Positions 1 through 64,000 of a stretch of 64,000 nt of DNA are shown piece after piece. Each line of letters begins with the position of its first letter. Positions within the stretch are counted from its first letter, which is position 1. The notes under the pieces are model-generated. The model was given only the letters and a program-made list of their open reading frames with translations, was not told the origin of the DNA and ran no database searches. Origin of the DNA: Cliona cf. orientalis (lineage: Eukaryota; Porifera; Demospongiae; Clionaida; Clionaidae); assembly GCA_963930775.1 (NCBI GenBank), contig OZ005693.1, positions 7,376,006 through 7,440,005 on the forward strand, given 5' to 3'. Made by a program: the position numbers and the translations under genes.

Positions 1-870
1 TATTGAAGTCAAACCAGAGAGAATATCTAGCCTAATAATCAAGTTTAGCTTTCTATTTAGTAGAAAAAAGTTTCATCAGTCGTACTAACCTTCAGTTTTA
101 GTCTGCACCAGATGACGTCATCTTTTTTGAAGAAAATAGCTAGCTAGCTGCTGGCTAAATACCACTTTCACAGGGACTTCGGTTGTGAGATGTCAACCAA
201 ACAGTCTCGAGATGTCAGAAAACAGTTAGTTTCATGAACTTTTTACTGTGTATTCTATTTATTTTGTCCGTTAATGAAAGTAATTGGCACGTGACTGCTC
301 ACGTGAAAAATAAATAAAAAAGTCTTGCTTCCTCAAAATTTGATGCGGGCGGGCCTGAGAAACTATTAATTAACTTTGCTTGGCCTAAACTGTACTGACT
401 GATGATTATTAATAAAAAAGTAGGTGGAGCTGGCCGTAGTATGAGATCATGCGCACTAATGATCGTTAAAGTGGGTGGAGCTGGCCGGTGACGACCTTTA
501 CCTTGGCTAAAGTGGGTGGAGCTGGCCGTAGTGCGAGGTCAATACGTATTGGTGAGCATCATTTGGGGCCACAATACGTGGCCGTTGTACGGAGTAGAGG
601 GGTGGCCGCCAACCAGGGGTTTCTTAAGTACTATCTTATATGGAGATGCAATCGGGACCAAGGTGAGTGGCCGTTATAGACAGGGCGGCCGCCCATCAGG
701 GGTGGCCGTTAAGAGGGGTTCCACTGTATTTGGCCTTAGCCCCAACAATATTGTTGCCCATGCAACTCACCCTTATAGCGGACACATCAGTGACAAATTT
801 GTAGACTCACTTGTTAATTGTGACCCTCCACGAGGAAACCAAGCATAATGCACTGGACTTCAAAATGAGA
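1..870. other. Non-genic, repeat-derived sequence
   Basis: No gene is recognised. A 14-base unit, GGTGGAGCTGGCCG, occurs three times (423-436, 474-487, 514-527). Around 345-384 a GGGCCTGAGAAAC stretch ending in TTGGCCTAA resembles the right end of the Harbinger-like MITEs seen at 46,962 and 60,689. The stretch up to about 728 ends in GGGGTTCCACTGTA, which looks like the TA-flanked end of a pogo/Tigger-type MITE, but no left end was found. A segment near 805-850 recurs in inverted orientation near 4556-4610. Confidence 0.5.
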
Positions 871-1075
871 TACCGTATAGCTGGAAAATTTGGCGGTTTG
901 GCCGTCTATATTACAACCGCCAAATTAAAAATCCGCCAAAAGTTCCTATTCACATATATACGTATGGTGATCCCGTACCGAGCCGCCAAATTTAAATCTG
1001 CCAATATTCTTGCAATAGCAATTTTGGGCTCAACCGCCAAATTTAATTCCCGCCAGTATTTCCGGCTATATGGTA
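871..1075. mobile_element. MITE family 1 (CCGTATAGC termini), copy 1
   Basis: A 205-bp element flanked by TA. The left end TACCGTATAGCTGGAAA is the inverted repeat of the right end TTTCCGGCTATATGGTA apart from a few changes, and GCCGCCAAATT-type motifs repeat in both orientations inside. A second copy of the same length lies at 11,112-11,316, where it sits inside another MITE. The TA flank and terminal repeats suggest mobilisation by a Tc1/mariner-type transposase. No coding capacity is seen. Confidence 0.8.
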
Positions 1076-1370
1076 TGAGCCAAAATAGTCACCCAGGGTC
1101 AGATTTGGTGATTATGACTTTTTTTATATAGATTGATAGAGAAATCATTTCTGTACACAAGTATCTATTTTGTACCTTCTAATACGCTATACTTTGTCGA
1201 GTTATGACTCTAAGAACTCACCCAGGTAGCTGCACTTCATATTCATGACATGGAGCTCTTGTGGTAAAATAGATAATTGGCTGATTACATGCCAAAAAAG
1301 GACGTCAACTGCTTATTTCTTTTGTGACATAGCTGTTGAGTAGCTCGACACCCTTCCTTTTTACTTTCTC

Positions 1371-3017
1371 ATGGCGATGTCTGTGTCCATTGCACGAGCT
1401 CTGAGCAGTCTCGACCCCAGTGACCTTATGGGTGGGGACCAGGATGCTTTGACTGACTTCATTGCTGAGTATCTTGATGTGCAAGAGGAAACCCAGAAGG
1501 TAAACCACATTAGTAGAAAATAAACATATGGATTCCCGTGCATGGAATGTGACATGTACATAGAGAGAGGTATACACAGTGTGTGCACTAATCTATGTAG
1601 GTAAAGAGAATGTTCAAGACAACCAAACCCCACCAGAAAGAGATCCAACCCTATTGGATGATTTTGATCTTGATGGTAAGTACAGTAGCTTATAGATACA
1701 ACAAAATACTTCAAATATTATTGTATAATACACTTAGAGCACAATGCTTATACCTACTATTTTCTTTCAGGTCCAGATGATATGGTTGATGATCTGGACT
1801 TCTCCCTCTTGAAGATATTCTGTATGATGCACTTTGAGATCTCTCCTTTGAAGGTGACGACATAGTGATCAACTATGAGGAGCTACATGTAGAGGAGCAG
1901 TTTATAGCACGGTTCACCCGTGAAGGCTGTAGGTGCAATACTACGATGGCGAGCCATGCTGTACAATCTTCTTAGTTGACCACTACCAGAGGGTGAGAGA
2001 CAACTGTAGACAGCCGAGTCGCAGCAAACTCGACTCGGTGATGATGGGTCAGCTCCTTGCGCTCACGCAAAGGGATGAGACAACACAAGCGAAATATCAC
2101 TCCTCAAAGGACCGGAAGAGATCCTTCACTTGCTTCAAGCATGGTGGCCACAACATCTGCATCAAGACATTCTGCTTTTTGCATACCATTGGCCGATCCA
2201 CGTTTGAAGCTATCAAGGCCAGCAACGGACTGTGTCCAAGGAGTCGTCCATATGTGAAACCCCACCATGCTTTGCATCTTTCTGACATTGAATATGTAGT
2301 ATCCTTTGTCAGAAACTATGCCGAGGATAATGCAATCTTGCTTCCCGGACGTATCCCCAGCTATATGCAAAACTAAGTCGTCCTCAACGACAAAGACGGC
2401 GGTGTGGAACCTCTACTGCACTGCTGCCAAGAACGTTCCTGATGTGAAGTCAGTTGGGTACTCCTCCTTCTGCACCCTTTGGAAGCAATTCCTCCCCCAT
2501 ATCCTAGTCTGCAAGCCAACATGCCAGCAGAATAGTAAAAGGATAATGAGAGCTCACAACAGACCTGAAGAGGAGAAATCAGAGGAATGTACATTGTATG
2601 TTACCATTATACTTAGCTAAGCACACTGAGCTCCTATTTAGTGCACACTCAACCATACTGTTGCATGTACATGTACATACACACTCTTCTCTCTCACACC
2701 ATCTCTCCCATTCCCTCCCCCCTCTCTCTCTCTTACTCTCCCACCCTCTCTCTCTCCAGGTCTTGCAGAACGCTGAGGAACACCTACTCCTTGTAACTCA
2801 GGAGCGTTCCAGCTACAGAGGTGAAGTAGAGGAGAGTAAGAGGCAGGCCAGAGCAACCTTCAAGGCACCTGATGGGAATTTTGCACCACCTCCTCTAAAT
2901 TGTAACATCAAACCAGCTAGTAATGCCATCTTGATACATTACTCGTTTGACTTCGCTCAGCAGGTTCACTAGCCCAGCAACCCACTACAGCCTGGCCCCA
3001 TTTACTTCCTAACAACG

Positions 3018-3048
<31 letters not shown>

Positions 3049-3869
3049 AAAGCAGTGCTGTTTGGGATCTGCTGTGAAACCATTCCCAGACAGGTGAACT
3101 TTATCATTGATGAGGCTTCGGATGTTGCTAATGCAGTTGTCAGCATGCTAGACTCTTTTTTAACCATCATGGGCTGGGAGAGACCACTATCACGCTGCAT
3201 GCTGATAACTACACGGGCAAAATAAAAATAACACCATGATGCAGTACCTGATATGGAGGGTGCTAACAGGACTGCATCATACCATCACAATCTCTTTTAT
3301 GGTAGTTGGACACACCAAGTTTTGCCCCGGATGGTTGTTTTGGGTTGCTGAAGAGGAGTTTCAAGAAGACAGAGGTCACTAGTCTTTCCGACCTGGAAGA
3401 AATAGTCCTAGTAGTGAACGAGTGCCAGCTAGTTGGAAGTCAGACGGGTGATGTTATCGTTCCAGTGAGAGATTGGGCCGACTTTCTCTCTCCGAAGTTC
3501 CGTCAGCTAATAGGAATCAAGAAGTACCACCACTTTCAGTTTAGTACTTCTTTTCCCAGTATAGTCAAGCTTATAAAGTTTACTCTGGAGGAGAGGAGCA
3601 GCAATCTCTTCTCAAGGATCCTACATGGACTCCAGCTGCCACTGATCTACCACCTGTGATCCAGCCGATGGGACTATCGTTGGAGCGCCAATTAACGATA
3701 TCTTTTTGAAAAGATTCGAGATTTTTGCCGGGAGGATGTTCGAGACTTGGTGTGCCCTGATCCATCAGATACACACACACCACCACCAATTGCGCTGCTA
3801 CCAAGGGAACCACCACCAAGTCTGGAAGAGGAGGCACCCAAGGCTAAGAAGAGGAAAGAAAGCCAGTAA
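1371..3869 (+). pseudogene. Broken copy of a multi-copy transposase-like gene family
   Basis: The likely first exon starts at ATG 1371 (MAMSVSIARALSSLDPSDLM) and ends at a GT donor at 1500. Further exon-like pieces follow near 1609-1676 and from 1771. The 1933-2376 frame carries a cysteine-rich start, VRDNCRQ and LLPGRIPSY. The 2400-2594 frame carries VGYSSFCTLWKQFLPHI. After an intron with a pyrimidine-rich acceptor, 2759-2970 reads AEEHLLLVTQERSSY and ends at a stop after FAQQVH. The remainder (3050-3869) has MQYLIWRVLTG and VVGHTKF in changing frames and ends in a basic KAKKRK tail. From memory, these motifs belong to a family multi-copy in sponges, cnidarians and molluscs; a related DNCxGQNKNN motif is decayed here near 3200. 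A DDE/RNase-H-like transposase origin is inference. Frame changes, internal stops and a 29-C run make it non-functional. Confidence 0.65.
3018..3046. repeat. Homopolymer run of 29 C
   Basis: An uninterrupted C tract lies inside the transposase-like pseudogene, directly after the phrase encoding PGPIYFLT, and contributes to its frame loss. A shorter C run lies near 3998-4016. The exact length in the genome is uncertain because such tracts are error-prone. Confidence 0.9.
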
Positions 3870-4814
3870 CTCCCTACAGTTCCCCAGTTCTCTCTCTCTC
3901 TACACCAACCGGCTTTTTTAGAAGCCACCACATTAACAAAATATCCACCTTGCTACTGCTGCTTCAACTCTCTCTCTCTGTAGCTCCTTCCCTCCCTCCC
4001 CCCCCCCCCCCCCCCAAGAAAACCTCTTTCTCTTTTGCGCGTAAGCGCATTTAACAGCGCTTTATATAGCTAAGAAGTTCGGCAGCGAGACTGTACACAC
4101 TCAAAGCTCTTACAAGGCTACAAATAATTTTAGCTCATGCCCAGGCCCTTGTGAAGGCTGCGCTCCATCCAGGACAAACAAACAGTATTACTATTGAATA
4201 ATAAATGATAGTTTAGTTTAAACCCTGGCTACTTACATTATACTTACCGTTTGTTTTGCTCTCTCACTGGACCCTTAGTTCGTAGCTACTCTTGTGTGCA
4301 GCAGTTAATTGACTGCCAGTTTGACCACATCTTGTAAAATTTTAATTGTGGTAGGTGTCACGGAGCATATACGGAGGGCATTCCTGCGATGTACGTACCT
4401 ACGTTTCATTGCGTTTTCTGAAAAACTTTAGTTTAGGCGATCCAGGTATATTTTTGCTCATATCTCCATGACTACACAAGCTAGAGACTTCAAATTTGCT
4501 GGAGCAGTTAGGTCAAAGGTTGTACTTGGTAATGGTGGCCTTAACTCAAAGAACTTTTTCCACGCATTATGCTTGGTTTGCTCGTGGAGGGTCACAATTA
4601 GCAAGAAGAACTATAGGCTAGATTGAGCATTACAAGAATGCTAATCTCTGTATTATTGGCTTCCATGTGCTTTACTGTGAGGACAGGGTCACCTGATGTA
4701 CTTTTATCTCAAACTAATGATCATTCATTGCTCACAACCTGGACTACACCCACTTAATTGTGTTCTCTTATGTCACTATCTCATATCCTATCACTATAGT
4801 GTATTTTACTATAG
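3870..4814. other. Intergenic or intronic region upstream of the exportin-5-like exons
   Basis: The region contains a pyrimidine tract, a C run and, near 4556-4610, a repeat matching 805-850 in reverse. A short open stretch around 4612-4670 ends at a GTGAGG donor-like site, but I could not align it convincingly with exportin-5. Nothing else is recognised. Confidence 0.4.
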
Positions 4815-6481
4815 GCTCTACAACTTCATGGGGGCCACGATCATGTTAGGAATCAGCTGTCATTCCTTGCTCTTCTAATCTACCAATCAGCTGTAAGTTT
4901 TATAACACTGGTGTGCCCCTTTTCATAATTCTGTGAACATTATAGTTCAAAGTGTGTCCACAGCTTCATCAGTTACTATTAGAAATTCCCAAAATTGAAT
5001 CAGCCAAGATAGCGGTGAGCTTGCTACCTGCATAACAAACTTGATAAATCTTATTATGAAGTATTATTCTTTTTGATAGACTTTTAACAAATTATTAGAA
5101 CAAGATCCACCTCCTTCTGTGAAAATTAAGAAAGAAAGATTTAGAGATTTATTATCAGGACTGGTGGTAAGTTGAGTATTTGCACAATTGTTGTAAAGAT
5201 AGATGTCAGAATTTCAGCGCACAATGAAAGCGGAAGGTATTACGTAGATTATGTTGCAGTACTGACCAGAGGAAAGGTATCGTTCCCCATGAGAGATTGA
5301 CATGTCCTGTATGCGTTACCCTGCCTGGTTGACTGTAATCTTGGCTATGGATAGTAGAATTGAAGCTTAGAATTCAATTGATAATGTGATCAAAAGTGCT
5401 TTTTCAGGTCGAGCTAGATTAACAAATGTTTGCATAAATGAGGTGATGTGGGTAGCTCAAGCAACATTGATCGATGACCGAAGTGGTTCCAACAGTGGAT
5501 AATAAAAGCAATTGCTACACTTGTGCTATTGAGAAGAGTAACTATCCACAACTAGACTAGATAATGGTGAGTACAATTGGCTGCATGAGTGCTCATGCCA
5601 TGGGTATCGGTTTTCCACACAGGCGTGCTATAGTAGCTGACATGCAGATGGGATAGCTTACATGTGCAGATACACTTACCTTACTTAAAAAGTACAAGAC
5701 TGGATCGGTGGCCAGCTACTGAGCAGTGAAGTTTCAAATTAAGCTCACTGTGTACATCATCAATAAGAAAGAAGAACGTGTCAGCAACGTCACTGGATAG
5801 CCGCGAGAGCTAGAAATTTATATAGAACGGTGAAAGAACGGCAGCACCTTTAATTTAACATGGCACCACCCATTTCTTAACAGGATAGAGAATAGAGTAG
5901 CTTAGTGCCGCTCTACCTTGCCGTAGCGAAATCACTGTATTGCTCTCTTATCTTGGTAATCTTATGGCTTATAGATTATAATGAATAGCAAAGTTATTAG
6001 TGCACATACAAATTTAAAGTACAGCGCCATAGCTCTTCGAGCATGCAGGATTTACGACTGTAGACACTTGGCTAACTGTGGGCAGGATACGGGTATACAA
6101 AAGTTTTGCTAGCTAGCACTTCCACTGATCATTAGCACACCACTTATGGACTATGAGCATATCGCAGACAAGGTGCACGTTTACCTCTTTTTCTGGTCTT
6201 TGCTATATTTTTATCATCTCCGAGATTCAAGCGCATAGTCTCTTGCCAATTTTCCAATAAATCCATGCTTTTAAAAACCCATGTCTGCTATATTATAGAT
6301 ATCCTTCCATTATTAACAATTCTAGAAATTATCTGGTGGAGAATCTCGAAGGAAAGTCACATTTGACCTTCCCGAGATGCAATTCAAACGAAAGGAAAAA
6401 AGTGGTCCAGTACTGACCGATTTATCAACTCTCTTTCAGAGTGAAGACGACAATGTAGCTAGTAGGTCAATGAGTATGTAA
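4815..6481 (+). CDS. XPO5: Exportin-5-like gene, last four exons (3' end only)
   Basis: Exportin-5 is the karyopherin-beta family exporter of pre-miRNA and other double-stranded RNA through the nuclear pore. Four exons read in one phase: 4815-4892 (LQLHGGHDHVRNQLSFLALL), 4946-5014 (LEIPKIESAKIA), 5080-5166 (IKKERFRDLLSGLV) and 6326-6481, ending at TAA after SRSMSM. Every intron has an AG acceptor and GT donor (GTAAGT, GTGAGC, GTAAGT). The order of motifs follows the C-terminus of animal exportin-5: an LQ-H-G-H-D helix start, a hydrophobic helix, an IP-I helix, a basic K-R-F-L stretch, a basic R-KV block, then L-LF near the end. Upstream exons are not found, so they lie beyond the window, are too diverged, or are lost. 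The last intron (1159 bp) is long compared with the other two. Assignment is by recalled family resemblance. Confidence 0.68.
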
Positions 6482-8312
6482 TTACATTTTTTCTATGAAG
6501 AAAGAACAGATTTTACATTTAAATCGTTGCATAGTAATTCCTTGAGGTAGTTCGGTATTCCTCTATGTTTGCCAAAACGTTTATTTGTAATTCATTTTTT
6601 AGACTCTGTGTTTATGTATAGTATGCCCATACAATGTAGCTCAACAGATAATGTAATAATAATAGTGATGACCTCAGGGTGTAATATTGGGACGGATAGG
6701 TGCATGCCGTGTGATAATATAGTGAGTGTATTTCAATGCATTCGCTTTTCTTGAAAAAGTACTTTTAAAATAATGATTATTGTTATGCTGAGCAAGGACT
6801 AATATCGCTGATTACAATATGTTCTTAGGTATTACCTGCAACCGTGCTTTAAGTATGTATGCATGCATGATAAAAGCTTAGCTAAATAATTGTAGCTTAA
6901 TTCTCTCGAGTAAAATCATATTTTTGCTAGACTATGGTAGTAGATAGCTAACTTCAGTATTGTAGCCAGTTCGTACTTTGAAGGGGGTGGTAATTAAATG
7001 ATCAAAGTATTATTGTGGTATTAACAACCACATCAAACAAAACTGAGGTTGGAGAGGAGGGTGGCCGCCCTTCATTTTACACTCTGGCTACAACCGGGCC
7101 TGCATCTACTGGAGATTGTTAGTGGAATTGATGAAGACAAGACTTACAATGTACACGAGGTAAACAGTAATATTGTGTTGATCACAATATTATAATAATA
7201 ATTATTATTATTGTGATCATTATTCTAATATATCACATATTATTACAGAGACGAGTGTGATCTGCTGCAAACAATGGCTATGTAACTGATCTATGGATGT
7301 GTTTGTGCTGAGTGACGTCAATTATTCAATTATGGATAGTAAGTTTTGCTTATTAAAGATTCTGTAGTTGTGTGATGGCACAGGCCTGGTGAGGGGGTAG
7401 AAATCAAAGTATTTGCTCAAGCATGCATCAGGAGCTTATAGATCCCCAAGTGTGACAGGTAAAGGAGTGATTGTGGACGCATCATAATGTATAGCCATAC
7501 ACTGAGCATGGTAGTGAGTGTTGACCTTAAAGATGCCTGGTAGCTGAAATGCCATAGCTGGCCCACTGTGCACGTAATGATTTAATGGTATTGTATTTGC
7601 ATGAACACATTCTAAGTTGATATGCAATCACCTGCAATATAGCTACAGTATTATAATTATAGCTAGAGTAATGCTCATGAATGAACTGTTGATTATATTG
7701 ATCCTCGTGATGTTCTTGGGAATGTTTCGTGTCAAAATTGTTTTCGTAGCCACATGGGCAATGAAAACTAAAATCACTTAGTATTTCATTTGTATTCAAA
7801 TGTCAAAATATTTATAGCATGGATTTTGGAAGTTGGCTCAAACATCTTGAGCAATATTTCCATCTATTTCCATGTCAGGGATGAACGCCCAGATCACAGC
7901 TGTGGCGCGTATCTATCAGAGGTGTTATCTAGCTTCTTTCACATGTCAGAGCCACTCCACATAAAACCCAGACCTTTGCATAACCTCAAGTATAATGCTT
8001 CCTTTTGAGTACAATATTATAGCTCCTCCATAATCTATTGTACTTGTCTAGGTAGCGTATAGCGTTTCTCTTTTTAATAGGAGCAGTTCCACAAGGTGGC
8101 TAAACTTTCGGTGTAGAAGAAGTTATTGGGTGGAATTCAGGGTGTAAAATTTTATTTGTAAATATCCATGTTTTCTAACGAAAAAGCATTAGCATTACAG
8201 GTGTTCACTCTAATCGTAAGTCTATCACTAAATTTTTATTTGACACACAAATTAATATTACTATTTCAACTACGGTTACCGTGATGTTTAATTTTGATAG
8301 ACTATGTTTTAT
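6482..8312. other. No gene recognised
   Basis: This holds the probable 3' UTR and downstream flank of the exportin-5-like gene, simple AT repeats around 7190-7215, and a 72-residue open frame at 7790-8008 with no recognisable motif. I see no supported gene. The last few hundred bases form the 3' flank of the first transporter gene. Confidence 0.5.
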
Positions 8313-10151
8313 TTAACCTTCATAATCACTTTCTGAATCACCACTCGTTGTGTCACGGACTTGTACAAGATAGCGTGAGTACACCTCCTCAATGTCTCTT
8401 TGACGGAACAAGATATCATCTCTCTCCCTGTACTTGTATTTCTTAGCTGCAAATATTAACAGAATAAAACCAAGCAGTCCCATTAATAAAATGAAGCTTA
8501 GGTACACCGAGCAACAGCTTATTACAGATGGGAGGGTTAGAGGCCATGGTTGAGTGAGAGAGACGGGAAGGATGGCAGTTATTCCAATGAGTTGAAATAC
8601 ACCTTGAATAGCAAAAAACACCCCAACTAGTAGTCCCTTCATTGAGTGGGGGCTCTGAGCTGAGATGAATTCTAAAGTTGTAGTCGTGATCAAAAGTGGT
8701 CCAATTCCAAGAAATAAACTAGGTACTATGAAAACACTCCAGTGCATATTAAGAGGATTGTATTCCACTGTGTAATTGTACTTGTATATTTGAAACATAC
8801 ACTGGGTACCTGTGTTATGAGATTGCTCAATTTGATTTCCTATCTGTGAGTGTCCTACCATATCAATCATGAGCATACTGATTACTCCAAGAAGAGACAA
8901 AACCACTCCTGTCCCCAGCCTAGTAAACATTTTGGGCCGATTTCGCCTGAGTATGAAGAATATTATCCATATGTATATGGGAAAAATAATGTTTGTGAAG
9001 ATGGCAATCAATCCTCCAGTTTCAACAAATACTGTAGGTACTAGGTTATGTATGGTGCAGTGTTTTATTGCATAATGCCTTGATTGTGCTATGCCAGCAT
9101 GAAAGCTGAAGAGGGGGAAGATGTATCTTGAAGCTGGTAATTGAAGGATGAATAAAGGTCCTATTGCTGCAAGGAAAAATAGTATTCTCAATAACGTTTT
9201 CACGTTCTCCACTTGTTCTGTTGTAAATGGCCCTCCATAAAGTTCCTTGGCAAAGTCAAATCTTGATGGAGCGTAGTCATCAGTGTAGGTAAAGGCACTA
9301 CGACGAAGTGGGTACTTGTGCTTTCTTGCAAAGTTCAGTACTCTATAAACGGTCTTGTATGGGTTATTTTGTCCGTATTCAACAAGGAACCATTTTTGAC
9401 GTTTCCAGCATGTGATAGCATACAATATTGATAGTGTTGAGAGTAATATTGTAGGTAGTATAATAAATATTGATAGCTCAGTATTTTTTCGTAAAGAAAT
9501 ACAGTCTAGTAAATAAAAAAATGGTACATCAAGCACGGAGCTACAAGTGAACACCCATGTGGCATAATGTATGAAGAGAGCCAAGTGCTCGGTGGGTGCC
9601 TCAAGTAACTGATCGAGTCCTAATTGAATGTAGTTAGCTTGAAATCCAATCAAGCCAATAATGAATATGGCAAGAACAAGGGAGAGTAAGATGATTACTA
9701 CAACCGATTCCTCATACTGTGATTGAAGTCCATGATTGAATTCTAATCTAGTTCTTGATTCAGTTGCATAAAATGCCAGTATACATGCAATCCCCAGGAG
9801 CATAAAGCAAAATAACATCAATGTTAGACTGAACATAGCTGTTCTAAATCTTCCACAGCAGACATCAGCGATGAATCCACTCAGTGGATAGAATGTCATA
9901 ATTAATGTCAGTGTAGCATAGGGTATCAAGTCGAAGATAGCTATATCAGCATTGTGTGCATAACGGCTTCCTAGTATTGAAATCGCTACCATATCTCGAA
10001 TAAAAGTGTATGCTGTGCCAACCACTGTTGCCCATAAGATGATGAGTATAGCTGCCTTGGACGAGAGGCAAAGATGTTTTGATAAATTTTGTAGCTGGTG
10101 TGAATTGAATCTCGGTATGCGCTTTAGTAGAGGACTTGCTTCTGATGACAT
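8313..10151 (-). CDS. POT/PTR (SLC15)-like transporter, subfamily A, copy 1
   Basis: Single-exon, about 612 residues from the start I prefer. The frame extends five codons further to 10,166, but MSSEASPLL is the start shared with the other copies. About twelve hydrophobic segments are visible. SGFIADVCCGRFRT is the MFS motif-A loop. GFQANYIQLGLDQL corresponds to the POT TM4-5 signature. A long soluble linker holds RRSAFTYTDD and GGPFTTEQVENVKT, and EFISAQSPHSMKG is the TM10 signature. The family moves di- and tripeptides, histidine or muropeptides with protons, but the TM1 ExxER proton-coupling motif is absent, so substrate and coupling are unknown. EASPLL near the N-terminus fits an endolysosomal sorting signal. 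This is the most diverged A copy (tail ends DSESDYEG). It has the A-type 3' flank but no hydrolase gene beside it. Confidence 0.85.
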   Translation of the reverse strand: MSSEASPLLKRIPRFNSHQLQNLSKHLCLSSKAAILIILWATVVGTAYTFIRDMVAISILGSRYAHNADIAIFDLIPYATLTLIMTFYPLSGFIADVCCGRFRTAMFSLTLMLFCFMLLGIACILAFYATESRTRLEFNHGLQSQYEESVVVIILLSLVLAIFIIGLIGFQANYIQLGLDQLLEAPTEHLALFIHYATWVFTCSSVLDVPFFYLLDCISLRKNTELSIFIILPTILLSTLSILYAITCWKRQKWFLVEYGQNNPYKTVYRVLNFARKHKYPLRRSAFTYTDDYAPSRFDFAKELYGGPFTTEQVENVKTLLRILFFLAAIGPLFILQLPASRYIFPLFSFHAGIAQSRHYAIKHCTIHNLVPTVFVETGGLIAIFTNIIFPIYIWIIFFILRRNRPKMFTRLGTGVVLSLLGVISMLMIDMVGHSQIGNQIEQSHNTGTQCMFQIYKYNYTVEYNPLNMHWSVFIVPSLFLGIGPLLITTTTLEFISAQSPHSMKGLLVGVFFAIQGVFQLIGITAILPVSLTQPWPLTLPSVISCCSVYLSFILLMGLLGFILLIFAAKKYKYRERDDILFRQRDIEEVYSRYLVQVRDTTSGDSESDYEG

Positions 10152-10710
10152 GACTACATTGCACAAACTGTATACTTATGGATAATTAGCTATTTTACTT
10201 TCTGATCACTAGCTTCACTTACAAATTAGAGTAGCAATGACCTTATCAACAAGTTTACATTGAAAGTAGCAATAGATTTAGCATCAACCCCCTAATAAGT
10301 TTATGTTTCAGTTGCCCAATTGATTGTTGCATAATATTTTGACATGCAGTTGATATTGGTACATGTTGTTATGTATTGATAGTGTTGCGGGAATTTTTTT
10401 TTGGGAATGCCCTGTGTTATTGTTACCAATTAAGGTACATGCTTTCCTAGAACATCCGTAGCATATACGCCAGCGCCTGTCCAGTAGGTATGGTTTCAGC
10501 TGAACATGAGGATGGTATGATTATAGAGAACCTAGAATTGTATGCATCTGTTAAGACATTAGTATAGGTAATCACATGATGAGTGCAATTTGGGAAATAA
10601 TCACATTATAGTTATTTTGTCTCTATGCTAAAGTCCCATAGATTAACTGTATTAATAGTTATTGCGTATACAATTAGTACATGACTTCGAGTGAAATAGT
10701 TGCTTTGAGT
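10152..10710. promoter_or_regulatory. 5' flank of transporter A1
   Basis: The first 100 bases upstream of the start keep short blocks shared with the other A copies (ATACTTATG, TTTCTGATCACTA). This suggests a conserved core promoter or 5' UTR. No TATA box or other defined element was assigned. Confidence 0.35.
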
Positions 10711-10883
10711 TACTGTGTTTATGCTAATAGAACGCAAGCTAAAAAAAAATTACGATTTTAAATTTCGGGCAATTTTCTGGTAAAGGTCGTCACGCGCTCC
10801 ATTAAGATGCACTATGAAAAATCCTAGAACGCGAATTTTCTTGCGCTAATTAGATCATGCGTTTTATTAGCATAAACACGGTA
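10711..10883. mobile_element. TA-flanked MITE, CTGTGTTTATGC termini
   Basis: A 173-bp element. The left end TACTGTGTTTATGCTAATA is the inverted repeat of the right end TATTAGCATAAACACGGTA, apart from one or two bases, with TA at both edges. It has no coding capacity. It contains the 14-mer GGTAAAGGTCGTCA, which recurs elsewhere in the window in both orientations. Confidence 0.8.
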
Positions 10884-11049
10884 TGTATTAGAAGGAAAGA
10901 AATTGCATGAGGCGAAGCTGAGTATAATTTATCCTTCTTCTGCATAATGAATGGCAATCAACAGTTGCTTCCTGCTTATAGTGATAAATACCATGTCATA
11001 GGTATAGGAACCATGGGCTCTGGGGGTTTGTAACCCCTATGTATTCTGA

Positions 11050-11644
11050 TACTGTAGAAACTGGTTGTTAAGTGCTGCTCGCTATTAAGCGCATACTTTT
11101 TATTAAGTGTATACCGTATAGCCGGAAAATTTGGCGGTTTGGCGATCTATTATTACAACCGCCAAATTAAAATCCGCCAAAATTTCCTACTCGCATATAT
11201 ACATATGGCGATCCCGTACCGAACCGCCAAATTTAAATCCGCCAATATTCTTTCAATAGCGATTTTGGACTCAACCGCCAAATTTAATGCCCCCCAATAT
11301 TTCCGGCTATACGGTAGTTTTGTGCGAGCTTTACTGCTCTTTGTTAGGCGCATATGCCCAGCAAGCCACCTGAACGACGAGCAATCAGTTACATGAGCCC
11401 AGAAAGAAGGCTAGAAGTAGGCTGGAGAAGAAAACGTCGAGAATTACACTCTCTGCTCGCTTCTTGGCCACCGTTGTAGGCCTTTCTACCCTCAACACGT
11501 TCTTTACGCACGCCCCACCTACCGTGTTTTAGCACTTTTAATTAAGTGCATGCTTCCTGTTAAGCGCATACTTTTTGTTAAGTGCATATTTTCTTGCTGC
11601 CGCGTGTTATAAGCGCATGTGCTTAACAACCAGTTTCTACGGTA
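11050..11644. mobile_element. MITE family 2 (CTGTAGAAACTGG termini), copy 1, interrupted
   Basis: TA-flanked element with terminal repeats of about 34 bp (TACTGTAGAAACTGGTTGTT against AACAACCAGTTTCTACGGTA) and repeated TTAAGCGCATA-type motifs. It matches the copy at 27,487-27,889, except that MITE family 1 (11,112-11,316) has inserted into it. The internal open frames look like fortuitous ORFs of the repeat. Confidence 0.85.
11112..11316. mobile_element. MITE family 1, copy 2, nested in MITE family 2
   Basis: This 205-bp copy matches 871-1075 closely. The uninterrupted MITE-2 copy at 27.5 kb reads GCGCATAGTTTTGTGCG at this point; here the TA is duplicated on either side of the inserted element. 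The nesting shows family 1 was active after this family 2 copy had inserted. Confidence 0.88.
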
Positions 11645-12204
11645 GTTGCAAAATATATCACACTTGCTCTAGCCCCTTTATCAAACCATCTTCCTGTGCT
11701 TTTGCATGTTATTGTTGTTCTTAGTATGTCTGTGTAAACACTATCTTACTTCCATTTGCTGTACATGTGCATGGCAGCAGTGTGTATGTATATGCATGCA
11801 TGTATGTGCACAGCGCATTTAGAACATGTGATATGGTGCAATGTTTATAGCCGTAATTTTCCTCATATGTATGTAGCCTTGAAAGGACGTTGAAATTATG
11901 ACAATAAAGTCTACTCTGGCCTAATATGCATTGAAGCACCGTATTTGCTGGAGTATAAGTTGTACCTGTATATTAGTCGCAACCTTAAAACGTACTGTGT
12001 AAAATTGATTTCCTTAAAACATGCTGTGTAGAAGTTATCTGAATGCAACACTAATACGCAGGTGCGACCATAGATAATAGAGGACTTATAGTAGTAAACT
12101 ACACGTTTGAATACGATCATCATATTATGCGCTGGAGTATTAACAACAGCTGTGTATCTTGCTGTACTTGAAATTTATCTCAGCTCGATCAAACCCAGGA
12201 GTGG
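11645..12204. other. No gene recognised
   Basis: AT-rich sequence with several short unrelated open frames. No domain, repeat boundary or RNA gene could be supported. Confidence 0.5.
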
Positions 12205-12350
12205 GCAAGAGTGCTACTAAGTGTTTACTGGGTGCCTCAAGTAATTACCTGATGGAGCCCTAATTGGATTTAGTTTGCTTGAAATCCAGTAATGAACTAA
12301 GGTGAGTAGGATGATTAGTTCCTCCTACTAAGATTGAAGTCCACAAACAA
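12205..12350 (-). pseudogene. Short fragment of a subfamily A transporter
   Basis: About 145 bases match the minus-strand transporter segment encoding the TM4-5 region and the loop before it. Recognisable words are GGGTGCCTCAAGTAA, CCTAATTGGAT, GCTTGAAATCCA, GAGTAGGATGATTA and GATTGAAGTCCA. Small deletions break the frame. It is a relic of a further A copy between A1 and A2. Confidence 0.7.
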
Positions 12351-13782
12351 CCACAGTAGGTACACATGCAAGCTTGCTGTTGACGAAGTAGTGTAAGTAG
12401 TGTAAATTGTATACAGTGAGTGCCATCAGACAGTTCCGCCCTGCAACAGTATGACATGGCATAATTGTTATAATATACTTAGTGCCTATCTATACCTTTG
12501 TTGGGTGGAGTTTAGCTGTTGAATAGCTTCATGAAAAAAGGCCCAATTACATCATAAAATGGTGCGTATCGTGAGTGATATTGTGGCCTAAGCACCTAAT
12601 ATAAACCATGGTTTAGGGGTGTAATTTTCATCTCATAATGTGTAAAGACCACATGCTGAGGCTGCTCTTTCAAATAGATTATCAATATTAGCAGGATATG
12701 GAAGCATAGTGAATATAGTGGTGACCATATAATTAACCCTCAGCGCATGCACGAGGGTTACAGTAGTTGGTCTGTCTGTTACCATGCTAGCTGCTGCATA
12801 CCTCATTTGCAGGTTCAATTTGCGGTGTTGTAAGGTTCCTTATGGTGTTCCAAATGCATGATTTGACAATGTATGGATTTAACTGAAAACGCTTGTTCGC
12901 CCGTTTTGGCATCACTTGCCGATTCTAAGCTTCTTGACTTTGCCCGAGCTAGCGAAAGCATGACTTAACGTATAAATAGAACGTTGTGCTATATACGGTA
13001 TGTATGTCTATCAACCCTCAGCGCATGCACGGTTGCATTAATCCCACCACTCAGTCCATTGGCGAGCTTTTGACGATCATGGGATGACAGTGGCTTCTTT
13101 TCAAATCTAACGCTTAGCTGCCAATTGCCATGTGTATTCTTTGACTCTCTGGCTTGTATGCATGCATGGCATTCCAGTACTTGAACCCAATATTGGAAAT
13201 GCAATATTGCTCAGTGTACTTCAGTCTTGTGCCAAGGCTTTGCATCATAGTTAAGATGTAGCTAGCTAAGTCCCCAAGAAGTGGAGGTTAGGCTACAGTG
13301 AGGGAAGTTGAGTTGATGTCGACACCACAGTGTGGAGTTCGATATAACACACTAGGGTTATTGCTACTGTGAGCTGTTGAACCTTAAACAACACTGCTGT
13401 GCAAGTATAACATTAGCCTCGTCCCCAATCCTTAATATTATAGTAGCGTCGCCCCGGCCCCGGCCCTTTAGCTACCCGTTTTGCTGCTTGCAACTGTTGA
13501 AGCATGTAGCTAATGCCATGCAACATGCCGAGGGTTTTGTGCTTAAGAGAGATCTATTCTACCAAGGATAGTGTCATACATCCATCTGCAATGTACAATA
13601 ATAATATTATACTGATTTTTATGAGTGAATTGTGCATTGTACATGAGATATTCTCAATAGTGGGGAAATAACGTTACTATTACTGGTGTTCATTCTAACA
13701 ATAAATCTTAATAAAATTAATTTTGGCATACAAACCACTATGCTTTAACTGTAGTAGTAGCTAGACAGACTAGAGTTTTGTT
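12351..13782. repeat. 3' flank repeat of transporter A2, with insertion
   Basis: The block (CAGTATGACATGGCATAATT, then CTGCTCTTTCAAATAGATTA, then GGATAGTGTCATACATCC) recurs downstream of the other A genes at about 19.4-19.9, 28.9-29.4, 33.2-33.6, 46.4-46.7 and 53.7-55.1 kb. Here about 830 bp (roughly 12,735-13,565) is inserted compared with the 19.6-kb copy. The extra segment contains two AACCCTCAGCGCATGCAC motifs (near 12,735 and 13,013) and a stretch resembling 28,540-28,860. Confidence 0.6.
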
Positions 13783-15621
13783 TTACGTTGTGCAGTCACT
13801 ATCTGAATCACCATCAGTTATTGTTGTATTAGTATTAGAGACTTGTACAAGATAGCGTGAGTACACCTCCTCAATGTCTCTTTGACGGAATAAGATATCA
13901 TCTCTTTCTCTGTACTTGTATTTCTTAGCTGCAAATACGAAGAGAATAAAACCAAGCAGTCCCGTTAATAAAACGAAGCCTAGGTATACAGAGCAACAGC
14001 TTATTACGGATGGGAGAGTTAAAGGCCATGGTTGAGTGAGAGAGACGGGAAGAATGGCGGTTATTCCAATGAGTTGAAATATACCTTGAATAGCAAAAAA
14101 CACCCCAACTAGTAGTCCCTTCATTGAGTGGGGGCTCTGAGCTGAGATGAATTCTAAAGTTGTAGTCGTGATCAAAAGTGGCCCAGTTCCAAGAAATAAA
14201 CTAGGTGCTATGAAAACACTCCAGTGCATATTAAGAGGATTGTATTCCACTGTGTAATTGTACTTGTATATTTGAAACATACACTGGGTAACTGTGTTAT
14301 GAGATTGCTCAATTCCATTTCCTGTCTTTGAGTGTCCTACCATATCAATTATGAGCATACTGATTACTCCAAGAAGAGACAAAACCACTCCTGTCCCCAG
14401 CCTAGTGAAAATCCTGGGCCGATTTCGCCTGAGTATGAAGAATATTATCCATATATACAAGGGAAAATTAATGTCGGTGAAAATAGCAATCAATCCTCCA
14501 GTGTCCACTATCTTAGGCACTAGGTTATGTATAGTGTAATTTCTTAAATAATGCCTTGGTTGTGCTATGCCAGCATGAAAGCTGAAGAGGGGGAAGATGT
14601 ATCTTGAAGCTGGTAGTTGGAGAATAAACAAAGGTCCCAATGCCAAAAGAAAAATTAAAATCCTCAACAACGTTTTCACGTTCTCCACTTGTTCTGTTGT
14701 AAATGGTCCTCCATAAAGTTCCTTGGCAAAGTCAATTCTTGATGGAATATAGTCATCAGTGTAGGTAAAGGCACTACGACGAAGTGGGTATTTGTGCTTT
14801 CTTGCAAAGTTCAGCACTCTATAAACGATTTTATATGGGTTATTTTGTCCATACTCAACAAGGAACCATTTTTGACGTTTCCAGCAGGTGATAGCATACA
14901 ATATTGATAGCATTGAAAGTAAACTTACAGGTACTATAAGAAGTAATGATAGCTCAATATTTTTTCGCAAAGAAATGCAGTCAAGTATATTTAGAAGTAC
15001 ATCAAGCACGGAGCTACAAGTGAACACCCATGTGGCGTAATGTATGAAGAGAGCCAAGTGCTCAGTGGGTGCCTCAAGTAACTGATCGAGTCCTAATTGA
15101 ATGTAGTTTGCCTGAAATCCAACCAAACCAGTGATGAACAAGACAAGAACAAGGGAGAGTAGGATGATTAATGCAACCAATTCCTCATACTGTGGTTGAA
15201 GTCCGTGATTAAGTGTAGGTCTAGCGTTTGATACAACTGAATAAAATGCAATTGAACATGCAGCCCCCAGAAGCATAAAACTGAATAACATCAAGGTTAG
15301 ACTGAACATAGCTGTTCTAAATCTTCCACAGCAGACATCAGCCATGAATCCACTCAAAGGATAAAATATCATAATCAAAGTCAGTGTAACATAGGGTATC
15401 AAATCGAGGATAGCCACATCTTCACTGTGTGCATAACGGCTTCCCAGTATTGAAACCGCTACAATATCTTGAATAAAAGTGTATGCTGTACCAACCACTG
15501 TTGCCCATAGGATGATGAGTATAGCTGCCTTGGATGAGAGGCAAAGATGCTTAAACTTTGGTAGCCGGTAAGAATTGAATCTTGATATGTGGTTCAGTAG
15601 AGGACTTGCTTCTGGTGACAT
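13783..15621 (-). CDS. POT/PTR (SLC15)-like transporter, subfamily A, copy 2
   Basis: Single-exon gene of about 612 residues from MSPEASPLL; an upstream in-frame Met at 15,636 is less likely by comparison with other copies. It has the full set of A-type signatures: SGFMADVCCGRFRT, GFQANYIQLGLDQL, RRSAFTYTDD, GGPFTTEQVENVKT and EFISAQSPHSMKG. The tail has RQRDIEEVYSRYL followed by an acidic, serine-rich end, DGDSDSDCTT. The N-terminal EASPLL sorting-type motif is kept and TM1 lacks ExxER. Compared with A1 it differs mostly in the loop after TM3 and in TM6, while the central linker is nearly the same. No frameshift or stop is seen, so it is probably functional. Confidence 0.86.
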   Translation of the reverse strand: MSPEASPLLNHISRFNSYRLPKFKHLCLSSKAAILIILWATVVGTAYTFIQDIVAVSILGSRYAHSEDVAILDLIPYVTLTLIMIFYPLSGFMADVCCGRFRTAMFSLTLMLFSFMLLGAACSIAFYSVVSNARPTLNHGLQPQYEELVALIILLSLVLVLFITGLVGFQANYIQLGLDQLLEAPTEHLALFIHYATWVFTCSSVLDVLLNILDCISLRKNIELSLLLIVPVSLLSMLSILYAITCWKRQKWFLVEYGQNNPYKIVYRVLNFARKHKYPLRRSAFTYTDDYIPSRIDFAKELYGGPFTTEQVENVKTLLRILIFLLALGPLFILQLPASRYIFPLFSFHAGIAQPRHYLRNYTIHNLVPKIVDTGGLIAIFTDINFPLYIWIIFFILRRNRPRIFTRLGTGVVLSLLGVISMLIIDMVGHSKTGNGIEQSHNTVTQCMFQIYKYNYTVEYNPLNMHWSVFIAPSLFLGTGPLLITTTTLEFISAQSPHSMKGLLVGVFFAIQGIFQLIGITAILPVSLTQPWPLTLPSVISCCSVYLGFVLLTGLLGFILFVFAAKKYKYRERDDILFRQRDIEEVYSRYLVQVSNTNTTITDGDSDSDCTT

Positions 15622-15810
15622 GATCTCTACATTCAAGTTCAGTACACAAAAATCATGGAACTGAATACTTATGAAGCTGTGAATAATGAGCTATATTACT
15701 TTTCTGGTCACTACGCTTCAGTCACAGATATATTAGAATAGCAATTACACTGAAAGTAGCTATAGTTTCAACATCAACCTGTTAAGCATACTATTATGTA
15801 TTATTAATAA
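15622..15810 (-). promoter_or_regulatory. Conserved 5' flank of transporter A2
   Basis: A block of about 110 bases upstream of the start is shared nearly unchanged with A5 and A6 and partly with A3 and A1: CATGGAACTGAATACTTATG, AATGAGCTATATTACTTTTC and GGTCACTA. Conservation beyond the coding region fits a shared promoter or 5' UTR, although recent duplication explains it equally well. Confidence 0.45.
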
Positions 15811-16256
15811 TACTGTAAACTCTAGTTATTAAGCGCACCTCGCTATTAAGCGCACATTATTTATTAAGCGCATGTCCTCTTCTTGTCATAAGCTATTGTT
15901 TATTAAGCGCATGCGCTTAATAGGCGTGGCGTTCTATGAACCTGACCTTGACCGGCTGGAAAGTATTTGGAGTCGGGTATCTTTGGAGAAATGATGGCTA
16001 CGAATAACGTTATCATGCAAGAAGATCGACAAATCGCCATCACTCGTCATCTTGAGCGGCAACTGTAAACGCTAAAGTGCTCGATCGATCGAGCGCTAGT
16101 GCTAGCGATAGCGCTAGCGGGCCTCGCATCCATCACGTGCCCAAACGTTTGTGGGCATGGTTATGTGCCATATAAGCGCATATCCTTTATTAAGCGCATA
16201 CTGTCATTCCGTTTACCGCTACAAGCGCATGCGCTTATTAACCAGAGTCTACGGTA
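15811..16256. mobile_element. MITE family 2-related element (CTGTAAACTCTAG termini)
   Basis: TA-flanked element of 446 bp. The left end TACTGTAAACTCTAGTTATT matches the inverted right end AATAACCAGAGTCTACGGTA (from TTATTAACCAGAGTCTACGGTA) with a few changes. It shares the TTAAGCGCATA motif of MITE family 2 at both ends, but the middle is different. It contains two exact GCGCATGCGC palindromes, at 15,907-15,916 and 16,225-16,234. Confidence 0.75.
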
Positions 16257-17000
16257 TTGTACTTATCAGTTGCCTAGTATATTATGTAAAATATATTTAC
16301 GATGCTTACATGCATTTATTATTGGTACAGGTTTGCTCTTATGGTTTTACTGAATGTCTAGGGGATAACATGTTATTGCTAAGATTTAACATATGCCAGG
16401 GTTTGTCAAATGTGCATAATGTTTTTTTGGTTTCAGCAGAGCATAAGGGCTGATATGAGCATAGCTAGAATTGTGAGGCCTACATGATCCGTTCTTGTGT
16501 GTTTAGCTTTGTATACGTACACGTACTCATATTAATATGATCATGTTGCTATGTCATCCCTTACCATTACATATAGTAACATGGCAGCTGCACTGTGGTT
16601 GTAGTTTAGCTGTATGCTTCACTATTGTAATGTACACTAGCAGTCAAAAAAGGTGTGTAGGATAATTGTACTAGCTATATACAGGAAGCTCATGCAGCAT
16701 AATATTAACATGCACTGTAGAATGAATATAGCAGCTGTGCTAGCATGCTGATCTGGTGGATCAGCCCTTCTGCTAGTGTACCATTAGCCACATTACATTA
16801 TCTGATATACATGCATCTCTACAGAGCAACTAACAGTTTGTATTTTATGACACATTAATTTTAGCTTCATACTATCCTGCATAGCGGTTGCATACTAGAG
16901 GTAATTAATAATTTGCTGCTTTGAACCATACTCTAGATCTGTTATAACAGTTTTTGTCCTTCAGGCAGGTTCTTAAATACTTTAGAGCCTTGACTAGAAG
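16257..17000. repeat. Distal 5' repeat of the transporter unit, copy 1
   Basis: This segment (TTTGCTCTTATGGTTTTACT, then GGCCTAC near 16,480, then CAGCCCTTCTGCTAGTGT, then GAACCATACTC) recurs at 35,700-36,351 and 40,776-40,880 (split by the LTR element), in part at 43,375-43,640, and at 57,340-58,380. It marks the upstream part of the segmental duplication. No coding potential is seen. Confidence 0.7.
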
Positions 17001-17039
17001 TGATTACCATGCAATGTCATACTGTGTATGTTCGAGGAT

Positions 17040-17315
17040 AGGTGCATGCCACCCTAATTTAGGTACCGTCTTTGGACAATCCCTTACCCTTATGTGGCAG
17101 GTAACAGGTGACACAAGTATGGTTATACGCACAGGTACCTGGGAGGATGCACAAGCCCCTGTTCCATGAGATGCAGATATTATTATGTTTGCATGTGCGA
17201 ATAGTAGGCTGAGTGTTAGAGGGACAGTTTGCCGGGAGGTGTAACAAAAGTAGTGCATACAGAGCCTATAAGTGTGGTCCACCTCGCGGCACAGGTTACA
17301 GAACATGGACTTCTC

Positions 17316-17348
<33 letters not shown>

Positions 17349-17560
17349 CTCCTTGGATTGTCTCCAGCTGATTGAGTAAGGTGATATGTCTGCCAGCAGC
17401 TCCCTCATTTCAGTGAACTGGTGCGACTTAATTTTGTCTACGAGCTTATGGGGAAAGGGCTCAGCTGTGCGTGAAAGGACGAAATCAGCATGAAGGATTG
17501 CCTATGTAAGCTGAGGTAGGCCTGGAGGGTGGGTTAGTTGTAGTTGTGGCCCCCGAAGGT
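17040..17560 (-). pseudogene. Gag-like zinc-finger remnant, probably of a DIRS/Ngaro-type retroelement
   Basis: Read on the minus strand, the 17,400-17,490 region gives PFPHKLVDKIKSHQFTEMRE and then LLAD. After the G run, 17,059-17,247 gives a C-x7-C-x5-C-x3-H finger (CISWNRGLC, then C, then AYNHTC) with a further C-x2-C behind it. From memory, this pairing of a KLV-I-F-MRELL helix with a WN-G-C-C-Y-H-C finger is common in gag-like ORFs of tyrosine-recombinase retroelements of cnidarians and sponges. The frame is broken at the G tract and no recombinase or RT is next to it. Confidence 0.45.
17318..17348. repeat. Homopolymer run of 31 G
   Basis: An uninterrupted G tract interrupts the gag-like remnant. 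On the minus strand it would read as polyproline in an otherwise non-matching frame, so the proline run is an artefact of the repeat. Confidence 0.9.
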
Positions 17561-18692
17561 GCAGTGGAGTGCTTCTGAGCAAGGATGGAGATTGGCGAAG
17601 CAGTCTGGCTAGCAGCTGCCAGTAAAATCTAAGTGAGGTGTGGGGCAGCTGTTGGAACAATTCTATAGTGTGATAATGTCGCAGTACACAGCGAAGGAAA
17701 GGATGTCAAATATGGCAATCTGGAGGATCTGCATTGCCTATTCAGCTGTGGTGAGATGTGAGTGTAATACATTCAGCCGTGGTAGGGTGTATATATGCCA
17801 ACATATGATCTGTGTTGTCATAGATGTGGAGCCAGCCTACTAATTATATGCATACATGCCCTTTTATGGGTGTGCCACGCAAGAAATAGGGTTTATGCAC
17901 GCGCATGTACAGCCACGCATGTACAGTATGATATGGCATAATTATTATTGGGGCGAGCCTGAGCGAGCCCCACATAGACGGTAATGCACTGCGCGACTGA
18001 GATATATATATATATATGGTACGTCGGTCCTTAGTTACGCCCCGCCCAATGTCCACCATTCCGTATATATGCTGCTCTAATTCAACGAAATACAAATTTA
18101 CATTCATGTGTGCTAGGCTATCGCTAGCGCTATGAACACTGAACAAAGCGAAAAGCTCAGAACTGAGGCTTCAAAGGGTAGGAGGCAAGAGCGAGACAGA
18201 GATCGTTGTCAATCGGAGTCTTAGCTCAACAGCGGCCAAGAGAAAGGGACAGAATTTATTAGCCATATCAAGCTGTACCGCGCCGGACTCCAAAGGAGGA
18301 GAGAGCCAGACAGAGCGGCTCGTCGTCAGCTCAACAGCGCAAGGACCAGCTAAGAACGCGATAAAGATAGACGTGCTGCTAACTGATTATGACAATAGAG
18401 GCAGGCTAAATTAAAATTATCTTTTCTCTTGACTGTTGACAGACACTATGTCGAGGGAACTAGCTATCGTGCAGATGTATAGGCCTACATAGCACTATGA
18501 GACTGTCTGTCATTGTATGCTTGGATATGTGTCGGTGGTCTGCATGATCTATTGTGCTATGGCTTTGTTCAAGTTTTCAAGTCTCAGCTACTGATAGAGA
18601 CTTTCAGAGGCTCAGCTCAGGCTTGCCCCAAACAGGCCCTGCATGACACTAGTATATACTTAGTGCCTATCTGTACTTTTGTTGGGTGGAAT
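17561..18692. other. Probable composite insertion in the A3 3' flank; no gene recognised
   Basis: Compared with the homologous flank at 12,443-12,500, a segment of about 700 bases (roughly 17,945-18,650) is extra here. It begins GGGGCGAGCCTGAGCGAGCC, includes a short (AT)n tract near 18,001-18,018, and resembles no coding sequence. Its ends are not clear enough to name an element. Confidence 0.4.
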
Positions 18693-19370
18693 CAAGGGCT
18701 TATCGAGCCGCCGTAGGCGGCGAGAGGGCATGTAACGTACATAGACTGCGAAATCCAACATGTTACTAAAAATAGATTTTTTACTAGCTATGAAATTTTG
18801 TTTGATGGCTTATCAGCCCGTTCTTTTCGAGATTTGACAAAGAAGAGAGGCTATCATGGTCCTTTCAGGCGGTTCTCAACGCTGCCAAGTGTCAGAAACA
18901 AAATCGAGCTGAGTCTGAGTCTCCAGCAATGTAAAGCTCCCGTTCACTTTACTGCCCAACGACAGAGACAGAAGCGATGGGGTAAGCTTCTGGTTTTGTT
19001 GTATTGAAGACTAGCTTAGAATGAAGGCCTTCGACGTCTCATGACCCCAGCTTTGTCTGATACAGCGTGTGATGGCATTATGTCAGCTCAGAGCTGTTTT
19101 TCACCGCCACCTTCTCTGATCGACTCGAGTATAGCCTCGTTTTCACTTGTCTCGACGATTGGTGTTGCCTTCTGAATCTTCGGTGCTGCCAACAAAGGCT
19201 TAGCGTGGAAGTAGCTAGGTCGCTATAAAACCAGGTACAAACATTGCCTATACTAGTTTGTTCATTGAACGTTTTGCTATTTTTAGTAACAATTAGGATT
19301 TCGCCGTCTACGTTAGCACTACGCGGATTACATGCCCTCTCGCCGCCTACGGCGGCTCGATAAACCCTTG
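18693..19370. mobile_element. MITE with long terminal inverted repeats (CAAGGG...CCCTTG)
   Basis: A 678-bp element. About 85 bp at the left (CAAGGGCTTATCGAGCCGCC onward to TTACTAAAAATAG) recurs inverted at the right (CTATTTTTAGTAAC to GGCGGCTCGATAAACCCTTG). GTGGA lies next to both edges. The homologous flank at 12,497-12,512 reads TTGGGTGGAGTTTAGCTGTT without the element, so the insertion is supported. Superfamily is not assigned. Confidence 0.8.
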
Positions 19371-19886
19371 GTGGAGTTTAACTGTTGAATAGCTTCAAGA
19401 AAAAAGGTCCAGTGGGTATCATGCATTAGCCTCGAACAGCGTGTGAGGGGGAGGGGACATTTGAGATATCATAAAACGCAAAATGGTGCGTATTGTGAGT
19501 GATATTGTGGCCTAATTACCTAGTACTAGTATATAAAGCATGGTTTAGGGGTAGCTATTCATAATGTGTAAAGATCACATCCTGAGGCTGCCTTTTCAAA
19601 CATATTATCAACCTTAGCAGGATATGGAAGCATAGTAAGTATAGTCGTTACCATATAATTATACATTGTTCCACCAAGGATAGTGTCATACATCCATCTG
19701 CAATATACAATACACTGATTTTATGAGTGAATTATTCATTGTATGCGAAATATTTTCAATAGTGGGGAAAGAACGTTACTATTACTGGTGTTCACTCTAA
19801 TCATAAATCTTAATAAATTTTGGCATACCAACTATAGTAACTATACTTTAACTGTAGTAGTAGCTAGACAGACTAGAATTTTGTTT
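19371..19886. repeat. 3' flank repeat of transporter A3
   Basis: The compact version of the A-type 3' flank (TCCTGAGGCTGCCTTTTCAA, AGCAGGATATGGAAGCATAG, GGATAGTGTCATACATCC, GGTGTTCACTCTAA). It serves as the reference for recognising insertions in the flanks of A2 and A6. Confidence 0.65.
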
Positions 19887-21722
19887 TTATGTTGTGCAGT
19901 CACTATCTGAATCACCATCAGTTATTGTTGTACCAGTATTAGGGACTTGTACAAGATAGCGTGAGTACACCTCCTCAATGTCTCTTTGACGGAATAAGAC
20001 GTCATCTCTTTCTCTGTGCTTGTATTTCTTAGCTGCAAATATGAAGAGAATAAAACCAAGCAGCCCTATTAATAAAATAAAGCCTAGGTACACCGAGCAA
20101 CAGCTTATTACAGATGGGAGAGTTAGAGGCCATGGTTGAGTGAGAGAGACGGGAAGGATGGCAGTTATTCCAATGAGTTGAAATACACCTTGAATAGCAA
20201 AAAACACCCCAACTAGTAGTCCCTTCATTGAGTGGGGGCTCTGAGCTGAGATGAATTCTAAAGTTGTAGTCGTGATCAAAAGTGGTCCAGTTCCAAGAAA
20301 GAAACTAGGTGCTATGAAGACACTCCAGTGCATGTTGAGAGGATTGTATTCCAGTGTGTAATTGTACTTGTAAATTTGAAACATACACTGGGTAACTGTG
20401 TTATGAGATTGCTCAATTCCATTTCCTGTCTGTGAGTGTCCTATCATATCAATTATGAGCATACTAATTACTCCAAGGAGAGAGAGAACTACTCCTGTCC
20501 CCAGCCTAGTAAAAATTCTGGGCCGATTTCGCCTGAGTATGAAGAATACTATCCATATGTACAAGGGAAAACTAATGTCAGTGAAAATAGCAATCCATCC
20601 TCCAGTGTCCACTATCTTAGGTACTAGGTTATGTATAGTGCAGTTTCTTGAATAATGCCTTGGTTGTGCTATGCCAGCATGAAAGCTGAAGAGGGGGAAG
20701 ATGTATCTTGAAGCTGGTAGTTGAAGAATAAACAAAGGTCCTAATGCCACAAGAAATATTAATATCCTTAACAATGTTTTCACGTTCTCCACTTGTTCTG
20801 TTGTAAATGGTCCTCCATAAAGTTCCTTGGCAAAGTCAATTCTCGATGGAACGTAGTCATCAGTGTAGGTAAAGGCACTACGACGAAGTGGGTACTTGTG
20901 CTTCATTGCAAAGTTCAGCACTCTATAAACGGTCTTGTAAGGATTGTTTTGTCCGCATTCAACAAGGAACCATTTGTGACGTTTCCAGCATGTGATAGCA
21001 CACAATATTGATAGTGTTGAGAGTAATACTCCTGGTACTATAATATATAATGATAGCTCAGTCTTTTTTCGCAAGGAAATGCAGTTAAGTATGTTTAGAA
21101 GTGGTACATCAAGCATGGAGCTACAAACAAACACCCACGTTGCATAATGTATGAAGAGTGCCAAGTGTTCGTTGGGTGCCTCGAGTAACTGATCGAGTCC
21201 TAATTGAATGTAGTTTGCCTGAAATCCTACCAAGCCAGTGATGAATAAGACAAGAGCAAGGGAGAGTAGGATGATTCCTGCAACAGTTTTCTTAAACTGT
21301 GGTTGAAGTCCGTGATTGAGTGTAAGTCCAGTTTTTGATTCAATTGCATAAAAAGCAAGTGTACATGCAATCCCTAGAAGCATAAAACTGAATAATGTCA
21401 AGGTTAGACTGAACATAACTGTTCTAAATCTTCCACAGCGGACATCAGCGATGAATCCACTCAAAGGATAGAATGTCATAATCAAAGTCAGTGTAACATA
21501 GGGTATTAAATCGAGGATAGCTACATCTTCACTGTGTGCATAACGGCTTCCCAGTATTGAAATTGCTACAATATCTTGAATAAAAGTGTATGCTGTGCCA
21601 ACCACTGTTGCCCATAAGATGATGAGTATAGCTGCCTTGGACGAGAGGCCAAGATGTTTCGATATATTCAGTAGCCAATGTGACTTAAATCTTGATAGCA
21701 GAGGACTTGCTTCTGATGACAT
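19887..21722 (-). CDS. POT/PTR (SLC15)-like transporter, subfamily A, copy 3
   Basis: Single-exon, 611 residues starting at MSSEASPLL. Approximate map: EASPLL at 4-9; TM1 29-49 without ExxER; MFS loop SGFIADVRCGRFRT at 88-101; GFQANYIQLGLDQL at 166-179; a soluble linker at 246-317 with RRSAFTYTDD (280-289) and GGPFTTEQVENVKT (303-316); an extracytosolic loop around 428-463; EFISAQSPHSMKG at 489-501; and a tail with RQRDIEEVYSRYL followed by acidic residues. About twelve membrane segments. Its start faces the start of the hydrolase gene 822 bp away, so the two are divergent neighbours that could share control. This is the A member of the only complete A-GH-B module. Confidence 0.87.
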   Translation of the reverse strand: MSSEASPLLSRFKSHWLLNISKHLGLSSKAAILIILWATVVGTAYTFIQDIVAISILGSRYAHSEDVAILDLIPYVTLTLIMTFYPLSGFIADVRCGRFRTVMFSLTLTLFSFMLLGIACTLAFYAIESKTGLTLNHGLQPQFKKTVAGIILLSLALVLFITGLVGFQANYIQLGLDQLLEAPNEHLALFIHYATWVFVCSSMLDVPLLNILNCISLRKKTELSLYIIVPGVLLSTLSILCAITCWKRHKWFLVECGQNNPYKTVYRVLNFAMKHKYPLRRSAFTYTDDYVPSRIDFAKELYGGPFTTEQVENVKTLLRILIFLVALGPLFILQLPASRYIFPLFSFHAGIAQPRHYSRNCTIHNLVPKIVDTGGWIAIFTDISFPLYIWIVFFILRRNRPRIFTRLGTGVVLSLLGVISMLIIDMIGHSQTGNGIEQSHNTVTQCMFQIYKYNYTLEYNPLNMHWSVFIAPSFFLGTGPLLITTTTLEFISAQSPHSMKGLLVGVFFAIQGVFQLIGITAILPVSLTQPWPLTLPSVISCCSVYLGFILLIGLLGFILFIFAAKKYKHRERDDVLFRQRDIEEVYSRYLVQVPNTGTTITDGDSDSDCTT

Positions 21723-22544
21723 GATCTCAAGTCATGGAATTAGATACTTGTGAAGCTATGGTGATTAGCTACAATATTGTTACTTTTCAGGTCACATTGC
21801 TCCACTGACGGACACGTTAGAGTAACAGTGAACTTTTTCTTAATACAAGTTTACACTGAAAGTAGTTGTAGTTTCAACGTCAACCTGTTAGTGTACTAGG
21901 TTGTTCTTTTTAGTTGCCTATTGGATAGCATGATATTATAAGGGTAACGGTTTTGAGTGCACACCTCACAATTCTAGCTACTCTCATATCAGTCCTTATG
22001 TTCTTGGTTGTCATGCACACTAGACAATCCCTGGCACAGGTCAAATCTTAGCAATAATAACACAGGCTACCCTCTAGACATTCAAAAAGTTACACAAAAG
22101 CATAACAACCAACCTGTACCAACAACTGCATGTATCCGTTCCTGTGTTACAGTACAGTTTAGCCATGTACTCAAATGATCATGATACTACACACTTAGTT
22201 TGAGCCCCCCTGCATAGTGGTCACGTACTACTGGTAATTACACTACATACTAAATATTTATTACTACTATAATATTATACTATTATGAGCAGTCTTGGTA
22301 TGATTCTCTCATGCAGGCAGGTTCTAAAACACTTGAGAGTCTTGATTAGGGGTGACTACCCACATAATGTCATAACAGACCAACTCAGATTGAGCCACAC
22401 ATTCAGATGGTTCCATATTATTATCACTCACAATTTAAGTACCTATGAATTCATGTAGATACTAAGCAAGCTAGCTGTATATTGCACTGACAAAATTAAT
22501 TTATTCATTGAACTGTTAATATACTTTGACATTGTGTTAGTCAT
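21723..22544. promoter_or_regulatory. Divergent intergenic region between transporter A3 and the hydrolase
   Basis: The region separates two genes transcribed away from each other, so it should hold both 5' ends. The 100 bases next to A3 retain parts of the A-type 5' flank. A repeat block (CAGGCAGGTTCTAAAACACT near 22,314) also occurs in the distal 5' repeats. No TATA box or named factor site was identified. Confidence 0.4.
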
Positions 22545-24308
22545 ATGATGCATGAATATATTCCACTAGTCAGGATGAGGATAGCAATGAGTCTTTATCA
22601 GGAGCTAGTTCTATGTTTTGTTATTTCTATAGTTGTCCCTTTCAGTGGGGCTCAGTTTCCTCCCCCTCCAAAATCGGCTCCTCTTGGAGTTGAGGTAGGA
22701 GCAAGACCACAGGCATTTTGTGATGCTGTGAAAGAGTCAAGGCCATTTATTGATGAACAGGGCAAAGCTGTTGATGTAGATGAAAGTGGGTGGCCTAAAG
22801 CCGATGGAAAGATGGTTGTGTTTGATCTCCGTCCCGCATTTGCCTGGGCTCCGCCTATTGATGATCCACAGAAGAAAATTCCTCAAAACCTTGATGGTAT
22901 TTGGAAACTAAATTTTTCAGGAATTGCAAATGTCTCCATTGCTGATGGCTCTTTCAGTGGCTCAATCACTAACGTACAATTTGACAACACGACTAATATC
23001 ACCACTGCAGACATCAACTATCCTAAAGGAGAAGCATTGATGGTGTTGTACTTCAATAACACTCAGCGCACACCAGCTGACCCCAAAGGAAGTGGAGTGG
23101 TGAACATATCCATCATAGCACCTTATTGCGACCAGAAAAATCCAACTCTCTTTAATCCAATGCTAATTAAAGCACTACAGCCTTTTGACCATCTCCGGTT
23201 TATGGGTGTGCTAGGAACCAACTATCAGGCTGGCTATTATGGTGATACTGGAAATCACATAATTTCTTGGGATCAACGGTCATTTCCAAATGATTCAGTA
23301 GCAACAGGATGGAGTGATCTACGACTAGGAAAGCATGGCTGGCCATGGGAGTATGTTATTTTGCTAGCTAATGAAGTGAATAAGAATATATGGATCAACA
23401 TACCAGTCTCTGCCAGTGGTTGCCTACCCTATCCTGAACCTAACTGTGAGCAAGACACAAGCTCTTACGTATACCAATTAGCACTGCTCTTAAAGAGTGG
23501 CAATGACTATACTGGTAACAAAGGACTAAGTAATAATCTTAAAATCTACATTGAACATAGTAATGAAGTGTGGAATTTTGGCTTTACCCAATACATATGG
23601 AATAAGCTCAATGCTATTGACCGAGTAAAAAAAGACCCCAAACTATCTATTGCATTTAATAGCACTGACCAGGAAGAATGGGCTAGACGAAATCATTACT
23701 TAAGGCTAATGGAAATAGGGAAGGTGTTTGCTTCAGTTTTTGGATCCACAGCATACAATCGTAAATTTTATTTGATTTTTGCTGAATGGACCATCTTTCC
23801 TCAGCACTATGATGCCATTCTTAACTGGGCAAATATGGTATTTGGAGTTGCTCCTCGGAGTTATGTTTATGCTCTTGCTCAAACTCATTATTTCAGTGAT
23901 AGTGCAGCCCCTGCAAACGCTAATATTGAGCAAATATTGACTGCAATCAAGAACAGTAGTGACACTGCCTATGTTAACACATTAGAGATTGGTGAAATTG
24001 CAAGTGTTTGGGGACTAAAGCTTGCTGCGTATGAAGCAGGTCCAGGAATGAAAGTTGGAGACACAGCCAACATTGGCAATCGAATTGAAGCACAAAGAAA
24101 CCCAGAAATTAAGCAGATAGTTGTGGATGATATACTTAAGAATTGGTTCGGTTTGCCTCGACCTGGAGATCTCTACAACTATTTCTCCCTAGCTGGTGCC
24201 TATTCTCGCTATGGCTGCTGGGGAGCCACTGATGACCTCTCTGACCTCACCACACCAAAGTATCAGGCCATACTAGAAGTTACAAAGACGTTGCAGAGTA
24301 CCGGGTAG
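22545..24308 (+). CDS. Secreted bacterial-type glycoside-hydrolase-like protein
   Basis: Single-exon gene of 587 residues. The first Met is at 22,545, but MSLYQELVLC at residue 15 (22,587) gives a better signal peptide, with likely cleavage after FSGA before QFPPPP. The protein resembles bacterial clan-A (TIM-barrel) glycosidase-like proteins, as recalled from planctomycete and proteobacterial homologues. Evidence is LRFMGVLGTN, KHGWPWEYVILLANEV, IYIEHSNEVWN with Glu341 as likely acid/base, YLRLMEIGKVF, AAYEAGPG with Glu497 as candidate nucleophile, and a C-terminal SRYGCWGATDD. Many N-x-S/T sites fit secretion or a lysosomal lumen. The substrate cannot be named. It is divergent from transporter A3 and convergent with transporter B1 435 bp away. 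Bacterial-like sequence and lack of introns suggest horizontal transfer, which is unproven. Confidence 0.8.
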   Translation: MMHEYIPLVRMRIAMSLYQELVLCFVISIVVPFSGAQFPPPPKSAPLGVEVGARPQAFCDAVKESRPFIDEQGKAVDVDESGWPKADGKMVVFDLRPAFAWAPPIDDPQKKIPQNLDGIWKLNFSGIANVSIADGSFSGSITNVQFDNTTNITTADINYPKGEALMVLYFNNTQRTPADPKGSGVVNISIIAPYCDQKNPTLFNPMLIKALQPFDHLRFMGVLGTNYQAGYYGDTGNHIISWDQRSFPNDSVATGWSDLRLGKHGWPWEYVILLANEVNKNIWINIPVSASGCLPYPEPNCEQDTSSYVYQLALLLKSGNDYTGNKGLSNNLKIYIEHSNEVWNFGFTQYIWNKLNAIDRVKKDPKLSIAFNSTDQEEWARRNHYLRLMEIGKVFASVFGSTAYNRKFYLIFAEWTIFPQHYDAILNWANMVFGVAPRSYVYALAQTHYFSDSAAPANANIEQILTAIKNSSDTAYVNTLEIGEIASVWGLKLAAYEAGPGMKVGDTANIGNRIEAQRNPEIKQIVVDDILKNWFGLPRPGDLYNYFSLAGAYSRYGCWGATDDLSDLTTPKYQAILEVTKTLQSTG

Positions 24309-24743
24309 AGGCATAACAGGCTGCTGTTGAGTTTATGTGGCATATTAGCTTGTTCTTTTTGGATTGTGGTTCATAATAAATCCGTATTTTGTACTGAAGT
24401 TTCCCTGCCGTACATTCAATGTATATATCCAATTTAGTATTGATGGGAGTAGTGCAGTATTAATAACTCAGATTTGCAGAGAACGCAGAGTGTAGGTATA
24501 GTCATGAGTCATCAGAGTCATTGGGCTCATTTTAATTATGCTGGTGCATGAATCGTTCATTATCACAACATGAAGAGTACATTGAGCATAATATTGTATT
24601 ATCTTTAAGTGCATACAACTTTAACGACAACACTAATTTAAAGTTACATGTATGCTATAGCATTACAATTTGGGAAGTTTATGAACTGATATATGTTACT
24701 ACAACTTAACTTTATGATGATAAAAAGTGTTGTTTGATCACTT
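24309..24743. other. Convergent 3' region between hydrolase and transporter B1
   Basis: This holds both 3' UTRs. AATAAATCC near 24,376 could act as the polyadenylation signal for the hydrolase. The block recurs downstream of the broken hydrolases at 42,609-43,062 and 60,530-61,224. Confidence 0.5.
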
Positions 24744-26492
24744 TTAAGAATTGCTGGATGAATTACCTGGCTGTGTGAGATAGCGGCCGTATACTTCTTC
24801 GATTTCCTGTTGACTAAAATTTTCATGATCCCTTTTTCTGTATTTGTATCGTTTAACTGTTATTATGAATAGTGTCAGACCACCCAGCCCAATAATACTG
24901 GTAATGAATAAGTGAATAAATCCGCAACTGACCACTGTAGGCATCTGGGTCCAATGCTGATTGAAGGAGAGAGGAAGGGTGAGAATATACCCAACTAGTT
25001 GAAAGAAGCCTTGAATGGCAAAGAAAATGCCAACTAGGAGACCTTTCATGGAGTGAGGGCTCTGAGCTGAGATGAATTCTAAAGTAGAAGTAGTGACAAT
25101 CAGTGGGCCAATTCCAAGGAGTATACTTGGTGGAATTAGTACTGACCAGTGCATGTTAAGAGCCCGATATTTCAGCTTGTATTTATCCTTAGTTATTTGA
25201 AACATGCATGGGGGTTCAGTCACATTCACTGGTGTTTCCAGAGTTGAATGGCCTACCACATCAATTACTAGCATGGTCATAATTCCTAAAAGACTAACAA
25301 TAATTCCAAACCCTAAACGCCTGAAGATTTTGGGCATATTCTTGCGTAGCACAGAGAAGACGATCCATATGTAAAACGGCCATAGTAGTGCTGGCATTGC
25401 CGCTTCCAAACTTCCATCTTTCAACATTACTGTCCACAGAGCAGTTGCACTGCATGGTGAATCTGGTGTTGGGCTTGTGTGAAGAGCAAAAAGGGGAAAG
25501 ATATAAACTGTTGCTGGTAATAGGAGAGTGTACACTGGTCCTAATGCTAGTAATACGGAGAGTATCCTGAACAAAGTTTTGACATTTTCAACTTCCTCTG
25601 TCGTAAAGGGTCCACCATATCTCTCTTTAGCAAAATCTAATCGAGTTGGATTATCAATACCCGAGTATGTAAAAGCACTGCGTTGCAGAGGATATTTATT
25701 TTTTCTAGCAAAGTGAAGTACCTTAATGACTGTCTTGTAAGGATTAGATAGTCCTGGCTGAATATTGAACCACTGCTGTTTCCACCAACTGATGGCTAGT
25801 GTTGTAATTAGGATGGCCGTGATAACTCCAAGGACCAATCCCATGAATATGATCGTTTTTCTTCTTAATGAAGGACAACTCAAGAAACTTTCTCCTGTTA
25901 CTATCAGAAGAGGACCGATGCTGAATGCCCACGTAGCATAGTGAATGTAGAGCCCAAGATAATGACTTGGAGCATCTAGTAACTGATCCAGTCCAAATTG
26001 TATAAAATTTGATTGATACCCTACTAAGCCAATAGTGAACAGGAGCAGTGCAAGAATCACCAAAGCACCACCTCCTTTTATGAATGCTGATGCTGTTCCA
26101 TAGTGCATAATGATTGCTGTCAGATATAGAACACATACCAGTATTAATGAAAGAAAGATACAAAGTAGGCTTATCATGATGATGCGGAAACGTCCGAAAC
26201 AGACATCTGCCATAAATCCACCAAGGGGGTAGAACATCATTACGACAGCAATTATCGTGAAAGGTATTGAATCCAGCACAACAAAAGCAGAATTTGAATG
26301 CTTTGAACCAGCTACTGCTACTATCACTCCAGAGAGAAAAATGATGTATATTGCACCAACCACAGCTGTCCAGAGGATAATGAGTGTAGTGGCCTTGGAT
26401 GGAAGGCAGAGATGTTTAGCTGGACATAATATGGAAGCTCCTGGGAGCTTATGGCTGGAGGGCTGTAGCAAGGGTCTCTCTTCATCTGACAT
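24744..26492 (-). CDS. POT/PTR (SLC15)-like transporter, subfamily B, intact copy
   Basis: Single-exon, 582 residues from MSDEERPLL. It is a clear but distant paralogue of the A group: GGFMADVCFGRFR (MFS loop), GYQSNFIQFGLDQLLDAP, LQRSAFTYSG, RYGGPFTTEEVENVKT and EFISAQSPHSMKGLLVG. A shorter loop lies between TM9 and TM10. ExxER is missing from TM1, as in subfamily A. The N-terminal EERPLL is again an acidic dileucine-type signal, found independently of the A sequence around it. The C-terminal tail keeps FSQQEIEEVYGRYL, parallel to the A group. It is the only undamaged B copy in the window and is tail-to-tail with the hydrolase gene. Confidence 0.87.
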   Translation of the reverse strand: MSDEERPLLQPSSHKLPGASILCPAKHLCLPSKATTLIILWTAVVGAIYIIFLSGVIVAVAGSKHSNSAFVVLDSIPFTIIAVVMMFYPLGGFMADVCFGRFRIIMISLLCIFLSLILVCVLYLTAIIMHYGTASAFIKGGGALVILALLLFTIGLVGYQSNFIQFGLDQLLDAPSHYLGLYIHYATWAFSIGPLLIVTGESFLSCPSLRRKTIIFMGLVLGVITAILITTLAISWWKQQWFNIQPGLSNPYKTVIKVLHFARKNKYPLQRSAFTYSGIDNPTRLDFAKERYGGPFTTEEVENVKTLFRILSVLLALGPVYTLLLPATVYIFPLFALHTSPTPDSPCSATALWTVMLKDGSLEAAMPALLWPFYIWIVFSVLRKNMPKIFRRLGFGIIVSLLGIMTMLVIDVVGHSTLETPVNVTEPPCMFQITKDKYKLKYRALNMHWSVLIPPSILLGIGPLIVTTSTLEFISAQSPHSMKGLLVGIFFAIQGFFQLVGYILTLPLSFNQHWTQMPTVVSCGFIHLFITSIIGLGGLTLFIITVKRYKYRKRDHENFSQQEIEEVYGRYLTQPGNSSSNS

Positions 26493-27486
26493 AATCTCTT
26501 CTTTATCTTGCTGCTTGTCCAGGAACTATAGCTTATACTATTAGAGAATTATAATTTTCACAGCTTCAAGTGAGAAACAAATAATGTTATGGTTTGCATG
26601 TATTATGGTTTTCAGGTAGCACTTAGCTAGGAATAGTTTACATGATAACGTCAGAGTACAAAACCTGTCAGTTTATTAATAATGTCACTCTAGCTCTAAA
26701 GTTATTACTATCATTGATTCTGCTATCAGCCAAGTAGCATAAAACGATCAATCTCAATAATATTATTATCAATATTCAGTTAAGGCTTACCAGGGTATCA
26801 ATCAGATCTATTGCATTTGCTGTGCATTTGATCATGCCAAGGTGATATCAAAATTAATGCACATGCACAAACAGGAACAGCTAACTTAAAACATTCATTA
26901 TTGGTGAATGCATGCCATGGAAACAGTTTCTGCATATGGTGTGTACGATATGACTTGTATATACTATGATAACACCACACTTCAAAATTAATAAACTGTT
27001 ACATATACTTTAGTAGTGTATTTGAAAATAACCCTATATAGCTGCATACCTAATTGATAGCACTTGTGAACAGTAGCTAGCTAGTGAATAATAAACAAAA
27101 CAATACTTGCTCATTCATGCCACGGTACCATGTGGAATGAGCATGACCTTGTGTTGTTAATACTCGGCCATGTGGTAGACAAATAAGGTTCTTTACTTGT
27201 TATCGTACAATATCATGCTGAGCTAGTTATTATGTGGGTTCCAATGCTGCACGTAGATTATTGGCTCTATTATACATGTAGTAATGATTTAGAGCCCGAG
27301 GTGTCAAAGCGACCATGGTACCAATAGTCAGTGTGACATGAAAAGAAGGACCCATGCTAACTTGTAAGAAGCTTAAGGTTTACCACTAGATCTTGGAGTC
27401 CATGTAAAGTACTATTGTGCTTGCCATTTATGCCACAGTGATGTAATTTTTATTATGTACCATTATTGGCATCCGTGGTGTGTAGC
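26493..27486. repeat. 5' flank of transporter B1, duplicated at the right end of the window
   Basis: Nearly the whole segment recurs upstream of the broken B copy at about 62,979-63,960 (for example GCTTACCAGGGTATCAAT and GAGCCCGAGGTGTCAAAGCG). It includes the B promoter but no other gene. The similarity ends at the MITE at 27,487 and resumes after it. Confidence 0.7.
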
Positions 27487-27889
27487 TACCGTAGAAACTG
27501 GTTGTTAAGCGCTGCTCGCTATTAAGCGCATACTTTTTATTAAGCGCATAGTTTTGTGCGAGCTTTACCGCTCTTTGTTAGGCCGGCGCATATGCCCAGC
27601 AAGCCACCTGAACGACGAGCAATCTGTTACACGAGCCCAGAAAGAAGGCTAGAAGTAGGCTGGAGAAGGAAACGTCGACGTCGAAAGTATGCTCCCTGGT
27701 CGCTTCTTGGCCACCGTTGTAGGCCTTTCTATACCCTCGATACGTTCTTTATGCGTGCCCCACCTACCGTGTTTTAGCACTTTTAATTAAGCGCATGCTT
27801 CCTGTTAAGCGCATACTTTTTGTTAAGCGCATATTTTCTTGCTGCCGCGTGTTATAAGCGCATGCGCTTAACAACCAGTTTCTACGGTA
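27487..27889. mobile_element. MITE family 2, copy 2 (uninterrupted)
   Basis: A 403-bp TA-flanked element with about 34-bp terminal inverted repeats (TACCGTAGAAACTGGTTGTT against AACAACCAGTTTCTACGGTA). The duplicated flank at 63,951-63,980 has no element and carries a single TA (GTGTGTAGCTATCTGACCTG). That gives a direct empty-site proof of insertion and of the TA target duplication. It carries an exact GCGCATGCGC at 27,858-27,867. Confidence 0.92.
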
Positions 27890-29458
27890 TATCTGACCTG
27901 CAATTAGATCCCAGGCAGTTGATAACTATGACCTTCATATTCATTAATGTCATGAGTCAAATGCAAACCTTGACACGGAAAACGGCTCATGAGATTGATG
28001 AAGCTGAGTTGATGATTTTCACATTTGGGATTGGAGAGGCTGAGAATGCTGTTTGTGGAATGAAATAATAGTTTCATGAGCCAGGGATGACTAGATTTGG
28101 CATTGTCTGCAAAATGGAGATGGTAGCTATAACGTGGTGTACCACTGTGCTGCTGGTTGGCTGAAGCTGACATAGCTCAGTACAAAAACATAGCATTAGC
28201 CTGTCATGGTGGCACTGTGTGCTATACCAACCAGCCGCACTTAGCTAGCTAGGCTAACAATTGCAGATGATGAGATTAATGAATCTAGGGGGATGGTGGG
28301 AATAGGTTCACTTCATGGGAAGTCCTACAATAGAATAATATTATGATATCTATATACCATTTTAACCAGCCACTCTGCAATGACATTGTGCATAGTCATC
28401 TTCCTTCTGATTCATAGTTTGTTGTATGAAGATAATTATGATAGCATGTGTAATGGCACTTCCATGTTATTGTTCCAGCTGTCAGGTGTTCAACCAAGTG
28501 TTGAGGGTTTTCAGACTCAATAGCCATTCAAGCTACAATATTGTTTAGTGTGCTGCTCAGTATATACTTGAGTCTTGCACCAAGGTTTTGTATCATAGTC
28601 CTGTTTTGATATAGCTAATCATCAACCTAGTACCCAAGAATTGGAGGCTATACTGTGAGGGAAGTTGATTTGATGTCGGCACCACAGTGCAGACACCACA
28701 TCAGGATTTACGTTGTTGTTGCTATGAGCACTCAACAACACTGCTGTGCAAGTGTAACAATAGTCTCTTCCCCTGTAGCCTCGAGCCCCTCCCCCAAACC
28801 CTTTACTCCCTTTAGATATAGCTATTGCCATGAAACACACCAAGGGTTTTGTGCTTGAGAGAGCTCTAGTTAAAGTATGTAATCAACCATAGCATATATA
28901 GGTACACTGACGATCATCACTTCAAGTAGTGCAGATTGTACAGCAAGTGCCATCAGACAATTTTGCCCTGCAACAGTATGACATGGCATAATTATGCTTA
29001 ATGCTTATGTGTATCTTAGATAACTGTCGAACAGCCTCACGAATAAAGACCCAGTGGGCACCTTGCATTAGCCTAAATGGGGGTGGGCTGACATTTGGGG
29101 TATTGTAAAATGCAAAATGGTGTAAAAGCACCTTGTACTAGTATTTAAACCATGGTATAGCGGTGTAAGTTTTGGCTTGTAATGTGTAGCTAATAACCAA
29201 ATTCACCACATCCTGATGCTGCTCTTTCAAATAGATTATCGACCTTAAGAGGCACAGTGAATATTATAGTGGTAGCTATACATTGTTTTGCCAAAGATAG
29301 CATCTGCAACGTGATTATTGTGAGTGAATTGTGCATTATAATTATATTATGGAAAATATTCTCAAAAAACGTTACTATTACATGTGTTTACCCAACCCTT
29401 AATTAATTTTGGTACACAAACTACTATACTGTAGTGGTAGCAAGACATAGTTTCATTT
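27890..29458. other. Module boundary: B1 distal flank, then A4 3' flank; no gene
   Basis: The first part continues the B1 upstream sequence. From about 28,540 the sequence resembles 13,200-13,560 and from about 28,920 the A-type 3' flank. Short open frames here have no recognisable motifs. Confidence 0.5.
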
Positions 29459-30031
29459 TTATGTTGTATAGTCACTATCTGAATCATCATCAGTAGTTAT
29501 TATATTGGGGACATGTACAAGATAGCGTGAGTACACCTCCTCAAGGTCTCTTTGACGGAATAAGATATCATCTCTCTCCCTGTACTTGTATTTCTTAGCT
29601 GAAAAGATTAACCACTTAATAAAACAAAGCCTAGGTATACAGAGCAACAGCTTATTACAGATAGGAGAGTTAGAGGCCATGGTTGAGTGAGAGAGACGGG
29701 AAGGATGGCAGTTATTCCAATGAGTTGAAATATACCTTGAATAGCAAAAAACACCCCAACTAATAGTCCCTTCATTGAGTGTGGGCTCTGAGCTGAGATG
29801 AATTCTATAGTTGCAGTCGTGATCAAAAGTGGTCCAGTTCCAAGAAAAAAACTAGGTGCTATGAGAACACTCCAGTGCATGTTTAGAGGATTGTATTCCA
29901 GTGTGTAATTATATTTGTCAATTTGAAACATACACTGGGTAACTGTGTTATGAGATTGCTCAATTCCATTTCCTGTCTTTGAGTGTCCTACCATGTCAAT
30001 TATGAGCATACTGATTACTCCAAGAAGAGAC
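29459..30031 (-). pseudogene. Truncated subfamily A transporter (A4)
   Basis: Only the C-terminal part, about 190-200 residues, remains. From the break it reads SLLGVISMLIIDMVGHSKTG through EFISAQSPHSMKG to VISCCSVYLGFVLL. Then about 19 nucleotides are missing around 29,600-29,620, which shifts the frame before SAKKYKYRERDD and the IEEVYSRYL-type tail (LEEVYSRYL here). At 30,031 homology to the other A copies stops abruptly and unrelated sequence begins, so TM1-8 are lost. The A-type 3' flank is still attached. Confidence 0.88.
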
Positions 30032-31393
30032 ATGGGCATCCCCTATAGTGTTGGTGAAAAAGGAAGATGGCTCTACTCGATTCTGTATGTACTTAAAGAC
30101 AATACAATATTATGCTATTTTATGTGTCCTTGCGTGTATGCAAAATTATTATATATAAAAAAGGTATCTTCTGTGTGAAACAGTGTGAGCAATGCATGCA
30201 CATGTGGACGGGCAAGTATTATATTGGATACTTGAGGCAGCTTTTTTGTTCTCAGTTCAACACAATTCAGACTTGGACCATCAAACGTGATCACCACATT
30301 TAGTTCAATGCCTACATTCTTAAACCAGAGAGTAGTTAGCTGGATACATAGTTGAGGTGTCTTCTGTGTGATCCAAGAAATGAGAATTGCAGAGTAGCTA
30401 CAAGACGTATTAACTTTGATGATGTCTCTGTTGATCGAAATACTTTAAATCCACAATATGTACCATCACACAACAGCTATATGTGATTGTAGCATGGCCC
30501 AATTGCAAGCTCTCAAAATACCGGAAGAAGATAGTGGGAGTTCATGACATAATCTATAGAGTACTTTGTTAATGTAGCTAGATGGGATAAAGGAAGGATA
30601 TTATTACGTTGTGTCTAATACAGTCATGGTGAAAGGTAGCTAAGGTTCATTATTATATTATTATTATCCATGACATTGTGAATGTAAGTGATGCAACCAT
30701 TGGCCTTGGATTCGGGCTTGGGTTTGGGTTTGCACAGCACTGCAATGCCATGCGTCAGTTAATCACCAATTATTATTAAAACAATAGTGGTATCAGACTA
30801 CTAGGCTAGAGTAATGTTAGGCTGCTAGCGTGTGCAATCTATAGTCATCGTATCGTCAGAGAAGATGCAGATGGATGTTACGTACCATTGAATCGAGCGA
30901 TTGTGATGTAACTGGGGTATGCGACGTTACCCTACCATCCAGCGTCCACGAATTTGATATAGCTAGCCAATATATCACTGGCGGACAATAATGACCTCAA
31001 CTTAACGGATTTGTTTGCACACACCGATCGCAATTCATTTCAACTCATACCAACCCGCAGAAAGGACACGTGGCTCTAGTGTCTAATGTCCCAAGGAGAC
31101 ACCCTACTCTTAAACTAGTGCAGTACGTCCCCGGGGACATACTGCCCTAGGGTACAGTGTCCGGGGGGACAACTTTAGGGGGTCATGTGAACGTAGAAAA
31201 ACTCGCAATTCGCAATTAATAGATACTCGCAATTAAAGCCCGACCTACGGTATATGTGCTGATAAAAACACATTCATGAAGTAAGCATTCACTCTACATC
31301 TACACCATTATTAAACTCTATATACAAAATTTTGGATACTCTGCAATTAATACCTAAAATTATCCAATAAATCTCGACAGAATTGGAGACCAC
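30032..31393. other. No gene recognised
   Basis: Unique-looking AT-rich sequence, with a short GC-rich patch near 31,110-31,180 containing GTCCCCGGGGAC. Nothing coding could be supported. Confidence 0.5.
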
Positions 31394-31745
31394 ATGCCTG
31401 ACAAATTGGCCATTCACCTTCCCAGCTCTCTTACTGCTAAGGCCATATATGAAAGGATGAGAGAGGAGCGTGGAGTAGAAAATGTGATCAGTCAGCCTCA
31501 ATTCTATAACCTCTTCCGTGAATTCTTTCCTCATGTTGTCATACCCTCCGTACGTGAAAATTATTAATTTTAGTTATTATCACATGTACAATGTCATTCT
31601 GTTGAACAACACCAATACAATAGGAGAATAGATTTGCAGAATGTGATACATGCTCACTTATGAAAGACGAGAAAGAAAAAAACAATGAACCCGGAGAGAA
31701 GGAAAATGCTGCAAAAGCTGCTTGGCGGTCACCTGGAACTTCAAA
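31394..31745 (+). pseudogene. Fragment of a multi-copy transposase-like gene
   Basis: A first exon-like frame from ATG 31,394 reads MPDKLAIHLPSSLTAKAIYE, then QFYNLFREFFPHVVIPS, to a GTACGT donor-like site at 31,550. A second piece from about 31,640 reads CDTCSLMKDEKEKNNEPGEK and then AAWRSPGTSK. A KFPHV-type phrase followed by CxxC and L-K is typical, from memory, of repetitive metazoan transposase-like proteins. The two pieces do not join in phase at the obvious splice sites, and the catalytic part is absent. Confidence 0.4.
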
Positions 31746-31870
31746 GGTTATTAACTCATACCAGTATCATGATTGTGCATGCGGATTGAGTAACTACGGG
31801 TCAACAATCGTTATTATTTTGCATACACTATTGCAGTCAAGAGAGATAGCATTATTACAAACATAGAACT

Positions 31871-32145
31871 AACCAGGTATGCTGCGCAGTGAATGGTGTG
31901 GTAGGTTCAGAAATTTCAGAACTATATAGTGTGCAGTGAATGGTGTGGTAGGTTCAGAAATTTGGGTATGCAGTGATTGGTGTGGTAGGTTCAGAAATTT
32001 CTGAGCTAACCATGCAGGTATAATTATAGTGAAAGATGTGGTAGGTTCAGAAATTTCTGAACTAACCAGGTATGCAGTGAATGGTGTGTTAGGTTCAGAA
32101 ATTTCTGAACTAAGTGAATGGTGTGGTAGATTCAGAAATTTCTGT
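31871..32145. repeat. Minisatellite with GTGTGGTAGGTTCAGAAATT units
   Basis: About six imperfect copies of a unit containing GTGAATGGTGTGGTAGGTTC followed by AGAAATTTCTGAACTAA. Spacing varies between about 35 and 65 bases because of internal deletions. The AGAAATTTCT part is itself palindromic. No coding potential. Confidence 0.8.
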
Positions 32146-32644
32146 AAGCTACATATCGGATCCGTGCATCAAGTCAAACAATCACTATAATGAGAATGCG
32201 ATCACAGTTGAAGGATAGAAATAATTTGTACTAAATTTCACAAGAAGTGGTCAATTAAGTGGAAGAATTACTAGTAAAAGATATGAAGCTTCATAATGAT
32301 CTGTGTAGAAAAAGATTTAATGCAGTTTTTCCTCTGTTGAATATTCAGTGGTGAGATTAATCAAAGAATTGAACTTTTCTAGCATTCAAAGTGTATACTA
32401 GAATACTTATGTACCTGATTATTTTGAATTCTAACATGATAGTACTAGCTCAATGTGAACAAGTCTCTAAATAGTGCTTTTACTGACATATATCATAGTT
32501 AGGGTGATAATACATTTACTTCAATTATCTCCAAATGTTTCTATCATCTGAGGATGTGATCATAGAGGTAAGGAAATAAACATGAAAAATAAGGAAATTT
32601 CGGAAGATTTTAATATTATTTGCTGTCCCTAGCGGATTTATAAA

Positions 32645-32920
32645 TTCTCACTATTACTTAGAATGTGTTTTCAGTTTTTGTATCCACGGCATACAATTGT
32701 AAATATTTTTTTTATTTTTGCTGAATGGACCATCTTTCCTTAGCACTGTTATGGCATTCTTAACTGGGAATTTGGAGTTCTCCTCGGAGATAATTATGTC
32801 TATGCTCTCGTCCACACTTACTATTTCAGTGATAGTGCAGCCCCTGCAAACGCTAATGTTGAGCAAATATTAGCTGCAATCAAGAACAGTAGTGAGATTG
32901 GTGAAATTGCAAGTATTTGA
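32645..32920 (+). pseudogene. Broken hydrolase fragment joined to a B-transporter fragment
   Basis: Homologous to hydrolase residues about 397-488 (sequence near AEWTIFPQ, then YFSDSAAPANAN, then EIGEIAS), with frameshifts and a short internal deletion after AIKNSS. At 32,920 the homology jumps directly to antisense transporter-B sequence. The 5' half, the catalytic Glu341 region and the 3' end including Glu497 are missing. Confidence 0.8.
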
Positions 32921-33036
32921 ACATCATTACGACAGTAATTATCATGAAAGATTCTGAATCCAGCACAACAAAAGCAGAATATGAATGCCTCAATTGAACC
33001 AGTTACTGCTAGTATCATTCAAGAGAGAAAATTGCA
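32921..33036 (-). pseudogene. Transporter B N-terminal fragment (TM1-2 region)
   Basis: About 115 bases match the intact B gene around 26,237-26,342 (ACATCATTACGACAG, then GAATCCAGCACAACAAAAGC, then AGAGAGAAAA). The rest of the B gene is gone. Placed next to the hydrolase fragment, it shows a deletion of roughly 2.2 kb within a former GH-B unit. Confidence 0.78.
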
Positions 33037-33663
33037 ACTTAAGATTGGTATAGTTGGAAGTTGGTAATGAGAAAACTAAAAATTGGAAACAAGAAATAAC
33101 CAAATTGGAAGTTGGTAATGAGAAAAGTCGAAATTGGTAATGGGAAATATCGAAATGGGTAATGGACATGACCCCTTCTGGGCCACCGCAGTAGTTAATG
33201 CCTATATGTAACTTAGTTAACTGTTGAATAACCTCACAAAGAAAGGCCCAGTGGGCACCTTGCATTAGCCTCAAATGGGGGTGAGCTGACATTTGAGGTA
33301 GCTAGTGGCGTAATTTTTGGCTTGTAATGACTGTAAAAACCAAATTAATCACATCCTGATGCTGCTCTTCCAAATAGATTATCGACCTTAGCAGGATATG
33401 GAGGCACAGTGAATATTATAGTGGTAACTATAACATTGCTTTGCCAAGGATAGTGTCATACAACCATCTGCAATATACAGTATAATGATTATTGTGAGTG
33501 AATTGTGCATTATGTGGGAAATATTCTCAAAAAAAACGTGCATTATAATAATTATTATGCGAAATATTCTCAAAAAAACGTTACTATTACATGTGTTCAC
33601 CCTAACAATAGCGTACAAACTACTATACATTAACTGTAGTGGCGGGAAGATAAAGTTTTGTTT
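33037..33663. repeat. Short GTTGGTAATGAGAAA repeats and A5 3' flank
   Basis: Between 33,040 and 33,165 the words AATTGGAAGTTGGTAATGAG and AATTGGTAATGGGAAA recur three to four times. From about 33,185 the A-type 3' flank begins and runs to the A5 stop codon. AATAATTATTATGCGAAATA near 33,545 is a local duplication of the adjacent sequence. Confidence 0.6.
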
Positions 33664-35502
33664 TTATGTTGTGTAGTCACTTTCTGAATCATCATCAGTA
33701 GCTGTTGTATTAGGGACATGTACAAGATAACGTGAGTACACTTCCTCAATATCTCTTTGACGAAATAAGATATCATCTCTCTCCCTGTACTTGTATTTCT
33801 TAGCTACAAATATGAACAGGGCAAAACCAAGCAGTCCCATCAATAATACAAAGCCTTGGTATACAGAGCAACAGCTTATTACAGATGGGAGAGTTAGAGG
33901 CCATGGTTGAGTGAGAGAGACGGGAAGGATGGCAGTTATTCCAATGAGTTGAAATACACCTTGAATAGCAAAAAACACCCCAACTAGTAGTCCCTTCATT
34001 GAGTGGGGGCTCTGAGCTGAGATGAATTCTAAAGTTGTAGTCGTGATCAAAAGTGGTCCAGTTCCAAGAAAGAAACTAGGTGCTATGAAAACACTCCAGT
34101 GCATGTGAAGAGGATTGTATTCCACTGTGTAATTATACTTGTAAATTTGAAACATACACTGGGTAACTGTGTTATGAGATTGCTCAATTCCATTTCCTGT
34201 CTGTGAGTGTCCTACCATGTCAATTATGAACATACTAATTACTCCAAGGAGAGACAAAACCACTCCTGTCCCCAGCCTAGTGAAAATCCTGGGCCGATTT
34301 CGCCTGAGTATGAAGAATATTATCCATATGTAGAAGGGAAAACTAATGTCAGTGAAAATAGCAATCAATCCTCCAGTGTCCACTATCTTAGGTACTAGGT
34401 TATGTATAGTGCAGTTTCTTTTTGAATAATGCCCTGCATAATGCCTTGATTGTGCTATGCCAGCATGAAAGCCGAAGAGGGGGAAGATGTATCTTGAAGC
34501 TGGTAGTTGAAGGATGAATAATGGTCCTATTGCTGCAAGGAAAAATAGTATTCTCAATAACGTTTTCACGTTCTCCACTTGTTCTGTTGTAAATGGTCCT
34601 CCATAAAGTTCCTTGGCAAAGTCAATTCTCGATGGAACGTAGTCGTCAGTGTAGGTAAAGGCACTACGACGAAGTGGGTATTTGTGCTTTATTGCAAAGT
34701 TCAGCACTCTATAAACTATTTTATATGGGTTATTTTGTCCATACTCAACAAGGAACCATTTGTGACGCTTCCAGCAGGTGATAGCATACAATATTGATAG
34801 CATTGAAAGTAAACTTACAGGCACTATAAGAAATAATGATAGCTCAGTATTTTTTCGTAAAGAAATGCAGTCAAATATATTTAGAAATGGTACATCAAGC
34901 ACGGAGCTACAAGTGAACACCCATGTGGCGTAATGTATGAAGAGTGCCAAGTGCTCGGTGGGTGCCTCAAACAACTGATCGAGTCCTAATTGAATGTAGT
35001 TTGCCTGAAATCCAACCAAACCAGTGATGAACAAAACAAGAACAAGGGAGAGTAGGATGATTACTGCAACGGTTTGCTTATACTGTGGTTGTAGTCCATG
35101 ATTAAGTGTAAGTCTACCATTTGATTCAACTGAATAAAATGCAATTGTACATGCAATCCCCAGAAGCATAAAACTGAATAACATCAAGGTTAGACTGAAC
35201 ATAGCTGTTCTAAATCTTCCACAGCGGACATCAGCGATGAATCCACTCAAAGGATAAAATATCATAATCAAAGTCAGTGTAACATACGGTATCAAATCGA
35301 GGATAGCCACATCTTCACTGCTTCCCAGTATTGACCCCGCTACCATATCTTGAATAAAAGTGTATGCTGTTCCTACCACTGTTGCCCATAAGATGATGAG
35401 TATAGCTGCCTTGGACGAGAGGCAAAGATACTTAAACTTTAGTAGCCGGTAAGAATTGAATCTTGATATGTGGTTTAGTAGAGGACTTGCTTCTGATGAC
35501 AT
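33664..35502 (-). CDS. POT/PTR (SLC15)-like transporter, subfamily A, copy 5
   Basis: Single-exon, 612 residues from MSSEASPLL, open throughout. It lacks the four residues RYAH after SILGS near residue 60 and has a four-residue duplication (HYAGHYSKR) in the loop near 355, both in-frame. All A signatures are kept: SGFIADVRCGRFRT, NYIQLGLDQLFEAP, GGPFTTEQVENVKT and EFISAQSPHSMKG. The IEEVYSRYL tail ends DDDSESDYTT. Much of TM5-6 is nearly the same as in A6, so the two are probably the closest pair. Its downstream module partners are broken: hydrolase at 41.4 kb and B at 43.1 kb. Confidence 0.86.
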   Translation of the reverse strand: MSSEASPLLNHISRFNSYRLLKFKYLCLSSKAAILIILWATVVGTAYTFIQDMVAGSILGSSEDVAILDLIPYVTLTLIMIFYPLSGFIADVRCGRFRTAMFSLTLMLFSFMLLGIACTIAFYSVESNGRLTLNHGLQPQYKQTVAVIILLSLVLVLFITGLVGFQANYIQLGLDQLFEAPTEHLALFIHYATWVFTCSSVLDVPFLNIFDCISLRKNTELSLFLIVPVSLLSMLSILYAITCWKRHKWFLVEYGQNNPYKIVYRVLNFAIKHKYPLRRSAFTYTDDYVPSRIDFAKELYGGPFTTEQVENVKTLLRILFFLAAIGPLFILQLPASRYIFPLFGFHAGIAQSRHYAGHYSKRNCTIHNLVPKIVDTGGLIAIFTDISFPFYIWIIFFILRRNRPRIFTRLGTGVVLSLLGVISMFIIDMVGHSQTGNGIEQSHNTVTQCMFQIYKYNYTVEYNPLHMHWSVFIAPSFFLGTGPLLITTTTLEFISAQSPHSMKGLLVGVFFAIQGVFQLIGITAILPVSLTQPWPLTLPSVISCCSVYQGFVLLMGLLGFALFIFVAKKYKYRERDDILFRQRDIEEVYSRYLVHVPNTTATDDDSESDYTT

Positions 35503-35699
35503 GATCTCTACATTTCAGTACACAAAAGTCATGGAACTGAATACTTATGAAGCTGTGGATAATGAGCTATATTACTTTTCTGATCACTATATTTTAGTTA
35601 TAAATGCCAGTTAGAATAACCATAGATTACGTTTACACTGAAAGTAGCTATAGTTTCAACATCAATTCGTTAAGCCTATATTAAACTTGTCAGTTGCCT
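35503..35699 (-). promoter_or_regulatory. Conserved 5' flank of transporter A5
   Basis: Matches the A2 and A6 upstream block almost base for base (CATGGAACTGAATACTTATG, TGGATAATGAGCTATATTAC, CACTGAAAGTAGCTATAG). Probably contains the promoter. Confidence 0.42.
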
Positions 35700-36351
35700 A
35701 GCATAATGTCATATAATTTATGATATTTATGTGCAATTGTTATTGGTACAGGTTTGCTCTTATGGTTTTACTGAATATCCAGGGGATAACTTGTTATTGT
35801 TGCTAAGATTTAACGTACGCCACGGTTTGTCTAGTGTGCATGACAACCAAGATTTTTTTGGGTTTCAGCAGAGCATAAGGGCTGATATGAGCATAGCTAG
35901 AATTGTGAGGCCTACACGATCCGTTCCTGTGTGTTTAGCTTTGTATACGTACACGTACTCATATGATCATGTTGCTATGTCATCACTCACCATTATAGTA
36001 ATGTGGCAGCTGCACTGTGGTTGTAGTTGAGCTATAGCTATGCTTCACTGTTATAATGTACATTAGCAATCAAAAAAGGTATGTAGCATAAACGTACTAT
36101 ACAGGAAGGTAGGAAGCTCACACAGCATAACTTAACATGCACTATAGAATGAATATAGCAGCTATGCTAGCATGCCGGTCTGGTGGATTAGCCCTTCTGC
36201 TAGTGTATATTTAACTTTTGGTAAACCATAAGCCATATTACATAATAATGCACATATACAGAGCAACTAACAGTTTGTATTTTTGTGACACATTAATTTT
36301 AGCTAAAGTTTGATACTATCCTGCATAGCAGTTGCATACTACATGTAATTA
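35700..36351. repeat. Distal 5' repeat of the transporter unit, copy 2, split by an LTR element
   Basis: Same block as 16,257-17,000 and 57,340-58,380. It continues after the LTR element from 40,776 (ATTATGTAGGATAGCTATTT). The copy at 58,280-58,320 has no insertion and gives the empty site. Confidence 0.75.
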
Positions 36352-36607
36352 TGTAGCGCATCGTACTCAGGCAGTAATATGGCTGGCTAGTTAGATTCAC
36401 AGTTGAGCTCAGGAAGGTTAATAGATTGTATATCTGCCCCTTGGGGCCTTAGTGCAAGACTTAAATACACAGAGGTACATGTGACAGCAAGACAAAACAA
36501 TTAGATGACATGATACAAGTCTTGGGATTTAGGCAGCTGAACAATACAAGATATAATAAACAATGAGTTAGACTTGACTCCACCAGAGCCGAGTAGTCTT
36601 TGCTACA
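36352..36607 (-). repeat. 3' LTR of the gypsy-type element
   Basis: 256 bp, TGTAGC at one end and GCTACA at the other. It contains an extra 9-bp stretch (AGATGACAT) lacking in the other LTR. Internal to it, the minus strand has the purine-rich GGAGGGGGGAGTAA (36,608-36,621), the expected polypurine tract. Confidence 0.92.
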
Positions 36608-38096
36608 TTACTCCCCCCTCCGACAAGATGTGTCCTCACAGCTGGAACTATATTCTGGAAAGGTTACAACATCCCCATACCAATCTGGTGGCCGTCTAGT
36701 TCTAGTTGAGCGTCTGAGAGGTGGTGGTGATGGAGAGTCCTGCCGGAGACTACTTTATTGCTCTCTTTGGTCATCTGTACTGTATCGGGGATCACTTCGT
36801 TGCTTGGTTACGTTAGGGGTACGCGTTTTCGTTATGCCCAGGAGTTTGCATAGTTCTTTGACGAGGGTAGATTCGAAGTTTTTCCCTTGATCTGTGTGCA
36901 GCTGTTTCGGGATTCCAAATAGGCAGATAAATTCTTAGATGAAAATATTCGCCACTGTGGTGGCTCCCATATCTCGCATAGGAAATGCTTCTTTCCACTT
37001 AGTGAAATAATCTCCAATTACTAGGATGTATTTATTTCCCTTCCTCGTTTCTGGTAAAGGCCCCAATATGTCCATAGCCGCCCGCTCGAATGGTGCTCGG
37101 GGTAGATCTATTTGAAGTGGTGCTCGAGGACATTTGTTGGGCGACTTCCTAGAGCAGCATTTGTCACAATTGTTGCACACATCTCTCCTCTGTCCTACCC
37201 AATAGAAACGAGATCTCACTTTCTCCAGTGTTTTCCTGAGTCCCATGTGGCCCCCTACAGGAGAGCTGTGTAAACCAGTAAGCACATCGTCTGCCAATTG
37301 CAATCGCTTGTTAGTTCCCCCGCCGGGAAGGTCTTGCATTTCCTCTGGTGTCCAAGTTGGCACCCAAGATGTTGACATCTCCAGACTACATGTATGTGTA
37401 TTTGTTTGGTCTTCTTGTGAACTCAAGCATGAAAGGGCATCAGCATTTGCATGCTTCTTGCCAGGACGATGCAGAACATCAAAATCAAATTCAGATAGTA
37501 CTTCTAGCCATCTGGCGACTTGACCCTCTGGCTCATGGAAATTATGCAGCCATTTTAGGGAATTGTGGTCCGTGCGTACTTGAAATCTCCTCCCATAAAG
37601 GTAAGGGCGGTAGGTGGGTACCAGAGCTAACATTTCCCTCCTCGTGGTACAATATTTTCGCTCTGCTTTAGTCAATGTCCAACTAGCATAGGCAACGACT
37701 CTCGTGGCCATCAATATTTTGCGATATTTTCACTCTGCTTTAGTCAATGTCCTACTAGCATAGGCAATGACTCTCTTGTGGCCATCAATATTTTGCGCAA
37801 ACCAAACCAAACCTATAGGCAATGACTCTCTCGTGGCCATCAATATTTTGTGATAGCACAGCACCTATGCCGTCTTGGCTCGCATCAGTGTCCAGTATGA
37901 GCTGATGATCAAACTGTGGGTACGCCAGGACTGGAGCCGTTGTCAAATATTTGACGCTTCTATGCAAGAGATGGCATTTGGCAGGTTTGAGCTTGAGGCC
38001 AGCAGTCTTCGAGCGAGTGAAGACCTCTCGCAAGCGATGAAAGTGATTCTCGACGGACTCACTGAAGATTATAATAATTATCATCAATGTACACAA
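36608..38096 (-). pseudogene. RT C-terminal part, RNase H and integrase remnants
   Basis: The 37,785-38,096 frame has LREVFTRSKTAGLKLKPAKC (RT end), then passes abruptly from VKYL to TTAPVLAYPQF, so the connection domain of roughly 130 residues is missing. LDTDASQDGIGAVLSQ starts RNase H. The 36,935-37,714 frame continues with ERKYCTTRREMLALV, TDHNSLKWL and GKKHANADALS, then an H-H-C-C integrase zinc finger (VGGHMG to CNNCDKC) and AMDILGPLP carrying the first catalytic Asp. HTDQGKNFES with the second Asp is found in another frame near 36,870-36,900; the catalytic Glu region is missing. Confidence 0.85.
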
Positions 38097-39480
38097 GACA
38101 GGTTTCCCAGTGTAGTCCGGATAGCACCTGCTCCATCAGCCTCTGGAATGTTCCCAGAGCGTTGCACAGTCCAAAGGGCATAACTTTGAACTGGAACAAA
38201 CCATAAGGAGTAGTGAAGGCCGTTTTTTCTCGGTCTGCAGGATCTACTTCGACCTGCCAGTATCCACTGGCTAGATCTAGGGTAGAGAACCATCGAGCGG
38301 AATTAAGGGTATCAAGAGTGTCGTCGATCCGTGGTAGAGGCTGGGCATCCTTCTCGGTGATTTCATTCACACGACGAAAATCTATACAGAATCGAGTAGA
38401 GCCATCTTTCTTTTTCACCAACACTATAGGGGATGCCCATGGCCCAGCTGCAGGTTCGATTATGCCTTTAGCAAGCATTCCATCCAAAAGATTTTTCGTC
38501 TCCTCTCTTTGGTGAAAGGGTAGTCGTCGAGGTGCTTGCTTAATGGGATTAGCTTCCCCAGTATCAATTTTATGGTATACCAGGCTGGTTCGTCCCAAGT
38601 CTTCGTTTCCACTACAAAAGATATTGCTGAATTCGTTCAAAAGTGAGCCAAGTCCCTGCCTTTCGTGGTGGGAGAGGCCTTCTGCTTTGGTTACCAACTG
38701 CTCCATTACTTCACTGACTTTCGGGTGCGTATTGTCGACTGTTTTAGGGTCTGCAAGCTGTTGCTCGTGAGGAAGTGGAACATCCTGCAAGGTACAGACT
38801 TCATCTTGCTCCCATAGAGGATGCAGAGTTCCTATCTGCTTGTTGGGATAAACTGTTATGGACTCTGTGGAAGGATTAAGGACTTGAACCACAGTATTCG
38901 AGACGTTTAGTGGGGAAAGGGAGCGTGCAATTAACACACCATGTTTTTCCATGAATTTCGCAGCTGGTTCCACCATAGCAGCACCTTGCTGTCCTTCTGT
39001 CGCATGCCGATCAGTTATCTTCACTTGTAGCATCATCTGGCAGCGCCCGGGTATCACCTGCCTTTCAGTAAGCCTCAGGTGACACACTGGAGAGGCATGG
39101 ATCGCAGAAGTGGAGAGGTCAATCTGTTCCCTCCTTCCCCCAGCCATGAGAGTCTTGCTCTGCAAATCTAAGACACACTGATGCTTAAGGAGAAAGTCTG
39201 CCCCAATGAGGCAATCTTGTGTGAGTTGACGAGCTATTAGCACCGGGTGGTCCTGCTGCACTCCACCAATAGTCAGCAATACACTTGTTCTTCCCAGAAG
39301 ATCCAGTGGCTCCCCGTTGGCTGCAACTACGGGGCAATCTGCATGCTCCAACTGGTTGTCACAGGCCCCGGGATGTGCCTTCCTCCAGACATCTTCTCGC
39401 ACAAGTGATCCTGCCGATCCCGTATCCACCAGCATTCGGGTAGCAAGCCCTGCAACAGAACCCTATATATATATAGAAGA
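38059..39480 (-). pseudogene. Protease and reverse-transcriptase part of the gypsy-type pol
   Basis: The protease active site reads MLVDTGSAGSLV near 39,400-39,435. RT follows with GIIEPAAGPWASPIVLVKKK, FCIDFRRVNEIT, WFSTLDLASGYWQVEV, FQFKVMPFGLCNALGTFQRL and the catalytic CLVYIDDN, after which the frame is lost (YYNLQ, stop). The FGLCNA and YIDD motifs are of Ty3/gypsy type. The junction with gag (39,440-39,557) contains an AT microsatellite and stop codons. Confidence 0.88.
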
Positions 39481-39557
39481 ATTAACAGAAGCACTAGTAC
39501 TAGGATAGTGGGTCTCGGATGTATCTGCCGACGGCTAACCCGCACCGTCGGCGCGTC

Positions 39558-40503
39558 CTAGTTTAAAGGATGGGATCTGCATGAATTGGCTTCCTGATGA
39601 CAGTTCCTAGTGTCGCCAATCCGAGGACAATCTCTTCTTATGTGTCCCCTTCCACCACACTCCCAGCAAGTAACATCTTTGGTCCTGGCTCGTTGCTGTC
39701 CTCGTCCAGCCTGAAGACGGCTCAACTGCTCAGACAATTCTTTCACTTGTTTAGAGAGGGTGTCGATCATTTGGTCCCTCTGCGATGTAGGTCTTGTTCC
39801 ACTGGCAGTGGACGCAACAGCGATAGGCGACTGTGACCGTTTGATGATAGGATCTTCCGTTAGCGCTGCAGCCTCAGGGTGTGGGCGTTCCTGAAGCAAG
39901 CGTTTTTGAGCTGTCTCAACATGTCTCCTGCTGGCTTGCAATCCTGAGGGCATCATCCAGTGTTGCAGGGACATCTTTCATCAGCCGAAGTTGAATAGAA
40001 GGTGATCGCACCCCCTGTATAAACTGATTTTGTAGCAGCTCCGCACGCTGCTCCGGCGGCCATCGTGGGTAGGCTTTATCTGCTAATACTCTCAGAGCTC
40101 CAGAAAACTCCCACAGCGATTCCCCTGGCCTCTGTATTCGACTCTGCAACTTGAACTGCCATTCCATTTCACTACCAGCTGGTGCATAATGTTGACGCAA
40201 ACAGTCACGTACAGTTCCATAATCCGCGGAATTCTCCAACCCCTGTCGTGACACAACTCCAAAGGGCTCATCTTCCAACAGAGAAAGAAGTTCCTTCACC
40301 CACTGGTCCACAGGAATGTTCGCTTGTCTCGCATACATTTCAAATCGCTTCAACCAGAGGTCAAGGTCTCCCTTAGCTGCAAACCTTGAAGGGGGACGAA
40401 GACTCATCCTTACAAGTCTCGGTTCAACTGTTACAGCAGCAGGGGTTACAGCAGTAGGAGGTGATCCCCCTTCTCCTTCCTCGTTGTTCTCCGTATCCGA
40501 CAT
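39558..40503 (-). pseudogene. gag of the gypsy-type element, frameshifted
   Basis: The frame from ATG 40,503 (MSDTENNEEGEGG) runs through a capsid-like helical region (LDLWLKRFEMYARQANIP, LRQHYAPAG, ESLWEFSGAL, LQNQFIQGV) and stops at 39,916. The overlapping frame 39,558-39,974 continues with a coiled segment (LSKQVKELSEQLSRLQAG) and one CCHC zinc knuckle, CWECGGRGHIRRDC. A small indel near 39,920-39,935 separates the two. The open frame upstream of 40,503 is LTR and primer-site sequence. Confidence 0.88.
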
Positions 40504-40509
40504 CTTAGA

Positions 40510-40527
40510 ATCCCACTCCTGACACCA
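40510..40527 (-). other. Primer-binding site, tRNA-Leu type
   Basis: On the minus strand the 5' LTR is followed, after one base, by TGGTGTCAGGAGTGGGAT. This is the 18-base complement of a tRNA 3' end ATCCCACTCCTGACACCA. From memory, that is the acceptor and T-arm end of animal tRNA-Leu(CAG). Confidence 0.85.
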
Positions 40528-40528
40528 A

Positions 40529-40775
40529 TGTAGTGCACCATACTCAGGCAATAATATGGCTGGCTAGTCAGATTCACAGTTGAGCTCAGGAAGGTTAATA
40601 GATTGTATATCCGCCCCTTGGGGCCTTAGTGCAAGACTTAAATACACAGAGGTGCATATGACAGCAAGACAAAACAATTGATACAAGTCTTGGGATTTAG
40701 GCAGCTGAACAATACAAGATATAATAAACAATGAGTTAGACTTGACTCCACCAGAGCCAAGTAGTCTTTGCTACA
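40529..40775 (-). repeat. 5' LTR of the gypsy-type element
   Basis: 247 bp, matching the other LTR except for nine substitutions and a 9-bp deletion. It begins TGTAGTGCAC on the plus strand and ends GCTACA. Confidence 0.92.
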
Positions 40776-41005
40776 ATTACATTATGTAGGATAGCTATTT
40801 GCTGCTTTTTGAACCATAATCATCTAGGACGATAGTCTAGGTCTGTTATATCAGTCTTTGTTCTTCTTTTAGATTGGATACCAGTTCGTCTATGTTTGAG
40901 AGCATAAGATCAAGGATGTTGCCTTTAATTGGCGTGAGTAGGTTGATCAATATTAATTGTGTAAATGAGTTGTCGAAGCTCCCTACATATTGCAATCCAT
41001 TGATC
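40776..41005. repeat. Rest of the distal 5' repeat and a LINE endonuclease fragment
   Basis: The transporter distal repeat continues to about 40,875. Then comes GCATAAGATCAAGGATGTTG, a piece of the non-LTR retrotransposon endonuclease region also found at 45,590, 47,460 and 58,410. Sequence breaks off at the N gap. Confidence 0.6.
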
Positions 41006-41205
41006 NNNNNNNNNNNNNNNNNNNNNNNNNNNNNNNNNNNNNNNNNNNNNNNNNNNNNNNNNNNNNNNNNNNNNNNNNNNNNNNNNNNNNNNNNNNNNNN
41101 NNNNNNNNNNNNNNNNNNNNNNNNNNNNNNNNNNNNNNNNNNNNNNNNNNNNNNNNNNNNNNNNNNNNNNNNNNNNNNNNNNNNNNNNNNNNNNNNNNNN
41201 NNNNN
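41006..41205. other. Assembly gap of 200 N
   Basis: Exactly 200 unknown bases. Open frames running through the gap are meaningless. The homologous stretch at about 45,680-45,925 suggests the missing part is the linker between the LINE fragment and the hydrolase pseudogene flank. Confidence 0.98.
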
Positions 41206-41430
41206 CCAGTGACTTGAGTATTATTCAGTGAAACCATAGATGGTGAAACTTCCAGAAACTATAACCATATTTTTGTTATTTTTGCCATAGCGCGCACACA
41301 CAAATAAGATGGTACGGGGATGTTAGCCTTGGTTGACTGTTCCTCCATTCCACTATTCCATTTCACCATTCCATTGAATATATAGACACCGATTTGGTGC
41401 TTGGGCTCTGGCAAGACTTCCAGAACCATT

Positions 41431-42608
41431 CTAATGAAGTGTGGCTTTAGCCAATACAGAATAAGCTCAATGCTATTGACCGAGTAAAAAAAGGACCCTG
41501 AAATATCTGTTGCATTTAACAGCACAGCTTCAGTTTTTGGATCCATAGCATGCAATTGTAATTTTATTTGATGTTTGCTGAATGGACCATCTTCCCTCAG
41601 CATTATTATGGCATTCTTAATTGGGCATATGTGGTAATTATAACTATGTTCTTGCCCAAACTCACTATTTCAGTGATAGTGCAGCCCCTGCACAACGCTA
41701 ATGTTGAGCAAATATTAATTGCAATTAAGAACGGTAGTGACACTGCCTATGTTAACACATTGGGTATTGATAAGTGTTCCGGGGGCTAAAGCTTGCTGCA
41801 TATTATGAAGCAGGTCCAGGAATGAAAGTTGGAGACACAGCCAACATTGGCAATTGAATAATTGAAGCTCAATGAAACCCAGAAGTTAAGCATGATATAC
41901 CTAAGAATTGGTTAGCCCACATGAACTAGGGCATGCAATTACAGTACTTACCTGTTTGCCAATCTTTGGATCTACCGTTAGTGTAATCATCACCCCCTTC
42001 CACTTCAATGAAGTACAAGGAGGAATTTGGGTGATAAAGGGCGGCCTGAGACAATGCAGACACACAGTGATGGGGAGATCCAGGATGCTTCTTTTACAGA
42101 CTAAGCGTCCTTACAACCAGCCACTTGAACCTTTTGGCATGCACGATGCACTCCCCATCAAGGACTTCTGCTTGTCCCTGGTCACCGATAAGAAGATAAA
42201 GCCTTAGGGTGGATGGAAGGGGTATATAAACGATAAAGATAGCCAGCTGCTGTTCACAGTAAGCATACGATAGCTTCACAATCGTTGTGCAATAAATAGA
42301 AAGGAGCACATGTTTCATTGCTGCACTGAGCATGCTCAGTTGTTGTATGATGTCATCCTGAACTATAGTATACCACAACTATCTGACAGTCAGCTAACTG
42401 TGTATTAAACTGTGTTGATGCACTTTCATTGTGCATGAACACTTGCTTTGGTTTGCCTCAACCTGGAGATCTGTACAACTATTTTTCCCTAGCCAGTGCC
42501 TATTCTCACTATGGCTGCTGGGGAGCGACTGATGACCTCTCTGACCTCACCACACCAAAGTATCAGGACATACTAGAAGTTACAAAGATGTTACAGAGTA
42601 CTGGGTAG
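41431..42608 (+). pseudogene. Broken hydrolase copy of module 3
   Basis: Homology starts at the SNEVWN codons (TAATGAAGTGTGG). It continues with deletions and frameshifts through the WTIFPQ, YFSDSAAP and YEAGPG regions, and ends with the intact-looking YGCWGATDD end and a stop at 42,606. The N-terminal 335 residues are missing. A foreign segment (41,914-42,447) splits the copy between KNW and GLPRPG. The upstream flank (accatagatggtgaaacttc type) is shared with 45.9, 48.2 and 59.0 kb. Confidence 0.88.
41914..42447. mobile_element. Insertion in the hydrolase pseudogene, shared with module 4
   Basis: 534 bases absent from the intact gene, bounded by TTGGTT on both sides (41,908-41,913 and 42,448-42,453). 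The same insert is at 59,834-60,361. It contains a 99-residue plus-strand frame, a minus-strand stretch ending in a strong CAG/GTAAGTACTG donor, and GGTATATAAACG. No terminal repeats or known family were recognised, so it may be a retrocopied or duplicated gene piece. Confidence 0.6.
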
Positions 42609-43062
42609 AGGCATAAACATCAGACCTGGTCTGCTGTTGAGTTTATGTGGCATATTATATTAGCTTATTCTTTTGGATTGTGGTTCATATAATAAATCCG
42701 CAAATTTCCCTGCCGTACATTCAATGTGTATATCCAATTTAGTATTGATGGAATAGTGTAGTATTAATAACTCAGATTTGTAGAGAGCTCTAGCTACAGA
42801 GTGTTATAGTAGCTAGCTAGTCATGAGTCATCAGAGTTATTGGGCTCATTTTAAATATGCTGGTGCATGGATTGCTCATTATCAAAACATAAAGAGTAGC
42901 TACATTGAGCATAGTATTATATTATCTCTGAGTGCATACAATTTTAACAACAACACTAATTTGAAGTCATGTGTAGGCTAGCATTATAATTTGGGAAGTT
43001 TATGGACTGATGTATACTGCTGCAAATTAACTTTAATGATAAAAAGTGTTGTTTGATCACTT
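42609..43062. repeat. GH-B convergent spacer, module 3 copy
   Basis: Matches 24,309-24,743 and 60,530-61,224 (GTTGAGTTTATGTGGCATAT, TTGGATTGTGGTTCATA, CATGAGTCATCAGAGT). No gene. Confidence 0.7.
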
Positions 43063-43362
43063 TTAAGAATTGTTGGATGAACTCACTGGCGGTGTGAGAT
43101 AACGGCTGAATACTTCCTCGATTTCCTGTTGACTAAAATTTTCGTGATCCCTTTTTCTGTATTTATATCGTTTAATTATTATTAAGAATAGTATCAGACC
43201 AACCAGCCCAATAATACTGGTAATGAATAAGTGAATAAATCCGCAACTGACCGCTGTAGGCATCTGGGTCCAATGCTGATTGAAGGAGAGAGGAAGGGTG
43301 AGAATGTATCCAACTAGTTGAAAGAAGCCTTGAATGGCAAAGAAAATGCCAACTAGGAGACC
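43063..43362 (-). pseudogene. C-terminal fragment of a subfamily B transporter
   Basis: Encodes the last 100 or so residues: GLLVGIFFAIQGFFQLVGY, then the TM12 region and the tail SQQEIEEVFSRYL. At 43,362 homology to B stops within the codons before GLLVG. The sequence switches to the distal transporter repeat (GTGTACATTATGGTAAACC), so an ectopic junction or deletion removed the first 480 residues. Confidence 0.88.
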
Positions 43363-44275
43363 CCTTGTGATAGTGTACATTATGGTAAACCATTAGCCAT
43401 GCACATTCCTTACTAATGTAATCTACTGTACATCTACAGAGCAACTAACAGTTTGTATTTTGTGACATATTAATTTTAGCTTCAATATAAAGTTTGATAC
43501 TATCCTGCATAGCAGTTGCATACTAGCTATAGGTAATTATATACATATTTGCTGCCTTTGAACCATCGTTTAGATCTGTTATAACAGTTTTTGTCCTTCA
43601 GGCAGGTTCTTAAATATTTTAGAGCCTTGACTAGAAGTGATTACGACGCAATGTCAGTTCTAAGATAGGCGCCACTCTAATTCAGGTGCTCTTTGAGATC
43701 TATAAAAGTTTTTCGGTACCTAATTTAAGGCGCCTTTCCGGACATAAATTGTTTTTATAGGTGATGCCTATTATTATTATTATTATCACTGCTTTACAGC
43801 TACCATAGCTAAAGCCTGCTACAGGATTGCAATTGCCTGACAAGATGACAAAATATGTAGTAATTAAAAGTATTCGTTCTAGGATATAGAATAGTTAAAG
43901 ATGATTGTTGCAGCTCTTGTGCCAGTTAGTTGAAGCGGGATTTTGGCAGGGAGAAACACCTCGGGCAGGGACATGCGAAATAGTAGGAGCAGCTAATATC
44001 TGGGTTGAATTTAGTGAGAAATGACTTCCAAAAGATGTCAATTAATTGCTCTCTGATCATTGTGAATGATCAATTAAGATCAATGGGAGCTAGTTAGCAA
44101 GTCCCATAGGTGAGATAATCTGTAGAAGTAGAATTGTTTGTCTCTATTATATTTATAGGAGGTTGAACTATGAACTAGCTTATTGAAGGTACCGGACCTG
44201 GTGGTGTTGTGGCTGAAGGAAACATGTTGGAGATTCTAAAGGATTAGTTGGGTGACTAATGGAGTTTCAAAGACT
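43363..44275. repeat. Partial distal transporter repeat, then unassigned sequence
   Basis: From 43,375 to about 43,640 the sequence matches the distal 5' repeat (GGTAAACCATTAGCC, CAACTAACAGTTTGTATTTT, CAGGCAGGTTCTTAAATA). From 43,650 to 44,275 no gene is seen; a (TTA)n tract lies near 43,770. Confidence 0.5.
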
Positions 44276-45330
44276 TCACGAAGAAACACAGGTCACAGAG
44301 TTCGAGCAACGTCGACATTGGTAGAAGATTAAGCTGGTCCTGTAGGCAGAAATGTAATCATTTAGTATATATTTTGTTGCTTGACGTTGAATGTATTCGA
44401 TTGGGTTGATGTCTTTTTGAAGGAGTGGTCTCCAAACTTGGGATCCATAGGTAAGTTGAGATCGTACCAAGGAGATGTAAAGTTTTTTTTTCTTTGTGGT
44501 GACATTGGATGATGCAAATGTGCGACAGAGCAGGCATAGTATTGTGTAGGCTTTGGAAGTTATCTTCGATATATGGTGAGACCATGCAGGATAGATCGGA
44601 TGATTATAAGTACAGTCCAACCTCGATTATCCGAACCTCGATTATCCGAACCCTCGATTATCCGAACTCGAGATCCGAAGAAAATGCAGGGTCAAAGTAC
44701 ACATTGTGACCACGTGACCCAATTGCGCATGCGCAGTAAACCTACGTCGCATAGTTGCCACGCGAGAACCTGCTGCTGCGCTGCTATTAAATCTAGTTCT
44801 AACACTCAAAGAAGTAAAAGAAACGCAAGGTAAGTGTTCTATCAATCGAGGATGAGATTAAAATCGTCTAAATGCTCGATAAGTCTGTCATATGTACGTT
44901 TTTACATGCATGATCGACTTTGTGGGTGTGGCTTGGGCGTGGTCATCGTTATCCGAATTCCTTGCTTATCCGAACGGTTCGAGGTTTCCCCTTGGCCAAA
45001 GGGGTTCGGATAATCGAGGTTGGACTGTAGTATTCTGAGGTCTTTTTTGTTGGTTACATGAGGAGATAGGTAGACCACTGATGAGGTATTTCACCTGGGT
45101 ATCACTATGATTGGAGGTGGCATGGAAAAAGATGGATAACATAGAACATTTCATCTCGTTGAACTTTAGTTTCCAGTCGGTGCTCCACAAGTAGTATGTC
45201 AAGATCAAATTGAAGAAGGATACAGTCATATGGAGAACAAATAGGCGGAGATATTTGGTGTCATCAGCAAACAGGAAAGTTTTAGAGTGGTTCACTGAAG
45301 AGGATAAGTCATTAATGTACATGTAGATAA
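44276..45330 (-). pseudogene. Non-LTR retrotransposon (LINE) RT fragment, interrupted by a MITE
   Basis: The 44,966-45,322 frame carries MYINDLSSSVNHSKTFLFAD followed by DTKY, the RT catalytic FADD region, and WKLKFNEMKCSML. The 44,276-44,620 frame carries the C-terminal part (AYTILCLLCRTFASS, KLYISLVRSQLTYGSQVWRP, IEYIQRQATKYIL). The two were one frame before the MITE at 44,613-45,027 inserted. Sequences of this type are widespread in marine invertebrates; the clade (CR1/jockey/RTE) is not resolved. Confidence 0.8.
44613..45027. mobile_element. pogo/Tigger-type MITE with NRF1-like palindrome
   Basis: 415 bp flanked by TA on both sides. Terminal inverted repeats are CAGTCCAACCTCGATTATCC at the left and GGATAATCGAGGTTGGACTG at the right, perfect over at least 20 bases; CGATTATCCGAAC is repeated two more times at the left. 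The CAGT start and TA target fit the pogo branch of Tc1/mariner. Inside are CACGTG, GCGCATGCGC (44,725-44,734) and AAGGTAAGTG, a splice-donor-like site. Confidence 0.9.
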
Positions 45331-45492
45331 ATAGAATTCTTTATTTCATGCAATAATAACAATATATTTATTATGAATTCTACATCCTGACTTAGTAAGC
45401 AAGGTGAGTACGTCGAGTAGATAAGACAGTATGGCACTGAAGTTGGCTTTCGGGAAGTCATAGACATAATAATTTAGGGATGGTGGGTGAAG

Positions 45493-45741
45493 TTAGAAGA
45501 AGTTGCTGGGATAAACTGAAGTGATCAGAGGATATCCAGTTGTTATTGGAGGATATGTGGTGAGGTTGGTTGCCAGTTTATCCGTGTTTGAGAGCATAAG
45601 ATCAAGGATGTTGCCTTTGGCGTGAGTAGGTTGATCAATTAAGTGTGTCAATGAGTTGTCGAAGATCCCTACATATTGCAATACCGTGGTACCGTCGATC
45701 AATCTATCGGTGGAATGCAATACCATGGTACTGTCGATCAA
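45493..45741 (-). pseudogene. LINE endonuclease-region fragment
   Basis: Encodes YVGIFDNSLTHLIDQPTHAK then GNILDLMLSNTDKLATNL, typical of the end of the apurinic-type endonuclease of non-LTR retrotransposons (QPTH-GN-LDL). It probably belongs to the same element as the RT fragment, with the middle part lost. Confidence 0.72.
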
Positions 45742-46240
45742 TCTATCGAGCTAACAGTTTAGATGTCAAATGAAGCCTATCTGCTTTGGAGTGGCGGATC
45801 CAGGATTTCTAGAAGGGGAGTTCTAATATACAGTTGTGGGTGAAGCGTGCGTGAATTGTTAAAAGTTTTATGTGTCTTTCAGAAGTTAGAGACAATGTCA
45901 ACTGCTCAGATGGATAAAGTACCAGCAACTCGAGTATGATTCAGTGAAACCATAGATGGTGAAACTTCCAAAAAGAAGTGAACCTATATAATATATTAAA
46001 TTTTTTGTTATTTTTGCCATAGTGCGCACACACAATTAAGTAGATATGGTACGGGGTCGTTAGCCATAGTTGACTATTCCTCCATTTCACCATTCCACTA
46101 TTCCATTCCACCGTTCCATGTTCCATTGAATCTATCGACACCCATTTGGAGCTTGGGCTCTGGCAAGACTTCCAGAACCGCTCTAATGAAGTGTGGAATT
46201 TTGGCTTTAGCCGATACAGAATAAGATTGATGCTATTGAC
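45742..46240 (+). pseudogene. Hydrolase flank and short hydrolase fragment
   Basis: The upstream flank (TTTAGATGTCAAATGAAGCC, TCAGATGGATAAAGTACCAG, GTGAAACCATAGATGGTGAA) leads into about 70 bases of hydrolase homology from 46,170 (TAATGAAGTGTGGAATTTTG, that is NEVWNFGF) to 46,240 (TGCTATTGAC). The rest of the gene is missing, and the sequence passes into the hairpin at 46,249. Confidence 0.72.
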
Positions 46241-46248
46241 CATGCAGC

Positions 46249-46280
46249 AGTAGGTAAGACTAGCTATAGTCTTACCTACT
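46249..46280. repeat. Perfect hairpin, 14-bp arms
   Basis: AGTAGGTAAGACTA, loop GCTA, TAGTCTTACCTACT. The same sequence is at 53,549-53,580, also directly after a hydrolase fragment. Function unknown; it may be the end of a mobile element or of a rearranged segment. Confidence 0.85.
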
Positions 46281-46715
46281 ACTGAGTTGCATTTGTGTGG
46301 CCAAACTCAAGTGTGTCATGAGCTAGCCCTCAGTAGCAGCCTTGTCTGACTTCAATGAGTATGCACAGCAAGTCAACCAGTACTTGGTTGATGATTTATC
46401 ATTTCTTCTTTCTTCCTGGCACTCATGTAGCTAATGCCTACGTGTAACTTAGTTAACTGTCAAACAACCTCACGAAAAAAGGTGCAGTGAGCACCTTTGC
46501 ATTAATCTCAAATGGGGGTGGGCTGACATTAGCGGTGTAATTTTTGGCTTGTAATGACTGTGTAAAAACCAAACTCATCACATCCTGATGCTGCTCTTTC
46601 AAATAAATCATCAACCTTAGCAGGATATGAAGGCACAGTGAATATTATAGTGGTAACTACATTGTTTTGCCAAGGATAGTGTCATACAACCATCTGCAAT
46701 ATACAGTATAATGAT

Positions 46716-46903
46716 TACTGTAAATCGCGAATATTTCGTGTCTAAAATATTTCATGCAATAACTTTTCGCGTTAAATAATTTTCAGACAAACGACCCTGT
46801 ACCGCATTATCGTTAATATTGCGCATGTATTTCTTGCGTTTAATTTTTGCACAAGCCATGCTGTCCGAAAATATTAACATCGAAATATTCGCGATTTACG
46901 GTA
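46716..46903. mobile_element. TA-flanked MITE, CTGTAAATCGCG termini
   Basis: 188 bp. TACTGTAAATCGCGAATATT at the left is the inverted repeat of AATATTCGCGATTTACGGTA at the right, with one difference. The homologous flanks near 33,487 and 55,101 read ATGATTATTGTGAGTG without the element and with a single TA. Confidence 0.92.
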
Positions 46904-46961
46904 TTGTGAGTGAATTGTGCATTATGTGCGAAATATTATTCTCAAAAAAAAGTTACTATTA

Positions 46962-47216
46962 AATTGATTATTAGTTTCTCATCCTATGTTCAGGAATTTC
47001 CCCAGGCGGGAGGGTGGCTTTTTATTTTATTTTTTGTCATGAATATCATTAAATGTCATCATGAATTTCATTAAAAAATTGGCGCGTCTATGACGTAATG
47101 CCTCGTGCATTTTTTAATGATAGTTTTAATGATATTCATGAATTAAAATGTAGTCAGGCGGAGGAAAAACTCGAGGCGGGCGGGGATGAGAAACTAATAT
47201 TCAATTTTATTTGGCC
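46962..47216. mobile_element. Harbinger-like MITE with GTTTCTCATCC/GGATGAGAAAC ends
   Basis: About 255 bp inserted between TTACTATTA and CATGTG, compared with the A5 flank. The right end is GATGAGAAACTAATATTCAA followed by TTTTATTTGGCC and TTA. The left end lacks roughly the first ten bases of the matching inverted repeat. A 3-bp TTA flank fits PIF/Harbinger. It resembles the element at 60,689. Confidence 0.7.
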
Positions 47217-47394
47217 TTACATGTGTTCACCTAAACCACAATTAGCTAATTTACTTTAATTGTACACTGCAAAAAATGAATCATTATTTTAACCATAACA
47301 GGTGGTTATCTCAGTTTCATGTCTTGGGTGAAGTTAGAAGAATTAAGTTAGGCTGGGATAAACTGAATGTGATAAAGTGATCAGAGGTCCAGAA

Positions 47395-47700
47395 TATCCA
47401 GTTGTTATTGGAGGATATGGACACTGGTGAGGTTGGTTACCAGTTTGTCCGTATTTGGGAGCATAAGATCAAGGATGTTGCCTTTGGCGTGAGTGGGTTG
47501 ATTAATTAAGTGTGGCAATGTGTTGTCGAAGATCCCTAGCTACATATTATTGCAATACTGTGGTACTGTCAATCAATCTATCGAGCTAACAGTTTAGATG
47601 TCAAATGAAGCCTGCCTGCTTTGGAGTGGCAGATCCAGGATTTCTAGAAGGGGGGGTTCTAATATACAGTTGTGGGCGAACCATGCGCGAATTGTTTAAA
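47395..47700 (-). pseudogene. LINE endonuclease fragment and hydrolase upstream flank
   Basis: GTTGTTATTGGAGGATATGG to GATCAAGGATGTTGCCTTTG repeats the 45,493-45,741 fragment. From 47,580 the hydrolase flank (GAGCTAACAGTTTAGATGTC) follows. The LINE piece travels with the hydrolase flank in every copy, so it was captured before the duplications. Confidence 0.65.
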
Positions 47701-47708
47701 AGTGACCT

Positions 47709-48098
47709 GCTATGAGAAAAGGGACCACTCGGGATATTTTATAAAATTGAGTTTTTGGCATGGACTGATAGCTCTATGTGTACTGAATCCAATGGTGCAC
47801 ATTTCATGAAAAAATATTGATCACAAGCCGAGTTATGACCATTTTTATGCACTCGGGTAGGTATTTTCATTTTTCAGAAAATACGCATTTTATTTACATT
47901 AATTTGTATGCGCCCTAGTAAATCATAACTATTGTTTACATGATGTGACTGTATGAACATAGCATATCACTATGAAGCCAAGAATCTACATTTTCTAATA
48001 GACTGAAAAACAGAAAAGTGAAAAATAATAATCTTCCACACATTTTAGCAATTATTAGCAAATGAAATTTTATCCCAAGTGGTCCCTTTTCTCATAGC
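47709..48098. mobile_element. MITE with GCTATGAGAAAAGGGACC termini
   Basis: About 390 bp with 27-bp terminal inverted repeats (GCTATGAGAAAAGGGACCAC at the left; GTGGTCCCTTTTCTCATAGC at the right), one mismatch in the following bases. TA lies inside each end, so the true boundary may be two or three bases further in. The related flank at 45,850-45,890 lacks it. No coding sequence. Confidence 0.75.
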
Positions 48099-48292
48099 GC
48101 TAATGCCTAACTTCTTTCAGAAGTTAGAGACAACTGCTCAGATGGATAATGTACCAGCAACTCGAGTATGATTCAGTGAAACCATAGATGGTGAAACTTC
48201 AAAAAAGAAGTGAACCTATAATATTATATAGCTATAACCATATTAAATTTTTTTGTTATTTTTGCCATAGTGCGCACACACAATTAAGTAGA
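48099..48292. repeat. Hydrolase upstream flank, split by the 5-kb element
   Basis: Matches 45,890-46,045 (TCAGATGGATAATGTACCAG, GTGAAACCATAGATGGTGAA, GCGCACACACAATTAAGTAG). It continues at 53,354. Confidence 0.75.
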
Positions 48293-48539
48293 CATCACAG
48301 GGAAAACGCAGCCTACATACGGTGACACACGGATTCTGTAATAATGCAATAATACGGAGTGACACGGGACAGCAGAAATACGACACCGTCAGCGATATCG
48401 CCTGCGCGGTAGCGTACTAATACGGATAAGTAGCTTAGCCCGTCTTCGCACGCTATCGATTAACGGTTAGAACACGATTCCCGTCTGTCTTTCCTCCCAG
48501 CTGTACGGTTCTCCGTGAAAGCCAGCTTATGGATTGCAG

Positions 48540-48665
48540 GTCAAGGTTCAATTTGCGCATGCGCCAAAAATTTGAAATTGTCGAGCTACAAAATATGGCG
48601 GGATGACTACAGGCAAGAGACTACGAGCTACAAGTGAAGAGGACAAAGATTAAGGCTAGTAAGTG
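48540..48665 (+). promoter_or_regulatory. Promoter-like segment of the 5-kb element
   Basis: GCGCATGCGC (48,555-48,564, NRF1-type) is followed by AAAATATGGCGGG (YY1-like) and, 60-70 bases later, GCTAGTAAGTG, a possible splice donor. This could be the 5' end of a transcription unit once used by the element. Confidence 0.35.
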
Positions 48666-48747
48666 TCACTGTATACTAGCACGAGAGTTAGCGTATACAT
48701 TTAGGTATCTAATTTTTGGCAGCAAGGTGGGTAGCTATCTAGTGCTA

Positions 48748-49260
48748 GCAGCTGTCAAGATGCTTTCATCTTTGGGCAGCTGAACCTGTCAAGATGTGTC
48801 ATCTTTAGGCAGGTAGCTAGGGTCTATTTCTTGGGTTGGGTAACTTGAACTCCATTTGTAGAAGCTGTCAAGATGTTTCATCTTTGGGCAGCTGAACCTG
48901 TCAAGATGTGTCATCTTTAGGCAGGTAGCTAGAGTCTATTTCTTGCTGGGGTTGGGTAACTTGAACTCCATTTGTAGAAGCTGTCAAGATGTTTCATCTT
49001 TGGGCAGCTGAACCTGTCAAGATGTGTCATCTTTAGGCAGGTAGCTAGAGTCTATTTCTTGCCGGGGTTGGGTAACTTGAACTCCTTTTGTAGAAGCTGT
49101 CAAGATGTTTCATCTTTGGGCAGCTGAACCTGTCAAGATGTATCATCTTTAGGCAGGTAGCTTTTATTTCTTGGGTAACTTGAACTCCATTTGTAGAAGC
49201 TGTCAAGATGCTTCATCTTTGGGCAGCTGAACCTGTCAAGATGTGTCATCTTTAGGCAGA
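48748..49260. repeat. Tandem array 1 (TGTCAAGATG units)
   Basis: About five units of about 100-120 bp. Each has two copies of TGTCAAGATGTNTCATCTTT (one followed by GGGCAGCTGAACC, the other by AGGCAGGTAGCTAG), then CTATTTCTTG, GGGTAACTTGAACTCC and TTTGTAGAAG. Unit length differs mainly around the TTCTTGCTGGGGTTGGG part. No long open frame. Confidence 0.88.
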
Positions 49261-49300
49261 TTTTTTCCCCTACTAGACTATATTAGTTAGATAGCTTTAA

Positions 49301-51129
49301 GGTACCATTTAATTGCGTGGGCGTGAGCGTCAGGAATGGCTAATTCAATTAGCGAATCGTGAAGGGGCGTGGCCGAAGAGGCCATACGAGTGCTTTTGGT
49401 CGAAGGTGGGCGTGTCCAGAATCGGCCAGGGATGATTATGCGCGTGTAATTAGCGACCGGAAGTGGCCCCTGAAGAAAAGGCCGGTAATTGCCCACATCA
49501 AAGCAAGATCAAAGCATTCTTTCTTAACTATTAACCGCAACGACAAAAATTAAACACTAAGTTATACACTAAGTAGAAAAAAAAAGCAAATTTAAATAAA
49601 TAATCTAATTCATGGGGGGTTTGGGAGCACTTGGGGGGATAATTTTTACATGGGCACGCAGAATGGGTTGAAACTAGAGATTTGACCCCGGGGAATTTTG
49701 ATTCACGCCTTAGAATTAAAGTTACGGCCCTTTGAAGTTACCCCATATGTTTGTATAGGAAGCCATGCATTAACATTTGCAATGTTTTCCGCCCACGCGC
49801 TACGTGAGGGGCGGGGCCACGCGCGCACATCAACGTGACGACCATTACCCACTTGGATCAAAATTGATGTACAGGCTGCCTGCTTGCATTGTATGGCTCT
49901 ACTATGCATCCAGCTCAACTATGTAGTGGTTTTCGGACAATTTTTTTTCTGCTTAGTGTTCTGGTCGCCTTGAAGAAGAAGAAGTAGAAAAAAAAAGATT
50001 TAAATAATTAAATAAATAATCTAATTCATGGGGGGTTTGGGAGTACTTGGGGACATAATTTTTACATGGGCACGCAGAATGGGTCGAAACTAGAGGTTTG
50101 ACCTGAAAGAATTTTGATTCACGCCTTTGAATCGAAGTTACGGCCCTTTGAAGTTTTCCCATATGTTTGTATAGGAAGCCATGCATTTGCAATGTTTTCC
50201 GCCCACGCGCTACGTGAAAAACGGGGAATACCCGCGCACACAAACGTGACGACCTTTACCTACTTTAGTCAAAATTGAGTATAGACTGCCTGCTTGCATT
50301 GTATGGCTCTACTAAGCATCCAGCTCAACTATGTGGTGGCATTTTTTTTTCTGCTTAGCGCCTTGAAAAAAAAAAAAAAAAAAAAAGCTTATTAGGCCTA
50401 ATTAAGCATGTGGGCGTGTTCCTGGCACTGTGTGGAGTGTGTGCGTGTGCGTTAATGCAGGTTTTATTGCTTCCGATTGGGCGTGGCTTCACGGGCCAGT
50501 GCTTGGACATCGGCGCCTGGGACTTGGCCTCGGCGATAGGTGGGCGTGTCCCGGAAGCGGTGGTGACCTTTGAACCCCGCGAGGAGGCTTTGGGGGCGTG
50601 GCAGGAGGTCAAAGGTGAGGCCATGTCTGTTAATGAGGCACTGTACGGCGGTGCGATCGAGGGGCCTGTACGGCTGGACGGAAGCTGACGATGGTTTGAA
50701 GCGGATGTGGTTGCGATGACGTGTTGTTACTCCGCCCACACAGGAAATGAGGTGAGCTCTTGCGTGGGCGGTGTGGCAGAACGGCCTCCAAGTGTTTGTG
50801 TGTGTTTTGGCCTTGAGGAAGCTGTGCGTTTTAATTGGGATTGATTGTGGGCTTCCGGTGGACATCCGGTGGTTAGTAGGCACTTGATTGAGAATGGTGG
50901 TCCTTGGGGAACAAGGTGGGGCTGTTTTGGGCGTGGCCTGGCCCCTCCCTTCCGGCTCGGCTTCCGGTCCATGGAGGATATTAAATGAACACTTCCGGCT
51001 CTAGCAGCCACACCCCTGAGACCTGTGCAATTAAAAGGGCGTGGTTACACAACATGCACCTCACTAATGACTTTGATGTGGTTTAGGTGTCATATCCCCC
51101 ACCTCACGCCCACGCAATTTAATGGTACC
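49301..51129. mobile_element. Nested TTAA-flanked element with GGTACC termini
   Basis: 1829 bp inside the 5-kb element. TTAA lies at both edges (49,297-49,300 and 51,130-51,133). The terminal repeats read GGTACCATTTAATTGCGTGG at the left and CCACGCAATTTAATGGTACC at the right, with further matching GCGTGAG (one mismatch). A TTAA target fits piggyBac or Kolobok; the GG start is more like Kolobok. The body is GC-richer than the surroundings. Its open frames (for example 50,410-50,688) show no recognisable domain. Confidence 0.75.
49585..50360. repeat. Direct duplication of about 360-400 bp inside the TTAA element
   Basis: 49,585-49,960 and 50,005-50,360 both read TAATCTAATTCATGGGGGGT, GGGCACGCAGAATGGGT, GTTACGGCCCTTTGAAGTT, CCGCCCACGCGCTACGTGA and GCCTGCTTGCATTGTATGGC. 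The copies differ by scattered substitutions and small indels. Confidence 0.85.
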
Positions 51130-51369
51130 TTAATACAGTATTAGCTACTTGTGTACTTCACTGTGATATTGTTTTATGTAGGGATGGACTACTCAAAAGA
51201 TCTATTCAAGCCTGCACACATTTTTCATGTAGGTTTTAATTTTAATAACGTACTATGTGCAATTACAAAATTTTGTTAGCTACCTGTGTGCATGCACAAG
51301 GGCACACCTGTTCAAATAATTAGTGAAATTAATCTCTAGAGACTCTAATATTATTATTATGTGCATCTC

Positions 51370-51384
51370 TCACTGTCTTGGTTC

Positions 51385-51417
<33 letters not shown>

Positions 51418-52640
51418 AATTCAGATGGACCACTGTTAACAGAATTTGAGCTACAAGGTAAGGTGTATCTCGTGTACATGTCTCACTCTAATATGTGCAC
51501 ACCTACCCCCACCCACTTTCTCTATATCATTCTGCATGACTAAATGCAAGGATGGACAAAAATAGCAACAATATTATGCTAATAAATAGTATGTACATCC
51601 TTAGATAATAATATTATAGTTATAAGTGATAATTAACTACTGGGTAATAAATTATAGATATGATGTTTGAAGGTGGGAAAGGGTAAAGAGATGACATTAC
51701 TACTTAATTTATTCCATAACTTAATTGTGCTTGGAACCCACTTCTCTCTCTCGGTTTTTATTCTTCCCCTCCCTCTGTCATTCTAATTTCAAATAGATTT
51801 CCTTTTAAATTGAAAGATCGAATCTGTGATATACAAGGTAATAAATCTCTGATGTTATGTCTTATCTTATCTCTCTATAATACAAGTTCGTCTACTCTCT
51901 CTCTCTCACAGTTTCCCTTTTTCCCTGTCTTTCTAATTCAGATGGCCATGGATCGTCTGTTAAAACAGTCTGTGAGATAGAAAGGTAAATAAATTTCTGA
52001 TGTATCTTGTGTCTCTGTAAACGTACTTCTCTCCCTGGTCTAGCTCTATCCTTCCCCTGTCACTGTCGCTCTAATTTTGGATGGATGGGTACAAGATAAC
52101 AGGTCCCTCGTGTCTCTATTATACATGTACACCTACACTCTCGATTCCTTCTAAATTTTCCTCTGTGATGGATTGGTAACAATTAGTCTTTCATGTCGAT
52201 GATACATGTACATCCACTCTTCTCCCTCTCTCTATTTCTCCTCTCCTGTCGCTCTTATTTCAGATAGACCGTCTTAAAAGGAGTGTGATATATACAAGGT
52301 AACAAGTCTGATGTATCTTGTCTCTCTCTAATTACGTACTCTCTTAATTTCTCTATCTCTACGTATCCTTCCCCTCCGTCTGTTGCTATAATTTCAGATA
52401 GATCACCTGTTATGAGTCTGTGACATACAAGGTAACAAATCTCTGATGCATCTCATGTCTCTCTCTAATACATGTACACCTACTTTTCCTCTCACACAGA
52501 GTTCCTCTCGTACCAACTGTCATTCTAGTTTAGATCGCCTATTGAAGGAGCCTGTGACAAGGTAATGTTTCTAATGTCTCTCTAATATAATAAATTTCAT
52601 CTTGTCTTTTCTATTATACCTTGCTCTCTCTTATTTAATC
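51370..52640 (+). repeat. Tandem array 2, units carrying splice-site-like borders
   Basis: About eight or nine degenerate units of roughly 100-160 bp. Most have a TCTCTC/CCTCCC pyrimidine tract, TCTAATTTCAG-like AG, then 28-43 bases containing TCTGTGAxATACAAG, then GTAA. Clear examples have the central block at about 51,424-51,456, 51,797-51,837, 51,942-51,985, 52,263-52,297 and 52,398-52,431. The blocks contain stops and are not multiples of three. Some units have lost the AG or GT. Confidence 0.7.
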
Positions 52641-53353
52641 CTCTCTCCTTTTCAAAATCAATAGGTATTAAGAAAATTATCCAGCGTCTTAAGCATAAAA
52701 TTATTATGGTAAGGCATTAACTTTTAGCATAATCATATTAATATTATAGCTAAGTGGATGATAATAGTAGTATGAGTGTTAATTATTTCCATTTTTACTT
52801 TTATGTACAGGAAGAGAAAATACAGTACAATGTCATACTGTCAAGTTGAACCTAACGCTATCAGAACAATCACGTATGACTTTATTCTTTGTTACTTATC
52901 TAATCTGCTGTCTGCTTATCCTCTGTATCAATTTCATATTCTCATGCTCTTTTAGCTTCGTACCTGCATAAAATGTACTTATTTTATTTCAAGAGGTGGA
53001 GTCACGCAAAATTTTAATGCGCATGCCCATAAATTCCTATATTATAATATTAAAAGCATAACAGAAACGGACTCGGGGACGGTCACGTTGAATCTACACC
53101 TTTGACGGGCGTAAGGACGGTTCTAGATGGTGATTATACGGTACAGGGGACGGAGATCGACGAACAAATACGGCAAGTTTGACGGGCTATGACGGAAAAG
53201 TCAACGGTGCCGTCCTTTGGTCGTGTTATTTTTGTTCCCACTACGGACTTTGACGGTCCGTCCGAGCGATCCGTGGTAGTACCGTATCTACACCGTCAGC
53301 GTGGAACATACGGGCACTAACGGTGCACGTATCATACCGCTCTTTTCCCTGTG
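52641..53353. other. Right subterminal part of the 5-kb element
   Basis: No gene. Many ACGG/CCGT words from 53,060 onward, ending in the terminal repeat. Confidence 0.6.
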
Positions 53354-53543
53354 CATGGTACAGGGTCCTTAGCCATAGTTGACTGTTCCTCCATTTCACC
53401 ATGCCATTCCACTATTCCATTCCACCGTTCCATGTTCCATTGAATCTATAGACAGCCATTAAATTTTGGCGCTTGGGCTCTGGCAAGACTTCAAGTGTGG
53501 AATTTTGGCTTTAGCCAATACAGAATAAGCTTGATGCTATTGA
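53354..53543 (+). pseudogene. Hydrolase flank and short hydrolase fragment
   Basis: Continues the flank broken at 48,292 and then matches the hydrolase from AAGTGTGGAATTTTGGCTTT to TGCTATTGACCAG, with GluAsn codons lost by a small deletion. It is followed by the same 14-bp-arm hairpin as at 46,249. Only about 60 bases of coding homology remain. Confidence 0.7.
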
Positions 53544-53548
53544 CCAGC

Positions 53549-53580
53549 AGTAGGTAAGACTAGCTATAGTCTTACCTACT
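53549..53580. repeat. Perfect hairpin, second copy
   Basis: Identical 14-bp arms and GCTA loop as at 46,249-46,280, in the same context. Confidence 0.85.
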
Positions 53581-53739
53581 GCTGCGTTGGCATTTGTGTG
53601 GCCAAACTCAAGTGTGTTATGAGCTAGCCCTCAGCAGCAGCCTTGTCAGACTTCCAATGAGTATGCACAGCAAGTCAACCAGTACTTGGTTGATGATACA
53701 TGTATCATTTCTTCTTTCTTCCTGGCACTCATGTAGCTA

Positions 53740-55278
53740 GCTAATGCCTATGTGTAACTTAGTTAACTGTCAAACAAACTCGCGAAAACAGGCGCAGTGA
53801 GCACCTTGCATTAGTCTCAAATGGGGGTGGGCTGACATTTGAGGTAGACCACACCCACTTTTGCGCGGTCACACCTACTTTTGGGCGATTTTATACTGCC
53901 ACACCCACTAAACATTGAGATATTACATCCCCAGTATAAATTTACTTTTTTGCGGTTATTAGGTAATTATGTTGTAATTATGATGTAACCTATGTCGTCA
54001 TAGCGCTAAAATTCAGAGCCTTTACAGAACACTTCTGAGACCTGAAAATCGTATATACATATCCAGCGAATACATTAAAAGCTGAGTGCTACTTTCTCCG
54101 ACAAATAATGCCAGCCGAACTTCACGCGTTCTCTTGGCTGACGTAATCCTGTGGATAAATAAAGCTAGCCTTGCGCTATTTATAGCACGCGTCATGCCAC
54201 GACCGATCTGAAGTTCGGAAGCTGTACTGTGCTGTCGAGTTCATCTCCTTTGATTGAACATCGAAACTCGAAGTCGAAAGTTGATCTTAGACTCCATCTC
54301 TGCGATTGAGGCCCCGGCATCGAAGTGTGTATTGACGACCTTTACCACATGCACCATTAGAACTATGCAGCCACTGGGGATGTGGTCAAGGGTTCATATG
54401 GATTGAAATTCGATAATAGGCCACACAAATAAAATATACTGTTTCTCGTCCTATAGGATACTCCAAAGCACATAAGGGACACGGATGATTTTGATATTTG
54501 ATACCACACCCTTAGCCACACCCATTAATTGCTAACAAGCTGAAATGGCAACTTTAACAATGATTAGCTCTGTATCTGCTCCATTTCCAGTATCACAGCA
54601 GTTATTGATGATATTTTCTGACCAATAGTGTTGGTAGAAGCTGAGCATTCAATCGATTTTCGACATTTGTAGAGCATCCACTCAGGCCTCGAGCGACTAA
54701 CGACGAGACCACGCCCCAGAATGGTTAATTATGATGACGTCACCCAGCCAAAATCTGAATATCAAAGCTTGACATGATGTATGTGCGGGCGGGGACGAGA
54801 AACAGAAGATTAACTTTGCATGGCCATATACGGAGTTTATGCTTGTGCCACACCTTCATTTGTGCAATCGAGCTGGATTCCGGGACAATGCTGCAAAATC
54901 AGGCAAACCGGGGCACAGCGGTGTAATTTTTGGCTTGTAATGACTGTGTGAACACCAAACTCATCACATCCTGATGCTGTTCTTTCAAATAAATCATTAA
55001 CCTTAGCAGGATATGAAGGCACAGTGAATATTATAGTGGTAACTAGCTACATTGTTTTGCCAAGGATAGTGTCATACAACCATCTGCAATATACAGTATA
55101 ATGATTATTGTGAGTGAATTGTGCATTATGTGCGAAATATTATTCTCAAAAAAATGTTACTATTACATGTGTTCACCTAAACCATAATTAATTTACTTTA
55201 ACTGTAGAGGCGGGAACCATAACTAATTTTGGCACACAAACTACTATTCTGTAGTGGTAGCAAGATAGAGTTTCGTTT
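53740..55278. repeat. 3' flank of transporter A6, with a composite insertion
   Basis: The A-type 3' flank starts near 53,740 and resumes at about 54,920 (GGTGTAATTTTTGGCTTGTA) to the A6 stop. The roughly 1.07 kb between (from 53,851, AGACCACACCCACTTT) is absent from the A5 flank. It contains a Harbinger-like end near 54,786-54,828 (GCGGGCGGGGACGAGAAAC to GGCC) and the 14-mer TGACGACCTTTACC at 54,333. No gene is seen in it. Confidence 0.6.
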
Positions 55279-57117
55279 TTATGTTGTATAGTCACTATCT
55301 GAATCACCACCAGTAGTTGTTATATTGGGGACATGTACAAGATAGCGTGAGTACACCTCCTCAATGTCTCTTTGACGGAATAAGATATCATCTCTCTCCC
55401 TGTACTTGTATTTCTTAGCTGCAAATATGAACAGGATAAAACCAAGCAGTCCTATTAATAAAACAAAGCCTAGGTATACAGAGCAACAGCTTATTACAGA
55501 TGGGAGAGTTAGAGGCCATGGTTGAGTGAGAGAGACGGGAAGGATGGCAGTTATTCCAATGAGTTGAAATGCACCTTGAATAGCAAAAAACACCCCAACT
55601 AGTAGTCCCTTCATTGAGTGGGGGCTCTGAGCTGAGATGAATTCTAAGGTTGTAGTTGTGATCAAAAGTGGTCCAGTTCCAAGAAAGAAACTAGGTGCTA
55701 TGAGAACACTCCAGTGCATGTTGAGAGGATTGTATTCCACTGTGTAATTGTACTTGTAAGTTTGAAACATACACTGGGTAACTATGTTATGAGATTGCTC
55801 ATTTCCATTTCCTGTCTGTGAGTGTCCTACCATATCAATTATGAGCATGCTGATCACTCCAAGAAGAGACAAAACCACTCCTGTCCCCAGCCTAGTAAAA
55901 ATTCTGGGCCGATTTCGCCTGAGTATCAAGAATATTATCCATATGTACAAGGGAAAACTAATGTCGGTGAAAATAGCAATCAATCCTCCAGTCTCCACTA
56001 TCTTAGGCACTAGGTTATGTATAGTGCAGTTTCTTATTGAATAATGCCCTGATTGTGCTATGCCAGCATGAAAGCTGAAGAGGGGGAAGATGTATCTTGA
56101 AGCTGGTAGTTGGAGAATAAACAAAGGTCCTAATACCACAAGAAAAATTAAAATCCTCAACAACGTTTTCACGTTCTCCACTTGTTCTGTTGTAAATGGT
56201 CCTCCATAAAGTTCCTTGGCAAAGTCAATTCTCGATGGAACATAGTCATCAGTGTAGGTAAAGGCACTACGACGAAGTGGGTATTTGTGCTTTACTGCAA
56301 AGTTCATCACTCTATAAACGATTTTATATGGGTTATTTTGTCCATACTCAATAAGGAACCATTTGTGACGTTTCCAGCAGGTGATACCATACAATATTGA
56401 TAGCATTGAAAGCAAACTTACAGGCACTATGAGAAATAATGATAGCTCAGTATTTTTTTGCAAAGAAATGCAGTCAAATATATTTAGAAATGGTACATCA
56501 AGCACGGAGCTACAGGTGAACACCCATGTGGCGTAATGTATGAAGAGTGCCAAGTGCTCGGTGGGTGCCTCAAACAACTGATCGAGTCCTAATTGAATGT
56601 AGTTCGCCTGAAATCCAACCAAACCAGTGATGAATAAGACAAGAACAAAGGAGATTAGGATGATTACTGCAAGAGCTTGCTTATACTGTGGTTGTAGTCT
56701 ATGATTAAGTGTAAATCTACCATTTGATTCAACTGAATAAAATGCAATTGTACATGCAATCCCCAGAAGCATAAAACTGAATAGCATTAAGGTTAGACTG
56801 AACATAGCTGTTCTAAATCTTCCACAGTGGACATCAGCGATGAATCCACTCAAAGGATAAAATATCATAATTAAAGTCAGTGTAACATAGGGTATCAAAT
56901 CGAGGATAGCCACATCTTCACTGTGTGCATAACGGCTTCCGAGTATTGAACCCGCTACAAAATCTTGAATAAAAGTGTATGCTGTGCCAGCGACTGTTGC
57001 CCATAAGATGATGAGTATAGCTGCCTTGGACAAGAGGCAAAGATGCTTAAACTTTAGTAGCCGGTAAGAATTGAATCTTGATATGCGGTTTAGTAGAGGA
57101 CTTGCTTCTGATGACAT
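55279..57117 (-). CDS. POT/PTR (SLC15)-like transporter, subfamily A, copy 6
   Basis: Single-exon, 612 residues from MSSEASPLL, open to the end. It has the MFS loop SGFIADVHCGRFRT, NYIQLGLDQLFEAP, RRSAFTYTDD, GGPFTTEQVENVKT, EFISAQSPHSMKG and the tail RQRDIEEVYSRYL with an acidic end, GGDSDSDYTT. RYAH near residue 60, absent from A5, is present here. As in all A copies, TM1 has no ExxER. Its module partners at 59.3 kb (hydrolase) and 61.2 kb (B) are both broken, so if active it works without local partners. Confidence 0.87.
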   Translation of the reverse strand: MSSEASPLLNRISRFNSYRLLKFKHLCLLSKAAILIILWATVAGTAYTFIQDFVAGSILGSRYAHSEDVAILDLIPYVTLTLIMIFYPLSGFIADVHCGRFRTAMFSLTLMLFSFMLLGIACTIAFYSVESNGRFTLNHRLQPQYKQALAVIILISFVLVLFITGLVGFQANYIQLGLDQLFEAPTEHLALFIHYATWVFTCSSVLDVPFLNIFDCISLQKNTELSLFLIVPVSLLSMLSILYGITCWKRHKWFLIEYGQNNPYKIVYRVMNFAVKHKYPLRRSAFTYTDDYVPSRIDFAKELYGGPFTTEQVENVKTLLRILIFLVVLGPLFILQLPASRYIFPLFSFHAGIAQSGHYSIRNCTIHNLVPKIVETGGLIAIFTDISFPLYIWIIFLILRRNRPRIFTRLGTGVVLSLLGVISMLIIDMVGHSQTGNGNEQSHNIVTQCMFQTYKYNYTVEYNPLNMHWSVLIAPSFFLGTGPLLITTTTLEFISAQSPHSMKGLLVGVFFAIQGAFQLIGITAILPVSLTQPWPLTLPSVISCCSVYLGFVLLIGLLGFILFIFAAKKYKYRERDDILFRQRDIEEVYSRYLVHVPNITTTGGDSDSDYTT

Positions 57118-57340
57118 GATCTCTACATTTCAGTACACAAAAGTCATGGAACTGAATACTTATGAAGCTGTGGATAATGAGCTATATTACTTTTTTGATT
57201 ACTATATTTCAGTTATAGATATGCCAGTTAGAATAATAATACACTGAATGTAGCTATAGTTTCAACATCAACTCATTAAGCGTACTATACTATACTTGTC
57301 AGTTGCCTACTACTGCGGCATAATATTATTATATAAAAAT
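57118..57340 (-). promoter_or_regulatory. Conserved 5' flank of transporter A6
   Basis: Shares the A2/A5 upstream block (CATGGAACTGAATACTTATG, TGGATAATGAGCTATATTAC, TAGCTATAGTTTCAACATCA). Confidence 0.42.
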
Positions 57341-58380
57341 ATGTATTTACGATGTTCACGTGCAGTTGTTATCGGTACAGGTTTGCTCTTATGGTTTTAC
57401 TGAATGTCCAGGGGATAACTTGTTATTATTGCTAAGATTTAACATATGTCAGGGTTTGTCTAGTGTGCATGACAACCAAGATTTTTTTGGGTTTCAGCAG
57501 AACATAAGGGTTGATATGAGCATAGCTAGAATTGTGAGGCCTACGTGATCTATTCCTGTGTGTTTAGCCAGGAGTACATTACTAGGAGTGTGCAACGCAC
57601 ACATGAGTAGTGCAAACATCTCTTTCCAGATTTGACATCACAGAATATCATTAATATGCAACCACTAAAACCATGAAGCCATGAAGGTTATGTCTACACT
57701 GTCCTATCAGTAACTAGCTGCAGCTGCAGCTATAACTCAGTGGTTGCAACTTAAGTACCTTCAGGCCCATGTACAAGGGTGGTTATGATGTCAAATCTGG
57801 AAAGAGATGTTTGCACTACTATTGTGTGCGTTGCACACTCCTAGTAATGTACTCCTGGTTTAGCTTTTTATACGTACACATACTCATATGATCATGTTGC
57901 TACGTCATCTCTCACCATTAGTAATAGTAAGTATAGTAACATGGCAGCTGCACATTGTTTGTAGTTTAGCTGTATGTTTCACTATTGTAATGTACACTAG
58001 CAGTCAAAAAAGCTATGTAGGATAAACATACTATACAGGAAGGTAGGAAGCTCACACAGCATAATATTAACATGCGTTGTAGAATAAATATAGCAGCTGT
58101 GCTAGCATGCTGCTCTGGTGGATCAGCCCTTGTGCTAGTGTATACTTTATGGTAAACCATTAGCCACATTACATAATAATGTAATCTACTGCACATATAC
58201 AGAACAACTAACAGTTTATATTTTTGTGACATTAATTTTAGAAAGTTTGATACTATCCTGCATAGCGGTTGCATACTACACGTAATTATATTATGTAGAT
58301 AGCTATTTGCTGCTTTTTGAACCATAATCATCTAGGACTATAGTCTAGGTCTGTTATATCAGTCTTTGTCTTTCAGGCAG
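57341..58380. repeat. Distal 5' repeat of the transporter unit, copy 3
   Basis: Matches 16,257-17,000 and 35,700-36,351 plus 40,776-40,880. It includes the LTR-free site ACGTAATTATATTATGTAG near 58,281-58,299 and is interrupted by the MITE at 57,568. Confidence 0.75.
57568..57858. mobile_element. MITE with 35-bp TIRs and 5-bp target duplication
   Basis: 291 bp. CCAGGAGTACATTACTAGGA at the left, continuing GTGTGCAACGCACAC, is inverted at the right as GTGTGCGTTGCACAC then TCCTAGTAATGTACTCCTGG. TTTAG flanks both sides. The related site near 35,934 reads GTGTTTAGCTTTGTATAC without the element. No coding capacity; superfamily not assigned. Confidence 0.9.
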
Positions 58381-59272
58381 ATTGGTTGCCAGTTCGTCTG
58401 TATTTGAGAGCATAAGATCAAGGATGTTGCCTTTGGCGTGAGTAGGTTTATCTATTGTCCCCGGCGCCAAAATGTCGGGCTACTATAGTGAGAATGGATA
58501 CCTCATGGAGTTATCCAAATAAGAGAGACGAAGAATAGAACAAGAAATCAAGGAAAGATTCAAACCAGGTGAGATTGGTCAAGGCATGACGTCATGCACC
58601 TACATGTATCGTTCATGCATATTGTGGCTACATATTGCAATCTGTTGATCAATCTATCACATGCCCATACTATAAAATTACAGCAACATAGTTCTGGGTG
58701 TTTGCAAAAGAGTGCTCAAGTAAAAGTAGCTACTAAATCAGTCCAAAAACTGCTGCCAAAATGCATCAAAAACACATACTCTCAGAGGGTCGAAATTTCC
58801 AAAATTTTCTGGGGGAGCATGCCCCCAGACCCTCCTAGGTGGGCTGTGAGCATATGCCCACAGCCTAACTGTTGTCACAGTACACATTCATAGGTCTTAG
58901 CCCCCCCCCCCCTCTCCCCCCACCACTTTTGCTACCTATTCTCTGCCCTTGGAGCTAACAGTTTAGATGTCAAATGAAGCTATCTGCTTTGATGTATCTT
59001 TCAGAAGTTAGAGACAGCTGCTCAGATGGATAAAGTACCAGCAACTCTAGTATGATTCAGTGAAAACATAGATGGTGAAACTTCCAAAAAGAAGTGAAAC
59101 TATAACCATATTTTGTTATTTTTGCAATACTGCGCACACGCAAATACGTTGATATGGTACGGGGTGTTAGCCATAATTGACTGTTCCTCCATTCCACTAT
59201 TCCATTTCACCATTCCATTGAATATATAGACACCCATTTGGCGCTTGGGCTCTGGCAAGACTTCCAGAACCG
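58381..59272. repeat. LINE fragment, unassigned insertion and hydrolase flank
   Basis: 58,384-58,450 repeats the LINE endonuclease piece. From 58,455 an extra segment starts GTCCCCGGCGCCAAAATG and runs to about 58,945, including a C-rich run near 58,900. From 58,955 the hydrolase upstream flank (TTTAGATGTCAAATGAAGC) resumes. No gene. Confidence 0.5.
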
Positions 59273-60529
59273 TTCTAATGAAGTGTGGCTTTAGCCAATA
59301 CAGAATATAAGCTCAATGCTATTGATCGAGTAAAAAAAGACCCTGAAATATCTAGTGCATTTAACAGCACTGACCAGGAAGAATAAAAATAATCATTATT
59401 AAGGCTAATGGAAATAGGGAAAGTATTTATTTGCTTCAGTTTTTGGATCCACAGCATACAACTGTAATTTTATTTGATTTTTACTGAATGGACTATCTTT
59501 CCTCAGCATTATTATGGCATTCTTAACTGGGAATATAATATTATGGTAATTATAATAATTATGTATATGTTCTTGCCCAAACTTATTATTTCAGTGATAG
59601 TGCAGCCCCTGCAAACGCTAATGTTGAGCAAATATTAATTGCAATTAAGAACGGTAGTGACACTGCCTATGTTAATACATTGGATATTGATAAGTGTTCC
59701 GGGGGCTAAAGCTTGCTGCATATTATGAAGCAGGTCCAGGAATGAAAGTTGGAGACACAGCCAACATTGGCAATCGAATAATTGAAGCTCAATGAAACCC
59801 AGAAGTTAAGCATGATATACCTAAGAATTGGTTAGCCCACATGAACTAGGGCATGCAATTACAGTACTTGCCTGTTTGCCAATCTTTGGATCTACCGTTA
59901 GCGTAATCATCACCCCCTTCCACTTCAATGAAGTACAAGGAGGAATTTGGGTGATAAAGGGCGGCCTGAGACAATGCAGACACACAGTGATGGGGAGATC
60001 CAGGATGCTTCTTTTACAGACTAAGCGTCCTTACAACCAGCCACTTGAACCTTTTGGCGTGCACGATGCACTCCCCATCAAGGACTTCTGCTTGTCCCTG
60101 GTCACCGATAAGAAGATAAAGCCTTAGGGTGGATGGAAGGGGTATATAAACGATAGCCAGCTGCCGTTCACAGTAAGCATACGATAGCTTCACAATCGTT
60201 GTGCAATAAATAGAAAGGAGCACATGTTTCATTGCTGCACTGAGCATGCTCAGTTGTTGTATGATGTCATCCTGAACTATAGTATACCACAACTATCTGA
60301 CAGTTAGCTAACTGTGTATTAAACTGTGTTGATGTACTTTCATTGTGCATGAACACTTGCTTTGGTTTGCCTCAACCTGGAGATCTGTACAACTATATAT
60401 TATCCCTAGCCAGTGCCTATTCTCACTATGGCTGCTGGGGAGCGACTGATGACCTCTCTGACCTCCGAACCCACACCAAAGTATCAGGACATACTAGAAG
60501 TTACAAAGATGTTACAGAGTACTGGGTAG
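59273..60529 (+). pseudogene. Broken hydrolase copy of module 4
   Basis: Same structure as the 41.4-kb copy. It starts at the SNEVWN codons, has frameshifts, retains YFSDSAAP and YEAGPG regions, is split by the shared insert at 59,834-60,361 and ends with the YGCWGATDD region and a stop at 60,527. Compared with the 41.4-kb copy it keeps a longer ALNSTDQEE-to-GKVF part (59,365-59,440) that is deleted there. Residues 1-335 are absent. Confidence 0.88.
59834..60361. mobile_element. Insertion shared with the module 3 hydrolase pseudogene
   Basis: 528 bases nearly the same as 41,914-42,447, bounded by TTGGTT (59,828-59,833 and 60,362-60,367). The plus-strand 99-residue frame is retained with two replacements. 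Confidence 0.6.
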
Positions 60530-61224
60530 AGGCATAAACATCAGACCTGGTCTGCTGTTGAGTTTATGTGGCATATTATATTAGCTTATTCTTTTGGATT
60601 GTGGTTCATATAATAAATCTGCAAATTTCCCTGCCGTACATTCAGTGTGTATATCCAATTTAGTATTGATGGAATAGTGTAGTATTAAGGCCACTCCAAA
60701 TCAATTAGTTGTTTCTCATCCCCCCTTGATTTCCGCCCGCATGTATTTCCACCAGCACCAGCACAATACAAAAGTATACCGCCTCGATTTTTGGGACTGC
60801 TGAACTTATGATTTTGACGACCATTTCCCATCAAACTTGTGATTAAACGACCATTTCCAGCCGCCCGCCCGCATCAGTTTTTTGGCTCAGGGGGGATGAG
60901 AAACAATGAATTAATTTGGAGTGGCCTAATAACTCAGATTTGTAGAGAGCTCTAGCTACAGAGTGTTACAGTAGCTAGTTAGTCATGAGTCATCAGAGTT
61001 ATTGGGCTCATTTTAAATATGCTGGTGCATGGATTGCTCATTATCAAAACATAAAGAGTAGCTACATTGAGCATAGTATTATATTATCTCTAAGTGCATA
61101 CAATTTTAACAACAACACTAATTTGAAGTCATGTGTAGGCTAGCATTATAATTTGGGAAGTTTATGGACTGATGTATACAGCTGCAAATTAACTTTAATG
61201 ATAAAAAGTGTTGTTTGATCGCTT
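60530..61224. repeat. GH-B convergent spacer, module 4 copy, with MITE
   Basis: Matches 42,609-43,062 closely and 24,309-24,743, interrupted by the element at 60,689-60,926. Confidence 0.7.
60689..60926. mobile_element. PIF/Harbinger-like MITE, TAA target
   Basis: 238 bp. GGCCACTCCAAATCAATTAG at the left is inverted at the right as ATTAATTTGGAGTGGCC, with the inner TGTTTCTCATCCCCCC against GGGGGGATGAGAAACA. TAA is duplicated on both sides. The module 3 spacer at 42,755-42,770 reads GTATTAATAACTCAG with one copy. Confidence 0.93.
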
Positions 61225-62978
61225 TTAAGAATTGCTGGATAAATTCACTGGCGGTGTGAGATAACGGCTGAATACTTCCTTGATTTCCTGTTGACTAAAA
61301 TTTTCGTGATCCCTTTTTCTGTATTTATATCGTTTAACTGTTATTAAGAATAGTATCAGACCAACCAGCCCAATAATACTGGTAATGATTAAGTGAATAA
61401 ATCCGCAACTGACCGCTGTAGGCATCTGGGTCCAATGCTGATTGAAGGAGAGAGGAAGGGTGAGAACATACCCAACTAGTTGAAAGAAGCCTTGAATGGC
61501 AAAGAAAATGCCAACTTTGAGACCTTTCATGGAGTGAGGGCTCTGAGCTGAGATGAATTCTAAAGTAGAAGTAGTAACAATCAGTGGGCCAATTCCAAGG
61601 AGTATACTTGGTGGAATTAGTACTGACCAGTGCATGTTAAGAGCCTGGTATTTCAGCTTGTATTTATTCTTAGTTATTTGAAACATGCATGGGGATTCAG
61701 TCACATTCACTGGCGTTTCCAGAGTTGAATGGCCTACCACATCAAATACTAGCATGGTCATAATTCCTAACAGACTAACAACAATTCCAAACCCTAAACG
61801 TCTGAAGATTTTGGGAATATTCTTGCGTAGCACAGAGAAGACGATCCATATGTAAAATGGCCATAGTAGTGCTGGCATTGCCGCTTTCAAACTTCCATCT
61901 TTCAACATTACTGTCCACAGAGCAGTTGCACTGCATGGTGAATCTGGTGTTGGGCTTGTGTGAAGAGCAAAAAGGGGAAAGATATAAACTGTTGCTGGTA
62001 ATAGGAGAGTGTACACTGGTCCTAATGCTATTAATACGGAGAGTATCCTGAACAAGGTTTTGACATTTTCAACTTCCTCTGTCGTAAAGGGTCCCCCATA
62101 TCTCTCTTTAGCAAAATCTAATCGAGTTGGATTGTCAATACCCGAGTATGTAAAAGCACTGCGTTGCAGAGGATATTTATTTTTTCTAGCAAAGCAAATT
62201 CTCTTGATGACAGTCTTGTAAGGATTAGAGAGTCCTGGCTGAATATTGAACCACTGCTGTTTCCACCAACTGATGGCTAGTGTTGTAGTTAGAATAGCCA
62301 TGATAACTCCAAGGACCAATCCTATAAATATGAATGCTCCCCTTTTTAACGAAAAACAACTCAAGAAAGTTGCCCCTATTAGTAACAAAGCAGGAGCAAA
62401 GCTGAATGCCCATAAAGCATAATGAATGTAGAGCCCAAGATAATGACTTGGAGCATCTAGTAACTGATCCAGTCCAAATTGTATAAAATTTGATTGATAC
62501 CCTACTAAGCCAATAGTGAACAGGAGCAGTGCAGGAATCATCAAAGCACCACCTTCTTTCATGAATACTGATGCTGTTCCATAGTGCATAATGATTGCTG
62601 TCAGATATAGAACACATATATACCAGTATTAATGAAAGGAAGATACAAAGTAGGCTTATCATGATGATGCGGAAGCGTCCAAAACAGACATCTGCCATAA
62701 TTAAATCCGCTTAGGGGGTAGAACATCATTACGACAGCAATTATCATGAAAGGTATTGAGTCTAGCACAACAAAAGCAGAATTTGAATCCTTTGGACCAC
62801 TTACTGCTAATATCATTGCAGAAAGAGAAATGATATATATTGCACCAACCACAGCTGTCCAGAGGATAATGAGTGTAGTGGCCTTGGATGGAAGGCAGAG
62901 ATGTTTAGCTGGACATATAGAAGCTCCTGGCAGCTTATGGCTGGAGGGTTGTAGCAAGGGTCTCTCTTCATCTGATAT
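61225..62978 (-). pseudogene. Subfamily B transporter, degenerate copy
   Basis: Almost full length, but with three disabling changes compared with the intact B gene. The start codon position (62,976-62,978) reads ATA. Four extra bases lie near 62,699-62,703 (GCCATAATTAAATCC against GCCATAAATCC). Four more lie near 62,617-62,621 (ACACATATATACCAG against ACACATACCAG). The region after them (61,225-62,589, 454 residues) is still open and keeps GYQSNFIQFGLDQL, RYGGPFTTEEVENVKT, EFISAQSPHSMKG and SQQEIKEVFSRYL. Decay therefore seems recent, or a shorter product starts internally. Confidence 0.87.
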
Positions 62979-64000
62979 AATCTCTTCTTTATCTTACTGC
63001 TTATCCAGGAACTACAGCTTATACTATTAGAGAAGTATTGCTCAATTTTCACAGCTTCAAGTGAGAAACAAATAATGTTATGGTTTGCACGTATTGTGGT
63101 TTTCAGGTAGCACTTAGCTAGGAATAGTTTGCATGATAACGTCAAAGTACAAAACCTGTCAGTTTATTAATAATGTCACTCTAGCTCTAGAGTTATTACT
63201 ATCATCGATTCTGCTATCTGCCAACTAGCATAAAACGATCAATCCCAATATCAATATTCAGTTAAGGCTTACCAGGGTATCAATTATGCATTTGCTGTGC
63301 ATTTGATCATGCCAAGGTGATATCCATTGAAATGCATGCACATGCACAAACAGGAACAGCTAACTTAAAGCATTCATTATTGGTGAATGCATGCCATGGA
63401 AACAGTTTCTGCATGGTATGTACGATGTGACTTGTATACTATGATAGCACCATACTTCAAAATAATGAATAAACTGTTACATGTATATACTTTAGTAGTG
63501 TATTTGAAAATAACCCTATATAGCTGCATACCTAATTGATAGCACTTGTGAGCAGTATATAGCTAGTGAATAATAAACAAAACAATACTTGCTCATTCAT
63601 GCCATGGTGCCATTTGGAATAAGCATGACCTTGTGTAGTTAATACTCGGCCATGTGGTAGACAAATAAGGTTCTTTACTTGTTATCGTACAATATTATGC
63701 TGAGCTAGTTATTATGTGGGTTCCAATGCTGCATGTAGATTATTGGCTCTATTGTAGTAATGATTTAGAGCCCGAGGTGTCAAAGCGACTATGGTGCCAA
63801 TAGTCAGTATGACATGAAAAGAAGGACCCATGCTAACTTTAAGAAGCTTAAGGTTTACCACTAGATCTTGGAGTCCATGTAAAGTACTATTGTGCTTGTC
63901 ATTTATGCCACAGTGACGTAATTCTTATTATGTACCGTTATTGGCATCAGTGGTGTGTAGCTATCTGACCTGCAATTAGATCCCCAGCTGCAAGCTTACT
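62979..64000. repeat. 5' flank of the B pseudogene, duplicate of 26,493-28,000
   Basis: Continues in parallel with the B1 upstream region to the window edge, with small indels. At 63,951-63,980 it provides the empty site for the MITE at 27,487. No gene is seen. Confidence 0.75.

Follow-up and report, generated by a model that had tools for sequence, protein, structure and literature searches.

Bacterial-type hydrolases have a precedent in sponges: in Spongilla mesocytes, the available text of the report describes hydrolases whose best matches are mostly bacterial, at 40-70% identity, which are mostly unannotated and, where of bacterial origin, have host-like GC content and codon use (PMC10176882). 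The glycosidase-like gene described here from Cliona cf. orientalis, hereafter GH, resembles them in its bacterial best matches, its missing annotation and its host-like composition, whereas its setting is different, since GH is flanked by transporters while the Spongilla candidates sit on different contigs, with transporter neighbours unmentioned in that text (PMC10176882). The flanking transporters, of an A and a B type, are best compared with SLC15A4 (PHT1) and SLC15A3 of the POT family (PF00854), with which they share a glutamate in TM10, a GGPFT.E.VE.VK stretch and an N-terminal acidic di-leucine motif, and from which they differ by the absence of the ExxER motif, by a glutamine in place of the TM4 lysine and by their organization as single-exon genes in large arrays. 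Our favored reading, which we hold to be probable, is that a transferred glycosidase gene was duplicated as a passenger in an array of SLC15/POT-derived transporters, the three genes being neighbours by history, with GH presumably a beta-glycanase and A and B presumably endolysosomal carriers. The locus would be a single portion of an intronless transporter family that has expanded in tandem, in which a gene of likely bacterial origin came to sit between an A-type and a B-type copy, head to head with the former and tail to tail with the latter; segmental duplication would then have copied pieces of the A-GH-B block, after which A mostly stayed intact and all sets but one lost a working GH and B to decay. 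Such an adjacency would not require any joint action of the three products, and we regard the enzyme and the transporter arrays, rather than the module itself, as the results of greater interest.

The window, i.e., the whole stretch of 64,000 nucleotides that was analysed, contains one complete and three partial sets of the arrangement A(-)/GH(+)/B(-), with constant order and orientation, as determined by self-blastn of the window and by tblastn with the three proteins; the order, orientation and approximate coordinates given in a preliminary description of this DNA, including a complete set at 19.9-26.5 kb, were thus borne out. The longer alignments between sets extend over kilobases with E = 0, which excludes chance by a wide margin, and the GH and B pieces of set 2 are short (about 235 bp, E 3e-71, and about 116 bp, E 3e-32). 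Set 1 comprises an intact A (19887..21722, minus strand, 611 aa, N-terminal EASPLL), an intact and intronless GH (22545..24308, plus strand, at most 587 aa as the start is uncertain) and an intact B (24744..26492, minus strand, 582 aa, N-terminal EERPLL). In set 2, the 3' part of A with its downstream flank (29021..30042, minus strand) is truncated and frameshifted, the A piece proper (29462-30042) being split over two frames; an internal GH fragment (32661..32895, plus strand) was found by blastn and tblastn and a B fragment (32919..33034, minus strand) by self-blastn. Set 3 has an intact A (33664..35502, minus strand), a GH that lacks its 5' part, is broken by stops and frameshifts and carries a 529-bp insertion (41436..42605, plus strand) and a 3' piece of B holding the last 100 codons only (43066..43365, minus strand). 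Likewise, set 4 has an intact A (55279..57117, minus strand), a GH truncated at its 5' end and interrupted by stops, frameshifts and an insertion of 523 bp (59280..60526, plus strand) and a B frameshifted over three frames (61225..62978, minus strand). Two further intact single-exon A copies on the minus strand (8322..10151 and 13783..15621) have no neighbouring GH or B match in the self-blastn, and a sixth intact copy lies just beyond the window (C5:7441563-7443398), the next GH match being about 70 kb further. While the three partial sets had been called decayed, in sets 3 and 4 this holds for GH and B and not for A, which is open in both as 616-aa frames. The spacers, described as shared, are so on the downstream side of A in all four sets and between GH and B in sets 1, 3, and 4, whereas most of the A-GH spacer is not: set 1 has only about 170 bp of it in common with sets 3 and 4, in inverted orientation (21964-22133 against 35910-35739 and 57539-57358).

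Judged from their sequences, A and B are members of an SLC15/POT-derived family that is very large and consists of intronless genes in arrays. We scored 72 matches to A in these arrays, 64 of them without internal stop, and 63 more frames of at least 500 aa carry PF00854. The proposed POT relationship of both transporters stands, the best sequence match among solved structures being SLC15A4 for both A (E 5e-16) and B (E 6e-21). Against the PF00854 cut-off of 27 bits, B (39.9), the set 4 B (42.4) and the A copies at 13.8 kb (28.5) and 55.3 kb (29.3) score above, and three of the five A copies in the window fall short (23.9 at 19.9 kb, 24.4 at 33.7 kb and no match at 8.3 kb), a point of difference from SLC15A4 and SLC15A3. 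The ExxER motif of the first membrane helix is characteristic of POT/SLC15 proteins; none of the 29 frames holding this helix has it (30 were inspected, one lacking that part), nor does any of four further intronless copies. One transporter frame does contain E..ER, in its C-terminal tail only. The substrate clamp of chicken PHT1 is given as Arg44, Lys180, and Glu473 in the available text (PMC10502012). In our alignment of 19 POT copies, the lysine of the PHT1 VKANITPFGADQ stretch in TM4 faces a glutamine in every copy and the TM10 glutamate is retained in all 19, the first helix lying outside the alignments inspected. If we read that lysine as Lys180 and Arg44 as the arginine of ExxER, two of the three charged clamp residues given for PHT1 appear to be gone from the transporters. 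A and B would most likely be endolysosomal carriers of small solutes instead of classical proton-coupled peptide symporters. The endolysosome-type sorting signals attributed to them are partly upheld: an acidic di-leucine motif, known at the N-terminus as a sorting motif, occurs in the six intact A copies and in B, and in 19 of the 30 frames overall, yet it also arises in 45 to 241 of 2000 shuffles of the same 30 residues. No description of an SLC15 expansion in sponges was found among the open-licence literature matches listed. The existence of so large an SLC15-derived array family with altered peptide and proton motifs invites one to ask which solutes are carried across the digestive membranes of these animals. 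A more daring and rather improbable proposal is that in an early animal lineage this family lost proton-peptide symport and came to export non-peptide products of digestion (e.g., oligosaccharides) from digestive vesicles, and that at one locus it became coupled to an enzyme of bacterial origin.

As for GH, comparison of its sequence places it in a bacterial family for which we found no Pfam or NCBIfam description, a scan of 57 members having returned just stray single-member matches. GH itself gave nothing meaningful against Pfam, NCBIfam, PHROGs, and PDB sequences, with weak or stray single matches. An alignment query recovered at least 570 confirmed bacterial loci, of which 80 were listed and kept; single-protein pattern scans of genome and viral contig collections had yielded 10 and 2 pattern matches, none of them confirmed as a relative, an outcome probably due to short patterns of excessive specificity, and phage records contained none. 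The AF2 model reached a pLDDT of 89.9 and a pTM of 0.89 and is poor at the N-terminus (a run without alignment, at pLDDT 32, was rejected). Foldseek matched it to GH10 xylanase, GH51 arabinofuranosidase, GH53 galactanase, and GH5 enzymes, all of which we take to be members of clan GH-A, with probabilities of about 1 and E-values down to 1.5e-8; among the 50 matches listed the resemblance is moderate, with TM scores no higher than 0.49, rmsd of 5.5-16.8 and 8-13% identity, and the model differs by an additional beta-rich N-terminal part. A (beta/alpha)8-barrel of the clan GH-A type is thus predicted, the barrel being judged from these matches. The expected catalytic pair E341/E497 is present as in clan GH-A enzymes, with an Asn-Glu acid/base and a second glutamate in the expected order; both glutamates are invariant in 10 of 10 and 57 of 57 aligned members, although the pattern by which the 56 bacterial rows were retrieved included the NE.WN motif, and did not include Y496-E497. 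Altogether, the predicted fold and the two glutamates agree with the glycosidase-like nature first proposed for the enzyme; its secretion is favored by a leader-like N-terminus, judged by eye only, at the very end where the AF2 model is poor. GH would most likely be a secreted, retaining beta-glycanase of clan GH-A type that cuts a beta-linked polysaccharide in a secretory or digestive compartment. The products of bacterial cell walls suggested as an example found no backing: no lysozyme or peptidoglycan hydrolase is named among the 50 listed matches to the fold, and the transporters appear to lack two of the three clamp residues. We had also considered N-glycosylation sequons as a mark of adaptation to the secretory path: the two intact copies, GH1 of set 1 and a second one, GH2, have 9 and 10 against shuffle means of 4.6 and 4.9, counts reached by 67 and 32 of 2000 shuffles. 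Set beside the shuffles, the reversed motif (6 in GH1, 7 in GH2) and the bacterial members (4.1 on average, up to 10), this mark was unconvincing and was dropped. Likewise dropped as a clue to the substrate were the bacterial neighbourhoods: 10 neighbours of five relatives were scanned and, apart from one GH16 near the closest relative, had no common pattern, and the 80 bacterial loci kept contained no POT match.

Acquisition of GH from bacteria appears likely from these sequences. Its closest relatives among the matches listed are bacterial, at 47 and 46% identity, and GH groups with three bacteria in both a first tree of 56 of the 80 kept loci, which left out 24 shorter, split or near-duplicate matches (SH-aLRT 98), and a more careful tree of 27 of those 56 rows with GH1 and GH2 (100/99), nested in each with strong support inside bacteria of several phyla. 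GH1 and GH2, the only intact copies, lie on one 11.5-Mb contig; GH is thus nested in bacteria and integrated in an animal chromosome, matches to Wnt, a marker of animals, being present on other contigs of the same genome. Its GC3 (0.34-0.35) is host-like when set against that of A and B (0.36-0.37). The relatives compared came from bacterial collections, so that a eukaryotic donor, or a long presence of the gene in animals, would be conceivable. The second rival, in which most animals lost an ancient eukaryotic gene and this lineage acquired none from bacteria, would agree with a comparison drawn from bacterial collections and with the long branch to the bacterial neighbours (0.65 in the first tree, 0.73 in the careful one). 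We consider it unlikely in view of the supported nesting among several bacterial phyla, the intronless structure of GH and the occurrence of just two intact copies on a single contig. With transfer from bacteria as the favored origin, an intact and constrained animal gene represents here a glycosidase-like family of bacteria that counts relatives in the hundreds and for which a scan of 57 members found no Pfam or NCBIfam model, which extends the known bacterial-type hydrolases of sponges and provides a concrete enzyme candidate.

The functional A-GH-B unit put forward in the preliminary description, taken here to mean that GH digests a food-derived polymer in an endolysosome from which A and B carry out the products, selection holding the trio together, seems to us distinctly unlikely. 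It would account for the three adjacent intact genes of set 1, for the di-leucine motifs of A and B and for the constraint on A and GH (NG86 dN/dS 0.25-0.47 in all 15 pairs of the six intact A copies; 0.18 between GH1 and GH2, at dS 0.51 against 0.12-0.24 among A copies). GH1 and GH2 being both constrained, the enzyme itself does matter. Yet GH and B are intact in one of four sets, whereas A is intact in three of them and at three A-only places, and the GH of sets 3 and 4 have in common the same truncation and insertion of about 525 bp (97.7% identity), which argues that an already dead GH was copied. Moreover, GH2 has a POT fragment upstream and, over about 9 kb on its downstream side, no B, and when 23 other POT copies were inspected for ORFs of at least 170 aa in flanks of 1.5 kb, no GH was among them. 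Could some of the decayed sets be artefacts of assembly, i.e., unresolved haplotypes or a wrong join, instead of true paralogues? A run of 200 N (41006..41205) separates A from GH in set 3, whose link therefore depends on a scaffold join, and sets 3 and 4 show 95.6-97.2% identity over their GH-B parts. We judge this very improbable, as their A parts are just 90% identical, the order of set 3 across the gap is nonetheless collinear with set 4, and the A-GH spacer of set 3 contains an LTR retroelement (36351..40780, minus strand) that is absent from set 4. True duplication of a passenger gene is left as the better account: the trio seems a by-product of local copying, because mainly one transporter stayed intact and the enzyme is likely bacterial. 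What counts against this passenger reading is that at both intact GH loci a POT copy stands head to head with GH, which also fits a functional link; these two POT copies belong to different subfamilies and are 46-50% identical. The retroelement of set 3, presumably Ty3-like by its domain order, has terminal repeats (36351-36611 and 40528-40780) that are 92.7% alike, and its empty site in set 4 is found near 58284-58289.

Self-alignment of the window (C5:7376006-7440005, C5 being contig OZ005693.1) and protein mapping place a trio of transporter A (minus strand), a glycosidase-like enzyme, GH (plus strand), and transporter B (minus strand) once in complete form, at 19.9-26.5 kb (set 1), and in the same order and orientation as partial copies at 29.0-33.0 kb (set 2), 33.7-43.4 kb (set 3) and 55.3-63.0 kb (set 4). 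The layout of one complete and three decayed sets given in the preliminary description stands, save that "decayed" does not fit A of sets 3 and 4, which are open frames of 616 aa each. Three more intact copies of A lie at 8.3 kb, at 13.8 kb and just beyond the window, with no GH or B match adjoining any of them. Judged from their sequences, A and B are paralogues that parted long ago, with 51% identity and a dS of about 1.9, close to saturation. A tandem repeat occupies window positions 48746-49259 (116-bp unit, 4.6 copies, 92% matches). In the host assembly (216.8 Mb, 149 contigs) Wnt, a marker of animals, has matches on three contigs and none in 14 control genomes; since the controls named are bacteria, this excludes a bacterial genome and nothing more.

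The enzyme was likely acquired by transfer from bacteria, as far as sequence comparison tells. GH has no meaningful match in Pfam, NCBIfam, PHROG or PDB sequences; tblastn finds relatives in 17 plasmid records (22-28% identity, best E 1e-15), and an alignment scan confirmed at least 570, of which 80 were kept, all 80 bacterial by title, the closest coming from a Fimbriimonadaceae bin (47% identity) and a cyanobacterial bin (46%). A GH16 gene (L052 1996-2916) lies some 1 kb away from the bacterial relative that, among those kept, is closest to GH. In trees, the intact enzyme of set 1 (GH1) and a second intact one elsewhere on C5 (GH2) fall together with one armatimonadote, one cyanobacterium and one acidobacterium (SH-aLRT 98; 100/99 in a second tree), and GC3 of GH is host-like. 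Bacterial-type hydrolases have already been published for a freshwater sponge, and the table in that paper includes cellulase-like enzymes and sleB (PMC10176882). Residues N340, E341, W343, N344, Y496 and E497 are invariant in 10/10 and 57/57 aligned sequences; NE.WN served as a search criterion for the 56 bacterial rows, and Y496-E497 did not. The AF2 model (pLDDT 89.9, pTM 0.89) is good apart from the N-terminus and gives 68 Foldseek matches at E <= 0.001; the best 50 of these are mostly GH10 xylanases, then GH51 arabinofuranosidases, galactanases, mannanases and a few others (TM at most 0.49, rmsd 5.5-16.8). A peptidoglycan substrate for GH is not borne out, no lysozyme or peptidoglycan hydrolase being named among these 50 of 68.

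Local duplication within a transporter array carrying a bacterial glycosidase is the simplest account of the locus: the array would have taken up the bacterial gene, local duplication would then have copied pieces of it including the GH block, and selection would have retained A in most copies and, at the window, one GH and one B. The preliminary description had instead proposed A-GH-B as a digestion-and-export unit; against a selected trio stand the loss of GH and B in three of the four sets, the copying of a dead GH and the occurrence of GH2 without B, and this evidence is stronger than that in its favour. In sets 3 and 4, GH begins at about codon 343, after a dispersed repeat, and carries an insertion at codon 534/535 (529 and 523 bp, mutually 97.7% identical); since truncation, upstream repeat and insertion are common to both, GH was dead before this block was copied. 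A GH piece at C5:7514398 has an upstream repeat of the same kind. The dispersed repeat, joined to truncated GH pieces, lies in the window at 58953-59276 and also at 41.2, 45.9, 48.1 and 53.4 kb, and it recurs across many contigs; scoring 40 of 211 candidates gave at least 67 match rows in the whole genome, some of them pieces of a single copy. Set 3 has 200 N between A and GH and holds an LTR element (36351-40780, minus strand; protease, RT, RNase H and integrase pieces; terminal repeats 92.7% alike), whose site is empty in set 4 by self-alignment; we infer that it entered after the block was copied. The dN/dS of 0.25-0.47 in all 15 pairs of six intact A copies shows A to be constrained, while GH and B were released in three of the four sets.

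A genome search yields 11 GH matches, two of them full-length without stops. GH2 (C5:7878988-7880736, or L002 1489-3237) shares 83% protein identity with GH1, and their DNA similarity is limited to the coding part. Upstream of it lie a truncated POT copy at 1.5 kb on the opposite strand and an intact one about 4 kb further out; with 46-50% identity to A, the two represent a different subfamily. Downstream, as far as C5:7889500, there is no B match, and other minus-strand frames are present. A large frame there shows, by eye, a P-loop-like stretch. The POT-GH pairing thus occurs twice and the full trio once. The dS is larger between GH1 and GH2 (0.51) than between A copies (0.12-0.24), which suggests that the enzyme duplicated ahead of the spread of A.

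The solved structures closest to A and B are SLC15A4 and SLC15A3. With A as query, at least 72 places were found in the host genome (72 of 680 candidates scored), 64 of the 72 without internal stop; these copies mostly form one open frame across the whole protein, in arrays on C5, C9 and C17. With 105 of 414 candidates scored, the Pfam POT model PF00854 yields at least 110 match rows; many of these lie in further arrays, on C4, C5 and C9, and the model adds 63 frames of at least 500 aa. Intronless POT-derived arrays are very large, on C9, C5, C4, C17, C2, C13, C15 and other contigs. Split PF00854 matches at C19:6440628-6458134 resemble intron-bearing SLC15 genes, so that the ordinary kind probably exists beside the arrays. 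The first-helix motif ExxER occurs in none of 29 frames holding that helix and none of four further copies; the Lys of the fourth helix of PHT1 (SLC15A4) is Gln in 19/19 aligned copies, and the TM10 Glu is retained in all 19. In chicken PHT1 the substrate clamp is reported to consist of Arg44, Lys180 and Glu473, although changing Arg44 had little effect on TASL binding (PMC10502012). Loss of ExxER and the Lys to Gln change, read with these clamp residues, make classical proton-peptide symport by A/B-type copies doubtful. Peptide and proton motifs are altered in those POT-array copies examined. A di-leucine motif occurs in B as well as in all six A copies; across all frames the count is 19 of 30. 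Elsewhere in the genome, SRCR domains are very numerous on C8, C10, C12, C17 and other contigs, with at least 172 matches (150 of 2082 candidates scored).
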